Shown piece by piece: positions 1 through 46,146 of a stretch of DNA of 46,146 nucleotides. Both the position numbers and the translations under genes were made by a program. Position 1 is the first letter of the stretch, and each line of letters starts with the position of its first letter. The DNA lies in IMG/VR virus record IMGVR_UViG_3300025930_000019, positions 1 through 46,146 of that record. One strand, written 5' to 3'. The notes under the pieces were generated by a model. It made no database searches and was not told the origin of the DNA. It saw only the letters and a list, made by a program, of their open reading frames with translations. The DNA is from a virus.

Positions 1-99
1 GCCGGGCCTTGCGCCAACCCGGCCGGGCGGCACCACGGCTTTCCTTCGCGCTGACGGCACATGGGCCGCGCCACCGGGCGGCGGGAGCGGCGGCGGCGG
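1..99. repeat. Exact terminal direct repeat, left copy (circular assembly overlap)
   Basis: Bases 1-99 are identical to 46048-46146. The tail-fibre reading frame runs through the join without a break: a codon begins at base 2, in frame with the ATG at 152. A 99-base perfect end overlap inside a coding region is what an assembler leaves on a circular contig. It is not a biological terminal repeat that I can support. The real unit is about 46,047 bp. Confidence 0.93.
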
Positions 100-2296
100 G
101 TTAACGGACGGCGATTTTGGGGACGTTGTTGTTTCCGGCGGCGGCACCGCCATGACCGTTGAAAGCGCGGCGGGCAATTTCACCGTTGGCGGGCGGGTTT
201 CGTTTTCGGCAAACGGCACTTGGCTTGCTGGCGGCGGCAGTTTCTACAAGGATGCGACCTATGGCCTGATTATGGCCGCCGTCACCGGCAGCGCCAGCGA
301 TGCACTTTTCGTCACGCCAACCGGGGCATCAATCTGGCAAGTCCCGGTTGGGACTCAAAATGTCCATTTTTACGGCGCGGTGAATGTTGACGGCGCAATC
401 ACTTCCGGCGGTTCCGCGCTGGCTACCGTTCCCCAACTCGCAAATTATCTGCCGCTGACCGGCGGGACGCTAAGCGGGACGCTTCGGCTTGGCTATGACG
501 CCACAACCTCAATTCCGCTTGTCTTAAGCGCCACAAAAGAACTGACGATTGGCGGCACCTATCCCGATGTAATCAAGCGGCTCAATGTCAATTACAATGG
601 CGAGGCCGGTTATGGCGTGACCGGCTTGCTGCTGCAAAACACTTACCACGGCTATAATTGCGTTTTGCAAGCGGTTGGGGCCAACGCGCTCTATGTCACC
701 AATCAGGCAGGAGCGCCGTCCGCCATAGTTTTGGGAACATGGGGCAATCCTGCCGATGGCAGCACCTTTGTTGCCAGTAGCGGCGCTTGGAGCATCAGCG
801 GCGGCGCGCTCAATACCAAGGGGGCAATTACCAGCGCCGACCCGGCGAACGCCAACAGGTATGAGCGCGTTTCTGTAACCGCTGGCGGCTACGCCCGGCA
901 TGAATCCGGCGACCAATGTTTTGGCCTTGAATATGATACGAATTACGGCGCTGGCGAGCATGTGTTCAAAATCGGCGGCGTTGCAAAATTCGGCATCACG
1001 AATACAGGCGCGGGCGTCACCGGCAATCTAGTCGTCACTGGCACCGTCACATCGAGCGGCTCAACGCTTGCGACTGTCAGCCAGCTTTCCAATTATCTGC
1101 CGCTGACGGGCGGCACGCTATCCGGCTCGCTCCTATTCGGCACCGCCGTTTCGCTTTCCGCATCCGGCCCGAATTTGTTGCTGGACTCCGATGCGTTCGC
1201 CTTTCGCAGCCGGAACCAAGCGAACACCTACGCATCGCTTGGCGCGGGAGGGCTGTCCGTCACCGGCAACATCGACGCGCAGGGTGGCGCGCATTATTTC
1301 GGCCCAACGGCGGGCGCACCACTTGCCGATTGCACCATAACCATCCGCAGCACCAATTTTTATTCATACCTCAAATTCGACAGCGCCAGCGGCAGCGGCG
1401 GGGCAATGGTCAATCAAGGCTCGATTTGGGGAACGGGGCTTTTCCGCTTCAATAATTTCAGCTTCCAAGACAAAACCGGAGGCACCGGCTATGCAACGCT
1501 GGACAACACCGGCCTTGCCGTCACCGGCACCATCAGCAGCACCAGCCACATCAAGTCAGGCAGCGGCTATTATCTGCGAGGCGATGGAAACGGGGTCATT
1601 GTTAGCGTTACTGGCGGCGATACCAATCTTTATTCGGTCAGCACCGGCGCTTATAATTTTCTATCGCCTGATAATGCGTCTTACCGGGTTACATTTGACG
1701 GCAATAACGGCATCTACACATTCCGAGGCGGCTCCAGCACTAACGCCACCCTTCAAACGCACCCTACCGGGACGGGCATTTATTCCATATTCAAAATGCT
1801 TGGGGCGGGCGCATCACAGCCGCTAGGGCTTGCGATTACCGCAGGGCAAGCGAGCGCTTCGCTCGATGCCGACACTTTCATTTTCCGCAAGGCCGATGGG
1901 ACGACCATTCTGGCAACGCTGGCCGCAACCGGCCTTGCCGTCACTGGCCCAATCACATCGGGCGGCGCGGCGGTTGCCACCGTCACCCCACGCGAACAGG
2001 CGGTTGCATCAGCCGCCACCGTCACCCCGACCTTCACCAACGATATTGTCATTATCACCGCCCAAACGGTCGGGCTGACTCTGGCCAACTGGAGCGGCAC
2101 CGCCGTTCCCAATCACGGCATGGTAATCCGCATCAAGGCGGCGGGCGTCCAGACCATCGGCTACGGCACCAATTACCGGGCGATTGGAGTCTCCCTGCCG
2201 GGCGCGACCGTAGCCGGAAAAACGCTTTATCTGGGCTGTATCTGGAACGCCACGGATTCAAAAATTGATGTTGTGAGCATGGCGCAGGAAGCCTAG
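1..2296 (+). CDS. Tail fibre protein, C-terminal part (continues from 45032)
   Basis: This is the second part of a gene starting at GTG 45032; joined across the circular junction it encodes about 1103 residues. The N-terminal part carries a LQAALDSK-type motif and a Gly-rich linker. This part contains two copies of a collar-type module, SNYLPLTGGTLSG-like, at about 437-490 and 1079-1130, each preceded by an SGGSALATV-like segment, and a third degenerate SGGAAVATV at about 1960. These are repeated linkers between beta-rich fibre domains. The C-terminus (HGM...YGTNYRAIGV...LPGATVAGKTLYLG) is a common phage-fibre end. There is no S74 intramolecular chaperone. Role: host recognition at the tip. 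The ATG at 152 is internal, not the start. Confidence 0.9.
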   Translation, partial: PGLAPTRPGGTTAFLRADGTWAAPPGGGSGGGGLTDGDFGDVVVSGGGTAMTVESAAGNFTVGGRVSFSANGTWLAGGGSFYKDATYGLIMAAVTGSASDALFVTPTGASIWQVPVGTQNVHFYGAVNVDGAITSGGSALATVPQLANYLPLTGGTLSGTLRLGYDATTSIPLVLSATKELTIGGTYPDVIKRLNVNYNGEAGYGVTGLLLQNTYHGYNCVLQAVGANALYVTNQAGAPSAIVLGTWGNPADGSTFVASSGAWSISGGALNTKGAITSADPANANRYERVSVTAGGYARHESGDQCFGLEYDTNYGAGEHVFKIGGVAKFGITNTGAGVTGNLVVTGTVTSSGSTLATVSQLSNYLPLTGGTLSGSLLFGTAVSLSASGPNLLLDSDAFAFRSRNQANTYASLGAGGLSVTGNIDAQGGAHYFGPTAGAPLADCTITIRSTNFYSYLKFDSASGSGGAMVNQGSIWGTGLFRFNNFSFQDKTGGTGYATLDNTGLAVTGTISSTSHIKSGSGYYLRGDGNGVIVSVTGGDTNLYSVSTGAYNFLSPDNASYRVTFDGNNGIYTFRGGSSTNATLQTHPTGTGIYSIFKMLGAGASQPLGLAITAGQASASLDADTFIFRKADGTTILATLAATGLAVTGPITSGGAAVATVTPREQAVASAATVTPTFTNDIVIITAQTVGLTLANWSGTAVPNHGMVIRIKAAGVQTIGYGTNYRAIGVSLPGATVAGKTLYLGCIWNATDSKIDVVSMAQEA

Positions 2297-2298
2297 CC

Positions 2299-2997
2299 GT
2301 GAACCCGATTGCCGTCTTGCGGATACGGCCGCCAACACAGCCAACCGGCAAGGCCACCGTCACCGCCCTTGGCCAATCCGGCTCCACGGCGGCGGGAAGC
2401 CAAGCCATTGCCGTCAATGTCCAGCCTAGCCAGTTGCTTGTCGTGCTTTGCACCTTCACGCTCAGCAATACCGATTGGAGCGCAATCAACATCAGCGACA
2501 CGCTTGGCGGCACCTATACCGTTGTCACCACGGCTTCGCGCTCCAGCGGCGCGACCATTTTGCGAATGTATGTGCGGGACACGCTGATTGACGCCAGCGG
2601 TTCAATCACCGTCACCGCCAACGCATCGGCCGGCAATACGACCGGCGGCTATGTCGCGGTGTTGGCCATTTCCAACCGTTCGGTTCAAACCGCTGGCAGC
2701 GCCGCCGTTCGTGGCAGCGGGCTTACCAGCGAAGGCTCAAGCGGCACCACACCGTCACCGGCCTTGAGCGTGGCACCGCTTTCGACCAACCCGGTAATCG
2801 CCGCCGTCAACATCAATGCCAACACGACCGCCACCCCGCGCGCCGGTTATACCGAGCATTACGATGTGAATTACAACACCCCGGCGACCACGTTTGAGGC
2901 AATGAGCCGCAACAGCGGTGAGGCTTCCCAGAATATCGCTTGGGGCGCGACCGTCTCAGCCGCGTTCGCCGCGTTGGCAGCGGAATTTAATTCGTGA
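2299..2997 (+). CDS. Accessory tail/structural protein
   Basis: GTG start three bases after the tail-fibre stop; the ribosome site AGGAAGCC lies in the end of that gene. The 232 residues are rich in Thr, Ser, Ala and Val, with predicted beta structure and no signal peptide or membrane segment. The composition and position directly behind the fibre suggest a minor tail or fibre-associated protein. No family is recognised beyond that. It belongs to the last late transcription unit (promoter at 43890). Confidence 0.7.
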   Translation: MNPIAVLRIRPPTQPTGKATVTALGQSGSTAAGSQAIAVNVQPSQLLVVLCTFTLSNTDWSAINISDTLGGTYTVVTTASRSSGATILRMYVRDTLIDASGSITVTANASAGNTTGGYVAVLAISNRSVQTAGSAAVRGSGLTSEGSSGTTPSPALSVAPLSTNPVIAAVNINANTTATPRAGYTEHYDVNYNTPATTFEAMSRNSGEASQNIAWGATVSAAFAALAAEFNS

Positions 2998-3119
2998 AGC
3001 GCGGCCATCGCCTTTTCCTGGCGCTCAGCACCGCTATCACGCTCCGCGTGACGGTGGCGCTGCTTATCATCCTGATAGTGGCCATTGCGGTGGCATTACG
3101 GGCGCTTTCCAGCCCGTAG
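2994..3119 (+). CDS. Small single-span membrane protein, possible lysis protein
   Basis: GTG at 2994 overlaps the preceding TGA (GTGA), implying translational coupling. It encodes 41 residues: a basic N-terminus (MKRGHR) and one strongly hydrophobic stretch of about 22 residues (VTVALLIILIVAIAVAL) near the C-terminus. It is the last gene of the late tail unit, a common place for lysis genes, so a small holin or inner-membrane spanin-like role is possible. Nothing in the sequence proves it. Confidence 0.5.
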   Translation: MKRGHRLFLALSTAITLRVTVALLIILIVAIAVALRALSSP

Positions 3120-3205
3120 GAAACGGCGGCGGCGATTTGGGTATCAGCGGGCCGCCGAAGGGCCAATGCGCTGTAAGGGCCGTTTGCGCTCGATTATGAG
3201 GGGTT

Positions 3206-3243
3206 CTGCCGGGGTGGGGTCTGGGGAGAATCGACCCCGGCAG
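3206..3243. terminator. Hairpin between convergent transcription units
   Basis: A perfect 10-bp stem, CTGCCGGGGT at 3206-3215 and ACCCCGGCAG at 3234-3243, with an 18-base loop. It sits exactly between the end of the rightward tail unit (3119) and the end of the leftward gene at 3251, so it could stop transcription from both sides. No strong T-tract follows on the + side. Confidence 0.6.
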
Positions 3244-3250
3244 CACGCTA

Positions 3251-3460
3251 TTATTTCAGACTTGCGGCGGTTTCCGCAACGGTTTCCATGGTGGCTGACC
3301 CATCTTCTTTCACCCGTTCATACGAAACAGGATGGTTGCCACACTTTGGGCAAGTTGGCGTTTCCCGGTCGCGCCACCATTGCGAGCGAGGGTCGGCGCG
3401 GCGACTAGTCCAGCCACAGAACTTGCATTTGACCCTAACCCTTTTCCAGTTCGCGGCCAT
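3251..3460 (-). CDS. Small zinc-ribbon protein
   Basis: 69 residues from ATG 3460; a GTG at 3463 is equally possible. A GGAG site lies just upstream. Two CxxC knuckles (CKFC and CPKC, about 25 residues apart) indicate a treble-clef or zinc-ribbon fold. The N-terminal strand WKRVRVKCKFCGW is basic. It is the last gene of the leftward accessory group 5071-3251. Function unknown; DNA or RNA binding, or a structural zinc site, are both possible. Confidence 0.65.
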   Translation of the reverse strand: MAANWKRVRVKCKFCGWTSRRADPRSQWWRDRETPTCPKCGNHPVSYERVKEDGSATMETVAETAASLK

Positions 3461-3493
3461 CACTTCGACTCCTTGGGTGTGAGGGCTGCATCG

Positions 3494-4459
3494 CTAATGG
3501 CCGATGCGATGCGTGGCGGTTAAATACCCTTCCTCGCCAATCTGGAATCTCAGATTGTTGCCCAATCGCTGCTTAGCCTTGTTCAGCACTAAAATCGCTT
3601 GCTCGACACTGACCGGCTGCTTCGGAAATTGCAGGGTAAGGTTTTGAGGCAAGGCCGGTGCCGGTGCCGCTACCGGCGCTGGCGCGACAGGATGCGGCAC
3701 GAAAGCCTGTGACGGCAGCGGCGTATCAAAATGGCCGCTTTCTTCCAGTGCTTCCCGCAATTGCGGCACTTCGGCCGGATGAACCGGGGTTCCGGCTTTT
3801 GGCGGCTTGAATTTGGTCGGTATGACGCCAGTGGGAAGCTTGAAAACCAACTCGCTCCCATTGTCCTCATACAATTCGACATTGACCGATTTGATAATAT
3901 CAACCCTCTTGCTCAATGCCGGCAATTGGTCGCGGGACAACGACAGCCGCCACCCGCCACCCGCTTTAATATGGAATCCGCCGACAAGGCCCGGCATCCT
4001 TTCCTTTCCGGGCGGCAGCTTGGCCTCTTTAACGGCCAGCATGGGCGGCGCGCTAAGGTCGGGGCTGGCGCGCAATTCAAACGTCCAATGTGTCTTTGGC
4101 TTGTTATCCGGCGTCTTAAAGCGGTCGATTAGCTTGGAATTGCCGGGGATATGAAGAATGAGATTTTGGTGATTGAGGCTAAACCCGACATGGCCGCGCG
4201 CTCGTCGGCCCTTTATTTGGCCGGGCAGGATATCTAGGCGCTCCGCGCCCAACTCGCTCATTGTCTTTTTGAAGTCTCTAAGGGCGTTCTGGCGCGCTCG
4301 CCAATCGCTTGGGGAGCGCGGGACTGTCAGAAAGCGCGAGACGCCGCCGCGATGGAATACCATGCGCTTGTGCTTCCCGCCCTCATGTATCTCATGCTCG
4401 ACGCCTGGATAGTGACGCAATTCGGTTGTCACTGCGGCTATAACCGGGTTGCTTGGCAT
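3494..4459 (-). CDS. Unknown accessory protein with HicA-like N-terminus
   Basis: 321 residues, ATG 4459 preceded by AAAGGAGT. Residues about 10-75 (HEIHEGGKHKRMVFHRGG, then SRFLTVPRSPSDWRA and NALRDFKKTMSELG) resemble the small HicA/YcfA-like RNA-binding fold seen in many phage proteins, including the basic His-containing strand. That assignment is tentative. The middle is unrecognised. A Pro/Ala-rich linker at about 250-272 leads to a C-terminal helix. It has its own promoter candidate (4484-4514) and lies between the tail genes and attP, the usual place for lysogeny-expressed genes. Confidence 0.7.
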   Translation of the reverse strand: MPSNPVIAAVTTELRHYPGVEHEIHEGGKHKRMVFHRGGVSRFLTVPRSPSDWRARQNALRDFKKTMSELGAERLDILPGQIKGRRARGHVGFSLNHQNLILHIPGNSKLIDRFKTPDNKPKTHWTFELRASPDLSAPPMLAVKEAKLPPGKERMPGLVGGFHIKAGGGWRLSLSRDQLPALSKRVDIIKSVNVELYEDNGSELVFKLPTGVIPTKFKPPKAGTPVHPAEVPQLREALEESGHFDTPLPSQAFVPHPVAPAPVAAPAPALPQNLTLQFPKQPVSVEQAILVLNKAKQRLGNNLRFQIGEEGYLTATHRIGH

Positions 4460-4483
4460 TGGCCTTACTCCTTTCCCGAGAGG

Positions 4484-4514
4484 ATTATGGGGGAAATATC
4501 CACCCGCTTGTCAA
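4484..4514 (-). promoter_or_regulatory. Promoter candidate for the gene at 4459
   Basis: On the minus strand, TTGACA (4514-4509) and CATAAT (4489-4484) are separated by 19 bp, longer than ideal. The spacer holds GGG...CCC (GGGTGGATATTTCCC), like the TTGACA promoters upstream of 9611 and 10441. Confidence 0.4.
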
Positions 4515-4548
4515 GCACTTGTAGAATCAGCGCTTGTGCGGTTATCGG

Positions 4549-4842
4549 TTAAGCGCCTTTCCGGCGCGGCGACTTGAACGGGGGCTTGGCCGCGCCGGGG
4601 GCAACTTCTTTCGACGCCCTTTTGGCCTTGGCCTTCTTCACTGGTTTCAGTTTGTGCAACGCGACCAGCAGCCGGATGGCCACGCCCTCCGGGCCTTGGC
4701 AGGCGCGGCGGCCGGCTTCCCATGAGCGCACTGTTTCAGCCGAATTGGTGCTGCTTAAGTCCAGCGCTTCGGCAAGCTGCTTCTGAGTCATGCCGAGCGT
4801 GGCGCGGGCTTCCTTCACTTCCTCTGGCGTCATTTGCGGCAT
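4549..4842 (-). CDS. XRE-family helix-turn-helix regulator
   Basis: 97 residues. Residues 5-55 form a recognisable HTH_XRE domain: EVKEARATLGMTQKQLAEAL, then SAETVRSWEAGRR. The C-terminal 30 residues are Lys/Arg/Pro-rich and probably disordered. The start is only 2 bases from the stop of the upstream gene (4844), so the pair is cotranscribed and perhaps coupled. Possible roles are autoregulation of this accessory group, an antitoxin, or superinfection control. Confidence 0.8.
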   Translation of the reverse strand: MPQMTPEEVKEARATLGMTQKQLAEALDLSSTNSAETVRSWEAGRRACQGPEGVAIRLLVALHKLKPVKKAKAKRASKEVAPGAAKPPFKSPRRKGA

Positions 4843-4843
4843 C

Positions 4844-5071
4844 TTATTTTCCCCCCGGCACGGCGGCGCCGCACGCTATTAGAACTTCCTCAATCTTAAA
4901 CAGGGCTTCCCCCTTGCTGTAGGCCAGCAGCACATCATTGTCCGTGTCGCGCTTGATAACCCACCACTCTTGCGGGTTGCGATATTTCGGCGGGTCGCCG
5001 CGCACGATATCCAGCAAGGTCCCCACCACGGCATAATGGCCATCGGCTATCTTTTTCGTTTTCATTGTCAT
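4844..5071 (-). CDS. Small unknown protein upstream of the XRE gene
   Basis: 75 residues, ATG 5071 with the ribosome site CCGGGAG. No family recognised. The compact sequence contains YAVVGTLLDIVRGDPP and WWVIKRDTDNDVLLAYSKGEALF, and is probably a small alpha/beta fold. It is first in the unit driven by the palindrome-containing promoter at 5098-5126. Small gene plus adjacent XRE gene looks like a toxin-antitoxin or immunity pair, but that rests on layout only. Confidence 0.6.
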   Translation of the reverse strand: MTMKTKKIADGHYAVVGTLLDIVRGDPPKYRNPQEWWVIKRDTDNDVLLAYSKGEALFKIEEVLIACGAAVPGGK

Positions 5072-5097
5072 TCGTAACTCCCGGTTGAATAATGGTG

Positions 5098-5126
5098 CGG
5101 GTAGCGTAACGCCTGTTACCCGTCAA
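5098..5126 (-). promoter_or_regulatory. Early-type promoter A with operator palindrome in the spacer
   Basis: Minus-strand -35 TTGACG (5126-5121), 17-bp spacer, weak -10 TACCCG (5103-5098). The spacer contains GTAAC-AGGC-GTTAC (5119-5106), a 5-4-5 palindrome also present in promoters B to E. It drives 5071-4549 and perhaps on to 3251. A repressor bound in the spacer would block RNA polymerase. Confidence 0.65.
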
Positions 5127-5325
5127 CTTGATTTGATATGCGTTGTTCAATTATCGTCAGTCCGCCTCCCGGCAGGCCAGGATTGGTCTGACCGCGAAAG
5201 GTTTCATGGGCCGCCAGCATCGCCCCGGCATAGTTGCCGGCCTCGACTGTTCCCAGCCGTTCAAGGCTCTGGCCGGGGCCGCGATTGTGCAAGCTTTCAA
5301 CCCGATAGACTGTCCAGATGGCCAT
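5116..5325 (-). CDS. Small unknown protein next to attP
   Basis: ATG 5325 (MAIWTVYRVE...) is chosen because AGGGAAA sits directly upstream; a longer frame from 5406 lacks a ribosome site. It encodes 69 residues with no recognised domain. Its 3' end overlaps promoter A by about 10 bases. After integration it would be the outermost gene at its prophage end. Confidence 0.55.
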   Translation of the reverse strand: MAIWTVYRVESLHNRGPGQSLERLGTVEAGNYAGAMLAAHETFRGQTNPGLPGGGLTIIEQRISNQVDG

Positions 5326-5381
5326 TTTCCCTGCCCTTGTCCGTTTTGCTGCTAACGCTATGAGTCTGAAACAGAATCCCA

Positions 5382-5400
5382 TGCGCTGTGATTGCGCTGT
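5382..5400 (+). repeat. Tandem arm-type repeats, left pair
   Basis: TGCGCTGT occurs at 5382-5389 and 5393-5400, an 11-bp period (one helical turn). The same 8-mer pair with the same period occurs at 5603-5621 on the other side of the tRNA-like core. This is how arm-type integrase sites are arranged around attP. The 20-mer 5381-5400 also occurs inverted at 22940-22959. Confidence 0.65.
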
Positions 5401-5493
5401 GACCACTGCAAAAAACGGGTTTTCAGGGGGTAAATTCGATTTCCGTGTGAAAAAAAGCGCAGTGTTTTCTAACCGTTTAGCGCGCTTGTTTAG

Positions 5494-5540
5494 CCTTCAC
5501 ACGGGTGAGGTCGCAGGTTCAAAACCTGCCGCGCCCACCA
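5494..5540 (+). other. attP: attP core: 3' half of a tRNA-Val(CAC) gene
   Basis: Read back from CCA (5538-5540): discriminator A 5537; acceptor strand CGCGCCC 5530-5536; T arm GCAGG/CCTGC around TTCAAAA (5513-5529); variable AGGTC; anticodon-stem strand GGGTG 5503-5507; loop TTCACAC 5496-5502, whose central triplet CAC reads valine. The 5' anticodon strand no longer pairs well and there is no 5' acceptor strand upstream, so this is a fragment. Integration here would restore the host tRNA 3' end. It lies 30 bp beyond the int stop codon. Confidence 0.82.
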
Positions 5541-5569
5541 TCGAAAAACCCCTGAAAACCCACAAAAAT

Positions 5570-6838
5570 TCAACCCGCCATCGCAATTACGTTACCCGCC
5601 GATGCGCTGTAAATGCGCTGTGCATCACAGAACGCTCCCGGCACCAAAGCCTCGATTTCGGCGATAATTTCATTGGTGACGGCCAGAACCAGGCCCAAGT
5701 TGGCCGGGTCGGCAACGGCGTATGTGTCGCTGATATCCGGCTGGACATGGCCCATCATCATCTTGCCCTGAATCCAGTTGGCTTCGCCCAGCCGCTTGCG
5801 TGCAAGCGTGGCCATCGACCGGCGGATAAGCTTCATGCCGCCCTCATAGGCAACCGCGTCCGGTTTCAGCGTTTTCATCATCCGCGACCACGTTGCGTTG
5901 GCCAGCGTGTTTGGCATGATTGGCTGCTTGGGCAGCGAGTCCAGCCATTCGCCGACCCAATCCCCAACCGGCACGGTGGCGCGGTATTTCGTGTTCTGCT
6001 CGCGCCCGGCCGGATTGAGCCGGAACACCCGAGCCTCGGAAACCCATTGCTTTGCCGAAGGCGTCAAGTCAGCTTCCAACACCGCTTCCGGCCGTCCCCA
6101 TGTCGCTACCGACAGGCGCAGATAGAAAAGCATGTTGGTCCGGTTCCGGCGCTTCCTGGCGCGCTCCACTTCGCTGGGCGCCTCGGGATAGAGGCAGTAA
6201 CGGAACATCGCCGCCAGCAGCGGGATATCCGCCCGCAAGTCGACCGGCTCTGACAGTTTGCCCGGCTGCTTGGCGGTGAACAGCGGCATCTTTTTGGCGA
6301 AGCGGATGGCCGCCCCAAGCGACAATACGCTGCCCTCAATCGTGCTGGCCTTGCGAAACTGAGGCTTGCCGCCCTTGCCGCGATAGAACGGCTCAGCGGC
6401 CATCCACTTGCGGAAATCCTTAACCCACGCCTCGGTGATGTTGGCGACCCGCACCGGCTTGTCGCCAATGTAGCGCTTCACATGGTCAAGCGATACGCGG
6501 ATGGATGAGGCGCTGATTTGGTCGTCGCCATGCCCCGTCATGTAATCGTCAATGATGCCGACGATTAAATCGCTTTCGTCGCCAAGGCCGGTGGTGGCTT
6601 GGCCACAGCGCGGACAGATGCAATCGCCAAGGTAAAGCCTGTCCAGCTTCTTCTCGGCCGCATCTAGGTCGCGGCCGGCCCGCCAGCGGTCATTCTGTTT
6701 CGTTTCCGAGTTATATTTGCGGATTTCATAAGTCCCGTCAGGCAGTTTCCACAGGCGGTAATCTCCCCGAATATGGACCGGCTTTTTGGCCTTCACGCCA
6801 CCACTCTTGGCGGCCTCTGATTTTGCAACTTTCGACAT
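5570..6838 (-). CDS. int: Tyrosine recombinase integrase
   Basis: 422 residues; ATG 6838 behind GGAGGAAGA. An N-terminal arm-binding and core-binding region (about 60-230) is followed by the catalytic domain. Visible features are LRLSVATWGRPEAVLEAD (catalytic Arg region), NTKYRATVPV (beta-hairpin Lys), the IRRSMATLARK box, MMMGH and the tyrosine in SDTYAV. The first residue of the box I expected to be His (HxxR) is unusual here (KLIRR). The small CPRC...C cluster near residue 95 is probably a zinc knuckle. The gene ends beside attP, and one pair of putative arm sites lies inside its 3' end (5603-5621). Confidence 0.92.
   Translation of the reverse strand: MSKVAKSEAAKSGGVKAKKPVHIRGDYRLWKLPDGTYEIRKYNSETKQNDRWRAGRDLDAAEKKLDRLYLGDCICPRCGQATTGLGDESDLIVGIIDDYMTGHGDDQISASSIRVSLDHVKRYIGDKPVRVANITEAWVKDFRKWMAAEPFYRGKGGKPQFRKASTIEGSVLSLGAAIRFAKKMPLFTAKQPGKLSEPVDLRADIPLLAAMFRYCLYPEAPSEVERARKRRNRTNMLFYLRLSVATWGRPEAVLEADLTPSAKQWVSEARVFRLNPAGREQNTKYRATVPVGDWVGEWLDSLPKQPIMPNTLANATWSRMMKTLKPDAVAYEGGMKLIRRSMATLARKRLGEANWIQGKMMMGHVQPDISDTYAVADPANLGLVLAVTNEIIAEIEALVPGAFCDAQRIYSASAGNVIAMAG
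5603..5621 (+). repeat. Tandem arm-type repeats, right pair (inside int 3' end)
   Basis: TGCGCTGT at 5603-5610 and 5614-5621, again with an 11-bp period and in the same orientation as the left pair. Together with 5382-5400 these bracket the tRNA-like core at roughly 60 and 90 bp. Confidence 0.65.
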
Positions 6839-6990
6839 TCTTCCTCCCGGTGTTTACGCGCCGCCGCCTGTAATTCGGCATAGGCGCCAGTTGAAACCAG
6901 CAATCCCAATTCCTCGAAACTCATTTTCAAGCCGCGATGGATATCAAGCTTGCGGTCGATTTTACGCACTAGGGCGGTCAATTCGGACAC
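6793..6990 (-). CDS. Small protein overlapping int
   Basis: 65 residues from GTG 6990, supported by GGAGG eight bases upstream. It overlaps the int start by 46 bp, so the two are translationally linked. The sequence (SELTALVRKIDRKLDIHRG, then FEELGLLVSTGAYAEL) is helical and charged, with no recognised family. As the first gene behind promoter B it could be an int regulator or directionality factor. Confidence 0.65.
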   Translation of the reverse strand: MSELTALVRKIDRKLDIHRGLKMSFEELGLLVSTGAYAELQAAARKHREEECRKLQNQRPPRVVA

Positions 6991-7022
6991 TGCATCCTCC
7001 TATTCCTTCCCGAGCGAATCGG

Positions 7023-7061
7023 GAGATAGCGCAACACGCGTTGCGGCGCAACCCGCGTTAC
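7023..7061 (-). promoter_or_regulatory. Early-type promoter B with two tandem operator palindromes
   Basis: Minus-strand -35 TTGCGC (7051-7046), 17-bp spacer, -10 TATCTC (7028-7023). Two palindromes 17 bp apart: 7031-7044 (GCAAC-ACGC-GTTGC, perfect, in the spacer) and 7048-7061 (GCAAC-CCGC-GTTAC, over and upstream of the -35). It drives the small gene at 6990 and int. The doubled operator suggests the tightest control of this set. Confidence 0.68.
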
Positions 7062-7065
7062 GGAT

Positions 7066-8406
7066 TTATTCGTCCTCGGGCTTGCGGCGCGGCGTCAGCC
7101 GCTTCCTGGTCTGCTCGAAAACCGTGTCGACAATGTTGGCCAGATGGACCGGCATTTCGGCCAGCGACATTTCGGCATCGCGTTCCAGCTTGCGGAAGTC
7201 GACAATCGTTTCGCAAGCCTTGGCGCGGCTCACAAACTCATCCGCCTTCACTTGGTCGCCGGTCATGCTGATGCCCAATTCATCCGTGCCGTAATCCTCG
7301 GGTTCCGGCGCTCCCGGCTCATGGCCGGGGAGGTCCAGCCCTGCCTCGGGCGGGTCATTGTCGCTGGCGTCGACATGACTCGGCGCCTCCGGTTCGGGCT
7401 TCTCGGGCGCCGTCTCTGCCTTGCGTGGCCGGCCGGGGCCGCGCTTCACTTCCGGTTCGGGCTTCGGTTCGGGTTCCGGCTCTGGCCTTTCCTCGCCGGT
7501 TTCATCATCAAAGGTGCCGCCCTCATCCACGGTCGGGTCGGGGAAGCTGGGCGGCCCAAGGTCGGGACTGAGCATGGGCGCGTCCGGCTTGGTGCCTTCC
7601 AGCAGCGCCAGCGCCGACCGGGATGCAAAGGCCATGTCCTCGGCTTCAACATCGGCAATGATATCACTGCTTTGCGGGAGGCTCTTGCTGTGGCGCCGGA
7701 TGCAGGTTTTCTTCGCCATTTCGGCATACCAATCGACCCATGGCCCCTTGGCATCGCGCGGCTCGCCCTTGGCATCGAATTCGGCACCGCTCTGGGACGT
7801 TTCCCGAACCTCATCAATCTCGTAGCGGCGCATAACTTCAAACGATTTGAAGCCATTAGCGAACGTGGCTACGGAATAGACTAAGGCAATGTCGGCATCG
7901 CTGGGGCGGAAATCAAAGTCCAGGATTGGCTTGTGGCGCAAAGTGCGCTCGCTGCCTTCCTCATAGACGAACCGGCCAGCCTCGATTTCCTGCTTATAGA
8001 CCACGGCTGAATAAATGTCCGTAACCTCGTCCGATTGCAGGATTTTCTTCCGCAACCCGAACACCATGGGCATGTATTGCGCCAGCTTCACCCATTGCCA
8101 CTGGCCAGCGACTTTCATGCGCGTGTTGAACGGCACAATCGCCGCTTCCCGGCCGTCCGGCAGCAAGCCATCCTGCGCGGCCTTCATACATGATGTGAGG
8201 AAGCTGCGCCGGTCGCACTTGAGCAAATCCGGATTGCTCTGGGCAGCGGTCAGCACCGTCCGCTGGAATTTCTCTTGCGTGATATGGGACGGCAGCACCA
8301 TCCGAAATTCTTCGGCGCGCTGCTCCAACTGAGTCCGCAATTGCGTGATGGGGCCGGGGGCCAGGTGTTCATCCTCATTGGCGCGCGGCAGGGTTTGCGT
8401 GTTCAT
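7066..8406 (-). CDS. recT: RecT-family single-strand annealing protein with long C-terminal extension
   Basis: 446 residues; ATG 8406 with GAGGAG upstream (an upstream in-frame start at 8454 is less likely). Residues about 20-260 are a RecT domain: the SNPDLLKCDRRSFLTSCMKA-type region, then AQDGLLPDGREAAIVPF, VKLAQYMPMVFGLRKK and WVDWYAEMAKKTCIRRHSK. RecT relatives usually stop near 270-300 residues. Here about 150 more follow: an acidic/Pro linker of EPEPEPKPEPE type, an AT-hook-like KRGPGRPRK, and a helical C-terminus. It should promote annealing in phage recombination. No exonuclease partner is adjacent. Confidence 0.9.
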   Translation of the reverse strand: MNTQTLPRANEDEHLAPGPITQLRTQLEQRAEEFRMVLPSHITQEKFQRTVLTAAQSNPDLLKCDRRSFLTSCMKAAQDGLLPDGREAAIVPFNTRMKVAGQWQWVKLAQYMPMVFGLRKKILQSDEVTDIYSAVVYKQEIEAGRFVYEEGSERTLRHKPILDFDFRPSDADIALVYSVATFANGFKSFEVMRRYEIDEVRETSQSGAEFDAKGEPRDAKGPWVDWYAEMAKKTCIRRHSKSLPQSSDIIADVEAEDMAFASRSALALLEGTKPDAPMLSPDLGPPSFPDPTVDEGGTFDDETGEERPEPEPEPKPEPEVKRGPGRPRKAETAPEKPEPEAPSHVDASDNDPPEAGLDLPGHEPGAPEPEDYGTDELGISMTGDQVKADEFVSRAKACETIVDFRKLERDAEMSLAEMPVHLANIVDTVFEQTRKRLTPRRKPEDE

Positions 8407-8423
8407 GGCTTGCTCCTCGTTTC

Positions 8424-9038
8424 CTAGCGGACAGTCGCCTTTTTGCTGGCCCAAATCTTGACCCCGGCAATCTTGCGCTCGCCGGCCTTAATCAGCCCGC
8501 GAATGACCTTCTCGATAGCTTCCTTGACGGTCGGGTGGCGGCGGATGGTCAGCGGCAGTTTGGCGAAATCGACAATCTCAAATTCCCATGTCTCGCGGGC
8601 GCTGACCCGGCTTCCCATTTCACCGTGAGCAACGTCCTGATGCTCAGCGATGTAGGCGTTCAGCTTCTCGCGCAGTTCGCCAATCGACCCTTCCATGGTC
8701 GCCAGCAGCCCATCGGCCTTGGACTTCAAGCCGCGCTGGGCGTCCAGCAGCGGCCGGTTGATAATTTCCCGTTCGGCATCAACGGCTTTGGTCGCGGCCT
8801 TGGCTTCGGCAATCAGGTCGCCCACGGCGCCGGCCGTTTCCTGGTCAGTGATATCCGGGGCGCGGGCAGCAGCTTGGGAGATTTCCGAAATCCGGCGGCG
8901 CAAGCCCTTGACGGCAATGGCCTCATCGAATTGCAGCACCACGGCCGCTTCAAGCGGCGGCTGATTGTGGCCCATCGGCGGATGGGCTTCCGGCCATTGC
9001 TCTAAATCTGGAAAATGCTCTTGGTCCGGTTCCACCAT
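8424..9038 (-). CDS. Coiled-coil protein upstream of recT (MGHNQPP type)
   Basis: 204 residues; ATG 9038 with AGGAAG upstream, an alternative start is 8975 (MGHNQPPLE). The MGHNxPP opening is common in alphaproteobacterial phage proteins of unknown function. A long helical segment (about 40-135) is predicted to be coiled coil. The C-terminal part WEFEIVDFAKLPLTIRRHPTV is reminiscent of DUF1351-like partners of RecT operons. Probably an accessory recombination protein or nuclease inhibitor; inferred from position. Confidence 0.75.
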   Translation of the reverse strand: MVEPDQEHFPDLEQWPEAHPPMGHNQPPLEAAVVLQFDEAIAVKGLRRRISEISQAAARAPDITDQETAGAVGDLIAEAKAATKAVDAEREIINRPLLDAQRGLKSKADGLLATMEGSIGELREKLNAYIAEHQDVAHGEMGSRVSARETWEFEIVDFAKLPLTIRRHPTVKEAIEKVIRGLIKAGERKIAGVKIWASKKATVR

Positions 9039-9205
9039 GACGGCTTCCTTCCTGTCAGAACATGCAAGCTTTCCATTGTCACGAACCGCCGCTTGCCGAT
9101 TGTCACGGTTTGCAATCGCCCTTCCTCGATAAGCTGCTTTATTCTCGGCGTGGCGACACCGAGCGCGGCGGCGGCATCGGAATAGTTCAACAGCAACGGT
9201 TCCAT
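9002..9205 (-). CDS. Excisionase-like HTH_17 protein
   Basis: 67 residues from ATG 9205 (MEPLLLNYSDA...), with GGGAGGAAAGC upstream; a longer frame to 9268 has no ribosome site. The sequence LNYSDAAAALGVATPRIKQ, then LIEEGRLQTVTIGKRRFV, is a winged-helix HTH_17/AlpA-type DNA-binding domain as in excisionases. It overlaps the next gene by 37 bp and is in the same leftward operon as int, so it is the best candidate for the recombination directionality factor. Confidence 0.8.
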   Translation of the reverse strand: MEPLLLNYSDAAAALGVATPRIKQLIEEGRLQTVTIGKRRFVTMESLHVLTGRKPSWWNRTKSIFQI

Positions 9206-9218
9206 GCTTTCCTCCCGG

Positions 9219-9611
9219 CTAGAACGGCACTGGCGCGGCCATCCGATTGATGGGCCGCTTGGGGTCATAGAAAGGATGCTTGGGGTCCATGGTCCGGCTC
9301 AGCCGGCAGATGCGGGCATACTCATGCGGGCTGATGCGGTGCTTGGCGCAGCCCGGCCAGTAATCCTCGACCGGGACAAACTCAGTGCCGTTCAAGCGGC
9401 ATTGCCAGCGCAGCCCGCGTTCGGTCAGTTCCTCGCCAGTGGCGGGGTCAATCGGATGGCCAAGCCAGATGCGCAGCGCGACGAACGGGCCGCCCTTGGT
9501 CAGCCTGATACGGTAGCATCCCGCTACCGGCGTTTCTGTTGAGTAAGCTTCCCCTTGGGGCGGCGCGGGCTTGCCCCGGCGATTTTCATAACGTGAAAGC
9601 GGATTTCGCAA
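9219..9611 (-). CDS. Conserved phage protein of unknown function
   Basis: 130 residues from a TTG start at 9611 with GGGAAG upstream. The core YRIRLTKGGPFVALRIWLGH, then IDPATGEELTERGLRWQ, recurs in alphaproteobacterial phage proteins. Trp- and Arg-rich C-terminal half. No function known to me. It is first in the recT/int operon, with a TTGACA promoter candidate directly upstream. Confidence 0.7.
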   Translation of the reverse strand: MRNPLSRYENRRGKPAPPQGEAYSTETPVAGCYRIRLTKGGPFVALRIWLGHPIDPATGEELTERGLRWQCRLNGTEFVPVEDYWPGCAKHRISPHEYARICRLSRTMDPKHPFYDPKRPINRMAAPVPF

Positions 9612-9643
9612 TGAATCTTCCCGATTCGGAAATTCGGGAAGCG

Positions 9644-9672
9644 TATTTGGGGGAATGTTCGCCCATTGTCAA
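9644..9672 (-). promoter_or_regulatory. Promoter candidate for the recT operon
   Basis: Minus-strand TTGACA (9672-9667), 17-bp spacer, CAAATA (9649-9644). The spacer contains GGGCGAACATTCCC, a GGG-N8-CCC arrangement shared with the promoter in front of the Cro-like gene. Confidence 0.45.
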
Positions 9673-9694
9673 ACCATGAGCGAAAAATCATTCA

Positions 9695-10309
9695 TTATTT
9701 TTGAGTGCCGTTGAGCCGTCGCCGCGTAACGTGCGCTACCGGGGCAACCCATGCCAGTTGCATATTCTCCAAATCGAGCGCGCCGGGAGCGCGCAGCGTA
9801 TAGGTTCCGGGGCGGCTGCCATTGGCTAGTTTTTTGAATAGTTGGACGCCCGTTACGGCCAGTTGCACTAAACATTCCTGGTCTAAAAGGTGGCTTGGTT
9901 CCTCATCATGTTCTCTCGAAACATAGATGATATCGCCATCTCGAAACGCTGGCGTCAGTTCGTCGCCGGCCATGACAAAGGCCAGCAGTTCGCCGGTAGT
10001 CTCGGGCGGTCGCGGCACAGTCAATTGCGCGCCATCTCCCTTGGCGAGTGACAGAATTTCGCCATTTCCTGCTATGGCGCCAATAACCTCTACCCTTCGG
10101 CCTAAGAGTGTTTCAGGGGCTATGTCTAAGACGTTGGCCAGCGCAAAAAGCGTGTCTATTCGCGGCGCGCTCACACTTCTGAGAATGTCTCGCACGGCCG
10201 ACGCGCCCAAGTTGGCTTTTAGGGATAGCTGGCGGCCGGTCAGCTTCTTTAAGTGCATATGCTCTTTAAGCACAGCGCGTATTGCGCCGATATCAAGGCT
10301 CTCGCCCAT
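9695..10309 (-). CDS. CI-like repressor (HTH plus S24/LexA-like domain without catalytic Ser)
   Basis: 204 residues from ATG 10309 (MGESLDIG...), behind GGGAGGAAC; an ATG at 10336 has no site. Residues about 5-65: XRE-like HTH (LTGRQLSLKANLGASAVRDI, then LRSVSAPRIDTLFALANVL). The C-terminal S24-like fold has VIGAIAGNGEI near the usual cleavage site, AGDELTPAFRDGDIIYV where relatives read GDSMxP, and FKKL where the catalytic Lys lies. The Ser position is Glu, so self-cleavage is unlikely. It is divergent from the Cro-like gene, the classical immunity layout. Confidence 0.88.
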   Translation of the reverse strand: MGESLDIGAIRAVLKEHMHLKKLTGRQLSLKANLGASAVRDILRSVSAPRIDTLFALANVLDIAPETLLGRRVEVIGAIAGNGEILSLAKGDGAQLTVPRPPETTGELLAFVMAGDELTPAFRDGDIIYVSREHDEEPSHLLDQECLVQLAVTGVQLFKKLANGSRPGTYTLRAPGALDLENMQLAWVAPVAHVTRRRLNGTQK

Positions 10310-10372
10310 ACAAGTTCCTCCCGGTGAGTCGTGCATGACATATTTAGGAGTCGATTCAAAGCCACCAAAAGA

Positions 10373-10385
10373 GGGTCAGTGACCC
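10373..10385. promoter_or_regulatory. Operator candidate, 13-bp perfect palindrome
   Basis: GGGTCA-G-TGACCC in the 131-bp gap between the divergent repressor and Cro-like genes. Nearby 10391-10409 repeats AACCGCCAA twice. Position and symmetry suit a repressor site. Confidence 0.5.
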
Positions 10386-10411
10386 GCTCGCAAACCGCCA
10401 AACCGCCAAAG

Positions 10412-10441
10412 TTGACATGGGGGTTTAATCCCGCATATGGA
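10412..10441 (+). promoter_or_regulatory. Rightward early promoter (PR-like)
   Basis: A perfect -35 TTGACA (10412-10417), 18-bp spacer and TATGGA (10436-10441). The spacer holds GGGGGTTTAATCCC (10419-10432), an imperfect palindrome of the GGG...CCC kind. Transcription would start near 10448, beside the GTG at 10450, so the first message may have almost no leader. Confidence 0.55.
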
Positions 10442-10635
10442 TGGAGGTTGTGAATCCGCTTCTCGCCGAAATCGAAGCGTTCATGGAAACGCACAATATG
10501 GGCGCCGCCAGGTTTGGCATCGCCGCGATGGGCGACAAGCATTTCATCCGAGACTTGCGCAACGGCCGCCGCACTTGGCCCGAGACTGAATCCAAGGTCC
10601 GGCTGTTCATGGCGACCTATCGCGCTGCCGCATAA
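10441..10635 (+). CDS. Cro-like small DNA-binding protein
   Basis: 64 residues from ATG 10441; GTG 10450 (61 residues) fits the predicted transcription start better. The pattern NPLLAEIEAFMETHNMGAARFG, with DKHFIRDLRNGRRTWP and a final helix, matches the small Cro/HTH-like proteins at this position in alphaproteobacterial prophages. Being the first rightward gene opposite the repressor supports a lytic-switch role. Confidence 0.7.
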   Translation: MEVVNPLLAEIEAFMETHNMGAARFGIAAMGDKHFIRDLRNGRRTWPETESKVRLFMATYRAAA

Positions 10636-10664
10636 CAGGAGCCGCTTATGCATGGGCTTCGCCA

Positions 10665-10865
10665 GTGAAAGAACGCCGCGCCTATTGGCCGCGCCCCGGC
10701 GATGTGACCGAACCGGCGCCTGATGGCGCGACATGGCCGTGCGGCCATCCGCGCACAGAATTCAATACCAAGCGCGTTGGCAAGGCCGGCATCCGCTGCC
10801 GCATCTGCCGCCGCAAAATCGACCGGGACTATCGCCGCCAGCGGCGCCAAGCGAAGGCCGGGTAA
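10665..10865 (+). CDS. Small zinc-binding protein, HNH-like zinc module
   Basis: 66 residues from GTG 10665. CGH at about 26-28 and CRIC at about 45-48, followed by RRKIDRDYRRQRR, resembles the zinc knuckle of HNH-type phage proteins without a visible HNH catalytic motif. A tiny six-codon frame (MHGLRQ) at 10649-10668 has its own AGGAG site and its stop overlaps this GTG, so it may serve as a coupling leader. Confidence 0.6.
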   Translation: MKERRAYWPRPGDVTEPAPDGATWPCGHPRTEFNTKRVGKAGIRCRICRRKIDRDYRRQRRQAKAG

Positions 10866-10870
10866 GCGCC

Positions 10871-11242
10871 ATGGTCGGCCTGAAAATCTATGTCGAGACA
10901 GGTTGGCCGGGCGTGAAACTCTGGCCCAACAATCGCTCCCACCGGATGCAGGTTTGGCGCTCGCAGAACCAGGCCAGGAAAGAAGCCTATTGGGCCACAT
11001 GCATGGTCAAGCCGAGGGCTTGGAAGCCTGATGGCGGCCGGTTCAAGCTGACCATCCACGCCCATCCGGCCGTCGCCCGCAGCCGCGATGATGATGGGCT
11101 GATTAGCGCGTGCAAGTCGTTCCGGGACGGCATCGCCGAAGCCTTGGGCGTCGACGACAAGCTGTTCGATGTGCAGCCGGTGGTGTGGGGCGAAAAGGAC
11201 CCGCGTGGCCGCGTGTTCTTCGGCGTGGAGTCGACGCCATGA
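10871..11242 (+). CDS. rusA: RusA-like Holliday junction resolvase
   Basis: 123 residues from ATG 10871. The RusA signature is present: DDDGLISACKSFRDGIAEAL, then GVDDKLF, equivalent to DxDN...K...DAL.G...DD, with the catalytic acidic residues and Lys. The size matches the family (about 120). The homodimeric enzyme resolves branched phage DNA before packaging. Its TGA overlaps the next ATG (ATGA). Confidence 0.85.
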   Translation: MVGLKIYVETGWPGVKLWPNNRSHRMQVWRSQNQARKEAYWATCMVKPRAWKPDGGRFKLTIHAHPAVARSRDDDGLISACKSFRDGIAEALGVDDKLFDVQPVVWGEKDPRGRVFFGVESTP

Positions 11243-11406
11243 GTCCGCGCATCATCGAAAGCACTGTCGCCGCCGAAATGAAGCGGGCGTGGGGCGAATG
11301 TCAGGAAATCGACCGGCGCCACTTGCGCCGGGAAACCGGCCTGAAACCGCGCGCCTTGGAATTCTACATTTCGCGCGTCGGCCGGCGGATGATGGGGTGT
11401 GACTGA
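11239..11406 (+). CDS. Small unknown protein
   Basis: 55 residues; ATGA overlap with rusA. Helical, with a pattern (RRHLRRETGLKPRALEFYIS) that could be a short helix-turn-helix. No family recognised. Confidence 0.55.
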   Translation: MSPRIIESTVAAEMKRAWGECQEIDRRHLRRETGLKPRALEFYISRVGRRMMGCD

Positions 11407-11654
11407 TGCCCCGCCGCGCTGCCATCATCCGCCGTCTCGATGCGGCACTGGCCAAGATGCGCGAGCAGGGGATGGCGGTGCGCGCCATCTATCTCGATGA
11501 AACCGATTGGGATGCCTACAACGCGGCGCAGAGCAAGGCTTACGGCACTCCGCTAGTCACGTTCCGTTACGGTGATTATGAAATCCGCAGCGGCGAAAAC
11601 AGCCGCGTCTATTCCACGCATGGCATCGGCATTGCCGTCCCGAGGCGGGCATAG
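11406..11654 (+). CDS. Small unknown protein
   Basis: 82 residues, start overlapping the previous stop (TGATG). N-terminal helix followed by beta strands (AIYLDETDWDAYNAAQSKAY, then LVTFRYGDYEI). Not recognised; part of the tightly packed replication operon. Confidence 0.6.
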   Translation: MPRRAAIIRRLDAALAKMREQGMAVRAIYLDETDWDAYNAAQSKAYGTPLVTFRYGDYEIRSGENSRVYSTHGIGIAVPRRA

Positions 11655-12319
11655 TGCGCGTCCTGATTGTCTGCGAACGCTCTGGCGCGGTGCGGCGCGC
11701 GTTCCGGGCGCTGGGCCATGATGCGTGGTCATGCGACCTGAAACCGGCCGATGATGGCGATGAACATCATTTACAGATGGATGCGGTGCTGGCCGCTTAT
11801 TCGCATGGGCCATGGGATTTGCTGATTGGCCACCCGGATTGCACATTCCTGGCCAACAGCGGCAGCAAGCACCTTTATTCGGGCATGAAGCTGGAAGGCG
11901 GGCCGGAAGCCGAGCGCTGGGCGCGGATGGGCGCGGCAGCGCAATTTTTCGTTATCCTGTGGAAAGCCCCGGTCAAGCGGAAGGCGCTTGAAAACCCGAT
12001 TATGCAGGGCCACCCGCGTCGGCTGTTCGGCATCCGCCGCCCGTTCCAGATTATCCAGCCGTGGCAGTTCGGCGACCCCGAAACCAAGGCCACCGGCCTG
12101 TGGATTGATGGGCTGATGCCCTTGCGGCCGATTTACACGACATGGGCCGAGTGCCGCGAGGCGCTGGGCCTGCCGGCCGATGCCAAGCCGTTCGCGCGGA
12201 TGCACCGCATGGGGCCAAGCCCCGACCGTCAGCGGCGCCGGTCGGAAACCTATCCAGGCATCGCCGCCGCGATGGCCGAGCAATGGGGCGGCAAGGCCAG
12301 CGAAAGGCGGGCGGCATGA
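11654..12319 (+). CDS. DNA methyltransferase-like protein
   Basis: 221 residues from GTG 11654 (overlaps the previous TAG by one base). The N-terminus RVLIVCERSGAVRRAFRALG is the SAM-binding motif I of C5-cytosine-type methyltransferases. HPDCTFL occupies the place of the PCQ catalytic loop, and LENPI that of the ENV motif. WQFGDPETKATGLWI and RSETYPGIAAAMAEQWG are hallmarks of a common phage family annotated as cytosine methyltransferase-like. The Cys is present but the target domain is very short, so activity is uncertain. Confidence 0.75.
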   Translation: MRVLIVCERSGAVRRAFRALGHDAWSCDLKPADDGDEHHLQMDAVLAAYSHGPWDLLIGHPDCTFLANSGSKHLYSGMKLEGGPEAERWARMGAAAQFFVILWKAPVKRKALENPIMQGHPRRLFGIRRPFQIIQPWQFGDPETKATGLWIDGLMPLRPIYTTWAECREALGLPADAKPFARMHRMGPSPDRQRRRSETYPGIAAAMAEQWGGKASERRAA

Positions 12320-12777
12320 TTCCGCTGCCCAAGGATTTCCGGCCGTTCGGCTGGGATTGCAGCAACCCGGACTTGGGCTGCTTTGTCCAGCGCTGCCGGC
12401 CACGCTTTGAGGTGTTCAAGGATTGTTTTCCCGGCAAGATTAGCCTGTCCGATATCGACAGCACCGCCGAGGTGAACGGTTATTATCTGACCATCGAATT
12501 CAAGCTGCACCGCAGCGCGTTAGGGACCGGCCAGAAGCTTTACCTTGAACGCCTGCCGCCCGAGTTTCTGGCGCTAGTCGCGGTCTGCCCAGATTGCCGG
12601 ACCATGGCGATTACCGAAATCGCCATTGTTGAAAACGGCAAGCTTCTCGATTGGCAACCGTCCAGCCTTGAATGTGTGCGGCGCCTGATAAGGCGCTGGG
12701 CGCAACGGGCGCTGCATCAGCCGCCCGCTTGGGTCATGCGTCGGCAAAATCATCCCCTCATCGGAAAGGCAGCATGA
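12316..12777 (+). CDS. Possible PD-(D/E)XK nuclease-fold protein
   Basis: 153 residues; ATGA overlap with the preceding gene. FPGKISLSDIDSTAEVNGYY, followed by LTIEFKLHRSALGTGQ, has the order D...E-x-K and trailing Gln seen in PD-(D/E)XK and VRR-type nucleases; relatives in other phages keep the same pattern. C-terminal basic helix. It is directly upstream of dnaB and could process replication or recombination intermediates. Fold assignment is inference. Confidence 0.6.
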   Translation: MIPLPKDFRPFGWDCSNPDLGCFVQRCRPRFEVFKDCFPGKISLSDIDSTAEVNGYYLTIEFKLHRSALGTGQKLYLERLPPEFLALVAVCPDCRTMAITEIAIVENGKLLDWQPSSLECVRRLIRRWAQRALHQPPAWVMRRQNHPLIGKAA

Positions 12778-14156
12778 TGAATCCAGACGCGCCAGCCATC
12801 GCCAACATCGAAGCCGAGTGTGCGCTGCTGGGCGCCATGATGATTGAAAATCGGTTAATCGACCGGGTTGCCGATATTGTCAGGGCCGAGGATTTCGCCG
12901 AGCCGTTCATGGGCCGGTTGTTCACTCTGGCGATGCGCGAGCATAATCTGGGCAAGCTGGCCAACCCGGTCACGCTCAAGCCCTACATCGACCAGGACCC
13001 GGCGCTCGCCGAATTGGGCGGCAGCGGCTTCCTCGCGCAACTGACCGGCAGCGGCGCGGCGCTTGTCGGCGCGGTCGACATGGCCGAGCAGATTGCCGAT
13101 TTGGCCAAGCGTCGGCGCCTGTCGGAAAGGCTGCTGGCGGTCGCGGCCGAATGTGAGGATTTGGAGCATTTCGAGAATTTGAACGAGTTGGCGGGCAAGG
13201 CCGAAACCGCGATTGCCGAAGCCCTCGACACACAGGGCGGCGCCCAGACCATGAGCGGCGCCAAGGCGATTGAGGCCAATCTGGGCCAGCAGTTTGAGGA
13301 TGCGCCGGGGGTCCTGTGCCGCATCATCCCGAGCCTTGATGTTGCGCTTGGCGCCATCTGTCCCGGTGATTTGGTGATACTGGCCAGCCGTCCCGGCATG
13401 GGCAAAACCGCCACCGCCATCAGTTATGCGCATGGCGTTGCCGAGGCGGGCGATGGCGTTACGTTCGTCAGCCTTGAAATGCGCGCTGCCCAGCTTGGCG
13501 GCCGGCTCGCCTGTGATGCGCTGTTCGGGACCGGCGAAGCCATCCCTTACAAGGCGGTCAGCGAAAACCGTTGCACCGCCGAGCAGCGCCGGACGATGGC
13601 GCGCGTGGCAATCAAAATCCGGCAATGGCCGCTGTGGATTGAGGATTTGCCGGGCGCCAGCATCAGCCGGTTGTCGGCTATCGTTCGGAAGCACAAGCGT
13701 CGGCTGGCAGCGCGCGGCAAGATTCTGAAACTGGTAATTGTCGACTATCTGCAATTACTGGCGCCCGATTATCGGACCAAAAATCTGTATGAGGCGACCA
13801 GCCTGGTTTCGCGCGGGCTGAAATCGCTGGCCAAGGCGGAAGGGGTGGGCGTGCTGGCGCTGTGCCAGCTTTCCCGCCAAGTCGAGCAGCGCACAGACAA
13901 GCGGCCAACGCTCAGCGATTTGCGCGACAGCGGCCAAATCGAGCAGGACGCGGACGCCATCTGCTTCCTGCTTCGGCAGGAGGAATATCTGAAACGGACA
14001 GAGCCTCATCCGGATTCGGCCGATTGGATTGATTGGCGGCACAGTTTCGACAGGGCGCGCGGCAAGGTGGAATTCATCATCGCAAAAAGGCGCGCTGGCG
14101 AACAGAGCATCGGCCATGGCCTGTGGCATGGCGAATACCAGGCGGTGCGCGGATGA
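12774..14156 (+). CDS. dnaB: Replicative DNA helicase, DnaB family
   Basis: 460 residues from ATG 12774 (ATGA overlap; a second ATG at 12777). N-terminal DnaB domain (IEAECALLGAMMIE...), then the RecA-like ATPase: Walker A SRPGMGKTA, Walker B LVIVDYLQLL, the arginine/sensor region and DLRDSGQIEQDADAICFLLR. The length equals the cellular family. It should unwind the phage origin and recruit host primase and polymerase. The next gene probably delivers it. Confidence 0.93.
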   Translation: MMNPDAPAIANIEAECALLGAMMIENRLIDRVADIVRAEDFAEPFMGRLFTLAMREHNLGKLANPVTLKPYIDQDPALAELGGSGFLAQLTGSGAALVGAVDMAEQIADLAKRRRLSERLLAVAAECEDLEHFENLNELAGKAETAIAEALDTQGGAQTMSGAKAIEANLGQQFEDAPGVLCRIIPSLDVALGAICPGDLVILASRPGMGKTATAISYAHGVAEAGDGVTFVSLEMRAAQLGGRLACDALFGTGEAIPYKAVSENRCTAEQRRTMARVAIKIRQWPLWIEDLPGASISRLSAIVRKHKRRLAARGKILKLVIVDYLQLLAPDYRTKNLYEATSLVSRGLKSLAKAEGVGVLALCQLSRQVEQRTDKRPTLSDLRDSGQIEQDADAICFLLRQEEYLKRTEPHPDSADWIDWRHSFDRARGKVEFIIAKRRAGEQSIGHGLWHGEYQAVRG

Positions 14157-14881
14157 AATCGGTCGGCGGATATGCCCGCGTCTATCGCGCCATTTTCGGC
14201 CATGTCGCCCTGCGCGATGAGGCCGAGGAAGCCATGTTCATGTGGATGATTGGCAAGGCCGCATGGCAGCCAACGCGGGTTCGTTTCAGGGATAGGCCGC
14301 TCTATTTGAAGCGCGGGCAATTGGCCATTTCGCAACGCGATGTGGCGCGCGGATTCCATTGGTCATTGGGCGCTTTTCAGCGGTTCCTGAACCGAGTCAA
14401 AGCCGAGTCAATGATTGATACATGTGCTGAGTCAGGCGTCACAATCATAACCATCTGTAATTACGATGTTTATCAGGCAACCGGAGCCGAGGCCGAGTCA
14501 CCCGCTGAGTCAGGCGGTGGAACGAAACCGAGTCAGAGCCGAGTCACAGAACAAGAAAGGGAAGAAATAAAGAAAGATTCCCCCCTACCCCCCAAGGGGA
14601 TGAGCCGGACATATTTGCCATCAGATTGGAAACCGCCACCCGTCAGCGAATTGCCGCCCAAGGCCCAAGCCTGTGCGCGCCAATGGCCGCGCGAAGCCTA
14701 TGAGCGGGAGGCCGAGGGGTTCGGGCTTTACTGGCACAGCGAACGCAAGATGAAAGCCGATTGGCGCGCGACATGGGCCAACCGCATCCTCACGCGCCAT
14801 TGGGCCGTCATGCGCGAGGCGCGCTCGATGCCCGATGAGGCGAAGCCTTACCATCAGCTTGTCGCCGAGGGGCGGGCTTAG
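14153..14881 (+). CDS. Replication initiator/DnaD-like protein with origin inside the gene
   Basis: 242 residues, ATGA overlap with dnaB. The N-terminal winged-helix-like region (YLKRGQLAISQRDVARGFHW, then GAFQRFLNRV and ITICNYDVYQ) matches phage replication proteins of the O/DnaD type. Then comes a low-complexity linker encoded by the GAGTCA repeats, and a C-terminal helical domain (WPREAYEREAEGFGLYW...WANRILTRHW). Position after dnaB suggests an initiator and helicase loader. Confidence 0.8.
   Translation: MKSVGGYARVYRAIFGHVALRDEAEEAMFMWMIGKAAWQPTRVRFRDRPLYLKRGQLAISQRDVARGFHWSLGAFQRFLNRVKAESMIDTCAESGVTIITICNYDVYQATGAEAESPAESGGGTKPSQSRVTEQEREEIKKDSPLPPKGMSRTYLPSDWKPPPVSELPPKAQACARQWPREAYEREAEGFGLYWHSERKMKADWRATWANRILTRHWAVMREARSMPDEAKPYHQLVAEGRA
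14394..14580 (+). repeat. ori: GAGTCA iterons and A-rich tract, candidate replication origin
   Basis: Seven direct copies of GAGTCA at 14394, 14405, 14429, 14495, 14507, 14530 and 14541, five as CCGAGTCA and two as GCTGAGTCAGGCG. An A-rich purine tract follows at 14547-14580. All sit inside the initiator-like gene, like the iterons in lambda gene O. Every copy contains GAGTC, a GANTC site of the alphaproteobacterial CcrM methylase. Confidence 0.65.
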
Positions 14882-14999
14882 CCGCCTCCCGGACCCGTTT
14901 GGCGGTCGCGCAGTTCCGCCGCCATTTCCGGTCATCCTTTAGCGAGGCATAGATAAGCCACACCACAACCAGGATGCCGGCGAAATCCCAAAAACCCAT
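14808..14999 (-). CDS. Small single-span membrane protein
   Basis: 63 residues; ATG 14999 directly after the upstream TAA, with GGAG nine bases upstream. Residues 4-19 (WDFAGILVVVWLIYAS) form a membrane segment, and the rest is basic. Its 3' end overlaps the convergent initiator gene by 74 bp. Last gene of the promoter C unit. Confidence 0.6.
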   Translation of the reverse strand: MGFWDFAGILVVVWLIYASLKDDRKWRRNCATAKRVREAAKPAPRRQADGKASPHRASSAPRA

Positions 15000-15272
15000 T
15001 TAACGATACTCCAATTCATTGTGGGCATATTCATCCCAGAGCATTTTTTCCGCGTCGACCAACTCCGCGAATATCGCGCTGTGATTGCCGACCGTCACCA
15101 TCCAGCCGCCCTCAACGGTTTCCATATAACCGGGATTGTAGAGGCGTCCCGGCAATGGTGGCGGGTTGTCGCCCTCCCAATCGCCGCCAACGGTGCCAAT
15201 ATCATCCTCATGCTCGCGCAAGTCGGCAGCGTCCCGGCCGGTTTCCCGCCACGCGGCAAAATTCCCAGCCAT
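15000..15272 (-). CDS. Small unknown protein
   Basis: 90 residues; start overlaps the previous stop (TGATG). Acidic, with the Gly/Pro-rich segment VGGDWEGDNPPPLPGRLYNP. No family recognised. Confidence 0.6.
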   Translation of the reverse strand: MAGNFAAWRETGRDAADLREHEDDIGTVGGDWEGDNPPPLPGRLYNPGYMETVEGGWMVTVGNHSAIFAELVDAEKMLWDEYAHNELEYR

Positions 15273-15526
15273 CAGTTCGCCTTTCCCGCCCTGCCGCCGA
15301 AATCACCCTCTCGGGTAAGGTCGGCAGGATGCTGCTGCCCTTCAAAATCAATGTGAATCACATTCAGGTCATGCCGGTTGCAAATCACTTGCAAGCCAAG
15401 CACGGTCCAGCCGATGCTGAAACGAGCGTATGATGCTGGGCTTTCTCCCGGCGCCTTTCCCGCCTGCCAATCCTCAAGGCACTCCCGGCAATGTAGGAAA
15501 CTGGTGATGTTGCGCTCAGAATCCAT
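15272..15526 (-). CDS. Conserved small phage protein with CxxC
   Basis: 84 residues. HCRECLEDW near residue 12 and WTVLGLQVICNRHDLNVIHI, then DFEGQQHPA, make a pattern widespread in phage genomes. A zinc site of Cys and His is likely. Function unknown. Overlaps the stop of the preceding gene by one base. Confidence 0.68.
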   Translation of the reverse strand: MDSERNITSFLHCRECLEDWQAGKAPGESPASYARFSIGWTVLGLQVICNRHDLNVIHIDFEGQQHPADLTREGDFGGRAGKAN

Positions 15527-15714
15527 CAGTCGGCCTTTCCGATTAGAGCCGCCAGTTTGGCCAGCGCTTCGCCGCCAGCCGTAGGGTCCTTAACCTCGAC
15601 CCCGCTGCCCAATTTGCCCTGATAGACGTTGGCCAGCACCGCCGCCGCCGCCTCGCGCAAGGCAATACGTTCGTTCTCGCGCTTGATGCGCTTCTGCCCA
15701 ATGGTAAGGGCCAT
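15526..15714 (-). CDS. Small helical unknown protein
   Basis: 62 residues, Ala/Lys-rich, one long basic helix followed by a Gly-rich turn and a second helix. Not recognised; coupled to the next gene. Confidence 0.55.
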   Translation of the reverse strand: MALTIGQKRIKRENERIALREAAAAVLANVYQGKLGSGVEVKDPTAGGEALAKLAALIGKAD

Positions 15715-15738
15715 GTCAGATTCTCCCGGTTCCTGGTG

Positions 15739-15924
15739 TTAGTGGAAATATTCAAATGGGCAGCGCGCGGATGGCGTAGGCGTCCAGCCTGTGACAATCC
15801 CATCATCCCATGCGCGGCCACAGTTGCCGCATGTGGCGAGCGTCCGGCTTGCTTCCGCCGCCGCCCATGCTTTGCTTCCCCGGCGCAATGGCCGCACAGG
15901 GAAATCGGCCGGCACCTTAGCCAT
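15739..15924 (-). CDS. Conserved small phage protein (CxxCGRAWDDG...CPFEYFH)
   Basis: 61 residues from ATG 15924, overlapping the upstream gene by 8 bp. CGNCGRAWDDG and the terminal ARCPFEYFH are hallmarks of a small protein common in actinophages and other phages, probably zinc-binding. Function unknown. Longer overlapping frames here are not used because they lack ribosome sites. Confidence 0.7.
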   Translation of the reverse strand: MAKVPADFPVRPLRRGSKAWAAAEASRTLATCGNCGRAWDDGIVTGWTPTPSARCPFEYFH

Positions 15925-16321
15925 TGGTCCGCCACCCCGCTTCTCGCGCGGCAGTGACCACAGACAGGTCAACATCGCCCGGTTGCATCTGGCGCCCTTC
16001 GGCAGCGGCAGCATCGGCAGCGTCCAGCAGCTTGCCCACGTTGGCGTCCTGCTGCCAGCGCTCAGCCCATGCCACCAAATCACGGCGGCGCGCATAGGGC
16101 TGACGCAAGGAGTCCGGCATGGCGCGGCCAGCGGCCAAGCCGCTGCCGATGTGCGAGACTTCCCAATAGCGGGTTGATGGTTTCGGCTCCTGTCCGCGAA
16201 ACCAATGAACGGGCCGATGAATCGCCAAGCGGCCAACCGGCAGCGCATCCACATCAACCAGGCGCGGCGGTTCATTGCTGCAATACATGTGAACCGGCAC
16301 TGAGAATTTGATTTTGGCCAT
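15917..16321 (-). CDS. Unknown early protein
   Basis: 134 residues, ATG 16321. Mixed alpha/beta sequence with an aromatic patch (VHWFRGQEPKPSTRYWEV) and an Ala-rich helix. No recognised domain. Confidence 0.6.
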   Translation of the reverse strand: MAKIKFSVPVHMYCSNEPPRLVDVDALPVGRLAIHRPVHWFRGQEPKPSTRYWEVSHIGSGLAAGRAMPDSLRQPYARRRDLVAWAERWQQDANVGKLLDAADAAAAEGRQMQPGDVDLSVVTAAREAGWRTNG

Positions 16322-16322
16322 G

Positions 16323-16511
16323 TCAGCAGCCCTCCCGATAGCGCGCGTTTGCCGCTGTGGTCAGATAATCGCGCTGGCGCTGATAGGCGTTCAATTGGTC
16401 GAGCGTGACGCTATCGCGCATTGCCAAGGCGGTGAATCCCGCCTCAATAACCGCCACCATATCGCGCAATTCACTTTCCCGATTGGCGGGCAATCCCCTA
16501 GCTGATTTCAT
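16323..16511 (-). CDS. Small unknown protein, first gene of promoter C unit
   Basis: 62 residues; ATG 16511. The leader AGCGAATCGGGAGCAACGGA just upstream is almost identical to the leader of the gene at 19114. Helical; contains DSVTLDQLNAYQRQRDYL. Not recognised. Confidence 0.62.
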   Translation of the reverse strand: MKSARGLPANRESELRDMVAVIEAGFTALAMRDSVTLDQLNAYQRQRDYLTTAANARYREGC

Positions 16512-16544
16512 TTTCCGTTGCTCCCGATTCGCTTCTGATGCCCA

Positions 16545-16573
16545 GCACTACCGCAACGCGCGTTACGGCGCAA
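16545..16573 (-). promoter_or_regulatory. Early-type promoter C with operator palindrome
   Basis: Minus-strand -35 TTGCGC (16573-16568), 17-bp spacer, -10 TAGTGC (16550-16545). The spacer is filled by GTAAC-GCGC-GTTGC (16566-16553), a 5-4-5 palindrome. A degenerate half-site follows 17 bp away at 16570. Drives 16511 to 14808. Confidence 0.66.
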
Positions 16574-16584
16574 GCGTTATTCTT

Positions 16585-16794
16585 CTATACTTGCGCCATC
16601 ACTCGCACATAGCCGTAATAGTCCAGCTTCCGCATGGCGCCTGCTAGGTCTATCGCGGCCACGACAGCAGCCGTTCGGTCGCGCCAGCGGCTCACTGTGC
16701 GCGTAGTGTCGGCGCCGATTTCGTGACAGTCGACGCGCCAGCCTTTGCCGGTCGACAGGACGCGGATTTCCAAATTCTCGCGCTGCTGTTTCAT
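16585..16794 (-). CDS. Small unknown protein
   Basis: 69 residues, ATG 16794 overlapping the upstream stop. IRVLSTGKGWRVDCHEIGAD, then a basic helix. Last gene of the promoter D unit; the promoter C sequences begin just behind it. Confidence 0.6.
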   Translation of the reverse strand: MKQQRENLEIRVLSTGKGWRVDCHEIGADTTRTVSRWRDRTAAVVAAIDLAGAMRKLDYYGYVRVMAQV

Positions 16795-16982
16795 TGCCGC
16801 GCATGTTCTTCTGAAATCTCGACAAGGTAGGAGAAATCCCAGCCCTCGCGGTCACACAGGTGCCGCGCGTCCGCCAGGAATTCCACTAACTGATGGCCCT
16901 CATGCCAATCCTCTGTGTAGCCGCCAGCGCGCAAGGCGGTCGCGGCGCGCAAGGCAGGGTCATTTACCTGTGGCATCGTCAA
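16791..16982 (-). CDS. Small protein with RHLCDREGWDF motif (paralogue 1)
   Basis: 63 residues. ADARHLCDREGWDFSYLVE shares the core HLCDREGWDF and the preceding ALxAxGY pattern with the protein at 18202-18480. The two are therefore paralogues from duplication within this array. Function unknown. Overlaps both neighbours. Confidence 0.65.
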   Translation of the reverse strand: MTMPQVNDPALRAATALRAGGYTEDWHEGHQLVEFLADARHLCDREGWDFSYLVEISEEHARQ

Positions 16983-17283
16983 TTACCTCTATAAAGGTTT
17001 CGGTCCCGCCCAATTCGGAAACCGCGATGCGCTTGCGCTCGTCATAGTCAAAGCGGCCAATCGGCGCATACTGGCGCTGCCTGGTTTCCCGATAGGTGCC
17101 AGACCTGTCGAGACGAGCCGGTTCCGGCTTGTCGGCATCATAATAGACCCCGCCATATTCATCGGTTGAGACGACTGTGCCGGTGCCGCTTTTGACGTTG
17201 ATGTAATAATCAGGGAGGCAATAGCGGACGCGGGCGCCAGCAATGATTTCCCGGCCATTGCGGTCAAAGATTGGGAGTATCAT
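16960..17283 (-). CDS. Unknown beta-rich protein
   Basis: 107 residues. IFDRNGREIIAGARVRYCLP, then GTGTVVSTDEYGGVYYDAD, is the pattern of a small SH3/KOW-like beta barrel, but no family is certain. ATG overlaps the TGA of the upstream gene (TGATG). Confidence 0.62.
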   Translation of the reverse strand: MILPIFDRNGREIIAGARVRYCLPDYYINVKSGTGTVVSTDEYGGVYYDADKPEPARLDRSGTYRETRQRQYAPIGRFDYDERKRIAVSELGGTETFIEVIDDATGK

Positions 17284-17459
17284 CAGCGGCGCCCAATGAA
17301 CGGTTCGGCCGGATTGATGGCAAAGGCGTATTCCTCATCATCAATCGAAAAGCCGCCAGCAACTATGCCATCATCAAGCCTGTCCAGAATTGTGCGCAAG
17401 GCGTCCGCCAGTTCCTCATCGCCAGCGATGTTCTCAGTTCGGATTTCAATTTTAACCAT
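17283..17459 (-). CDS. Small acidic unknown protein
   Basis: 58 residues, ATG 17459 with GGGAGAATTGAA upstream, ending in CGCCGCTGA overlapping the next ATG. MVKIEIRTENIAGDEELADA opens it, and the rest is acidic (DDGIVAGGFSIDDEEYAF). Not recognised. Confidence 0.6.
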   Translation of the reverse strand: MVKIEIRTENIAGDEELADALRTILDRLDDGIVAGGFSIDDEEYAFAINPAEPFIGRR

Positions 17460-17482
17460 TTCAATTCTCCCGGTTTTGAATT

Positions 17483-17851
17483 TCAGATTGTGTAAGCAAG
17501 GCCATCATCGCCGCGATAAACGTCGAGATTGCCAAAATTGGTGGCGGCATTGGATAGCGCGACCCTTTGGCACGCGGTCAGTTCACACCTATCCCAGAAT
17601 CCAACGCCATGGCCGCAACGCGTCAGCCAAAAATCGCGGCCAGCTTGTTCGGCGCCGTAATCGTCCCGCGCATAGGCTTCGGCCAGCAGTTCGGCAGCAT
17701 CGCGTTGGAACGCCTCGCAATCCACCTTGGCGCGGTCGCGCAGTTCATCCGATAGGTCGCAATCCGCGCACTCATCATCGCTGGCGAAATCCGTAAAGGC
17801 CATGGCCTCTAGGTAGCCGTCCAGGAATCGCGCGTCTGTTACATCAGCCAT
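17483..17851 (-). CDS. Conserved phage protein (DFWLTRCGHGVGFWDR type)
   Basis: 122 residues. The segment GRDFWLTRCGHGVGFWDR and the ending VYRGDDGLAYTI match a widespread phage protein of unknown function, which normally also starts with an F...Y...A.W-like helix as here. Start overlaps the upstream gene by 8 bp. Confidence 0.7.
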   Translation of the reverse strand: MADVTDARFLDGYLEAMAFTDFASDDECADCDLSDELRDRAKVDCEAFQRDAAELLAEAYARDDYGAEQAGRDFWLTRCGHGVGFWDRCELTACQRVALSNAATNFGNLDVYRGDDGLAYTI

Positions 17852-18023
17852 GGTTCAACCTTTCTGCCCTTTGCCGGGATTGCGTCAGGCGCGGCTCAAT
17901 GCCAGCGGCTCGATACAGTTCGGCCAATAGTTGTTCGTCGCGCTCACAGCGCCAAGGCAGGACGTATTTATTCATGTAGGCGCGCAGGGCTTCCGCCGCG
18001 CGCAATGCCAGTTCATCGCTCAT
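17844..18023 (-). CDS. Small unknown protein
   Basis: 59 residues, ATG 18023, overlapping both neighbours. Helical: MSDELALRAAEALRAYMNKY, then CERDEQLLAELYRAAGIEP. Not recognised; overlaps and coding bias support it. Confidence 0.58.
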   Translation of the reverse strand: MSDELALRAAEALRAYMNKYVLPWRCERDEQLLAELYRAAGIEPRLTQSRQRAERLNHG

Positions 18024-18205
18024 GCTTCGACTCCTACGCCCATTTCCAGCAGGGCCGTTGCCAGATAGCCCATGGCGAACGGTTCAAGATTGTCGGCAGC
18101 AATGTTGAGTTGTTTGCGTGCATCACCATCGCCGCCATCCACCGCCGCTTGCGCGGCATGGGTGAAAGCTTCGTAGAGTTCGTCCGAATTTAGGGCGCGC
18201 ATCAT
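18020..18205 (-). CDS. Small unknown protein
   Basis: 61 residues, ATGA overlap at both ends, ribosome site ACCGGGAG. Helical and acidic, with FTHAAQAAVDGGDGDARKQL. Not recognised. Confidence 0.6.
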   Translation of the reverse strand: MMRALNSDELYEAFTHAAQAAVDGGDGDARKQLNIAADNLEPFAMGYLATALLEMGVGVEA

Positions 18206-18480
18206 GCTGAGACTCCCGGTTTCAGGATTGGATAGTCGCCACGCTTGTGCATTTGCCGCGCGCCCAACTCTATGTCGTCAGGGTGGCGTTCGGCGCGATA
18301 GTTGCCCATGCCGCTTTCCACCACAGCATCGAAATCCCAGCCCTCGCGGTCGCATAGGTGGCGAATGTCGCAAATCAAATCGCTGGCCGCATAACTGGCG
18401 CCACAATCCCAATACCCTTGCGCCTCTAGCGCCAGCTTGGCGCGTTGGGCGCGTTCGCGGTTGATTTTTGCCTGTCGCAT
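18202..18480 (-). CDS. Small protein with RHLCDREGWDF motif (paralogue 2)
   Basis: 92 residues. CDIRHLCDREGWDFDAVVE is shared with the 63-residue protein at 16791-16982. This copy is longer, with a basic N-terminal helix and a C-terminal tail. Function unknown. Confidence 0.65.
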   Translation of the reverse strand: MRQAKINRERAQRAKLALEAQGYWDCGASYAASDLICDIRHLCDREGWDFDAVVESGMGNYRAERHPDDIELGARQMHKRGDYPILKPGVSA

Positions 18481-18495
18481 GTGTGTTGCTCCCGT

Positions 18496-18735
18496 CTAGC
18501 TTTTGAAATTCTTAGAGCCGGCCAGGATTCGCTCGACCGTTGGCCAAGCGAATTCGCAGCCCAGCCCATTGTCGAGATAACGAACGGTCGCAAAGGGTCG
18601 CGCGGCGCCAGTGATAGCAGCGGCTTTCCCGTCCAGTGTGCAACGGCGCTCGCATAGCTGGCGCCGATACTCGACAAGATGCGGATTGCCAGCGCGCACA
18701 GGTTCAATTTCGGCAATGCTAGTAATGGTCAGCAT
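18496..18735 (-). CDS. Small unknown protein
   Basis: 79 residues from ATG 18735, chosen for the CCGGGAGAAACTGAC ribosome cassette; a longer frame to 18870 overlaps the upstream gene. Contains HLVEYRRQLCERRCTLDGKA and TVRYLDNGLGCEFAWPTVER. Not recognised. Confidence 0.6.
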   Translation of the reverse strand: MLTITSIAEIEPVRAGNPHLVEYRRQLCERRCTLDGKAAAITGAARPFATVRYLDNGLGCEFAWPTVERILAGSKNFKS

Positions 18736-18751
18736 GTCAGTTTCTCCCGGT

Positions 18752-19114
18752 TTAATCATCATCATCGCTTGGCCAGATTGGATACCAATCCTCATCAGGG
18801 TGGCAGTAATCGGCCACGCTTGGGAACGCGGACAGCGGCCATGACCGGCTGACCGTAATGCGGCGCCCATCGCGGTTGATGGTCCGCGTGGCCGTCAGTT
18901 CGGCATTGGCCAGCAATGCGGCGCTGCTGAAATCGCCACCCTCGCGGCAGACAAATGAGTCCACCACATCGCGCAGGGTGATTTCCCGATAGTCGCCAGC
19001 GAAGCGATGCCGGTCGCGCGTCACATCAAGGCTGGCATCTTTCCAAGCCTCGACGCCTATCGGCCACCACAAATCGCCGACCAGATAGCCGCTGATTGAT
19101 ATTTGCGTAGTCAT
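18752..19114 (-). CDS. Unknown protein, first gene of promoter D unit
   Basis: 120 residues from ATG 19114, with GGGAGCAACGGAA upstream. Beta-rich start (TTQISISGYLVGDLWWPIGV), acidic C-terminus ending in four Asp. No family recognised. The leader is shared with the gene at 16511. Confidence 0.63.
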   Translation of the reverse strand: MTTQISISGYLVGDLWWPIGVEAWKDASLDVTRDRHRFAGDYREITLRDVVDSFVCREGGDFSSAALLANAELTATRTINRDGRRITVSRSWPLSAFPSVADYCHPDEDWYPIWPSDDDD

Positions 19115-19147
19115 TTCCGTTGCTCCCGATTCGCTTTCTGTCCTCAC

Positions 19148-19175
19148 AGCATAGCGTAACGCGCGTAACGGTCAA
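19148..19175 (-). promoter_or_regulatory. Early-type promoter D with operator palindrome
   Basis: Minus-strand -35 TTGACC (19175-19170), 16-bp spacer, -10 TATGCT (19153-19148), the best match of the set. The spacer holds GTTAC-GCGC-GTTAC (19169-19156), one base off the palindrome. Drives 19114 to 16585. Confidence 0.7.
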
Positions 19176-19468
19176 CTATTACTTTCAAGGAACGCGCCAC
19201 AATCCGCGCAGACTCCTCGGCCAGTGTCAGTGTGGCCGAACATGTCGCAATACTCGGCTTCCTCCCAGCGCCTCACAAATGCGGAAACCCAGCCATGCGC
19301 TTCGGTCAATTCCTGGCGGCGCGCATCATCGGCTGGCGCGGCAATGAAGCTGGACTCTTCGCCGTCTAGGACTCCGCTGATTTCACACGCCAGTTCGTCC
19401 GCTGACAGGTCCGGCAGATTGTGGTCGCGGCAATATCGCCGCAACTCATCGGTCAGGTTTTCAAACAT
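19172..19468 (-). CDS. Unknown protein with C-terminal zinc-like motif
   Basis: 98 residues from ATG 19468. The N-terminal half is helical and acidic (ADELACEISGVLDGEESSF). The end YCDMFGHTDTGRGVCADCG carries Cys/His residues that could bind zinc. Start overlaps the upstream stop by 8 bp. Confidence 0.6.
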   Translation of the reverse strand: MFENLTDELRRYCRDHNLPDLSADELACEISGVLDGEESSFIAAPADDARRQELTEAHGWVSAFVRRWEEAEYCDMFGHTDTGRGVCADCGAFLESNS

Positions 19469-19664
19469 CGGCTTGCGCCTCAGTCTCATCAGGGAGTCCT
19501 AGTTCCTCCCGAATCCACGCCATAGCAGTGCAGATTTCGTCCCATTGTTCGTCATTGGCTCCCTTGCCCTCGGGTATGTTGTTTTCCCGATGGCAGTGCA
19601 GCGCCTCCCAGATGGTGTTCACCCAGGATTCGCGGTCGCCATGCGTCAGTGTTGCGCTCGTCAT
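19461..19664 (-). CDS. Small unknown protein
   Basis: 67 residues from ATG 19664, with GGAGG upstream (a longer frame lacks one). Trp-rich: ESWVNTIWEALHCHRENN and EQWDEICTAMAWIREELG. Not recognised. Confidence 0.6.
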   Translation of the reverse strand: MTSATLTHGDRESWVNTIWEALHCHRENNIPEGKGANDEQWDEICTAMAWIREELGLPDETEAQADV

Positions 19665-19969
19665 GCTGCCTCCGGTTGCCATGTCTCGACTAGCGCCACC
19701 ACCGCTGGCCAATCGTTCGTTTCCAGCAGTTCATGCCGGTCGGCATTGGAGTCGATGTGATAGACGCCAAAGCGAAATGCGCGCTCTGGAAATTCACTGA
19801 ATTCAGGGTCGGCATAGTCGACAAAAATGTGCAGCAAATCGCCGCGCGCCATAAAGCTTGGGCAAGCGTCATTGTGCCAGCTTGATTCCTCCCAATCGGC
19901 CGGAATTTCCGGCAGCGTGGCCAAATCATAATCTGGGAATTCAGCGGCCAGCATTGGATAATTAGACAT
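19661..19969 (-). CDS. Unknown acidic protein
   Basis: 102 residues, ATGA overlap downstream. Mixed fold with aromatic residues: LLHIFVDYADPEFSEFPERA, then FRFGVYHID. Not recognised. Confidence 0.6.
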   Translation of the reverse strand: MSNYPMLAAEFPDYDLATLPEIPADWEESSWHNDACPSFMARGDLLHIFVDYADPEFSEFPERAFRFGVYHIDSNADRHELLETNDWPAVVALVETWQPEAA

Positions 19970-20216
19970 AGTAGAACAATCCTTCGGTTGATGATTTGCT
20001 GTCAGTTTGGCTTAGCGGCTGGCCAGTATTGTCCTCTGTCCAATCGCCCAGATAGACACAGAACAGCCAATCGGATTTGCTGGGCAAACCAACGCCATCC
20101 CTGTCAGTGATTACGTCAGTGACTCCGTTGCGATGGCGCAAAAGGCACATGCAACCGCCTCCGGTCGACCATTGGGTGAATCCCTTGGCCTCTAGGCGTT
20201 CAATCAGTGTGGCCAC
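19962..20216 (-). CDS. Small unknown protein
   Basis: 84 residues, overlapping the downstream gene by 8 bp. GFTQWSTGGGCMCLLRHRNG and DWLFCVYLGDW suggest a compact beta-rich fold. Not recognised. Confidence 0.58.
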   Translation of the reverse strand: MATLIERLEAKGFTQWSTGGGCMCLLRHRNGVTDVITDRDGVGLPSKSDWLFCVYLGDWTEDNTGQPLSQTDSKSSTEGLFYYV

Positions 20217-20410
20217 ACTAGGACTCCATCCATACGGTCGAGCCGCTGGCCCATCCTGATGCTTTGCTGGGCGCGGTTGCTTTGCGCCAATGCGGCGAAT
20301 GTGCGCGTCCGTTTCAACCGCCTCAAGGCGCGCTCATGCGCCTCGCCATTGGCGTCAAAGACTCGCTGCCGATGATAGCGCAACGCGCGCTCTAGTTTTT
20401 CGGTCAGCAT
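20204..20410 (-). CDS. Small basic unknown protein
   Basis: 68 residues, helical and Arg-rich (ERALRRLKRTRTFAALAQSN). Possibly nucleic-acid binding; no family recognised. Confidence 0.55.
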   Translation of the reverse strand: MLTEKLERALRYHRQRVFDANGEAHERALRRLKRTRTFAALAQSNRAQQSIRMGQRLDRMDGVLVWPH

Positions 20411-20411
20411 G

Positions 20412-20588
20412 TCAGAATCCAGCCGCGTCTAGAGTTTCCTCAATGCTGGCCAGATAGGTCTGCAATTCCACTACGCGGTCGCGCGCTCGGTCGGCGATTT
20501 CGCCGCTTGTGTTTAGATAGCGTTGCGCTGCTGCCTTTTCGGCTTGTTCCAAGCGCTCCACGCGGTCGGCGATTGTTGACTCCACCAT
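20412..20588 (-). CDS. Small coiled-coil protein
   Basis: 58 residues from ATG 20588. The leader ACAACCTGGCCAGGAGTAGA is nearly the same as that of the gene at 21528. VERLEQAEKAAAQRYLN and VVELQTYLASIEETLDAA form heptad-like helices. Function unknown. Confidence 0.58.
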   Translation of the reverse strand: MVESTIADRVERLEQAEKAAAQRYLNTSGEIADRARDRVVELQTYLASIEETLDAAGF

Positions 20589-20592
20589 GTTT

Positions 20593-21027
20593 CTACTCCT
20601 GGCCAGGTTGTGTTGCGGGTTCGCGGCCATAAGCTGCGCTGTTGTCGACCACAGCCGACAGGGTTTCGTGGAAAACATCGGCGATATAATACTTAATGTC
20701 GTTCCGGTTGCGGCCGGAAACGGCCACGCCAAATCCAAACACAAACGAGGGAGTCACTGTGACCGTATGCTGAGTCCATCCGTCATACATGCCACCCTCG
20801 TTCATGTGGTGGAATCCAACATCAAAGATGAGCCGGTCCGGCTTTGAATTGTCGAAATCAAAGCGAGTCCCGTTATCGAAACCGCTGCCGCTTGGCATGT
20901 GTTCGGCCACAAGGGATTCGATGGCATCGCGGTGATTGCCGGCCATGTCGGCCATATCCCCGCGCGCCTCGCAATTGCGCATTGCGTCAAAGGCGCAGGC
21001 GATATGATTCACTAGACTGTTATACAT
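20593..21027 (-). CDS. Unknown protein
   Basis: 144 residues, ATG 21027, with the AACCGGGAGTCGAGAC ribosome cassette. Helical N-terminus, then a beta-rich part (KPDRLIFDVGFHHMNEGG, VTVTPSFVFGFGVAVSGRNR). Not recognised. Confidence 0.65.
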   Translation of the reverse strand: MYNSLVNHIACAFDAMRNCEARGDMADMAGNHRDAIESLVAEHMPSGSGFDNGTRFDFDNSKPDRLIFDVGFHHMNEGGMYDGWTQHTVTVTPSFVFGFGVAVSGRNRNDIKYYIADVFHETLSAVVDNSAAYGREPATQPGQE

Positions 21028-21043
21028 GTCTCGACTCCCGGTT

Positions 21044-21280
21044 TCAGTTGGCCACTAGGGCAGTGTAAATCTGGCAATCCGCGCCCAGCGGCAGGAAGCG
21101 GCTGGCGTCATGCTGCCAGCAGAATCCGGCATCCTCACATTCGCAAGGCCACGCGCCCAGATAACGGACAAAGGATTCAGCAGCGGCAATCTCATCCGGT
21201 TCCAGACCGGAGGAGTCGCCGTTCATTAGGTAGGGCGCCCAAGCGCTTGGCGCGGTCGCGCTGATAGGTTCAAGGTTCAT
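21044..21280 (-). CDS. Conserved small protein (APYLMNGDSSGL type)
   Basis: 78 residues. SAWAPYLMNGDSSGLEPDE, then a Cys/His-rich middle and LGADCQIYTALV, match a small family found in phages and plasmids (of the DUF6926 kind, as far as I can recall). Function unknown. Confidence 0.66.
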   Translation of the reverse strand: MNLEPISATAPSAWAPYLMNGDSSGLEPDEIAAAESFVRYLGAWPCECEDAGFCWQHDASRFLPLGADCQIYTALVAN

Positions 21281-21306
21281 GGCGAATCTCCCGCTTCGCT
21301 GTGTGG

Positions 21307-21528
21307 TCAGATAATGTCGCGCATTGCCTCGCGCACTGTGGTCAGATTGTAGACTCCACCATCGGGAGTCCTCTCACCCTCCAGTTCGCGGAACATCAGC
21401 CGCGCGCCTTTGCTGATGCCATGGGCGCTGGCGAGTTCAACCGCGCGCCGATACAGCCCCTCATCATTGTTCAGCCATAGGCTGACGTTCCACGCGTTCC
21501 AACTTCTGTGTCCGTTATATGCTGCCAT
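21307..21528 (-). CDS. Conserved small protein (YNGHRSWNAWNVSLW type)
   Basis: 73 residues from ATG 21528, leader as at 20588. YNGHRSWNAWNVSLWLNND, then EGLYRRAVELA, is a recognisable small phage/plasmid family (DUF7249-like). Function unknown. Longer frames extend upstream without a ribosome site. Confidence 0.68.
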   Translation of the reverse strand: MAAYNGHRSWNAWNVSLWLNNDEGLYRRAVELASAHGISKGARLMFRELEGERTPDGGVYNLTTVREAMRDII

Positions 21529-21559
21529 GTCTTTTACTCCTGGCCAGGTTGTGTGTGGT

Positions 21560-21706
21560 TCAGTAGATTTCCGTGCCAAGCGGCAAGCGCTTGAGGCCCA
21601 GCATTGCGCGCAGTTTGGCGCGTGCCTCGCGTTCGTTATCGGCGCGAATGACAACCGGCTTTTCCATTGCCGGAGTCTGGGCGAAATAGTCATTGTCGCG
21701 GCTCAT
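21560..21706 (-). CDS. Small unknown protein
   Basis: 48 residues from ATG 21706 (GAGGAACGCAC upstream). Helix EREARAKLRAMLGLKRLPLG. Short but in register with its neighbours. Confidence 0.48.
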   Translation of the reverse strand: MSRDNDYFAQTPAMEKPVVIRADNEREARAKLRAMLGLKRLPLGTEIY

Positions 21707-21719
21707 GTGTGCGTTCCTC

Positions 21720-21938
21720 TCAGCCGAAGATGGCGATTGAGCATAGTTCCGGCAGACCATCGGCCAGCGGGTCGAAACATTCGGTTCCACGCTGATACAG
21801 ACACAGCGTCAGCAGCGCTGCCGCCTCAGTCTCGCCAGCAGCGGTCAGCGCCTTGACGGCGCGCTCAAAACCCTCCCGCATCGGCATGTGGTTCGTCTGC
21901 CGCAAGGCGGCCATGTAAATGTCATGTTCGCTGGCCAT
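21720..21938 (-). CDS. Small helical unknown protein
   Basis: 72 residues, ATG 21938 behind AACCGGGAGAACTGAC. Helical repeat-like sequence (FERAVKALTAAGETEAAALL), then Cys-containing strands. Not recognised. Confidence 0.6.
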   Translation of the reverse strand: MASEHDIYMAALRQTNHMPMREGFERAVKALTAAGETEAAALLTLCLYQRGTECFDPLADGLPELCSIAIFG

Positions 21939-22013
21939 GTCAGTTCTCCCGGTTGATGGCTTCCTAGCGTGCGGCTGGCGTCCTCAGTGCCAGCCGCAAA
22001 CAAGGGAGTCAGA

Positions 22014-22190
22014 TTAGCAGCCGCAAGCGGCCATGAACCGCTGGCGGTCAAAGCGGGGATTCTCGGCCGCAAAATCGCGTGCGAAATCATCGGCAAGGCA
22101 GCGGATTAGCGCCTTGGCCGAGTCCGTCACTGTGGCCTCGTTTGCGATGCGCAGATTGCGCGCGACCAGTTCAAAGTGTTTGCGGCTCAT
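22014..22190 (-). CDS. Small SRKHFE-type protein
   Basis: 58 residues, ATG 22190 with CCGGAGCAACTGAC upstream. MSRKHFELVARNLRIANEAT, then FARDFAAENPRFDRQRFMAAC, is a small protein seen in other phages with the same SRKHFE opening. Function unknown. Confidence 0.62.
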   Translation of the reverse strand: MSRKHFELVARNLRIANEATVTDSAKALIRCLADDFARDFAAENPRFDRQRFMAACGC

Positions 22191-22209
22191 GTCAGTTGCT
22201 CCGGTTGGC

Positions 22210-22335
22210 TCAGCGGCCAGTGAATGATTGGATGATGAGATAGAACACAGCGACTCCGCACATGCCGACGCTCATCACAGCGGTTGCGGCAATCAGGGCG
22301 TGCTGAACGCTCAGCAGGGCGGCAGCGTCGACCAT
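22210..22335 (-). CDS. Tiny membrane protein
   Basis: 41 residues, ATG 22335 overlapping the preceding TAA (TAATG). A hydrophobic helix (LIAATAVMSVGMCGVAVFYL) spans the membrane. Function unknown. Confidence 0.5.
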   Translation of the reverse strand: MVDAAALLSVQHALIAATAVMSVGMCGVAVFYLIIQSFTGR

Positions 22336-22541
22336 TAGCCGAGTTGCTTGCGTGCAATGGCGGCCAGCCCATAAGGGTCAGCGCGACCGGCAAGGCCAAG
22401 GATGTTCAGCGCGACCGTGATGGCAATATCCTTGTTGCCAGCGGTCAGTTCGCGTCCGCTGAGATGCATCCGCGCCACCTGAACAATAACAGTGATGGTG
22501 TGCAGCGATTTCGCCACCGGCTTGTCAGTTTTGTTGGTCAT
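22335..22541 (-). CDS. Small unknown protein, first gene of promoter E unit
   Basis: 68 residues, ATG 22541 behind AGCGAATCGGGAGACACTAC, the same leader type as at 19114 and 16511. Sequence TNKTDKPVAKSLHTITVIVQ, then helices. Not recognised. Confidence 0.6.
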   Translation of the reverse strand: MTNKTDKPVAKSLHTITVIVQVARMHLSGRELTAGNKDIAITVALNILGLAGRADPYGLAAIARKQLG

Positions 22542-22574
22542 GTAGTGTCTCCCGATTCGCTAGTTGATGGCTCT

Positions 22575-22603
22575 CTCTAGTCCGCAACGCGTGTTACGGT
22601 CAA
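22575..22603 (-). promoter_or_regulatory. Early-type promoter E with operator palindrome
   Basis: Minus-strand -35 TTGACC (22603-22598), spacer 16-17 bp, weak -10 near 22575-22581 (CTAGAG or ACTAGA). The spacer contains the palindrome GTAAC-ACGC-GTTGC (22597-22584). First promoter of the leftward small-gene array. Confidence 0.66.
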
Positions 22604-23213
22604 CAGCCCCATGCAAATATATCTGCGAGGGAGTCGAATGTGGCAGTTTTCCGCGCCTCATCAGGAAGGAGGAAGGAAGGAGGGAGGGGGTAAGGGGGTG
22701 GGAGGATAGAAGAAGGATGCTCTCACAGCCCCTATTATATAACGCCGAGTCGACACAGCGATTCGCCTGCCCATCAGCAGCCCCAGAACACAGCAGCACA
22801 GCCCAGCTGGTTCGTCCCGGCTGACGAGTCGAAAGGCCAGTTCGCCTAACTCGCGCGTGCGTTTGCAAAAAGGGCGCCTCCCCCTGGTTGATGTAGGTTA
22901 GTTATTTGCATCAGTGATTTGGGTCAGCCATGTTGGCGGACAGCGCAATCACAGCGCATGACATGGGCAGGGTCGCGCAATCTGTGGCGGTTTCCCGTCA
23001 CTGAGGCAGGGTGGAGTCGCTCTCGTCACAAGGGAGCGCTCTCACCTATTCCTTGATTTCAGTTAAGGTTAGGGATTATTCCCGCGCCGAGAGGCCAGCC
23101 CCTATGCTTCCTGCCAGCCGCGCCGACCCGGCCACCCCCACTAGGTTCTTTCGCGGCCGAAAATGTTCACAAGGCCCATCTCATCCGCCAGAAAAAATTA
23201 AAAAGGCCGGGCT
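22604..23213. other. 610-bp non-coding region between divergent units
   Basis: Holds promoter E at its left edge, a purine-rich GGAAGGAAGG-type run (22661-22690) and the inverted arm-type repeat at 22940-22959. A weak rightward promoter candidate (TTGATT 23053-23058, GATTAT 23074-23079) lies ahead of the 7-deazaguanine genes. I see no convincing gene; short frames here lack ribosome sites. Confidence 0.55.
22940..22959 (-). repeat. Inverted copy of the attP arm repeat
   Basis: The 20 bases here are the exact reverse complement of 5381-5400, including both TGCGCTGT units with the 11-bp period. It lies in the largest non-coding gap, 17.5 kb from attP. Confidence 0.75.
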
Positions 23214-23897
23214 GTGACGCTGCATTATCACGGCACGCCGATAACCCCGTTCACGGCCTTTTATGCGATGGCCGGGGCGCATTTCTGTGTGTCGCATTTC
23301 CGGCCGGACCAGGTGCAGCAGGCCCATGCCATCGGCCAATCGGTGATGCTGGATAATGGGGCATATTCGGCGTGGCGCAGTGGCCGGCCGGTCAAGGATT
23401 GGCGGCCCTATTATGAATTTTGCGACCGTTGGCTGGACTATCCGACCACATGGGCGGTGATTCCCGATATCATTGCTGGCGATGAGGACGATAATTCGCG
23501 GCTGTGCCGGGCGTGGCCGTTTCCCGGCCGGGGCGCGGGAGTGTGGCACATGCATGAGAGTCTGAGCCGGCTGCTGGCGCTGATTGATACGTTTGAGCGG
23601 GTCTGCATCGGTTCGTCGGGCGCCTATGCGGCGCTGCTGACCGAGGCGTGGCAGCGGCGGATGGATGAGGCGTGGCGGGCGATTGACCGGGAGCATCGCC
23701 GGACGCCCCATATCCACATGCTGCGCGGGATGCAGTTAATCCGCCACCGCTGGCCGTTTGCGTCGGTCGACAGCGCCGATGTTGGCCGCAATCACAATGG
23801 CAGCCGTTGCCCCAAGCGGATGCGCGAGCGGTGGGATGCGGGGCAGTGTCCGGCGCGGTTTGGCGACCCCGGCCAGCAGGGGGAGTTGGCGGCATGA
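23214..23897 (+). CDS. dpdA: DpdA-like transglycosylase (7-deazaguanine in DNA)
   Basis: 227 residues from GTG 23214. It has the order of motifs of phage DpdA/TGT-fold proteins: SVMLDNGAYSAW (Asp about 47, base-recognition loop), AVIPDIIAGD, WHMHESLSRL, RVCIGSSGAY, and FASVDSADVGRNHNG (Asp about 186, the likely nucleophile). DpdA swaps guanine in DNA for preQ0-type bases, protecting phage DNA from restriction. It is shorter than cellular TGT and I see no clear CxCxxC zinc site. The QueD-like gene follows with a 4-bp overlap, which supports the assignment. Confidence 0.65.
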   Translation: MTLHYHGTPITPFTAFYAMAGAHFCVSHFRPDQVQQAHAIGQSVMLDNGAYSAWRSGRPVKDWRPYYEFCDRWLDYPTTWAVIPDIIAGDEDDNSRLCRAWPFPGRGAGVWHMHESLSRLLALIDTFERVCIGSSGAYAALLTEAWQRRMDEAWRAIDREHRRTPHIHMLRGMQLIRHRWPFASVDSADVGRNHNGSRCPKRMRERWDAGQCPARFGDPGQQGELAA

Positions 23898-24190
23898 AAT
23901 TTACCGGCGTCGGCGGCGTCCTGTCATGCGCCCACACCACGCCCAGCGGCGGGGTTCATGGCCATAGCTACAAGGTCAAGGTGTGGTTCCGCCACGGCTA
24001 CGATGCCGAGGAATTGCGGCGCCATCTGCAAGTCGTGCTGGACCAGCTCGACCATCGCCAGTTGCCCGACAGCATCCGCTGGGGCGAGGAACTGGCCGAG
24101 CATATCGGGCTGGCCCTGCCGGGCTGCATCAAGGTCAAAATCAGCCGCCCGGCCGAGCGGCTCTATGCGAAGTGGAAACCCGACAAATGA
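23894..24190 (+). CDS. queD: QueD-like 6-carboxytetrahydropterin synthase
   Basis: 98 residues, ATGA overlap with the DpdA-like gene. SCAHTTPSGGVHGHSYKVKV carries the three zinc His (14, 22, 24) of the PTPS/QueD fold. LDQLDHRQLPD matches the LDHxxLN catalytic Asp/His, and WGEELAEHI the substrate Glu. The residue four before HGH is Ser (18), where cellular QueD has the catalytic Cys; Cys12 lies elsewhere. It should act in preQ0 synthesis. QueC, QueE and FolE are absent, so the host must supply them. Confidence 0.78.
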   Translation: MKFTGVGGVLSCAHTTPSGGVHGHSYKVKVWFRHGYDAEELRRHLQVVLDQLDHRQLPDSIRWGEELAEHIGLALPGCIKVKISRPAERLYAKWKPDK

Positions 24191-24399
24191 GCGCCAGGAC
24201 CGAGGAATTGCGGGCGTTGGCGGATATCGCCGATGAGCATGAGCGGCTGTTGGACGAGGCCGACGAAATCTTGGGCTATGCCGAAAAATATCTGACCGAA
24301 TTCGGCAGTGTCGAGCCGGAATATGTCTATCAGCGCATCCGCTCATGGAAAATCGGGCTGGCGCTGGCCAAGGCCCAGCAGCGGGAACTGGTGCAATGA
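24187..24399 (+). CDS. Small helical unknown protein
   Basis: 70 residues, ATGA overlap upstream and downstream. One long acidic helix (ADEHERLLDEADEILGYAEK-like). Not recognised. Confidence 0.6.
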   Translation: MSARTEELRALADIADEHERLLDEADEILGYAEKYLTEFGSVEPEYVYQRIRSWKIGLALAKAQQRELVQ

Positions 24400-24635
24400 G
24401 GATTGGGCCGATTGAGAACGCCGACCAGTTGGTGCGGGCCGAGGCCGAGCGGGAACGGTTTCTGAGCGCGGCGGCTTATGTCCGGTGCAACCCGGCGCCG
24501 CCCGATATCATGGAGCAATTGTGGCTGGCGCAAGCCGAGGCGTGCGAGGAAATTGCGCGGGAATTCGAGGCCGAGATTGCCGATTATCGGCAGCGCAAGT
24601 GGGACCGGGAGAAGTGCGATGCGACCAATCCGTGA
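24396..24635 (+). CDS. Small helical unknown protein
   Basis: 79 residues, ATGA overlap upstream. Acidic helix (ACEEIAREFEAEIADYRQRK). Not recognised. Confidence 0.6.
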   Translation: MRIGPIENADQLVRAEAERERFLSAAAYVRCNPAPPDIMEQLWLAQAEACEEIAREFEAEIADYRQRKWDREKCDATNP

Positions 24636-24876
24636 ACTGAGCCGCGACGAGCATCATCTGTTGGTGGTGCTGGGCAATGAAAAGGGCAGCATCTACAGCG
24701 TGGTCAAGGGGCCGGCGCTGAGCGCGCTGTTCAATCTCGACATGGCCAAATTCCAGACCCGCGATGAGCGCGGCCGGGATTATGACCATGTGGTGCTGAC
24801 CGAATATGGCTGGGCGGTGCTGGCCCGGATGGGGCCGACCCTGCCGCGCCGGTTCTACGGCAAAAGGAGCGGATGA
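24619..24876 (+). CDS. Small unknown protein
   Basis: 85 residues from ATG 24619; GGGAG upstream. Contains HHLLVVLGNEKGSIYSVVKG and VVLTEYGWAVLARMG, the latter winged-helix-like, so it may be a small DNA-binding protein. Low certainty. Confidence 0.57.
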   Translation: MRPIRELSRDEHHLLVVLGNEKGSIYSVVKGPALSALFNLDMAKFQTRDERGRDYDHVVLTEYGWAVLARMGPTLPRRFYGKRSG

Positions 24877-24877
24877 A

Positions 24878-25141
24878 ATGACCAAGCCCAAGGCGCAAAA
24901 GCTGCTGGAAGAAACCCGCGACGATTTGCTGGCCATCTTGGAGCGGCTGATAGAGTTGGCGTCGACTGACCCCTATCTGACCGACGCGGTGGCGTTTCTG
25001 ACGCAAGGCAAGGTCTGCATCGAAAAGCAGTTGTTGGCCGAATTTGAAGTGAAGCCCAAGCCGCCGGAAGTGAAGCCGCCTGACCCGCCCAAACCGGAAG
25101 GCGGTTCCGGTTTCGGTGTTTCGGGAAAGGCAGCGAAATGA
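24878..25141 (+). CDS. Small unknown protein with Pro-rich tail
   Basis: 87 residues, ATG 24878 behind AAAGGAGC. Two helices, then VKPKPPEVKPPDPPKPEGG, a disordered tail. Not recognised. Confidence 0.58.
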   Translation: MTKPKAQKLLEETRDDLLAILERLIELASTDPYLTDAVAFLTQGKVCIEKQLLAEFEVKPKPPEVKPPDPPKPEGGSGFGVSGKAAK

Positions 25142-25287
25142 GCCAGCGCCGGGGAATCTTCACCCTGCCGGATGGTGAGGAAATGCCGGTTGTCTATTGC
25201 GAGATAGACGAAAGCGGCGGGTTGAAGGAACGGTTGCGGCAAATCTTCGCGCGCCCTGACCGCTATCGAAAGGGCCGGTCAAAATGA
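25138..25287 (+). CDS. Small unknown protein
   Basis: 49 residues, ATGA overlaps on both sides. IFTLPDGEEMPVVYCEIDES, then a basic helix. Not recognised. Confidence 0.5.
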   Translation: MSQRRGIFTLPDGEEMPVVYCEIDESGGLKERLRQIFARPDRYRKGRSK

Positions 25288-25496
25288 GCGATGAAATCCT
25301 GATGGTGGCGGGCAACGCCTATTATGCCGACCGGCCGGTGCGGCGAGTGACACGGATTGAGCGCGACCCGACACGGCCGGGTTGGGCGCGGCTGACGCTT
25401 TCGTGCGGCCATACCGAGGAATTTAATTGGTTCCCGCAAGCCGAGCCGCCGCCGAATTACCGGCGCTATTGCCCGGTGGAGGGATGCCGCCAATGA
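25284..25496 (+). CDS. Small zinc-site protein
   Basis: 70 residues. CGHTEEFNWF and CPVEGCRQ suggest a Cys/His zinc site in a beta-rich fold (ARLTLSCGHTEEF). ATGA overlap downstream. Function unknown. Confidence 0.6.
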   Translation: MSDEILMVAGNAYYADRPVRRVTRIERDPTRPGWARLTLSCGHTEEFNWFPQAEPPPNYRRYCPVEGCRQ

Positions 25497-25939
25497 AAAA
25501 CCTGTGCGACCCGGCGATTGCCAAGTGGCGCGACCACGAAGCCGACAAAATGTATGGCACCAAGGATGAGGAACGGGCGCTGGGCGGCGCCTTCCTGGTG
25601 CCGTTCAAGCGCGAGGGCGACTTGCGCCAGCGGCAATGGCTGCGCGTGATTGCCAGCAGCGGCGCCGACCAGCCGGCCGAATATGCCTTTGACCATTTGA
25701 GCGTCAGCCTGTCCAACCGCTGCCCGACATGGGAGGAAATGGATTACATCAAGCGGCTGTTCTTCAAGCCCGAGGAAGTTGCCTATCAGCTTCACATGCC
25801 GCCGTCCGACAACATCAGCATGCATCCCTACTGCCTGCATATCTGGCGCCCGGTGAAAGAGAAAATCCCGCTGCCGCCGGCTGATACGGTCGGGTTCCAT
25901 GTGAAACCCCCAGCGACAGAAACGGCGGTGCGGGCATGA
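25493..25939 (+). CDS. Conserved phage protein, DUF7694-like
   Basis: 148 residues. TWEEMDYIKRLFFKPEEVAY, then QLHMPPSDNIS and HPYCLHIWRP, are characteristic of a widespread phage family (DUF7694, as far as I recall). Function unknown. Confidence 0.75.
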   Translation: MKNLCDPAIAKWRDHEADKMYGTKDEERALGGAFLVPFKREGDLRQRQWLRVIASSGADQPAEYAFDHLSVSLSNRCPTWEEMDYIKRLFFKPEEVAYQLHMPPSDNISMHPYCLHIWRPVKEKIPLPPADTVGFHVKPPATETAVRA

Positions 25940-26136
25940 CCCATACCCACCATAAGAGGCGGACGCGGAAGCATTTGCAGGAAGCGCCGGGGCCGACGCT
26001 GAAACAGGAAAAGCGGAGCGAACCGAACTGGATGGGCGAGTGCATGGTCTGTGGCGCTTCGCCGACCCATCCGCTGACCGGCATGTGCGGCCCTTGCACG
26101 TTCGGCGAGGCCGAGACGGCAGGAGGCAATTGGTGA
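25936..26136 (+). CDS. Small zinc-finger protein
   Basis: 66 residues; basic N-terminus (HHKRRTRKHL), then CMVC...CGPC, a four-Cys zinc ribbon. ATGA overlap upstream. Role unknown, possibly nucleic-acid binding. Confidence 0.62.
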   Translation: MTHTHHKRRTRKHLQEAPGPTLKQEKRSEPNWMGECMVCGASPTHPLTGMCGPCTFGEAETAGGNW

Positions 26137-26375
26137 CGCGGCTTGAACAGCTTGAACACCGGCTGGACGCGTGGCGGGCGGCTAGGGACAAGCCTGATTT
26201 CCGCGAGGCCGCGCCGCGTATAATCAGCGAATTGGAACGGGAAATCGCCTTGCTGAAAATGAGCCGGGCCAAGCCAGGAAGGGACAGCGGCGATGGCGGC
26301 GGACACGCTTCCCAAGGAAGTCGGACGGGGTGTGATTCGCATCGGCCCGGTCGAAGTCGAGGTAATTCAGCTTGA
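26133..26375 (+). CDS. Small helical protein, overlapping the next gene by 83 bp
   Basis: 80 residues from GTG 26133 with AGGAGG upstream. Residues 1-48 are a natural amphipathic helix (TRLEQLEHRLDAWRAARDKP, ISELEREIALLK). From about residue 49 the sequence turns Gly/Ser/Arg-rich while the other frame becomes protein-like. An ancestral stop near 26280 may have been lost. Confidence 0.5.
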   Translation: MTRLEQLEHRLDAWRAARDKPDFREAAPRIISELEREIALLKMSRAKPGRDSGDGGGHASQGSRTGCDSHRPGRSRGNSA

Positions 26376-26487
26376 TGATGGCCGCCGGCTAATCAGCCCC
26401 GAAGGGCTGGCGGCAGTGTTGCAATGGCTTGGTCACGACAGTGGCCCCATCGCCGGGGTATTTGAGGACAGGGAGGATGGAGTCTGA
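26293..26487 (+). CDS. Small P63C-like fragment
   Basis: 64 residues, ATG 26293 behind AGGAAGGGACAGCG. GVIRIGPVEVEVIQLDDGRR, then LISPEGLAAVL, resembles the start of the P63C phage domain but is far shorter. Function unknown. Confidence 0.52.
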   Translation: MAADTLPKEVGRGVIRIGPVEVEVIQLDDGRRLISPEGLAAVLQWLGHDSGPIAGVFEDREDGV

Positions 26488-26929
26488 CCGACGAAGCGTT
26501 ATCCGCGACCAGATTGTGTTTTCCGTGCTGGATGAAGTGTCCCGCAACCGCCCGCTGGCCGAAGCCGAAAGCGAACTGCTGGCGCTGACCATGCGCCGCT
26601 TGGAAGTCAAGCACGCCTTCTACCAGTGGACCCGCGCGGAGGACGACGCCATCCGCCGGCTGATGGCCCGGCGCTACGCCCGCAAGACCAAAACCAAGCC
26701 GTCGCAATCGAGCCGCGAAATCCGCGAACTGGCCGACACGCTGGGCCGCTCCTACCGCGCCGTGCATCGCCGCATGGAGCGATTACGCAAGCGCCTCATC
26801 CACCGCAAACCGGCCCATCCGCAATTGTCGCAGAGCCTTAACGGCCATGGCAGCCTAGATTCCGGGGATGGACAGCAAAGTGACCCCTATAAAACTCTGC
26901 CCTCCGCCGAGGCGGAAGGGCGGCCGTAA
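26477..26929 (+). CDS. Myb/SANT-like DNA-binding protein
   Basis: 150 residues from ATG 26477. Residues about 50-105 (WTRAEDDAIRRLMARRYARK, then SREIRELADTLGRSYRAVHR) have the W-x-E...L...G-R-T/S-x-x-A-V pattern of a Myb/GcrA-like helix-turn-helix. It sits immediately before the late region, and the first late promoter lies inside its 3' end. It is one candidate for the late activator. Confidence 0.68.
   Translation: MESDRRSVIRDQIVFSVLDEVSRNRPLAEAESELLALTMRRLEVKHAFYQWTRAEDDAIRRLMARRYARKTKTKPSQSSREIRELADTLGRSYRAVHRRMERLRKRLIHRKPAHPQLSQSLNGHGSLDSGDGQQSDPYKTLPSAEAEGRP
26822..26861 (+). promoter_or_regulatory. Late promoter 1 (terS, leaderless)
   Basis: CAATTGTCGCAGAGCC (26822-26837) and -10 TAGATT (26856-26861). 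The terS ATG at 26868 is six bases beyond the -10, at the expected +1. It lies inside the end of the Myb-like gene. The upstream CCCATCCGCAATTGTCG is identical to late promoter 5. Confidence 0.75.
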
Positions 26930-27368
26930 GGCGTGGATTCCGCGAGCGCGTGACCGCCACCACATCAAGGTGATGAAGGCCGCCGGTTTCTCAGACGAAG
27001 CTTGCGCCCGCGTGATGGGCGTTTCGGAAACTGTTTTGAAAAAGCGCTGCGCCAAGGAACTCGCCAACGGCGCGCAGGAAGTCAACGCCAAGGTCGCCAA
27101 CAAACTGTTCGGCAAGTGCATGAAGGGCGACACCGTATCGTTGCTGTTTTGGTCAAAGACGCGCCTTGGCTGGCGCGAAACCAATCGCACTGAGCATACC
27201 GGCGCGGACGGCGGCCCGATTGTCTATGAGCAAATCGAGGCCGAGGCCGCCGCGTTCACCCAGCACATTGCACAAATGGCCGAGCGGTTCGCCGTCCCCA
27301 AACCAGCCAACAATGACGAGCCGCCGGCCGCCGAGGAATTGACTCAAAAGTCAACCAAGGAGGCTTAG
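26868..27368 (+). CDS. terS: Terminase small subunit
   Basis: 166 residues. The N-terminus is basic, then a helix-turn-helix (HIKVMKAAGFSDEACARVMG, VSETVLKKRC), oligomerisation helices (NAKVANKLFGKCMKGDTVSL) and RLGWRETNRTEHTG, typical of small terminases that recognise packaging sites. It is followed by the large subunit after one small gene. Predicted leaderless from late promoter 1. Confidence 0.85.
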   Translation: MDSKVTPIKLCPPPRRKGGRKAWIPRARDRHHIKVMKAAGFSDEACARVMGVSETVLKKRCAKELANGAQEVNAKVANKLFGKCMKGDTVSLLFWSKTRLGWRETNRTEHTGADGGPIVYEQIEAEAAAFTQHIAQMAERFAVPKPANNDEPPAAEELTQKSTKEA

Positions 27369-27509
27369 ATGATTCCGTTCATCCTGATGGTGGTGGCGCT
27401 GATTTTGTTCATTCTCGCCGCACTGCATGAGCCGCGCTACAGCCAATTGCTGACCGCCGGGCTGGCGTTCATGGCCGGCAGTTTCGTGTTCCAGCTTTAT
27501 CCGGGATAG
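27369..27509 (+). CDS. Small two-span membrane protein between terS and terL
   Basis: 46 residues; ATG 27369 with AAGGAGG upstream; its TAG is immediately followed by the terL ATG. Two hydrophobic spans (IPFILMVVALILFILAAL and LLTAGLAFMAGSFVFQL). An unusual gene in this place. It could be a pinholin-like protein or a membrane tether; not recognised. Confidence 0.6.
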   Translation: MIPFILMVVALILFILAALHEPRYSQLLTAGLAFMAGSFVFQLYPG

Positions 27510-28883
27510 ATGAACGACCAACTAAGCCCGGCGCAAATCCTGGCGATGTTGCCAGAGGCCGAGCGCGCCGCCGAACTGGCCAAGCTTAACCGTATCACCC
27601 TCGCTTCGCTGCGCACGTTCTGGCGGCTTCACGCCCGGCCGGCGCAACTCGCCCCGGCGGGCAACTGGCTGACTTGGCTTGTGCTGGCCGGGCGCGGCTT
27701 CGGCAAAACCAGGACCGGGGCGGAATGGGTGAGGGAGAACTGCACCGGCTCCACCCCGCTGACCGGCGCCAAGTATGGCAACATCGCCATCATCGCCGAA
27801 ACCGCCGGGGATGCCCGCGATGTGATGATTGAAGGGCGCAGCGGCTTGCTGGGCTGCCACCCCAAGGATTTCCGGCCGCTCTACCAGCCGGCGCTGCGCC
27901 GCGTGACTTGGCCGAACGGCGCGATTGCCAACGTGTTCAATGCCACCGAACCCGACCAGTTACGCGGCCCGGAACATGATTTGGCGTGGGGCGACGAATT
28001 GGCCAAGTGGGCTTACGCCCGCGAGACTTGGGACCAGTTGATGTTCGGACTTCGGCAGGGCCAGCCGCCGCGCTGCTGCATCACGACCACGCCGCGCCCG
28101 CTGCCGATTTTGCGGGAAATCGTGGCCGATGAATCGACCGTCATAACCAAGGGCATCACCTTGGATAACAGCGACAACCTGGCGCCGTCCTTCATTCGCC
28201 AAATCATGCGCAAATACGAAGGCACGCGGTTGGGGAGGCAGGAATTGAACGCCGAGATTCTGGACGATTACCCCGGCGCGCTGTGGACCCGGCTTGTGCT
28301 GGACGATTGCCGGGTCAAACCGGACAAGGTGCCGGACATGGCCCGCGTGGTGGTCGGGGTCGACCCGAGCGGGACCAGCGGCGAGGATGATGAGGGCGCC
28401 GATATCGGCATCATTGTCGCCGGCCGGGGGATTGACGGGCGCGGCTATGTCATGGCCGACTTCACTTGCAAGCTGTCGCCGGACGGCTGGGCGCGGCGGG
28501 CAATCGACGCCTACCATTTGCATGAAGCCGACCGGATTGTGGCGGAAACCAATTACGGTGGCGCCATGGTCAGAGCGGTAATCAAGACGGCCGATGCCAA
28601 TGTTGCCTACAAGGAAGTCCATGCCAGCCGGGGCAAGGTGGCGCGGGCCGAGCCAATTGCCGCGATGTTTGAACAAGGCCGCTGTTCCTTGATTGGCGGC
28701 TTCCCCGAACTGGAAGATGAAATGGTGCTAATGACTTCCAACGGCTATGTCGGCGAGGGCAGCCCGAACCGGGTGGATGCGATGGTCTGGGCGTTGACTG
28801 AGTTGATGCTTACCCATGTCCCGGCATCGAGCGCAGACGACAATAGCATTACAATTCCCGGTCTGCTAAACGCCTTCCGATAA
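27510..28883 (+). CDS. terL: Terminase large subunit (packaging ATPase/nuclease)
   Basis: 457 residues. ATPase domain: Walker A AGRGFGKTRTG (about 60-70), Walker B LAWGDELAKW (about 155), coupling TTTPRPLP. Nuclease domain: VVVGVDPSGTSGEDD (catalytic Asp), VAETNYGGAMVRAVI, and SPNRVDAMVWALTELML. The length is typical. It powers DNA entry through the portal and cuts the concatemer. Similar to gene-transfer-agent and alphaproteobacterial prophage terminases. Start directly behind TAG. Confidence 0.94.
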   Translation: MNDQLSPAQILAMLPEAERAAELAKLNRITLASLRTFWRLHARPAQLAPAGNWLTWLVLAGRGFGKTRTGAEWVRENCTGSTPLTGAKYGNIAIIAETAGDARDVMIEGRSGLLGCHPKDFRPLYQPALRRVTWPNGAIANVFNATEPDQLRGPEHDLAWGDELAKWAYARETWDQLMFGLRQGQPPRCCITTTPRPLPILREIVADESTVITKGITLDNSDNLAPSFIRQIMRKYEGTRLGRQELNAEILDDYPGALWTRLVLDDCRVKPDKVPDMARVVVGVDPSGTSGEDDEGADIGIIVAGRGIDGRGYVMADFTCKLSPDGWARRAIDAYHLHEADRIVAETNYGGAMVRAVIKTADANVAYKEVHASRGKVARAEPIAAMFEQGRCSLIGGFPELEDEMVLMTSNGYVGEGSPNRVDAMVWALTELMLTHVPASSADDNSITIPGLLNAFR

Positions 28884-28906
28884 TTGCGTGAGCCGGGAAT
28901 TAGGGA

Positions 28907-29242
28907 TTGCAGCCCAAGACGCCTTCCATTGAGGAAATCGAGCGCCGGTTAAACCTGGCCGGCAAGCGCACGGCCGATGTGCCGGAACTGGCCAGCTTCC
29001 GCCGCAAGTTTCGCTGGCGCTTCTACCGGCTGGCCGACATGGGCATGTTCCTGACGATATTCGGCACAATCGTGGCCATTTGGCCAAGCAATGCGGCATG
29101 GTTCGCGGCGGTTCCCGGCGCGCTTATGGGCTTTTGGACAGCCTTGTTTGCCGAGCGCCGCGCCCGGCTGATGAGCCGCCAGCTTAAGCGCCGCGCTGCC
29201 GAGCAACTGTGGCTGGATATGAACGGACGACTTGATGAGTAA
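28907..29242 (+). CDS. Membrane protein with two spans, holin candidate
   Basis: 111 residues from TTG 28907 (in-frame stop just upstream; AGGGA close by). MGMFLTIFGTIVAIWPSNAA and WFAAVPGALMGFWTALFA form two helices, followed by a basic, helical C-terminus. Topology suits a class II holin, but identity is unproved. Confidence 0.55.
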   Translation: MQPKTPSIEEIERRLNLAGKRTADVPELASFRRKFRWRFYRLADMGMFLTIFGTIVAIWPSNAAWFAAVPGALMGFWTALFAERRARLMSRQLKRRAAEQLWLDMNGRLDE

Positions 29243-29591
29243 CGCACAGCGCGAACAGCAATTGCCGGAAATTTGCACGCCGGAAGAACTGATGTGGCTG
29301 GCCGACATGGCCGCCAGAAACCACTATGTAGCGCCGACGCCCATGGGCAATGGCCGCTATTGCTGCATTGCCCCGTTTGCTTTCACCCATGCCATTATCA
29401 CTGGCCGGATGGGCGACAATTGGGGCTATGCCGACCGTTGGTGCTTTGAGAACATTGGCCTTGCCTTGACAGCGTTATTCGATTGGGCTGGAAAGGATTT
29501 CGAGGGCGAGCCGCAAGGCTGGCACCGCCATCCCGACAGTGGACGGCGGCGGCCGGAAGGGGATGCCAGCAAGGAATACGTTCACCACTAA
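29235..29591 (+). CDS. Conserved phage protein of unknown function
   Basis: 118 residues; ATG 29235 overlaps the upstream TAA. HAIITGRMGDNWGYADRWCF, then HRHPDSGRRRPEGD near the end, resembles small proteins in alphaproteobacterial prophages. Function unknown. Confidence 0.65.
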   Translation: MSNAQREQQLPEICTPEELMWLADMAARNHYVAPTPMGNGRYCCIAPFAFTHAIITGRMGDNWGYADRWCFENIGLALTALFDWAGKDFEGEPQGWHRHPDSGRRRPEGDASKEYVHH

Positions 29592-29612
29592 GAAAAAGCC
29601 GGGAGAATTAAC

Positions 29613-30071
29613 ATGACAAGTGAAACTTGGGATGGCGAGAACCGCCGAAGCGTTGGGCCATCAGGCGAAACGCTGCTGACTCTGACCGCTGATATTGTCG
29701 CGGCCCATGTCAGCAACAACAGCGTGGCAGTGAATGACTTGCCGCAACTGATTAACAACGTGCATAGCGCGCTGGGCGGGCTTTTGACCCCGCCGCCCGA
29801 GGAAAAGCAGCAGCCGAAAGTGGGCATCAAGGCCAGCGTCAAGCCGGATTACATCATCTGCCTTGAGGACGGCAAAAAGCTGAAAATGCTGAAACGCCAC
29901 ATCATGACTCACTACGGCCTGACGCCCGACCAGTATCGCCAGAAGTGGGGCTTGTCGGCCGACTATCCGATGGTCGCGCCGAACTATGCCGAGCAGCGCC
30001 GCGTGCTTGCCAAATCCATCGGCTTGGGCAAGATTCGCAGAAGGTCACAGACAAGGAAGAAACCAGCATAG
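29613..30071 (+). CDS. MucR/Ros-family transcriptional regulator
   Basis: 152 residues; ATG 29613 behind GCCGGGAGAATTAAC. LTADIVAAHVSNNSVAVNDL, then CLEDGKKLKMLKRHIMTHYG and LTPDQYRQKWGLSADYPMVA, PNYAEQR, are diagnostic of MucR/Ros, the alphaproteobacterial zinc-finger nucleoid regulator (H-NS-like). The finger is C-x-x-D...H...H, with Asp at the second Cys as in many MucR proteins. It is last in the terminase unit, ahead of a strong terminator. It may control phage genes or host lysogeny traits. Confidence 0.92.
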   Translation: MTSETWDGENRRSVGPSGETLLTLTADIVAAHVSNNSVAVNDLPQLINNVHSALGGLLTPPPEEKQQPKVGIKASVKPDYIICLEDGKKLKMLKRHIMTHYGLTPDQYRQKWGLSADYPMVAPNYAEQRRVLAKSIGLGKIRRRSQTRKKPA

Positions 30072-30191
30072 AATCCCGGCGTGCGGGCGATTCGGCAAAA
30101 TGACCCCTCCCGCGCCGCGATAGGATGGAAAGGCCCAAAGACCCTCCTACATTCCGAGCAAGTCTGTTTGCAGACTTTGGCCATCCGTCCC

Positions 30192-30239
30192 GGCCCCGGC
30201 ATTTGGTGCAACGCCAAGTGACCGGGGCCAACCTTTTTG
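30192..30239 (+). terminator. Rho-independent terminator after the MucR-like gene
   Basis: A long near-perfect stem: GGCCCCGG (30192-30199) to CCGGGGCC (30222-30229), extended by the inner CATTTGG/CCAAGTG pairs around a seven-base loop, then CCTTTTTGG. This ends the unit that begins at terS. Confidence 0.85.
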
Positions 30240-30421
30240 GATGATTATGCAGCGCGTCAGACTCATATGCGCGCATATCCGGGCAGCGGATTGCATAAAC
30301 AAATAAGCCCCCGCGCGAGAACCCAATCTAGCGAGCCGGGAGACTCATAGGAGGACTCGGTCGCGCGAGGACCCATTGGTGAGGCATGGCAGCCTCAACG
30401 CGCTAGATAGAGGCACCAGCG
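30240..30421 (+). other. Structured non-coding region before the portal gene
   Basis: Contains a 14-bp perfect palindrome ATATGCGCGCATAT (30265-30278); two direct copies of CGCGCGAGRACCCA at 30312-30325 and 30362-30375; a 7-bp closing stem TCTAGCG (30327-30333) with CGCTAGA (30400-30406); and a hairpin GAGGC/GCCTC (30381-30396). No gene is seen in 30072-30421. It may hold a small RNA or a packaging or regulatory site. Confidence 0.4.
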
Positions 30422-30461
30422 CAATTGTTCAAATGCCACTTGCCGCATGGGCCGATATGAT
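30422..30461 (+). promoter_or_regulatory. Late promoter 2 (portal, leaderless)
   Basis: CAATTGTTCAAATGCC (30422-30437) and -10 TATGAT (30456-30461); the ATG at 30468 lies six bases beyond. Upstream is the terminator at 30192-30239. Confidence 0.78.
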
Positions 30462-30467
30462 GCCGGC

Positions 30468-32627
30468 ATGGCGACGGCAGCCCGCAAATATGACGAACCC
30501 GACGACAAGCCGGAAGGCGAGGAAGAAGTCGAGGGCAAGGCATCGCCGTCGACATGGCCGGAAATCCACGAACGCGCGCTGAAACGCTTCGATGCGGCCA
30601 GCCAATACCAGTTGGAACTGCGCGCTCATTCGCTGCTGTGCCGCCGCTTTATCTCGATACCTGGCGCGATGTGGGAAGGGGCTTGGGGTGAGCAATTCGC
30701 CAATTCCATCAAGGTTGAAATCGACAAGCTTTCAAAGGGCGTCGACAAGATTGTTACTGACTATCGCGCCAATCGCATTGTGCCGGACTTCCGCCCGGCC
30801 GGTGGCGACAGCGATGCCGACACCGCCAACACCCTTGACGGCATCCACCGCGCCGACAGCTACCATTTCAAATCCCAGCAAGCCCGCGACAATGCCTTTG
30901 AGGAAGCAGCGGCCGGCGGCTTCGGCGCTTACCGGCTATGCAATGAATATGCGGATGAAAACGACCCGGAAAATGATGAGCAGAGAATCAATCCGGGGCT
31001 GCTGATTGCCGACGCTGACCAGCGCGTTTATTTCGATGCCAACGCCAAGCTTTACGACAAGTCGGACGCCCAATTCGGGTTCGTCCTGACCGCCGACAGC
31101 ATCGAGGCGTTCACCGAGGAATTTGGCGAGGACGCCGCGACCGATTGGCCGGAAAACCGGCAGGCCAGCCCGTTCGATTGGTTCACGCCCGATGTGGTGG
31201 TCAAGTGCGAGTATTACGAAGTCGAGAAGAAGAAGGAATCGCTGCACGTTTTCACCCATGCCCTGACCGAGCAGGAGGACCGCCGCTGGGCGTCGGAAAT
31301 CGACGCCGACACCATGGCCGACATGGAAAAGATGGGCTGGCGCAAGCAGACCCACCGCCGCGAGCGCAGGCGCGTTCACAAATATGTGATGAGCGGCGCC
31401 GAAATCCTTGACGATTGCGGCCTCATCGCCGGGCCGAACATTCCGATTGTGCCGGTCTATGGTAAGCGGTGGTTTGTCGACAACCAGGAGCGCTTCCGGG
31501 GCCATGTCTCGAAACTGATGGACGCCCAGCGCATCTACAATGGCCGCGTGTCGAAGCTGGCCGAAACCGATAGCCTGTCACCGCGCGAGAAGCCGATTTT
31601 CCTTGCCGAGCAGATGCCGCCGCACTTGCGCGACCTGTGGGCCAAGCAGGAACAGGAGCGCCACCCCTACGCGCTTGTGAATCCGGTGATTGACCCTGTG
31701 ACCGGCGAAATCAAAGCGATGGGGCCAATCGGCACGATTTCACCGCCCCAGCTTGGCCAGGTTACGGCGCTGCTGCTGCAACTGGCGGCGGGCGACTTGG
31801 CCGCCGAAACCGAGGACGGCGCCGACCAGGTTGTTGCCAACACATCGGCCGAGGCGATGGATATCGCCGCCACCCGCGTCGATACCAAGTCCGCCATCTA
31901 TCTCGACAACATGCGCCAGAGCGTCCAGCGCGAGGGCGAAATCTATCTCGGGATGGCGCGCGAGATTTATTACGAACCCGGTCGGGAAATGGAAACCATG
32001 ACCGAGGAAGGCGAGGACGGCAAAGCCACCCTGATGGAGCCGCACGCCGACGAAAAGGGCCAGTTTGGCTACCGCAACAATTTCGACACCGGCCGCTACA
32101 AGGTGATTGTCGACGTAACCGAGGCGACCACGACCCGCCGCGAAAAGACGGTGAAATCCTCACTCAAGACCGCCGAAGTGGCGATGATGGCGCAGAACAT
32201 GGACTTGGCCAACGCCGCCGTCATTACCGCCGTGATGAATCAGGATGGCGAGGGCATGGACGATTTGCAGCGCTACGCGCGCAAGCAGGGCGTCCAGATG
32301 GGCTTGGTAGAACCGAATGATGAGGAAAAGGCGGAAATGGAAGCTGCCGCCCAGAACCAGCAGCCCGACCCGATGATTGCGGTGGCGGGCGCGCAGGCAA
32401 CCGCGCTGGGCGCGGCAGCCCAGAAGGACGTTGCATCGGCCGGCAAAATCCGGGCCGACACCGCCCTGTCGGCGGCCAAGGCCACGCAAGTGCTGGCCGA
32501 CGCGCAAAAGAAGAAAGCCGAAGCTGCCGAAATCAAGAGCCGGCCGCCCGAGCCGCCCAAGGCGCCAGCGGCTCCGCAACCCATGCGCATCCGGCGCGGC
32601 TACGAACTTGAAGGGGCGAGGCCATGA
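30468..32627 (+). CDS. Portal protein, P22 gp1-like
   Basis: 719 residues from ATG 30468, selected because it coincides with the predicted +1; an ATG at 30447 would precede the transcript. The P22-type order is visible: RNRIVPDFRPAGGDSDADT-like wing region, DFDWFTPDV-type segment, GAEILDDC, NIPIVPVYGKRWFVDNQERF, VSKLAETDSLSPREKP and a long helical, Ala-rich C-terminal barrel region. The size matches P22 portal (725). Sits at the vertex as the DNA entry ring. Confidence 0.9.
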   Translation: MATAARKYDEPDDKPEGEEEVEGKASPSTWPEIHERALKRFDAASQYQLELRAHSLLCRRFISIPGAMWEGAWGEQFANSIKVEIDKLSKGVDKIVTDYRANRIVPDFRPAGGDSDADTANTLDGIHRADSYHFKSQQARDNAFEEAAAGGFGAYRLCNEYADENDPENDEQRINPGLLIADADQRVYFDANAKLYDKSDAQFGFVLTADSIEAFTEEFGEDAATDWPENRQASPFDWFTPDVVVKCEYYEVEKKKESLHVFTHALTEQEDRRWASEIDADTMADMEKMGWRKQTHRRERRRVHKYVMSGAEILDDCGLIAGPNIPIVPVYGKRWFVDNQERFRGHVSKLMDAQRIYNGRVSKLAETDSLSPREKPIFLAEQMPPHLRDLWAKQEQERHPYALVNPVIDPVTGEIKAMGPIGTISPPQLGQVTALLLQLAAGDLAAETEDGADQVVANTSAEAMDIAATRVDTKSAIYLDNMRQSVQREGEIYLGMAREIYYEPGREMETMTEEGEDGKATLMEPHADEKGQFGYRNNFDTGRYKVIVDVTEATTTRREKTVKSSLKTAEVAMMAQNMDLANAAVITAVMNQDGEGMDDLQRYARKQGVQMGLVEPNDEEKAEMEAAAQNQQPDPMIAVAGAQATALGAAAQKDVASAGKIRADTALSAAKATQVLADAQKKKAEAAEIKSRPPEPPKAPAAPQPMRIRRGYELEGARP

Positions 32628-33037
32628 CCATTGCAGCACTTGAAGGCCGACTTGAAATCCCGGCGGACCCCGGCGCCGTCAGCAGCGAGTTGGGCTTTAC
32701 CGAGCGCGCAATTCCGGCCGGCGCGGCGGCGATTTCCGAGCGCTTCTATCCCAACCCGGTCAACGAACCAGGCGCCACCGCCATTTTCAATATCTTTATC
32801 GTCAGCATCAATTTCACCGGCGATGTTTACCTGATTAAACATGCGCCGAGCGATTCCGAACATTTCAAAAAGCGCATGTTCCGCGTGATGGGCGCGCAGG
32901 ACGAAGTGAAGTGGCCGATGCTGCCCGAGGAAGCGATTGCCGATAGCGTGCAGGAGCCGGAAAACGGGACCAGTTACGCGCTGGCGATGTTCGGCGAAAT
33001 CCCCGGCGAGCATATCTATTTCCGGTTCAGCACCTAG
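32624..33037 (+). CDS. Unknown protein coupled to portal
   Basis: 137 residues, ATGA overlap with portal. Beta-rich; contains NPGATAIFNIFIVSINFTGD-like and EIPGEHIYFRFST. Possibly a minor capsid protein; not recognised. Confidence 0.62.
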   Translation: MTIAALEGRLEIPADPGAVSSELGFTERAIPAGAAAISERFYPNPVNEPGATAIFNIFIVSINFTGDVYLIKHAPSDSEHFKKRMFRVMGAQDEVKWPMLPEEAIADSVQEPENGTSYALAMFGEIPGEHIYFRFST

Positions 33038-33053
33038 CGCAGCGTCCCGCCAT

Positions 33054-33093
33054 CAATTGTGCAAATGCGGGACGCCCGTTGCTGCCCTAGAAT
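33054..33093 (+). promoter_or_regulatory. Late promoter 3 (scaffold)
   Basis: CAATTGTGCAAATGCG (33054-33069) and -10 TAGAAT (33088-33093). Here the leader is about 46 bases, and the scaffold ATG at 33146 has no strong ribosome site. Confidence 0.78.
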
Positions 33094-33145
33094 CCCCGCT
33101 TCAAGGCAACCGCCGCGCCTGTAAGCGGTGAGGCACAGGTGATTT

Positions 33146-34030
33146 ATGCAGCGGCAACCGCCCGACGACGACGAACCCCTTGAACTGACCCCCGACATGG
33201 AAGCTGACGAAGGCCCGGATGATGAATCCGAGGAAGGCGGCGAGGGCGAGGAAGAACACGACCAGCCCGACGACGAAGGCGAGGAAGCGGAGGCCGAGCC
33301 GGAAGCGGAGGCCGAACCCGAGGAACCGGCCGGGCCAGCTTTCGAGGATGAGCCGGCCGAAGGCGACAGCAGCGTTATCCGCACACTGCGCGAGCGCAAC
33401 CGCGAACTGGCCCGCATTGTCGCGGAATCGCAGCGGCCACAGCCACAGCAGCAGTTTGAATTGCCGCCCGAGCCGACCTTGGCCGACTGTGGTTATGATG
33501 AGGCCGAATTTAAGAAAAAGACGATTGCTTGGGAGCGTGGCCGGCAACAGGTTGAAGATGCCAAGGCCGAGCAAGAGGCACAGGCGCAAGTCGCCAACCG
33601 CGAGTGGCAGCGCGACCTTGAAGGCTATGCGGCCAAGCGCGATGCGCTCAAGTTGCCAGATTTCGAGGCCAGCGCCGAAACCGTCAAAACCAGCCTCAAT
33701 CTCGCCCAGCAAGCGGTGGTGATTAAAGCCGCCAGCGACAGCGCCGCGTTCGTCTATGCGCTGGGCCGCAGCGATACCAGGCTGGCCGAACTGGCGAAAA
33801 TTCAGGACCCCATCAAACTGGCCGCCGCCGTGGCGCGCATGGAGGGAGGAATCAAGGTGGTGAAAAAGCGCAAAGCCCCGGCTCCCGACAAGCCGCTCAG
33901 CGGCGCCGGCAGGATGCCCGGCGGCCCCGACAAGCAGTTGGAAAAACTGGAAGCCGATGCCGAACGCACTGGCGACCGCACGGCGGTAATTGCCTATCGG
34001 AAAAAACTGAAAGAGCGCGGCAAAAAGTGA
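33146..34030 (+). CDS. Scaffolding protein, P22 gp8-like
   Basis: 294 residues. Acidic low-complexity N-terminus (about 1-65, many Glu/Asp/Pro), a helical middle (WERGRQQVEDAKAEQEAQAQ) and a basic C-terminus (YRKKLKERGKK). This acidic-helical-basic organisation and the position between portal and coat are those of the P22 scaffold, which directs procapsid assembly and then leaves. A basic C-terminal coat-binding helix is expected and present. Confidence 0.82.
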   Translation: MQRQPPDDDEPLELTPDMEADEGPDDESEEGGEGEEEHDQPDDEGEEAEAEPEAEAEPEEPAGPAFEDEPAEGDSSVIRTLRERNRELARIVAESQRPQPQQQFELPPEPTLADCGYDEAEFKKKTIAWERGRQQVEDAKAEQEAQAQVANREWQRDLEGYAAKRDALKLPDFEASAETVKTSLNLAQQAVVIKAASDSAAFVYALGRSDTRLAELAKIQDPIKLAAAVARMEGGIKVVKKRKAPAPDKPLSGAGRMPGGPDKQLEKLEADAERTGDRTAVIAYRKKLKERGKK

Positions 34031-34048
34031 CGCCGAGTTGCCCGCTTG

Positions 34049-34088
34049 GAATTGTCGAAATGCGCGGGCTTGACGAACTGCCTATTAT
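34049..34088 (+). promoter_or_regulatory. Late promoter 4 (coat)
   Basis: GAATTGTCGAAATGCG (34049-34064) and -10 TATTAT (34083-34088), the best -10 of the set. The coat ATG is 112 bp on, so this message has a leader of about 106 bases with its own ribosome site (AAGGGCAGGGC). Confidence 0.78.
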
Positions 34089-34200
34089 TATTCCCGCATA
34101 GCCGCAAAGTCAGCTTCCCCCGGCTGCCAAATGGGGAGTCCAGCGGCCCGACCGGCGCAAGCCGAGAACCCGGAAAATCGTCAGAGCGAAGGGCAGGGCA

Positions 34201-35466
34201 ATGCCGAGCAAATTCACGACCGAAGAACGAGTCATGTTTGATGACATGCTTGAAGGCTTCGATGACTTGCTGATTATCGGCCGCGCGGCGGAAAAATACA
34301 CCCCGCCCGACAACATGGCGATGGAGCGCCAGCTTGACAAATTCTGGATTCCGGCTCCGCAAATCAGCGCCAGTTTTGACGGTTTTGACCAGACCGCCAA
34401 TTTTCAGGACGGCATTGAACTGTCCGTTCCGGTCAGCATCGGCTTCCACAAGTCGGTTCCCATCAAGCTGACCAGCAAAAATCTCCGCAACACCAATTAT
34501 CTCAATAACAAGGGAACGGCGGCCAAGCAGCGGCTTGCGAGCGACATAAACCTGGCGCTCTACAACACGGTCGCATTGCAGGGCAGCGTGGTTATCAAGC
34601 AGACCACGGCGCCGACCGGCTATGATGATATCGCATTGGCCGATGCAGCGTTCACCGAGGTTGGCGTGCCACTGGCCGACCGGCTCTATTTCGCCGCGCC
34701 GCGCGTGGCCAACCTGATGGCCGGCAATCTCGCTTCGCGGCAGACCTTTAGTGGCGAAGTGCAGAGCGCCTACAGCCGCGCCAATATCGGCATTGATATT
34801 GCCGGTTTCGATGTGTTCAAAAACGACCAGAGCATCAGGCTGGCAGCGGCCGGCGGCGGCGCTACGACCGTTACCGGCGCGAACCAATTCTGGGTCCCGC
34901 AAGCCTATTCGACGGCCACGACCGGCGAAATCAGCAATGTGGACAATCGCGGCCAGAATCTGACCATCACCGCCGCCGTCTATGCGGCCATCAAGGTGGG
35001 CGATGCGTTCACCATCCTTGGCGTCAACTCTGTTCACATGATTACCAAGCAGGACACCGGGCAGCTTAAGACTTTCCGGGTTGTCGCCAAGCCGAGCGCT
35101 GGCGTTATCACCATCTACCCGGCGATTATTTCGGCACAGGGCGGCACCACGGCCGAGAAGGAATATAAGAATGTGACCGCCACGCCGGCTGACGGCGCGG
35201 CTATCACTTGGCTGAATACCGCCACCGCGCCGCTGAACCCGTTCTTTGTGAAGGGCGCGCTGCTGCTTGTTCCTGGTTCCTTCGTTGTTGACCCCGAGGA
35301 CGGCTGGAATGTCATGCGCGCCACGACCGAGTTGGGCATCGGCATTACCTATGCGCGGCAGGGCGAAATCAACGACCTGTCCATCAAGGGCCGGTGGGAT
35401 ATCGACTTTGGCACGGCGCTGACCAACCCCGAAATGGCGGGCGTTGAACTGTTCAGTCAGACCTAG
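34201..35466 (+). CDS. Major coat protein, P22 gp5-like
   Basis: 421 residues, close to 430 for P22 coat. MPSKFTTEERVMFDDMLEGF, then FWIPAPQISASFDGFD and a HK97-fold-like order of segments (ADRLYFAAPRVANLMAGNLA, FTILGVNSVHMITKQDTGQL). VPVSIGFHKSVPIKLTSKNL resembles the P22 spine/A-domain region. Ribosome site AGGGCAGGGC. The shell protein of the T=7-like head. Confidence 0.9.
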   Translation: MPSKFTTEERVMFDDMLEGFDDLLIIGRAAEKYTPPDNMAMERQLDKFWIPAPQISASFDGFDQTANFQDGIELSVPVSIGFHKSVPIKLTSKNLRNTNYLNNKGTAAKQRLASDINLALYNTVALQGSVVIKQTTAPTGYDDIALADAAFTEVGVPLADRLYFAAPRVANLMAGNLASRQTFSGEVQSAYSRANIGIDIAGFDVFKNDQSIRLAAAGGGATTVTGANQFWVPQAYSTATTGEISNVDNRGQNLTITAAVYAAIKVGDAFTILGVNSVHMITKQDTGQLKTFRVVAKPSAGVITIYPAIISAQGGTTAEKEYKNVTATPADGAAITWLNTATAPLNPFFVKGALLLVPGSFVVDPEDGWNVMRATTELGIGITYARQGEINDLSIKGRWDIDFGTALTNPEMAGVELFSQT

Positions 35467-35504
35467 GGAAGCGCACGACTCTGGCGCGAAGAAAGGACGA
35501 TGCG

Positions 35505-36086
35505 ATGAGCGGCAACTATCCCAAGATGCTCTACAAGCAGGGCGACCAAGCCGTTGTTTTCGATGAAAAACTGAACGTCGACACCCTTGTGGTCAATGAC
35601 GACGAAGAATTTGCCGAGGCGATTGGTGACGGCTGGCATGAACACCCGACCAGCACCAAGCTGGCCTATCAGGAAGGCGGCGACCCGCCGACCGCCGAAG
35701 GCGGCTACCCGGTCGACCATGATTGGAGCAAGGGACTTGCCGGGCAGGCTGGCCGCGCTGACCGCTTGCCCGAAACCGCCCCGGAAGTGGCAGAAGTCAA
35801 TGCCGCCGCCGAGGAAAAGGTGACGCTGCCGCTTGGCAATCCACCGCGCCATGAGGACCCGAGCGTTCCCGGCCCGGCGGCCGAAACCGAGGGCGCCCCG
35901 GCGCTGAAAAAGAACCCCGGCGAACGCACGGCCAAGGCCGAGGAAGAATTTGCCGCGCTGGCCGAAAAGGCGGAAGCCAAACGCGGCCCCGGCCGCCCGC
36001 GCAAGACCGAGGAAGAAAAAGCGCAGGATGATGAACGGGCCGATTTCGGCCGGAGTCCTGCCGACGCGGCGGCCCGAAAAAAGTGA
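35505..36086 (+). CDS. Structural-region protein with AT-hook-like motif
   Basis: 193 residues. The N-terminal half is globular (YKQGDQAVVFDEKLNVDTLV). The C-terminal half is charged and low complexity and ends with KRGPGRPRKTEEEKA, an AT-hook-like core identical over KRGPGRPRK to that in the RecT protein. Position after coat suggests a decoration or DNA-contact protein. Function not established. Confidence 0.65.
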   Translation: MSGNYPKMLYKQGDQAVVFDEKLNVDTLVVNDDEEFAEAIGDGWHEHPTSTKLAYQEGGDPPTAEGGYPVDHDWSKGLAGQAGRADRLPETAPEVAEVNAAAEEKVTLPLGNPPRHEDPSVPGPAAETEGAPALKKNPGERTAKAEEEFAALAEKAEAKRGPGRPRKTEEEKAQDDERADFGRSPADAAARKK

Positions 36087-36146
36087 GGCGCAAAGCCTTC
36101 GCCAATCGTTTCGGAATCCCTCACTTTTTGACGAAGGGTATCAAGC

Positions 36147-36302
36147 ATGAACGGTAAGACCGAACACCCGCACGGCCAACCGCCGGGACAGGACAAGGAT
36201 TCGCCCGGATTGGGCAAGGAGGACGCACCGGGCCAGCAGAAGCCCCGGCCTGATAATGAGTTGCCAGAGGAACCGGAAGCCGAACCAAAGGATGCCGGTT
36301 AA
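36147..36302 (+). CDS. Small disordered protein
   Basis: 51 residues, ATG 36147 with AAGGG upstream. Pro/Glu/Lys-rich throughout (TEHPHGQPPGQDKDSPGLGK), so probably disordered. Not recognised; moderate support. Confidence 0.45.
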   Translation: MNGKTEHPHGQPPGQDKDSPGLGKEDAPGQQKPRPDNELPEEPEAEPKDAG

Positions 36303-36312
36303 GCAATGAGGC

Positions 36313-36330
36313 ACCCGGTTAAAACCGGGT
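36313..36330 (+). terminator. Hairpin before late promoter 5
   Basis: ACCCGGTT-AA-AACCGGGT, an 8-bp stem with a two-base loop, followed by AATAACGG rather than a T-tract. It may be a weak terminator or an RNA processing site at the end of the coat unit. Confidence 0.4.
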
Positions 36331-36378
36331 AATAACGGCCGGGCGGGAGCCGAGCGCAGAAATCCCGCCACCCATCCG

Positions 36379-36418
36379 CAATTGTCGAAAAGCGCTGAGC
36401 GCGCCCGCGCCCTAAAAT
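36379..36418 (+). promoter_or_regulatory. Late promoter 5 (tail adaptor, leaderless)
   Basis: CAATTGTCGAAAAGCG (36379-36394) and -10 TAAAAT (36413-36418); the ATG at 36425 is six bases beyond. Confidence 0.78.
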
Positions 36419-36424
36419 GCGCCC

Positions 36425-36919
36425 ATGCCGATTACGATTTATATCAATGACGAAGGCCCGCCCAAGCGCCAGATAGTCGAATTGGCGTTTAGCGAATGTG
36501 CCATGGCCGGCTACGAATTCGGCCGCACCGCCGAGGAAGTGGCCGACGCGCTGCAACGGCTCAATGCGATGATGGCCGAATGGCTGACGCTGCGCGGCAT
36601 TGACCTTGGCTATAACCAGCCGACCTATGGCACCGGCAATCCCGACGAACTGAGCGGCATCCCGTTTGAAACCCTGAACACGGTGGCAAGCTTCCTGGCG
36701 TTGCGGGTCGCGCCGATGATGGGCGCCCAGATTTCAGTCGAGACAAAGGGCAATCTGACGCGTTCGCTGCAATTGCTGGAAGCCCATTATTCCAGCATCC
36801 CGACCATGCCCCACGACCCCCAGACCCCGCGCGGCTTGGGCAATAAGCAGGGACTCTATTTCGGCCCCTATTTCCACGAAACAGCCGAGGATTTGAATCC
36901 GCCGGCAGTGGTGCCGTAG
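36425..36919 (+). CDS. Head-completion/tail adaptor, P22 gp4-like
   Basis: 164 residues, against 166 for P22 gp4. ELAFSECAMAGYEFGRTAEE, then LQRLNAMMAEWLTLRGIDLG, is the helical gp4 pattern. It should bind the portal and close the packaged head. Predicted leaderless. Confidence 0.82.
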   Translation: MPITIYINDEGPPKRQIVELAFSECAMAGYEFGRTAEEVADALQRLNAMMAEWLTLRGIDLGYNQPTYGTGNPDELSGIPFETLNTVASFLALRVAPMMGAQISVETKGNLTRSLQLLEAHYSSIPTMPHDPQTPRGLGNKQGLYFGPYFHETAEDLNPPAVVP

Positions 36920-36920
36920 C

Positions 36921-38309
36921 ATGAAGGTCCCGCTGCTTTCCGGCATCTATGGGGATGAGACAGCGGAGTTTCGCCAAAGCTATCCGCTCAATCTGGAGCC
37001 GGTTTCGCTCGATAACAAAATCAACAAAGGCCAGCTTCGCGCCACGGCTGGCGCGGTTGGCATTGTCAGCGGGCCGGGGATTAACCGGGGCGGCGTCTAT
37101 TTCAACGACATGCACTATCGCGTCATGGGAACGCGGTTTGTGCGGCTTCGCCGGGGCGGCACGATTGACGATTTGGGCGATGTGGGCGGCAGCGGGCCAG
37201 TGACCTTTGCCATCGGCCCCGACCGGCTGGCCGTGCGCAGTGAAAACCGGCTGTATTATTGGGATGAAACGGCGCTTACCCAAGTCACCGATGTTGACCT
37301 GATTGCGTGCAATGATGTGATTTGGATAGACGGCTATTTCATGTCGACAGACGGCAGCTACGTTGTCGTTACCGAACTGAACAACCCGATGGAAATCAAG
37401 CCGCTCAAATATGGCGCGGCTGAGGAGGACCCCGACCCGATTACCGGGCTGATTAAGTGCCGCAACGAAGCCTATGTGCTGGGCCGCCACACCATCCAGG
37501 TTTTCCGCAACGCTGGCGGCAGCGGCTTTCCCTTCCAGACCCAGCGCGGCGCGACCATCCCGGTTGGCTGTGTCGGGCCGATGGCCAAGTGCCTTTACTC
37601 TGACAGCTTCGCCTTTGTCGGCAGCGCCAGGAATGAGGCCATCGGCGTCTATCTGGCCGGTGCCGGTAGCGCCATGCGGATATCCAGCCGCGCGATTGAT
37701 GATGAACTGGCCAAGGTGGACGACCCGACCGCTATTGTGCTGGAAAACCGGACCAACCGGGCCGAGCGGCGGCTGTTCGTCCATCTGCCAACCAAGACGC
37801 TCGTGTTCCTGTCAAACCAGACCAAGGATGCCGGCGATGTGGTCTGGTATCACGCGCAGAGCGGCGTCAATAAGCCCTACCGGCTGCGCGATTCAATTGA
37901 AGCCTATGGCCGCATCATTGTCGGCGACACGGAATCCGCCCAGCTTGGCGAACTGACCGAGGCGGTGAACACCCATTTCGGCGAAAGCGCGCAGTGGCGG
38001 TTTGATTGCGGGCTTGTCTATAACGAAGGCAAGGGCGGCATCCTTCACGCGGTTGAATTGGTCGGGCTGCCCGGCCGCGCCCCGGCGGGCGTTGACGGCA
38101 CCGCCTGGCTGAGCCTCACGCGGGACGGCGAAACCTTTACCAGCGAGCGCGCGATACCGATGGGCGTGGCCGGCCAGCATACGCTTCGGCTGCACTGGCG
38201 GCCCCGGCAGAATTTCCGCAATTATCTAGGGCTGCGCTTTAGGGGTTTTAGTGCAGCCCTTCCCGGCTTCGCCGCGTGCGAGGCGAGGCTTAGCCCGCTG
38301 GCCGCCTGA
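36921..38309 (+). CDS. Packaged-DNA stabilisation protein, P22 gp10-like
   Basis: 462 residues, against 472 for P22 gp10. SYPLNLEPVSLDNKINKGQL, then GINRGGVYFNDMHYRVMGTR and beta-propeller-like strands (FIVCFG-equivalent AYVLGRHTIQVFRN; CVGPMAKCLYSDSFAFVGSA). Forms the tail hub after gp4. The start is two bases after the gp4-like stop. Confidence 0.84.
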   Translation: MKVPLLSGIYGDETAEFRQSYPLNLEPVSLDNKINKGQLRATAGAVGIVSGPGINRGGVYFNDMHYRVMGTRFVRLRRGGTIDDLGDVGGSGPVTFAIGPDRLAVRSENRLYYWDETALTQVTDVDLIACNDVIWIDGYFMSTDGSYVVVTELNNPMEIKPLKYGAAEEDPDPITGLIKCRNEAYVLGRHTIQVFRNAGGSGFPFQTQRGATIPVGCVGPMAKCLYSDSFAFVGSARNEAIGVYLAGAGSAMRISSRAIDDELAKVDDPTAIVLENRTNRAERRLFVHLPTKTLVFLSNQTKDAGDVVWYHAQSGVNKPYRLRDSIEAYGRIIVGDTESAQLGELTEAVNTHFGESAQWRFDCGLVYNEGKGGILHAVELVGLPGRAPAGVDGTAWLSLTRDGETFTSERAIPMGVAGQHTLRLHWRPRQNFRNYLGLRFRGFSAALPGFAACEARLSPLAA

Positions 38310-38830
38310 TGGCAGAGCATGAAGCCTTTGTGTCGCGCGATTTGCTCGAAAAATACTTCGGCGAGGACCCCCGCTTGCTGTCCGCCTTTGAAACTCAGGC
38401 GCGGCTAGTCGCGGAAACGGCGGAAGTGGTCGGCGGCAATGTCACCGCGACCAGCCGATTGCAGGACGCCACGGTTGTTACCCTGTCGCCCAATGACGAC
38501 CTGACCAACGAATTTTTGTTGTCCGGTGGCGATGGCACCAAGCTGGCGATTACGGCCGGCAGCGTGAAGGTCAATGTCGACAACACGGTTGCGCGCGTGA
38601 CGGCCAACAGCGTCAAATTCGTGCCGCCAGCGAACATCACCTTGGGCTTGCCCGGCGAAGGGACGCTCATCAGCGACACCTATGCCGCGTCCCTCTATAA
38701 CAAGCAGTTGGTCAAGCCGCTGCTGTCGGGACTGATAAACGCGGCCAGCAACCCGGATGCCGCTGCCGCTGGCGTGCCGATTGGCGGTATGTATCGGGAC
38801 GGCACCACGCTGAAAATCCGCCTGACCTGA
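38309..38830 (+). CDS. Structural protein, unknown
   Basis: 173 residues, start overlapping the gp10-like stop (TGATG). Helical N-terminus (FVSRDLLEKYFGEDPRLLSA), then beta-rich repeats. It ends GGMYRDGTTLKIRLT, an ending seen in other phage tail-tip proteins. Its position is that of the tail needle gp26 in P22, but no coiled coil is visible, so the role is open. Confidence 0.6.
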   Translation: MAEHEAFVSRDLLEKYFGEDPRLLSAFETQARLVAETAEVVGGNVTATSRLQDATVVTLSPNDDLTNEFLLSGGDGTKLAITAGSVKVNVDNTVARVTANSVKFVPPANITLGLPGEGTLISDTYAASLYNKQLVKPLLSGLINAASNPDAAAAGVPIGGMYRDGTTLKIRLT

Positions 38831-38851
38831 ATCGACTCTTTTGCGCTCGCG

Positions 38852-38891
38852 CAGTTGTTCAAATGCGGCGGGCATTTCCACGGTCTATCTT
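38852..38891 (+). promoter_or_regulatory. Late promoter 6 (ejection proteins, leaderless)
   Basis: CAGTTGTTCAAATGCG (38852-38867) and -10 TATCTT (38886-38891); the ATG at 38898 is six bases beyond. Confidence 0.78.
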
Positions 38892-38897
38892 TGGCCA

Positions 38898-39758
38898 ATG
38901 GCACTTTTCTCACTTGTCGGCGGATTGATTGGCGCCAGCAAAGCCAAAAAGGCTTCAAAGAAGGCTGAGAAGGCCCAATCCAAGGGCATCCGGCAGGCGA
39001 TGGATGAGGAACGGCTGCGGTTCGGCCAAACCGAAGCCCAATACCAGCCATATGTTGATGCCGGGACACAGGCGCTTGGCGGCTACGGCAATTTGGTCGG
39101 GCTTGGCGGCGCCGAGCAGCAGCAAGCGGCAATCGACCAGTTACGCAATTCGCCGTTCTACCAATCGCTCTATCGCCGGGGCGAGGAAGCGCTGTTGCAG
39201 AACGCGTCGGCGACCGGCGGACTTCGCGGCGGCGACACCGAGCGCGGCTTGGCCGATTTCGGCGCCGACACGCTGGCCACCACGATTGACCGGCAGTTAG
39301 GCAATCTGGGCAATCTCACCACGCTAGGTTCCGGCATGACCGGGCAGTTGGGCCAATTCCGGCAAGCACTGGCGGACAACATCGCCAATCTCCAAGTCGG
39401 GCAGGGCCAAGCCAAGGCACAGGACTATCTCACGCGCGGCGCAATCTCCGCGCGCAACTGGCAGAACATCGGCAGCTTTGGCGACCAGGCGGCAGCGGCG
39501 ATTGCGGGCGGCATCGGCGCGGGTGGCGGCTTTGGCGCAATGGGCGCGGGCGGCGCCCCGTTTGACATGACGGCCATGATGAACAGCATTTTTGGCGCCG
39601 CCCCGGCCGCGCAATCGGGCGGGATGGGCGGCTTCGGCGGCTTCGGCAGCATGGGCGGCGGCGGCGGCTGGACTCCGCCCTATGCCGGCATCCCCGGCCC
39701 CATGTCCTACAATCCACAGGGAAGCTTCCTGTCGAATAGCACGCGCGGAGGCTATTGA
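38898..39758 (+). CDS. Ejection (DNA transfer) protein, gp7-like
   Basis: 286 residues from ATG 38898. MALFSLVGGLIGASKAKKAS, then YQPYVDAGTQALGGYGNLVG, matches the short phage DNA-transfer/ejection protein family. Ala/Gly-rich, with a very Gly-rich C-terminal third. It leaves the head with the DNA into the periplasm. ORF overlaps the next start (TGATG). Confidence 0.82.
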   Translation: MALFSLVGGLIGASKAKKASKKAEKAQSKGIRQAMDEERLRFGQTEAQYQPYVDAGTQALGGYGNLVGLGGAEQQQAAIDQLRNSPFYQSLYRRGEEALLQNASATGGLRGGDTERGLADFGADTLATTIDRQLGNLGNLTTLGSGMTGQLGQFRQALADNIANLQVGQGQAKAQDYLTRGAISARNWQNIGSFGDQAAAAIAGGIGAGGGFGAMGAGGAPFDMTAMMNSIFGAAPAAQSGGMGGFGGFGSMGGGGGWTPPYAGIPGPMSYNPQGSFLSNSTRGGY

Positions 39759-40894
39759 TGCCGGTCGGCGGCTATCAGCCGCTCGATTACTCGGGCGCAA
39801 TTAATTACGCGGCCAACGCGGTGCCGGACTATGCCGACCAACAGATGAAGGCCCAACTGCGTGATGTTCAACGGCGCCAAATCGGGTTGCAGGAACGGCA
39901 GGAGGACACAAAAAACCAGCGCCAAGCGCAGTTGCAGGCGCGAATAGCTGGCCTTGGGCCGCTGCCGAAGGCCGAGGACATTGCCGCCGTCATGCGCGAG
40001 TTTCCCGAGATTGCGCAGGAATATAAGCAGAGTTGGGATATTCAGGACGCGGCGACCAAGCAGCGCGGGCTGTTGCAGGGTTCGGAAATGGTGAGGCTGG
40101 CCATGACCGACCGGCCCAAAGCGGCGGCGCTGCTGCGCGAAATGGCCACCACGACCGGCAGCCCCGAACACGAAGCCTATGCCACGCTGCTGGAATCCAA
40201 GGACCCAAAAGATTGGGATAAGGCGACCAAGCTGATGGCCGCCGACATGTATGCCAAGATTGGCGATGCGGCGAAATATGACGAGACGTTCGGCGACCTG
40301 ATGCCGAAGGAAAAGGATTTGCCGGCCGATGTTCGCTCTTATCGGTATTACCAGCAGAACGACCCGGTTCGGGCCGCCGCGATGCGCCAGCACAGCATCG
40401 AAGGCCCGCTTTCGGCCGTCTATGACAGCGAGGGCAATATCGTCGGCTCAATGCCGCTTGGTGCCTTGCCGCGCCTTGGCGGCGGCGGCACCACGCCACC
40501 GCCCGCGCCCGCGCCAGCGACCAGCGGCCCGGCTGGCGCGTTGTTCGGCCCGGACATTGAAAAGACGGTCAAAGACGCAATTCCTGGCGTGACCGTGACC
40601 AGCGGCCTTCGCAGCCCGGAGGACAACAAACGCGTCGGCGGCGTGACCGGCTCGATGCACATGACCGACCAAGCCCGCGATTTCACCCCGCCCAAGGGCA
40701 TGAAAATGAACGAATTGGGCGTGAAGCTTCGGCAAATGTTTCCCAATGCCGATGTGATTAATGAGGGCGACCATATCCACGTTGAAAGCCGCGTTCGGGC
40801 GGCTGGCGGCGGGCGGCCGACCAAGGCCATTGGCGGGAAGAAATATGTCAAGTTGGGACCGAACCCAACGGATTGGTTTGAGGTAGCAGCCTGA
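39758..40894 (+). CDS. Ejection protein with M15-type peptidase domain
   Basis: 378 residues from ATG 39758, with GGAGG upstream. Helical N-terminal 240 residues, a Pro/Ala linker (PPPAPAPATSG) and a C-terminal domain, VTSGLRSPEDNKRVGGVTGS, then MHMTDQARDF and EGDHIHVES. SxHxxxxAxD plus HxH are the zinc ligands and context of M15/VanY-type peptidoglycan peptidases. It may open the cell wall during DNA entry. Confidence 0.82.
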   Translation: MPVGGYQPLDYSGAINYAANAVPDYADQQMKAQLRDVQRRQIGLQERQEDTKNQRQAQLQARIAGLGPLPKAEDIAAVMREFPEIAQEYKQSWDIQDAATKQRGLLQGSEMVRLAMTDRPKAAALLREMATTTGSPEHEAYATLLESKDPKDWDKATKLMAADMYAKIGDAAKYDETFGDLMPKEKDLPADVRSYRYYQQNDPVRAAAMRQHSIEGPLSAVYDSEGNIVGSMPLGALPRLGGGGTTPPPAPAPATSGPAGALFGPDIEKTVKDAIPGVTVTSGLRSPEDNKRVGGVTGSMHMTDQARDFTPPKGMKMNELGVKLRQMFPNADVINEGDHIHVESRVRAAGGGRPTKAIGGKKYVKLGPNPTDWFEVAA

Positions 40895-43875
40895 TGCTCC
40901 AACGCGTAACCGACCCTGCCTTGATGGCGCAGCTTGAAGGCGGCGAAGCCCCGGAATCGGCCCCGGCTGCTGCCCCATCGGGCGCCTTACCCAAGGGTTA
41001 TTCGCTTCGGCCGCCTCCCGCAAAGCCACAGCCAAAAACGTCCTACACGCCCATGTCGGCCGACGACAAAAAGAAATACGGGCTGGACGTTCGATTCCCG
41101 TATTTTATGAGCAGCGAAGGCAAGCCCGACTTGCCGGAAGGCTTCAAGCCGGAGTCAGTCGAAGGCAAGCCCGTCTCGGAATGGGCTGCCAAGAGATTCA
41201 CCATCCCGAGGGACCAATACGAGCCGCTCGCAAATGCGACTGACTCGTTCCAAGATGACTTTGGCGGCAACACGCTGACCGGCAGCCTTGAAAGCCAAGT
41301 CCAAGCGCTGTTCAGCGATGTTGGCACTCCGGGCCAGCGCGATTGGTGGTCAAATTTCTACCAGACCGACATGGCAATTCGCCACGGTCTGTATGGTTCG
41401 GCGCTAACCCCGGTCGAGAAGAAATCCTACGACCAGGCCACCGTCACCCCGAACATGGACCCGAAGGAAATCCGCCGGAACCTGTCTCGCCGCCGCGAAC
41501 TCATTCGCAAGGCGACGGCGCGCGAATATAATTTCATGCTTAAGCAGGGCTATAACCCAGAGGCGGTTGACGCTTTGGCCGGCGAACGCGCTGGCGATTA
41601 CAAGCCCGATTACGTTCCGCCGTCCGAGGAAGAAAAGCCGCCCGGTCCCGGCGATATTGGCTTTTCCGGCAATGTGCCGCCCGAGACAAAGAACCCGCTG
41701 AGCGAACAGGAGCAAGCCGCCTACGATGCCTTTATGACGGCCAACCCGAAGGCGTCGGCCGACGATTTGCGCAATTTCATGCGCGCCCTGAATCCCAAAC
41801 TCGACATTTCAAATGCCGAGGACATTGTGAAGTCGCGGGATGCAGCGGGCGGCAAATTTGTGCCGGGCAGTGAGGCGGTTCCTGGCCTGACCGCCGAACA
41901 GCAGGCCGAAGCACAGCGCCGCGTTGACGCGACCGGCGCCATTGGCCAAATCGGCGCTGGCGCCGCCGATATTCTGTCAATGGGAACATCGCAAAAACTG
42001 ATTGCGGGCGCCCGCAGCCTGTTGGGCAAGGGCGACTATGAAAGCGAATTGGCGATTGCCAATGAAGCCGACCGCCGCGCCCAAGAGCAGCATCAATGGT
42101 TGTATGGCGGCGGGCAGCTTGCCGCTGGCCTTGCTCTGCCGGTTGGGGAGGCGACGACCCCGTTGCGGATGGCCGGGACGGCTGGCGCTTATGGTGCCGG
42201 CTATGGCCTAGGTTCCAGCGATACGCTGGCCGAGGCGCCCGCCAACATGCTGACGCAAGGGACGTTGGCCGCTGGCACTGCCGGGCTGCTTGGCATGGGC
42301 GCAAACAAGGTTGGCGATATCCTGTCCAACCGCGCTTCGCGCCAAGCGCTTGCTCAGACCACGGCGCCGCCGGCAGCAGCGGACTTGGGCGAGCGCGCGG
42401 CGCAATACGGGCTTGACCTGTCGCGCGGCGATGTGGGCGGCCCGGTCGCGCGCACCGCTGAAAAGATTCTGGATTATCTGCCGGGCAGCAGCCATGTGAC
42501 ACAGGCGGCGCGCGACAGGCTGGCGGCAGAGGTTCCCGAGGCGGCCGGGCGCGTGGCCGGGAAGTTTGGCGAGCCGACCGATTTCCGCGCAACCGGCGTG
42601 GCGCTTGAGCGCGGCAAGGGCGTTTGGGAAACCGAATTCGAGAAGGCGAGTAAGGACGCCTACGAGGCCATCCCGATTGGCGACAAGGTTAATGGCGTGC
42701 TGGACAAGACGCGCGCCAAGCTTGCCGAACTGACCGGCAAATATGAATCCAACCCTGAAATGGCCGCCGCGCAAGAGGACTCGCTGCTGACCAAGTGGCG
42801 GGACGCGCTGAGCGACAAGCAGGTGCCGACAGGCGCGCTTGACGAAGCCGGGCAGCCCATCATGGAAACCGTGCCATCGCCGGGGCTTAGCTGGCCGGAC
42901 TTGAAGCAATTCCGCACCGATGTTGGCCGCGAACTGCGCAAAAAGCAGTGGACCGAGGGCGCCGAGTCCGGCGACCTGAAACAGCTTTATGGCGCGCTGT
43001 CCGAGGACATGCGGAAAACCGCCGAGGCCCAAGGCCCGGAAGCATTGAAGGCATTTGAACACGCCAACAAACTTTATCAGGAAGGCCAGGACCGGATTGA
43101 TGATGCGTGGAAGAACATTTTCGGCAAGCGGATGGAAGCCGAGCCGGAAGCGGCTGCCGCGAAATTCCGCACCATGGTTCAGGAAGGCAAGGGTGGCGGC
43201 AACCTAAAGGCCATCAACGCGGTGTGGAAATCGCTGCAACCGGCCGAGCGCGGCGAAATCGCCCATGGCATGATGCAGATGCTTGGCCACAAGGCCGGGA
43301 AGTTTGACCCGGAAACTTTCGTCAAGGGCTTCGATAACATGTCGCCCGAGGCCAAAAATGTGGTGTTCGGCCCGGCGAACAAGGAATTGCGCCAGCACCT
43401 TGATGGCTTCGCCGATGTGCTGCGCGAAATGGGGGAAAAGAAGTCGCTCCGGTCGGGCCGGATTGGCAAGGATTTGATTACCGGCGGCATCGCCGGTTCG
43501 CCGCTGACCCTACTGCTGTTCAACCCGGCCATATTCCTGCCGGTGGCGGCCAAAATGACGGCAGTGGCGGGCGGCGCCAATGTCATGGCGAAAATGTGGA
43601 CGAACCCGGATGCAATGAAGTGGGCGACCGGCTTTATGAAAATGGCGCGCGGCGCGCAGAAGGCGGGCAAGGATGCCTCGCCGGAAGCCCTGACAACGCA
43701 AGCCAACCTGCTGAACAAGCTGATTACCAAGCACGCCGGGATGGCGCCCGAACTGACCACGCTGCGCGAGGCGATACTGAATTATGCGCAAACCGGCGGG
43801 AAGCCGGTAGAGCAGCCGGCCGAGGCACCGGCAGCGGCGCCATTGGAAGTGCCGGACATGGCGCCCGCGCAATAG
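40894..43875 (+). CDS. Large ejection protein
   Basis: 993 residues. Pro-rich N-terminus, a charged middle, an Ala/Gly-rich hydrophobic stretch (about 400-480: IGAGAADILSMGTSQKLIAG, YGGGQLAAGLALPVGEAT) and another near 870-900 (SPLTLLLFNPAIFLPVAAKM). Overlaps the previous stop. Size, membrane-active segments and position match gp16/gp20-like internal virion proteins of P22-type phages. Confidence 0.75.
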   Translation: MLQRVTDPALMAQLEGGEAPESAPAAAPSGALPKGYSLRPPPAKPQPKTSYTPMSADDKKKYGLDVRFPYFMSSEGKPDLPEGFKPESVEGKPVSEWAAKRFTIPRDQYEPLANATDSFQDDFGGNTLTGSLESQVQALFSDVGTPGQRDWWSNFYQTDMAIRHGLYGSALTPVEKKSYDQATVTPNMDPKEIRRNLSRRRELIRKATAREYNFMLKQGYNPEAVDALAGERAGDYKPDYVPPSEEEKPPGPGDIGFSGNVPPETKNPLSEQEQAAYDAFMTANPKASADDLRNFMRALNPKLDISNAEDIVKSRDAAGGKFVPGSEAVPGLTAEQQAEAQRRVDATGAIGQIGAGAADILSMGTSQKLIAGARSLLGKGDYESELAIANEADRRAQEQHQWLYGGGQLAAGLALPVGEATTPLRMAGTAGAYGAGYGLGSSDTLAEAPANMLTQGTLAAGTAGLLGMGANKVGDILSNRASRQALAQTTAPPAAADLGERAAQYGLDLSRGDVGGPVARTAEKILDYLPGSSHVTQAARDRLAAEVPEAAGRVAGKFGEPTDFRATGVALERGKGVWETEFEKASKDAYEAIPIGDKVNGVLDKTRAKLAELTGKYESNPEMAAAQEDSLLTKWRDALSDKQVPTGALDEAGQPIMETVPSPGLSWPDLKQFRTDVGRELRKKQWTEGAESGDLKQLYGALSEDMRKTAEAQGPEALKAFEHANKLYQEGQDRIDDAWKNIFGKRMEAEPEAAAAKFRTMVQEGKGGGNLKAINAVWKSLQPAERGEIAHGMMQMLGHKAGKFDPETFVKGFDNMSPEAKNVVFGPANKELRQHLDGFADVLREMGEKKSLRSGRIGKDLITGGIAGSPLTLLLFNPAIFLPVAAKMTAVAGGANVMAKMWTNPDAMKWATGFMKMARGAQKAGKDASPEALTTQANLLNKLITKHAGMAPELTTLREAILNYAQTGGKPVEQPAEAPAAAPLEVPDMAPAQ

Positions 43876-43889
43876 GCGCAGCCCTAGTG

Positions 43890-43929
43890 CAATTGTTCAA
43901 GCGCGCCGGGGCGCCGGTTTTTCTATCCT
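43890..43929 (+). promoter_or_regulatory. Late promoter 7 (tailspike, leaderless)
   Basis: CAATTGTTCAAGCGCG (43890-43905) and -10 TATCCT (43924-43929); the ATG at 43936 is six bases beyond. Drives the tail proteins through the junction to 3119. Confidence 0.76.
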
Positions 43930-43935
43930 TACGAC

Positions 43936-44541
43936 ATGACAAAGGTGGTCAATCCGCTGCCGCTTTACCTCGACGGGCGCGGCTTTCTGCTGGATGCCGG
44001 CTATATCTATGTCGGCGCCGCCAATACCAACCCGGAAACCCCGGCGAACCGGCTGCAACTGTTCTGGGATAATGCGCTGACCATCCAAGCGGCCCAGCCG
44101 CTCCGCACCTTGGGCGGGGTGGTGGTCAATGGCCAGAACCCGGCCTTGGTATTCCTCGCCGAAGCCAATTACTCCATGACCGTCAAGGATGCCGATGGCG
44201 TCCTGGTTCAGAACATTCCGAGCGCGGCGGATACCGGCGGCGCGGCCGTCAGTTACCAGCCGCTCGATGCCGACTTGACGGCCATCGCCGCACTGGCCAC
44301 TACTGCTTACGGGCGCGGCTTGCTCATTTTGGCGAACCAGGCCGCGCTCAAATCCGCCACCGGAATCCCCGACCCGCTGCCGTTGATTGGCGGCACCGTC
44401 ACCGGCAATATCCTACGCGGCAGCGCGGGCGCGCATCTCTATCATAATACCGCCGGCATGAACTCGGGCCGCGTGTTCCTCACCGCCGAGGGCGCGGCTG
44501 ACCCGACCAGCCTAGCCGGCGATATCTGGCTGACTTACTGA
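43936..44541 (+). CDS. Tail protein with P22 tailspike-type head-binding domain
   Basis: 201 residues. LPLYLDGRGFLLDAGYIYVG, then NPETPANRLQLFWDNALTIQ and AQPLRTLGGVV, is the P22 gp9-type virion-binding domain. NYSMTVKDADGVLV follows. Only a short C-terminal part comes after, so it is probably an anchor for the longer fibre encoded at 45032 rather than a complete spike. Confidence 0.82.
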   Translation: MTKVVNPLPLYLDGRGFLLDAGYIYVGAANTNPETPANRLQLFWDNALTIQAAQPLRTLGGVVVNGQNPALVFLAEANYSMTVKDADGVLVQNIPSAADTGGAAVSYQPLDADLTAIAALATTAYGRGLLILANQAALKSATGIPDPLPLIGGTVTGNILRGSAGAHLYHNTAGMNSGRVFLTAEGAADPTSLAGDIWLTY

Positions 44542-45020
44542 TGCCCGTCCGCGTGCGCGATGCGGGCGCCGCCCTACGCACCGTCAAGGGCATTGCGTTG
44601 CGCGATGCGGCCGGGGCGCTGCGCACCATCAAGGGCGGCACCATCCGCGATGCCACTGGCGTCCAGCGCGCCTTCTTTGAAACCAGTGCGCTTGCCGTTG
44701 CCCAGCCCGACGACCTTTACGGGACCGGGTTTAACCACACCGGGGCCAGCAAGGTGGTTTATGCCGGGCCGGTGCCGCTGACCGTGACCGGCGGGATTGG
44801 CACCATCAGCTATGCATGGTCGCGCATCACTGGCGATGCCGGGATTGTCCCTGACAGCGCGACCGTCAACGCGCCGGTTTGGAACAAGTCAATTCCGGCC
44901 GACACGACGACCAGCGCGCGGTGGCAGTGTGTTGTTACCGATGCCGGTGGCGGCAGCGTCACGGTGGAACTGACCATCACCCTGCAACTCGTTTTCAACG
45001 ACCCGTTCATCCCGATTTAG
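44541..45020 (+). CDS. Tail protein with three RDAxGxLRTxKG repeats
   Basis: 159 residues, start overlapping the previous stop. Residues 5-45 are three copies of RDAGAALRTVKG / RDAAGALRTIKG / RDATGVQRAF, then a PKD/Ig-like beta domain (GGIGTISYAWSRITGDAGIV, DTTTSARWQCVVTDAGGGSV). Seen in other alphaproteobacterial phage tail regions. Probably an adaptor or fibre accessory. Confidence 0.72.
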   Translation: MPVRVRDAGAALRTVKGIALRDAAGALRTIKGGTIRDATGVQRAFFETSALAVAQPDDLYGTGFNHTGASKVVYAGPVPLTVTGGIGTISYAWSRITGDAGIVPDSATVNAPVWNKSIPADTTTSARWQCVVTDAGGGSVTVELTITLQLVFNDPFIPI

Positions 45021-45031
45021 GAGCGCAATAG

Positions 45032-46146
45032 GTGCCGCGTTTTCAAGACCAAATCCTTGACGAACGGTTGCATCCGGTTCCCGATGCCGAAATCTGGGTT
45101 TTCTACGCCAGCGGGCCGAACCTAGACCAGCAAGCGGCGCTGACCGACGACCTTGGCCAGCCGTTTATTCAGCCGCTTCATTCCAGCCCTGACGGCATAT
45201 TCTATTACAATGCGCCCGATGGCGTTTACGAAAACCAAATCCATTACCGGAACGAGTTGCGCTATATCCAGCAAGTCCTGGTTGGCACCGCAACCGGCAC
45301 GCGCACCGATGGCGCGCATGGCGATATCACCGTTTCCAATGGCGGGGTGGATTGGCAGATTAATCCCGACACGATTACCGGCGTTGAACTGGCCGACAAT
45401 GCCGTAGCGACCGCCAACATTGCCGATGGCGCGGTGACTACTCCCAAACTGGCTGATGATGCGGTGACTTTTGCCAAGCTGGCCAATGTCGGCACCGGCA
45501 CCGTGTTTTATCGCAAGTCGGCCGGCGCGGGCGACCCCGAAACGCAGCCGCTTGCCACGCTCAAAACCGACCTTGGGCTAACCGGCAACAACACTGGCGA
45601 CCAGGTAATCACCCTGACCGGCGATGTGACCGGCAGCGGCACCGGCAACATCAATGTCCAAATCGCGGCTGATGCGGTTGGCGCGGCCGAGATTGCCGCC
45701 GGGGCGGTTGGCGCGTCCGAATTGGCCAATGGCGCAATCGAGGCCAAGCTAGGCTTCACCCCGGCAGCGGACACTGTTTTCACTTCGGTTGCCAAGGGCC
45801 TTGCGCCGGCATCGGGCGGCGGCGCGGTGAATTACTTGCGGGCCGATGGCAGTTGGGCGGCACCGCCCGGCACCATTACGAGCATTGTTTGGGGCAATAT
45901 CACCGGCACGCTTTCCAATCAGACTGACTTGCAAACCGCGCTCAATGGCAAGGCGGCGCTAATCCACACGCATGTCATTGCCGATGTGACCGGGCTGCAA
46001 GCGGCCTTGGATAGCAAGGCTGGCACCGCGCTTGTTTCGACTAGCGCGCCGGGCCTTGCGCCAACCCGGCCGGGCGGCACCACGGCTTTCCTTCGCGCTG
46101 ACGGCACATGGGCCGCGCCACCGGGCGGCGGGAGCGGCGGCGGCGG
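45032..46146 (+). CDS. Tail fibre protein, N-terminal part (continues at 1)
   Basis: Starts at GTG 45032 (TAGGAG at 45018-45023) and runs off the right end, continuing at 1-2296; total about 1103 residues. Contains YASGPNLDQQAALTDDLGQP, NGISLTG-like NNTGDQVITLTGDVTGSG, repeats with AxNIADGAVTxxKLADxAV, and the HTHVIADVTGLQAALDSKA motif common before fibre shafts. The last 99 bases duplicate the left end. Confidence 0.9.
   Translation, partial: MPRFQDQILDERLHPVPDAEIWVFYASGPNLDQQAALTDDLGQPFIQPLHSSPDGIFYYNAPDGVYENQIHYRNELRYIQQVLVGTATGTRTDGAHGDITVSNGGVDWQINPDTITGVELADNAVATANIADGAVTTPKLADDAVTFAKLANVGTGTVFYRKSAGAGDPETQPLATLKTDLGLTGNNTGDQVITLTGDVTGSGTGNINVQIAADAVGAAEIAAGAVGASELANGAIEAKLGFTPAADTVFTSVAKGLAPASGGGAVNYLRADGSWAAPPGTITSIVWGNITGTLSNQTDLQTALNGKAALIHTHVIADVTGLQAALDSKAGTALVSTSAPGLAPTRPGGTTAFLRADGTWAAPPGGGSGGG
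46048..46146. repeat. Exact terminal direct repeat, right copy
   Basis: Same 99 bases as 1-99. Remove one copy when circularising. Confidence 0.93.

Follow-up and report, generated by a model that had tools for sequence, protein, structure and literature searches.

Gene layout of the D/Q locus

The window, that is, the whole stretch of DNA analysed here, is a complete IMG/VR virus record of 46,146 bases, with a direct terminal repeat of 99 bases at its ends and a G+C content of 60.6%. It encodes a tyrosine-integrase-like gene (5570-6838), RecT, a P22-like portal and a terminase, as well as the two adjoining genes studied here, D (GTG start, 227 aa) and Q (ATG start, 98 aa), whose features are collected in Table 1. 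An earlier note on this DNA, made from the letters alone, had described the two genes as overlapping at the start of a rightward unit, and this was borne out: they share 4 bp (ATGA) and stand first in a series of short, overlapping genes read rightward, and the called genes immediately to the left of D lie on the minus strand throughout, down to ~20.4 kb. The start sites match those of relatives (M[IT][IL]H[YF]HG...). A search for Rfam families, riboswitches included, found none in the window or in nine related loci, and a simple scan around the pair detected no coding-strand promoter and no terminator.

Table 1. Features of the D/Q pair, in window positions
Feature	Position	Strand	Basis
D, predicted short DpdA-type (TGT-superfamily) DNA 7-deazaguanine transglycosylase	23214..23897	+	phrog_887, AF2 model, viral fold matches, phiSM profile alignment
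D, Asp47-Asn-Gly-Ala motif, likely counterpart of TGT DSGG	23352..23363	+	D47, N48 and G49 invariant (68 relatives); aligns with IDSGAFS of phiSM DpdA
D, Asp186-Ser187 motif, candidate nucleophile Asp by position	23769..23774	+	D186 and S187 invariant (68 relatives); aligns with VDS of phiSM DpdA
Q, partner protein with a QueD fold (COG0720/PTPS superfamily); catalytic Cys and (K)ET Glu motif absent	23894..24190	+	Pfam PTPS, AF2 model, fold matches, 25 viral relatives
ATGA shared by the end of D and the start of Q; translation probably coupled	23894..23897	+	overlaps of 1 or 4 bases in 14/19 distinct Q/D-type pairs
Q, His14, first zinc ligand (AH motif)	23933..23935	+	invariant, 22 family members
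Q, HGH (His22, His24), second and third zinc ligands	23957..23965	+	HGH invariant; residue -4 is Ser here, Cys in QueD
Q, Asp53-His54 dyad; catalytic pair in QueD	24050..24055	+	invariant, 22 members
Q, Arg85-Pro-x-Glu88, replacing the canonical (K)ET motif	24146..24157	+	R85 invariant, E88 >90%; aligned jointly with canonical QueDs, to within one residue in register

D is a short DpdA

D matched phrog_887, named 'queuine tRNA-ribosyltransferase', over residues 1-193 (E 7e-46), and gave no match in Pfam and NCBIfam searches. Homologues are encoded in 102 phage records, the closest in Pseudanabaena phage Pam5 (55% identity), followed by Microcystis phage Mae-JY30, Rhizobium phage RHph_N3_2 and Caulobacter phage DMCA (52-53%), and the DpdA of Pantoea phage MED16 belongs to the same family at 38.9% identity. 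IMG/VR scans with a single D or Q sequence returned no matches, and alignment queries were needed.

The AF2 model of D is a beta/alpha barrel (pLDDT 94.4), whose top matches in BFVD were phage DpdAs or 'queuine tRNA-ribosyltransferases'; a weaker viral match (E 4.9e-3) was a protein of Vibrio phage nt-1, probably its DpdA2. Against the PDB, the high ranks held generic TIM barrels only, with arcTGT at rank 39, sequence searches of the PDB with D found no relatives, and the D profile gave no alignment with E. coli TGT in hhalign. A profile built from 68 D relatives did align with the DpdA of Cellulophaga phage phiSM (hhalign probability 97%), which likewise falls in phrog_887 and sits in a phage gene cluster with FolE, QueD, QueE, QueC and QueF. 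The comparison of a predicted structure with TGT that the earlier note had proposed thus yielded a confident barrel with phage DpdAs as its nearest viral structures and generic TIM barrels in the PDB; together with phrog_887 and a family embedded among 7-deazaguanine genes, the fold matches support the note's DpdA-like reading of D.

D47 and D186 are invariant in the 68 relatives and are natural candidates for the TGT Asp pair, an equivalence suggested by their place in the sequence. The only invariant Cys in the same set is C131, which agrees with the earlier description of D as short and without a zinc Cys cluster. Because the DpdA of MED16, a phage with measured 2'-deoxy-7-amido-7-deazaguanosine in its DNA, is also without one, we do not regard the zinc Cys/His cluster, a TGT feature, as defining for short phage DpdAs. 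Judging from its family, D probably puts a 7-deazaguanine into DNA; we infer both the DNA substrate and the identity of the inserted base.

Q keeps the QueD fold and lacks QueD catalytic residues

Q scored 27.7 bits against Pfam PTPS (E 2.8e-6), above the curated cut-off, and its AF2 model (pLDDT 95.5) found its best PDB folds in the QueD/PTPS proteins of P. aeruginosa and E. coli (TM ~0.82), in line with the homology seen by hhalign (96-99%). The zinc-binding His triad (H14, H22, H24) and Asp53-His54 are invariant in 22 family members. Three motifs are diagnostic in this superfamily, CxxxHGH for QueD, CxxxxxHGH for PTPS-II and ExxHGH for PTPS-III (PMC5041015). Q reads SGGVHGH, with Gly at -3 and Thr at -6, so that the PTPS-II and PTPS-III signatures are absent, and none of its short relatives has Cys at -4, where the family shows R, S, D, E, G, A or H. 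The canonical (K)ET motif is also absent, an invariant Arg followed by P-x-E standing in its place; a firm Glu110-to-Arg85 substitution was considered and dropped, since the alignment register differs between methods.

Against the NCBIfam QueD equivalog TIGR03367, Q reached 24.0 bits with a cut-off of 89.25, falling short by 65 bits. The earlier note had taken Q for a working QueD, which the missing CxxxHGH motif and this score do not support. Because the catalytic Cys and the (K)ET motif are absent and the equivalog cut-off is missed, Q should not be filed as QueD, and it is probably not a canonical CPH4 synthase.

We also looked at bacterial proteins of this kind. In one bacterial family, the genomes with a Cys-type PTPS have QueC, and the two with a Cys-less PTPS (G044, G113) are without a true QueC. 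The idea that a Cys-less PTPS serves as a bacterial QueD was unsupported, as G044, the only examined genome with a chromosomal RRP-type protein, is without a true QueC. Chromosomal PTPS-family proteins without the QueD cysteine were seen at L122:5974-6342 and L126:36-407; the genome of the former has no true QueC, and the protein is therefore probably not a QueD.

Q is consistently paired with DpdA-type genes

Viral loci were fetched with Q (25 loci) and with D (80 loci), and all their open reading frames were searched with profiles. Every one of the 25 loci fetched with Q contains a DpdA-type gene, which is D itself in 23. In the remaining two, Q lies directly beside a different DpdA-type gene: a phrog_1279 'queuine tRNA-ribosyltransferase' in L014 and, in L011, a protein of phrog_15826, with relatives that actinobacteriophage annotations call 'DpdA-like'. 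The order varies, Q-D or D-Q, and an overlap of 1 or 4 bases recurs in 14 of the 19 distinct Q/D-type pairs. That Q keeps this company with three families of DpdA-type genes is the strongest indication of a joint function with DpdA. One further phage locus, L040, carries two different short DpdA genes (3553-4242 and 5001-5681), ~0.8 kb apart.

Short DpdAs have exchangeable partners

D loci without Q may carry a VUT/PF02592 (YhhQ-type) transporter, here called V, a small protein, T, or a canonical QueD. The YhhQ family takes up preQ0 in E. coli (PMC5372724), and Hutinet et al. reported YhhQ in some phages, uncorrelated with any group (PMC6884629). T is an 80-residue family (phrog_37496) that adjoins a short DpdA in ~27 loci (e.g., L074:4756-5004 and L004:6675-6914). 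Its Cys-Pro, Glu and His residues are invariant and its profile weakly resembles phiSM QueF (probability 64%), so that T may be a minimal QueF-like enzyme with preQ0 as its substrate.

After dereplication of the D-selected loci at 90% identity into 66 clusters, Q was present in 10 and V in 30, and no cluster had both (Fisher p 0.0013); nor did Q occur together with T in any of the 66. V or QueC was found in none of 20 whole records of Q phages. Radical SAM proteins over cut-off (QueE candidates) occurred in 6/24 records with Q or another PTPS and in 0/26 others, and the one in L042 meets the cut-off (TIGR04508) for QueE, the synthase of 7-carboxy-7-deazaguanine (CDG). In L077, L084 and L091, a canonical Cys-containing QueD replaces Q beside D, accompanied in L077 and L091 by a radical SAM/QueE candidate.

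Loci with V or T appear to rely on a supply of preQ0. Those with Q contain neither of the two, nor QueC, and in some cases a QueE as well, and are most simply read as systems that use CDG itself or a CDG-derived base. The earlier note had named a preQ0-type base; the Q loci, without a preQ0-type transporter or QueC and some of them with QueE, point instead to a CDG-derived one.

Other neighbours were observed as well. Among 50 related phage records, the only QueC lies between a VUT transporter and a short DpdA (L093; G032:15619-16143). A small, conserved protein of phrog_9572 (named sulfatase-modifying factor enzyme), with the motif GGLE..ERADG.PIDPSRRY..LDF, adjoins a short DpdA at L002:10004-10258, L003:6681-6941 and L006:5518-5763.

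The likely host and its precursor genes

The window's portal is 56% identical to that of Sphingopyxis phage VSN-002, the closest cellular Q lies at a contig end in a Sphingomonas MAG (G043), relatives of the window's integrase occur in genomes of the same order as this MAG, and the terminase is closest to those of Brevundimonas phages. The host is likely alphaproteobacterial and probably a sphingomonad.

The earlier note had held that the host must provide the products of FolE, QueE and QueC, and had proposed looking for host que genes. In the genus of the Sphingomonas MAG, QueC was over cut-off in 60/61 genomes, and QueE adjoins QueC in those inspected closely (regions L153-L157), so the host can probably supply the QueE and QueC steps. 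This part of the expectation is plausible for the presumed sphingomonad hosts; a PTPS/QueD, by comparison, was detectable in 2/61 genomes only and in none of the other 59. That sphingomonads carry a Q-like QueD of their own was considered and set aside, as the Q profile matched just 2/61 genomes.

Restriction sites and the extent of modification

GATC does not occur in the window, where ~186 copies are expected, and GTAC (29 expected), CCGCGG (40), CCCGGG (25) and ACCGGT (23) are likewise missing, as is TCGCGA. The missing palindromes are a strong sign of restriction-site purging; the Q-carrying relatives show no GATC avoidance. In MED16, virion DNA contains 2'-deoxy-7-amido-7-deazaguanosine (dADG) at ~0.13% of G by LC-MS/MS, and the restriction enzymes tried were not noticeably affected by it (PMC8306585). 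A broad replacement of guanine would lessen the need for site loss; any modification is likely sparse, sequence specific or made for another purpose, and a genome stripped of GATC and other palindromes speaks against broad protection by such a modification. The case for restriction evasion, the function suggested in the earlier note, is if anything weakened by MED16, whose dADG had no noticeable effect, and by the loss of GATC, GTAC, CCGCGG and CCCGGG here. The window also holds a DNA methyltransferase gene (11654-12319; phrog_757, E 5e-52), which could give the phage a second DNA modification.

The proposed role of Q

Our best overall explanation, held tentatively, is that the two genes make up a DNA base-modification module in a temperate-type phage, in which D would be the transglycosylase and Q would process CDG. 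The host, or a phage QueE in relatives, would make CDG; the zinc-binding Q, translated in coupling with D, would supply or tailor D's base by processing CDG, for example by decarboxylation to 7-deazaguanine; and D would then insert the product, exchanging some guanines of the phage DNA for the free 7-deazaguanine base, as its family suggests. A reaction on CDG is favoured because the residues needed to cleave the side chain of dihydroneopterin triphosphate are gone from Q, whereas the metal site and the acid/base pair remain. We infer this reaction from what is observed, namely D's family membership, Q's fold, the conserved pairing and the missing residues, and we offer CDG as the substrate of Q with some reserve. 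More speculatively, Q might belong to an undescribed Cys-less QueD-fold family dedicated to DpdA modules and acting on CDG, perhaps as a zinc decarboxylase, with short DpdAs inserting a base other than preQ0 and swapping supply partners (Q, a YhhQ-type transporter, a mini-QueF-like protein, or QueE with QueD).

Some findings weigh against the CDG-processing module: D's PDB matches are generic, no alignment of its profile with E. coli TGT was obtained, and Q fills the slot of a canonical QueD in other short-DpdA loci (L077, L091), which fits a diverged QueD. The main rival holds that Q is a diverged, active 6-carboxytetrahydropterin synthase that feeds the QueE/QueC of the host, with D inserting preQ0 (or dADG). 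It would account for the retained QueD fold, Zn triad and Asp-His pair and for Q's place beside QueE and D, and a phage-encoded QueD step would be useful, since the presumed sphingomonad hosts have QueE and QueC and almost never a detectable QueD. However, Q has none of the CxxxHGH, CxxxxxHGH and ExxHGH motifs, its residue at -4 varies freely and is thus not catalytic in this family, the Glu motif of KET is replaced, and TIGR03367 is missed by a wide margin, and we consider an active synthase unlikely.

A further rival makes Q a zinc-stabilised accessory to DpdA without catalysis of its own, a subunit or base carrier that would hand over the base or influence how DNA is recognised. In its favour, D is much shorter than E. 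coli TGT (227 vs 375 aa), Q is probably translationally coupled to it, and the eukaryotic TGT works as a heterodimer. Yet Q pairs with three DpdA-type families, which would be odd for a dedicated subunit, many D loci are without Q, and neither the Asp-His dyad nor the Zn ligands vary, all of which makes such a role improbable. Least of all do we expect the pair to modify host tRNA or to boost host queuosine rather than act on phage DNA: the TGT superfamily origin of D would allow it, and phages with preQ0 genes and no DpdA have been suggested to boost tRNA Q (PMC6884629), but the phage DpdAs characterised to date have DNA as their substrate (PMC6884629), and the related MED16 has dADG in its DNA (PMC8306585). 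We retain the CDG-processing module as the best explanation.

Implications and comparison with known systems

The D/Q pair seems to be a novel form of an established type of DNA-modification system in phages, a compact two-gene cassette that would install a modified base in DNA. 'DpdA only' phages had formed a large unexplained class as to the source and purpose of their base, and the interchangeable neighbours of one short DpdA family each point to a supply route. A QueD-fold partner without the QueD catalytic residues predicts a new T-fold reaction, and annotations of the Q family as '6-carboxytetrahydropterin synthase' are probably wrong.

Compared with QueD (PTPS-I), Q has in common the fold (TM 0.82 to E. 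coli QueD), the Zn His triad and the Asp-His dyad, and differs in its length (98 aa vs 121 aa), in being without the catalytic Cys, in having R-P-x-E in place of (K)ET and in missing the equivalog cut-off. The reaction proposed for Q would match that of DpdL, which Cui et al. (NAR, 2023) reportedly described as a predicted 7-carboxy-7-deazaguanine decarboxylase; the likeness is one of proposed reaction.

The short DpdAs of MED16 and SW9 (DpdA/TGT_1 cluster, PMC8306585) resemble D in falling in PHROG 887, in size and in being without a zinc Cys cluster, but MED16 has no precursor gene beside its DpdA and was reported to be without preQ0 synthesis genes, whereas D is coupled to Q. In Pam5 and RHph_N3_2, as in the window, the D family has an adjoining precursor-supply partner, with overlapping genes in RHph_N3_2, but there the partner is a PF02592 YhhQ/VUT queuosine-precursor transporter, which never co-occurs with Q. 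The likeness extends to both genes in Caulobacter phage DMCA (PQ480021), where the two families stand side by side at 44-52% identity and the Q protein is also Cys-less, in an order reversed relative to the window, Q then D, with a 1 bp overlap.

Follow-up and report, generated by a model that had tools for sequence, protein, structure and literature searches.

How does a phage with P22-type late genes turn these genes on when its late region is divided into repeated promoter-like units? We addressed this for a 46-kb IMG/VR contig (IMGVR_UViG_3300025930_000019, 46,146 nucleotides), the whole of which is referred to here as the window. P22 has one late promoter with Q-type antitermination. The window, in place of a single late promoter for all late genes, contains seven repeated promoter-like units. 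Its late genes comprise terS, terL, portal, scaffold, coat, the adaptor gp4, the closure protein gp10, the ejection protein gp7 and a tailspike N-terminus. The early genes include those for RecT, an exonuclease, a CI-like repressor (9695-10336), RusA, a DNA methyltransferase, DnaB and a DnaD-like loader. A gene for a ROS/MucR regulator is found at 29613-30071 on the plus strand (Pfam ROS_MUCR, E 1.7e-49). Sphingopyxis phage VSN-002 (isolate record MZ127829) was the nearest annotated phage record found (portal 56%). Taken with the ROS/MUCR gene, this suggests that the host is an alphaproteobacterium. Judged from their sequences, the window and its relatives seem to form a family of short-tailed, P22-related phages in which each late unit is turned on from its own promoter.

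The initial annotation had described a box at the start of each late unit, followed at a fixed distance by a TANNNT -10. Direct reading of the sequence bore this out, with the TANNNT at positions 35-40 of a 46-base block in 7/7 units, all on the plus strand. For the five units predicted to be leaderless, box, -10 and ATG lie at 26822-26837, 26856-26861 (TAGATT) and 26868 for terS (late promoter 1), at 30422-30437, 30456-30461 (TATGAT) and 30468 for portal (late promoter 2), at 36379-36394, 36413-36418 (TAAAAT) and 36425 for the gp4-like head-tail adaptor (late promoter 5), at 38852-38867, 38886-38891 (TATCTT) and 38898 for the gp7-like DNA ejection gene (late promoter 6), and at 43890-43905, 43924-43929 (TATCCT) and 43936 for the gene resembling the tailspike N-terminus (late promoter 7). 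In each of these five the ATG begins six bases past the -10. The two leadered units are late promoter 3 (33054-33099; box 33054-33069, -10 TAGAAT at 33088-33093), with the scaffold ATG at 33146, and late promoter 4 (34049-34094; box 34049-34064, -10 TATTAT at 34083-34088), with the coat ATG at 34201. TANNNT occurs at 0.4% of window positions, and its presence at one offset in 7/7 units has a chance probability of about 7e-16, allowing for 43 offsets. For an ATG at one given offset in at least five of seven units the value is about 4e-8.

The box itself also exceeded the chance level. Twelve matches with up to 3 mismatches were found in the window against 3.8 expected, and none of 100 shuffles reached 12. 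All six matches with up to 2 mismatches were on the plus strand and at late units. The refined core of the box is AAWTGTNSAAAYGC. The terS box (26822, CAATTGTCGCAGAGCC) is the weakest of the seven and sits inside an ORF for a Myb-like protein. Overlap of the first late promoter with the last codons of this ORF may explain its poor quality in the window; the box at the terS position is better in the relatives L010, L015, L089 and C268. At the portal gene the longest ORF begins at 30447; its in-frame ATG at 30468 agrees with the family start 'MAT..'.

A conserved -35 had been reported as lacking, and the family alignment agrees, with little information content at positions 17-34. In a loose sigma-70 -35/-10 scan a single one of the seven window sites passed (30433, weak), and the units as a set do not have a TTGACA-like -35 at 16-18 nt. 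The arrangement resembles a class II-like activator-dependent promoter, with a conserved site overlapping the -35 position, fixed spacing to the -10 and no -35 of its own.

Next, the promoter pattern was searched in related phages. Two routes to relatives were independent of the motif, namely portal similarity and the Myb-like protein, and the relatives found in this way share the box, its strand, its spacing and the start-codon distance. Portal similarity alone yielded contigs L007-L023. Ten non-redundant contigs of this set contained 29 box sites, all on the late strand, with a TANNNT at position 35 in 20 and at position 36 in 3. The single offset claimed for the -10 therefore holds for all seven window sites, but a few relatives use position 36. 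As a control, the reversed sequence of the portal-route contigs gave 0 box matches. Alignment searches with the Myb-like protein returned five new contigs, in 5/5 of which the box and its -10 are located at the 3' end of that gene. Pooling yielded 88 non-identical family sites, 70 of which have a sigma-70-type -10 at position 35 against 0.3 expected per offset; these pooled counts are inflated, being partly pattern-selected (some contigs were found with a pattern including the -10 and ATG), with some near-duplicate rows. Among 2.9 million viral contigs, 23 stretches matched an exact pattern that combined the box, its spacing, the -10 and the ATG, where about one was expected by chance from a hand estimate. 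Several of these stretches belong to contigs already found in the portal search. Pattern matches in L034, L035 and L044, one in each, look like chance and were set aside.

Individual relatives showed the same picture. A 45.6-kb relative filed in a Verrucomicrobia MAG is colinear with the window apart from circular permutation. It carries six exact boxes with their TA, and none was present elsewhere in the 3.6-Mb assembly at 0 mismatches. Where the module order differs (L042, L019), the boxes stay with their genes. The more distant VSN-002 has a sister box, TAATTTGCSNAAANG, in exactly four copies on the late strand only. Counted from the C of CAAA (or its equivalent), the TA follows at exactly 26 bases in 4/4 of these, the same distance as in the window. 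In G001 and G002, which are more distant, simple word counts revealed no equivalent of the box. A different box, in three copies, is present in G003; its -10 spacing, judged by eye, looked inconsistent.

Which protein may read the box? The Myb/homeodomain-like DNA-binding ORF (26477-26929, plus strand), which at its 3' end runs into the first late promoter and the start of terS, had been put forward as a candidate regulator. This proposal is backed by co-occurrence, as homologs of the ORF were found in every box-bearing contig covering that place. However, the co-occurrence concerns one locus, and since the promoter overlaps the last codons of the gene across the family, both travel together by linkage; many of the contigs are also fragments. 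G001, G002 and VSN-002 have distant Myb-like homologs at the corresponding position. The combination of an own box and a distant Myb-like homolog in VSN-002 is as expected if regulator and site evolve together, which would fit the proposal without proving it. Among family profiles, those for Myb, sigma region 4 and D5-like regulators each matched the protein weakly. A match to phrog_323 ('transcriptional regulator, D5-like') was obtained for 9/9 aligned members (best E 1.7e-5), and for the window protein it covers only residues 45-115. An AlphaFold model has five helices and is confident over most of residues 1-110. Searching the PDB for similar folds with this model gave no significant match; the best look-alikes were mainly homeodomains. 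The Myb-like protein is most likely the late activator, with the box as its putative binding site.

We propose the following mechanism. A phage-encoded activator, most likely the Myb/homeodomain-like protein, whose gene directly precedes the first late unit, would bind the 16-bp box. If the +1 lies 7 nt below the -10, this box spans -46 to -31, over and upstream of the would-be -35. The bound activator would recruit or stabilise the host sigma-70 polymerase at the bare TANNNT -10, and transcription would start about 7 nt below it. At terS, portal, gp4, gp7 and tailspike the start base would be the A of the start codon, giving a leaderless mRNA. At scaffold and coat it would open a conserved leader with a pseudoknot and a ribosome site. 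As a whole, the explanation of activator-driven and mostly leaderless late promoters in a P22-like phage family appears probable to us.

The initial annotation had allowed for either an activator site or a sigma-specific box. The restriction of the box to phages, the missing -35, the fixed spacing in independently found relatives and the ORF scan support this pair of readings. The second of them would have an altered sigma or a polymerase-bound factor read the box, with a phage sigma-like protein, possibly the Myb-like protein acting as a substitute for sigma region 4, replacing the -35 contact. The single fixed offset between box and -10 is like that of sigma contacts, and the right half of the box falls on the -35 position. 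Moreover, Myb-like members gave two weak Sigma70_r4_2 matches and one weak match to the sigma factor family phrog_1740. Against this stand the length of the box, which with 16 bp reaching to -46 is longer than a -35 element, and a -10 of the ordinary TANNNT kind. In addition, no sigma-factor, Ogr-type, MotA or AsiA family was matched among the ORFs scanned, which for sigma factors did not take in every small ORF. We regard a sigma-like reader as rather unlikely and continue with the activator.

The distance from -10 to start codon was examined gene by gene across the family. The start codon lies 6-9 nt past the -10, mostly 6, in 17/17 portal, 14/14 gp4, 8/8 gp7 and 6/6 spike sites. For the first late gene the distance is 3-9 nt in 13/14 sites. 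In contrast, a start codon close behind the -10 was found in 0/16 coat and in 1/20 scaffold sites, the one scaffold ATG lying within the conserved leader. Some rows in these per-gene counts are near-duplicates and some contigs were found via a pattern containing the ATG; the contigs of the portal and Myb routes give the same per-gene split. Duplex energies for the Shine-Dalgarno interaction, with portal scored at the longer ORF start, agreed with the earlier statement that the five genes are without a ribosome site, and assigned one to scaffold and to coat. With the predicted +1 at the start codon, no ribosome site and a start-codon distance conserved per gene across the family, leaderless mRNAs are thus well supported as a prediction. 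Distances of 7-9 nt in some relatives could leave leaders of 1-3 nt.

The promoters might be right and the five genes nevertheless not leaderless in practice, if longer transcripts from upstream promoters carry them. The late units are arranged head to tail, a terminator scan gave no excess over shuffles, and the portal ORF can begin 21 bases earlier in frame. Yet all 45 of the 45 sites listed for four genes retain the 6-9 nt distance despite much sequence divergence, and read-through RNA would likewise be without a good ribosome site at the five genes. That longer transcripts carry these genes in practice is distinctly unlikely, and leaderless messengers from the activator-driven promoters remain our preferred reading.

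The leaders of the two remaining units were analyzed by covariation. The scaffold mRNA leader (33100-33132, plus strand) contains an H-type pseudoknot just 5' of the ribosome site, with S1 GGC/GCC and S2 CGCCGC/GCGGTG. In 11 distinct sequences 100% of the cells were paired, and two-sided changes were seen in 4/6 S2 pairs. Covariation was 0.48, whereas shuffles gave 0.16 and slid controls no more than 0.15. The coat mRNA leader (34100-34146, plus strand) has a closing stem, AGCCGC/GCGGC, around a pseudoknot CAGC..CCCCG..GCTG..TGGGG. Here 93% of the cells were paired in 8 sequences, which include the distant G001 and G002, with two-sided changes at 4 pairs; the closing stem was judged by eye and lies outside this pair count. 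For the pair counts of both leaders the loops were cut out by hand, because MAFFT misregistered the scaffold loops, and the alignments therefore lean to the structure. An Rfam search of the late region gave no credible match, its two matches being both far below the gathering scores.

The gene-specific split may have a purpose. One activator-driven late promoter paired with two translation modes could set the stoichiometry of the virion. Leaderless mRNAs would serve the parts needed in few copies (terminase, portal, adaptor, ejection protein and tailspike), and pseudoknotted leaders with ribosome sites would serve coat and scaffold, of which the virion needs hundreds of copies. Sensing of scaffold or coat protein may be a further role of the pseudoknots. 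We offer this idea tentatively and hold it to be somewhat doubtful.

Three further readings of the box were considered. First, it might be an operator that represses the late genes, for example in a prophage, at otherwise ordinary promoters. The window does encode a CI-like repressor, and an operator that covers -46 to -31 could stand in the way of the polymerase. However, repression needs no single fixed spacing, and with a -35/-10 pair at only the one weak site (30433) an unaided -10 would be weak. This makes repression very unlikely, and activation would be the function of the box. Second, phages often borrow host regulators, and the box could be the site of a host transcription factor. The box plus -10 occurred as three single matches, which is chance level, in 385 genomes of one bacterial class, against 0 in the reversed control; this is the class of an Emcibacteraceae MAG, a family of the Alphaproteobacteria. 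One MAG had no 0-mismatch box outside its phage contig. The Myb-like protein gave one marginal match in the 385 genomes. Judged from the genomes of this class, the regulon belongs to the phage, and a borrowed host factor is highly improbable. Third, the MucR-like protein, also named in the initial annotation, is highly improbable as the late regulator in spite of its strong ROS/MUCR match and the position of its gene among the late genes in the closest relatives: MucR sites are T-A-step-rich DNA, which the box does not resemble, no MucR was detected in the box-bearing L016-L018, L020, L031, L040 and the 21.8-kb G004 (fragments, so that a copy elsewhere is possible), and in L016 and L018 portal follows terL within about 100 bases.

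The proposed activator regulon was compared with known systems. The late promoters of P2 (Ogr, with P4 delta) and Mu (C) are alike in that a small phage activator turns on several of them at once, each having a -10 but no good -35. Ogr is a zinc finger with a site centred near -55; in the window the box at -46 to -31 adjoins the polymerase, the candidate is Myb/homeodomain-like and most units are predicted to be leaderless. Middle and late transcripts of the Thermus phage P23-45 are reportedly leaderless, and we know of no upstream box at a fixed distance in that phage. Its promoters likewise function without -35 contact, with phage proteins reprogramming the host polymerase (PMC7403470). They are extended -10 promoters and involve the polymerase-binding gp39/gp76, whereas the window has an upstream box at a fixed distance. 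The middle promoters of T4 also have a box in place of the -35, set at a constant distance from a sigma-70 -10. This MotA box has 9 bp, its centre is near -30 and its sequence differs from that of the 16-bp window box. The sigma-70 holoenzyme is redirected by AsiA and MotA in this phage (PMC5312081). Likeness to the D5 regulator of phage T5 is limited to the weak phrog_323 matches, and the profile of that family is about twice as long. Compared with P2/Mu late and T4 middle promoters, the regulon would work similarly, with its own box, position and candidate regulator.

The arrangement had been called one not seen described. This holds for the exact late regulon, of which we found no description in the open-access papers searched, a scope that leaves most subscription journals outside. 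It does not hold for its components. Multi-promoter activator-driven late regulons are already known from P2 and Mu. Leaderless phage mRNAs are known as well, phage transcripts being 'often leaderless' (PMC5312081), and such mRNAs also occur in alphaproteobacteria, with 171 leaderless starts in Sinorhizobium meliloti (PMC3616915). As far as found, three features are new, namely a late regulon that extends through the family, its gene-specific split and the paired structured leaders.

If the proposed explanation is true, some P22-like phages would have swapped one antiterminated late operon for a regulon of separate activator-dependent promoters, and their small activator would have a defined site. 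Most late messengers would begin at the start codon. The result would be a natural, repeated set of leaderless genes whose products have known virion copy numbers, and would offer a clean system in which to study how leaderless translation is tuned.

In two related contigs (L042 and L019) the order of the late modules was unlike that of the window, with gp4–gp10 lying, between the two of them, ahead of portal or far downstream of coat. Each of these late modules has retained its own promoter. The complement strand of Sphingopyxis phage VSN-002 carries four copies of a sister late box, TAATTTGCSNAAANG, with a box-to-TA spacing of 26 bases, identical to that of the window box, and the portal start codon, a GTG, lies 6 nt downstream of TAAACC. 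G003 (L084, L085) has a box of another kind, WAGACCCGTAAAATAS, found three times, upstream of portal, scaffold and gp7.

In the window and its family (L010, L031, L040 and others), the scaffold mRNA leader contains an H-type pseudoknot with covariation (33100-33132), with a ribosome site directly 3' of it. An Rfam search of the late region assigned this pseudoknot to no family. The coat mRNA leader (34100-34146) has a closing stem that encloses a covarying pseudoknot, again in window and family; this pseudoknot is present as well in G001 and G002, relatives in which simple word counts revealed no counterpart of the box. A sequence resembling the coat-leader pseudoknot was observed in VSN-002.

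A further relative, the 45.6-kb phage contig G012:C268 (QHMY01000052.1), is assigned to a Verrucomicrobia MAG, which probably reflects mis-binning, or else an unexpected host. The plus strand of the window encodes a queuine tRNA-ribosyltransferase-like gene (23214-23897; phrog_887), with a possible role in DNA or tRNA modification.
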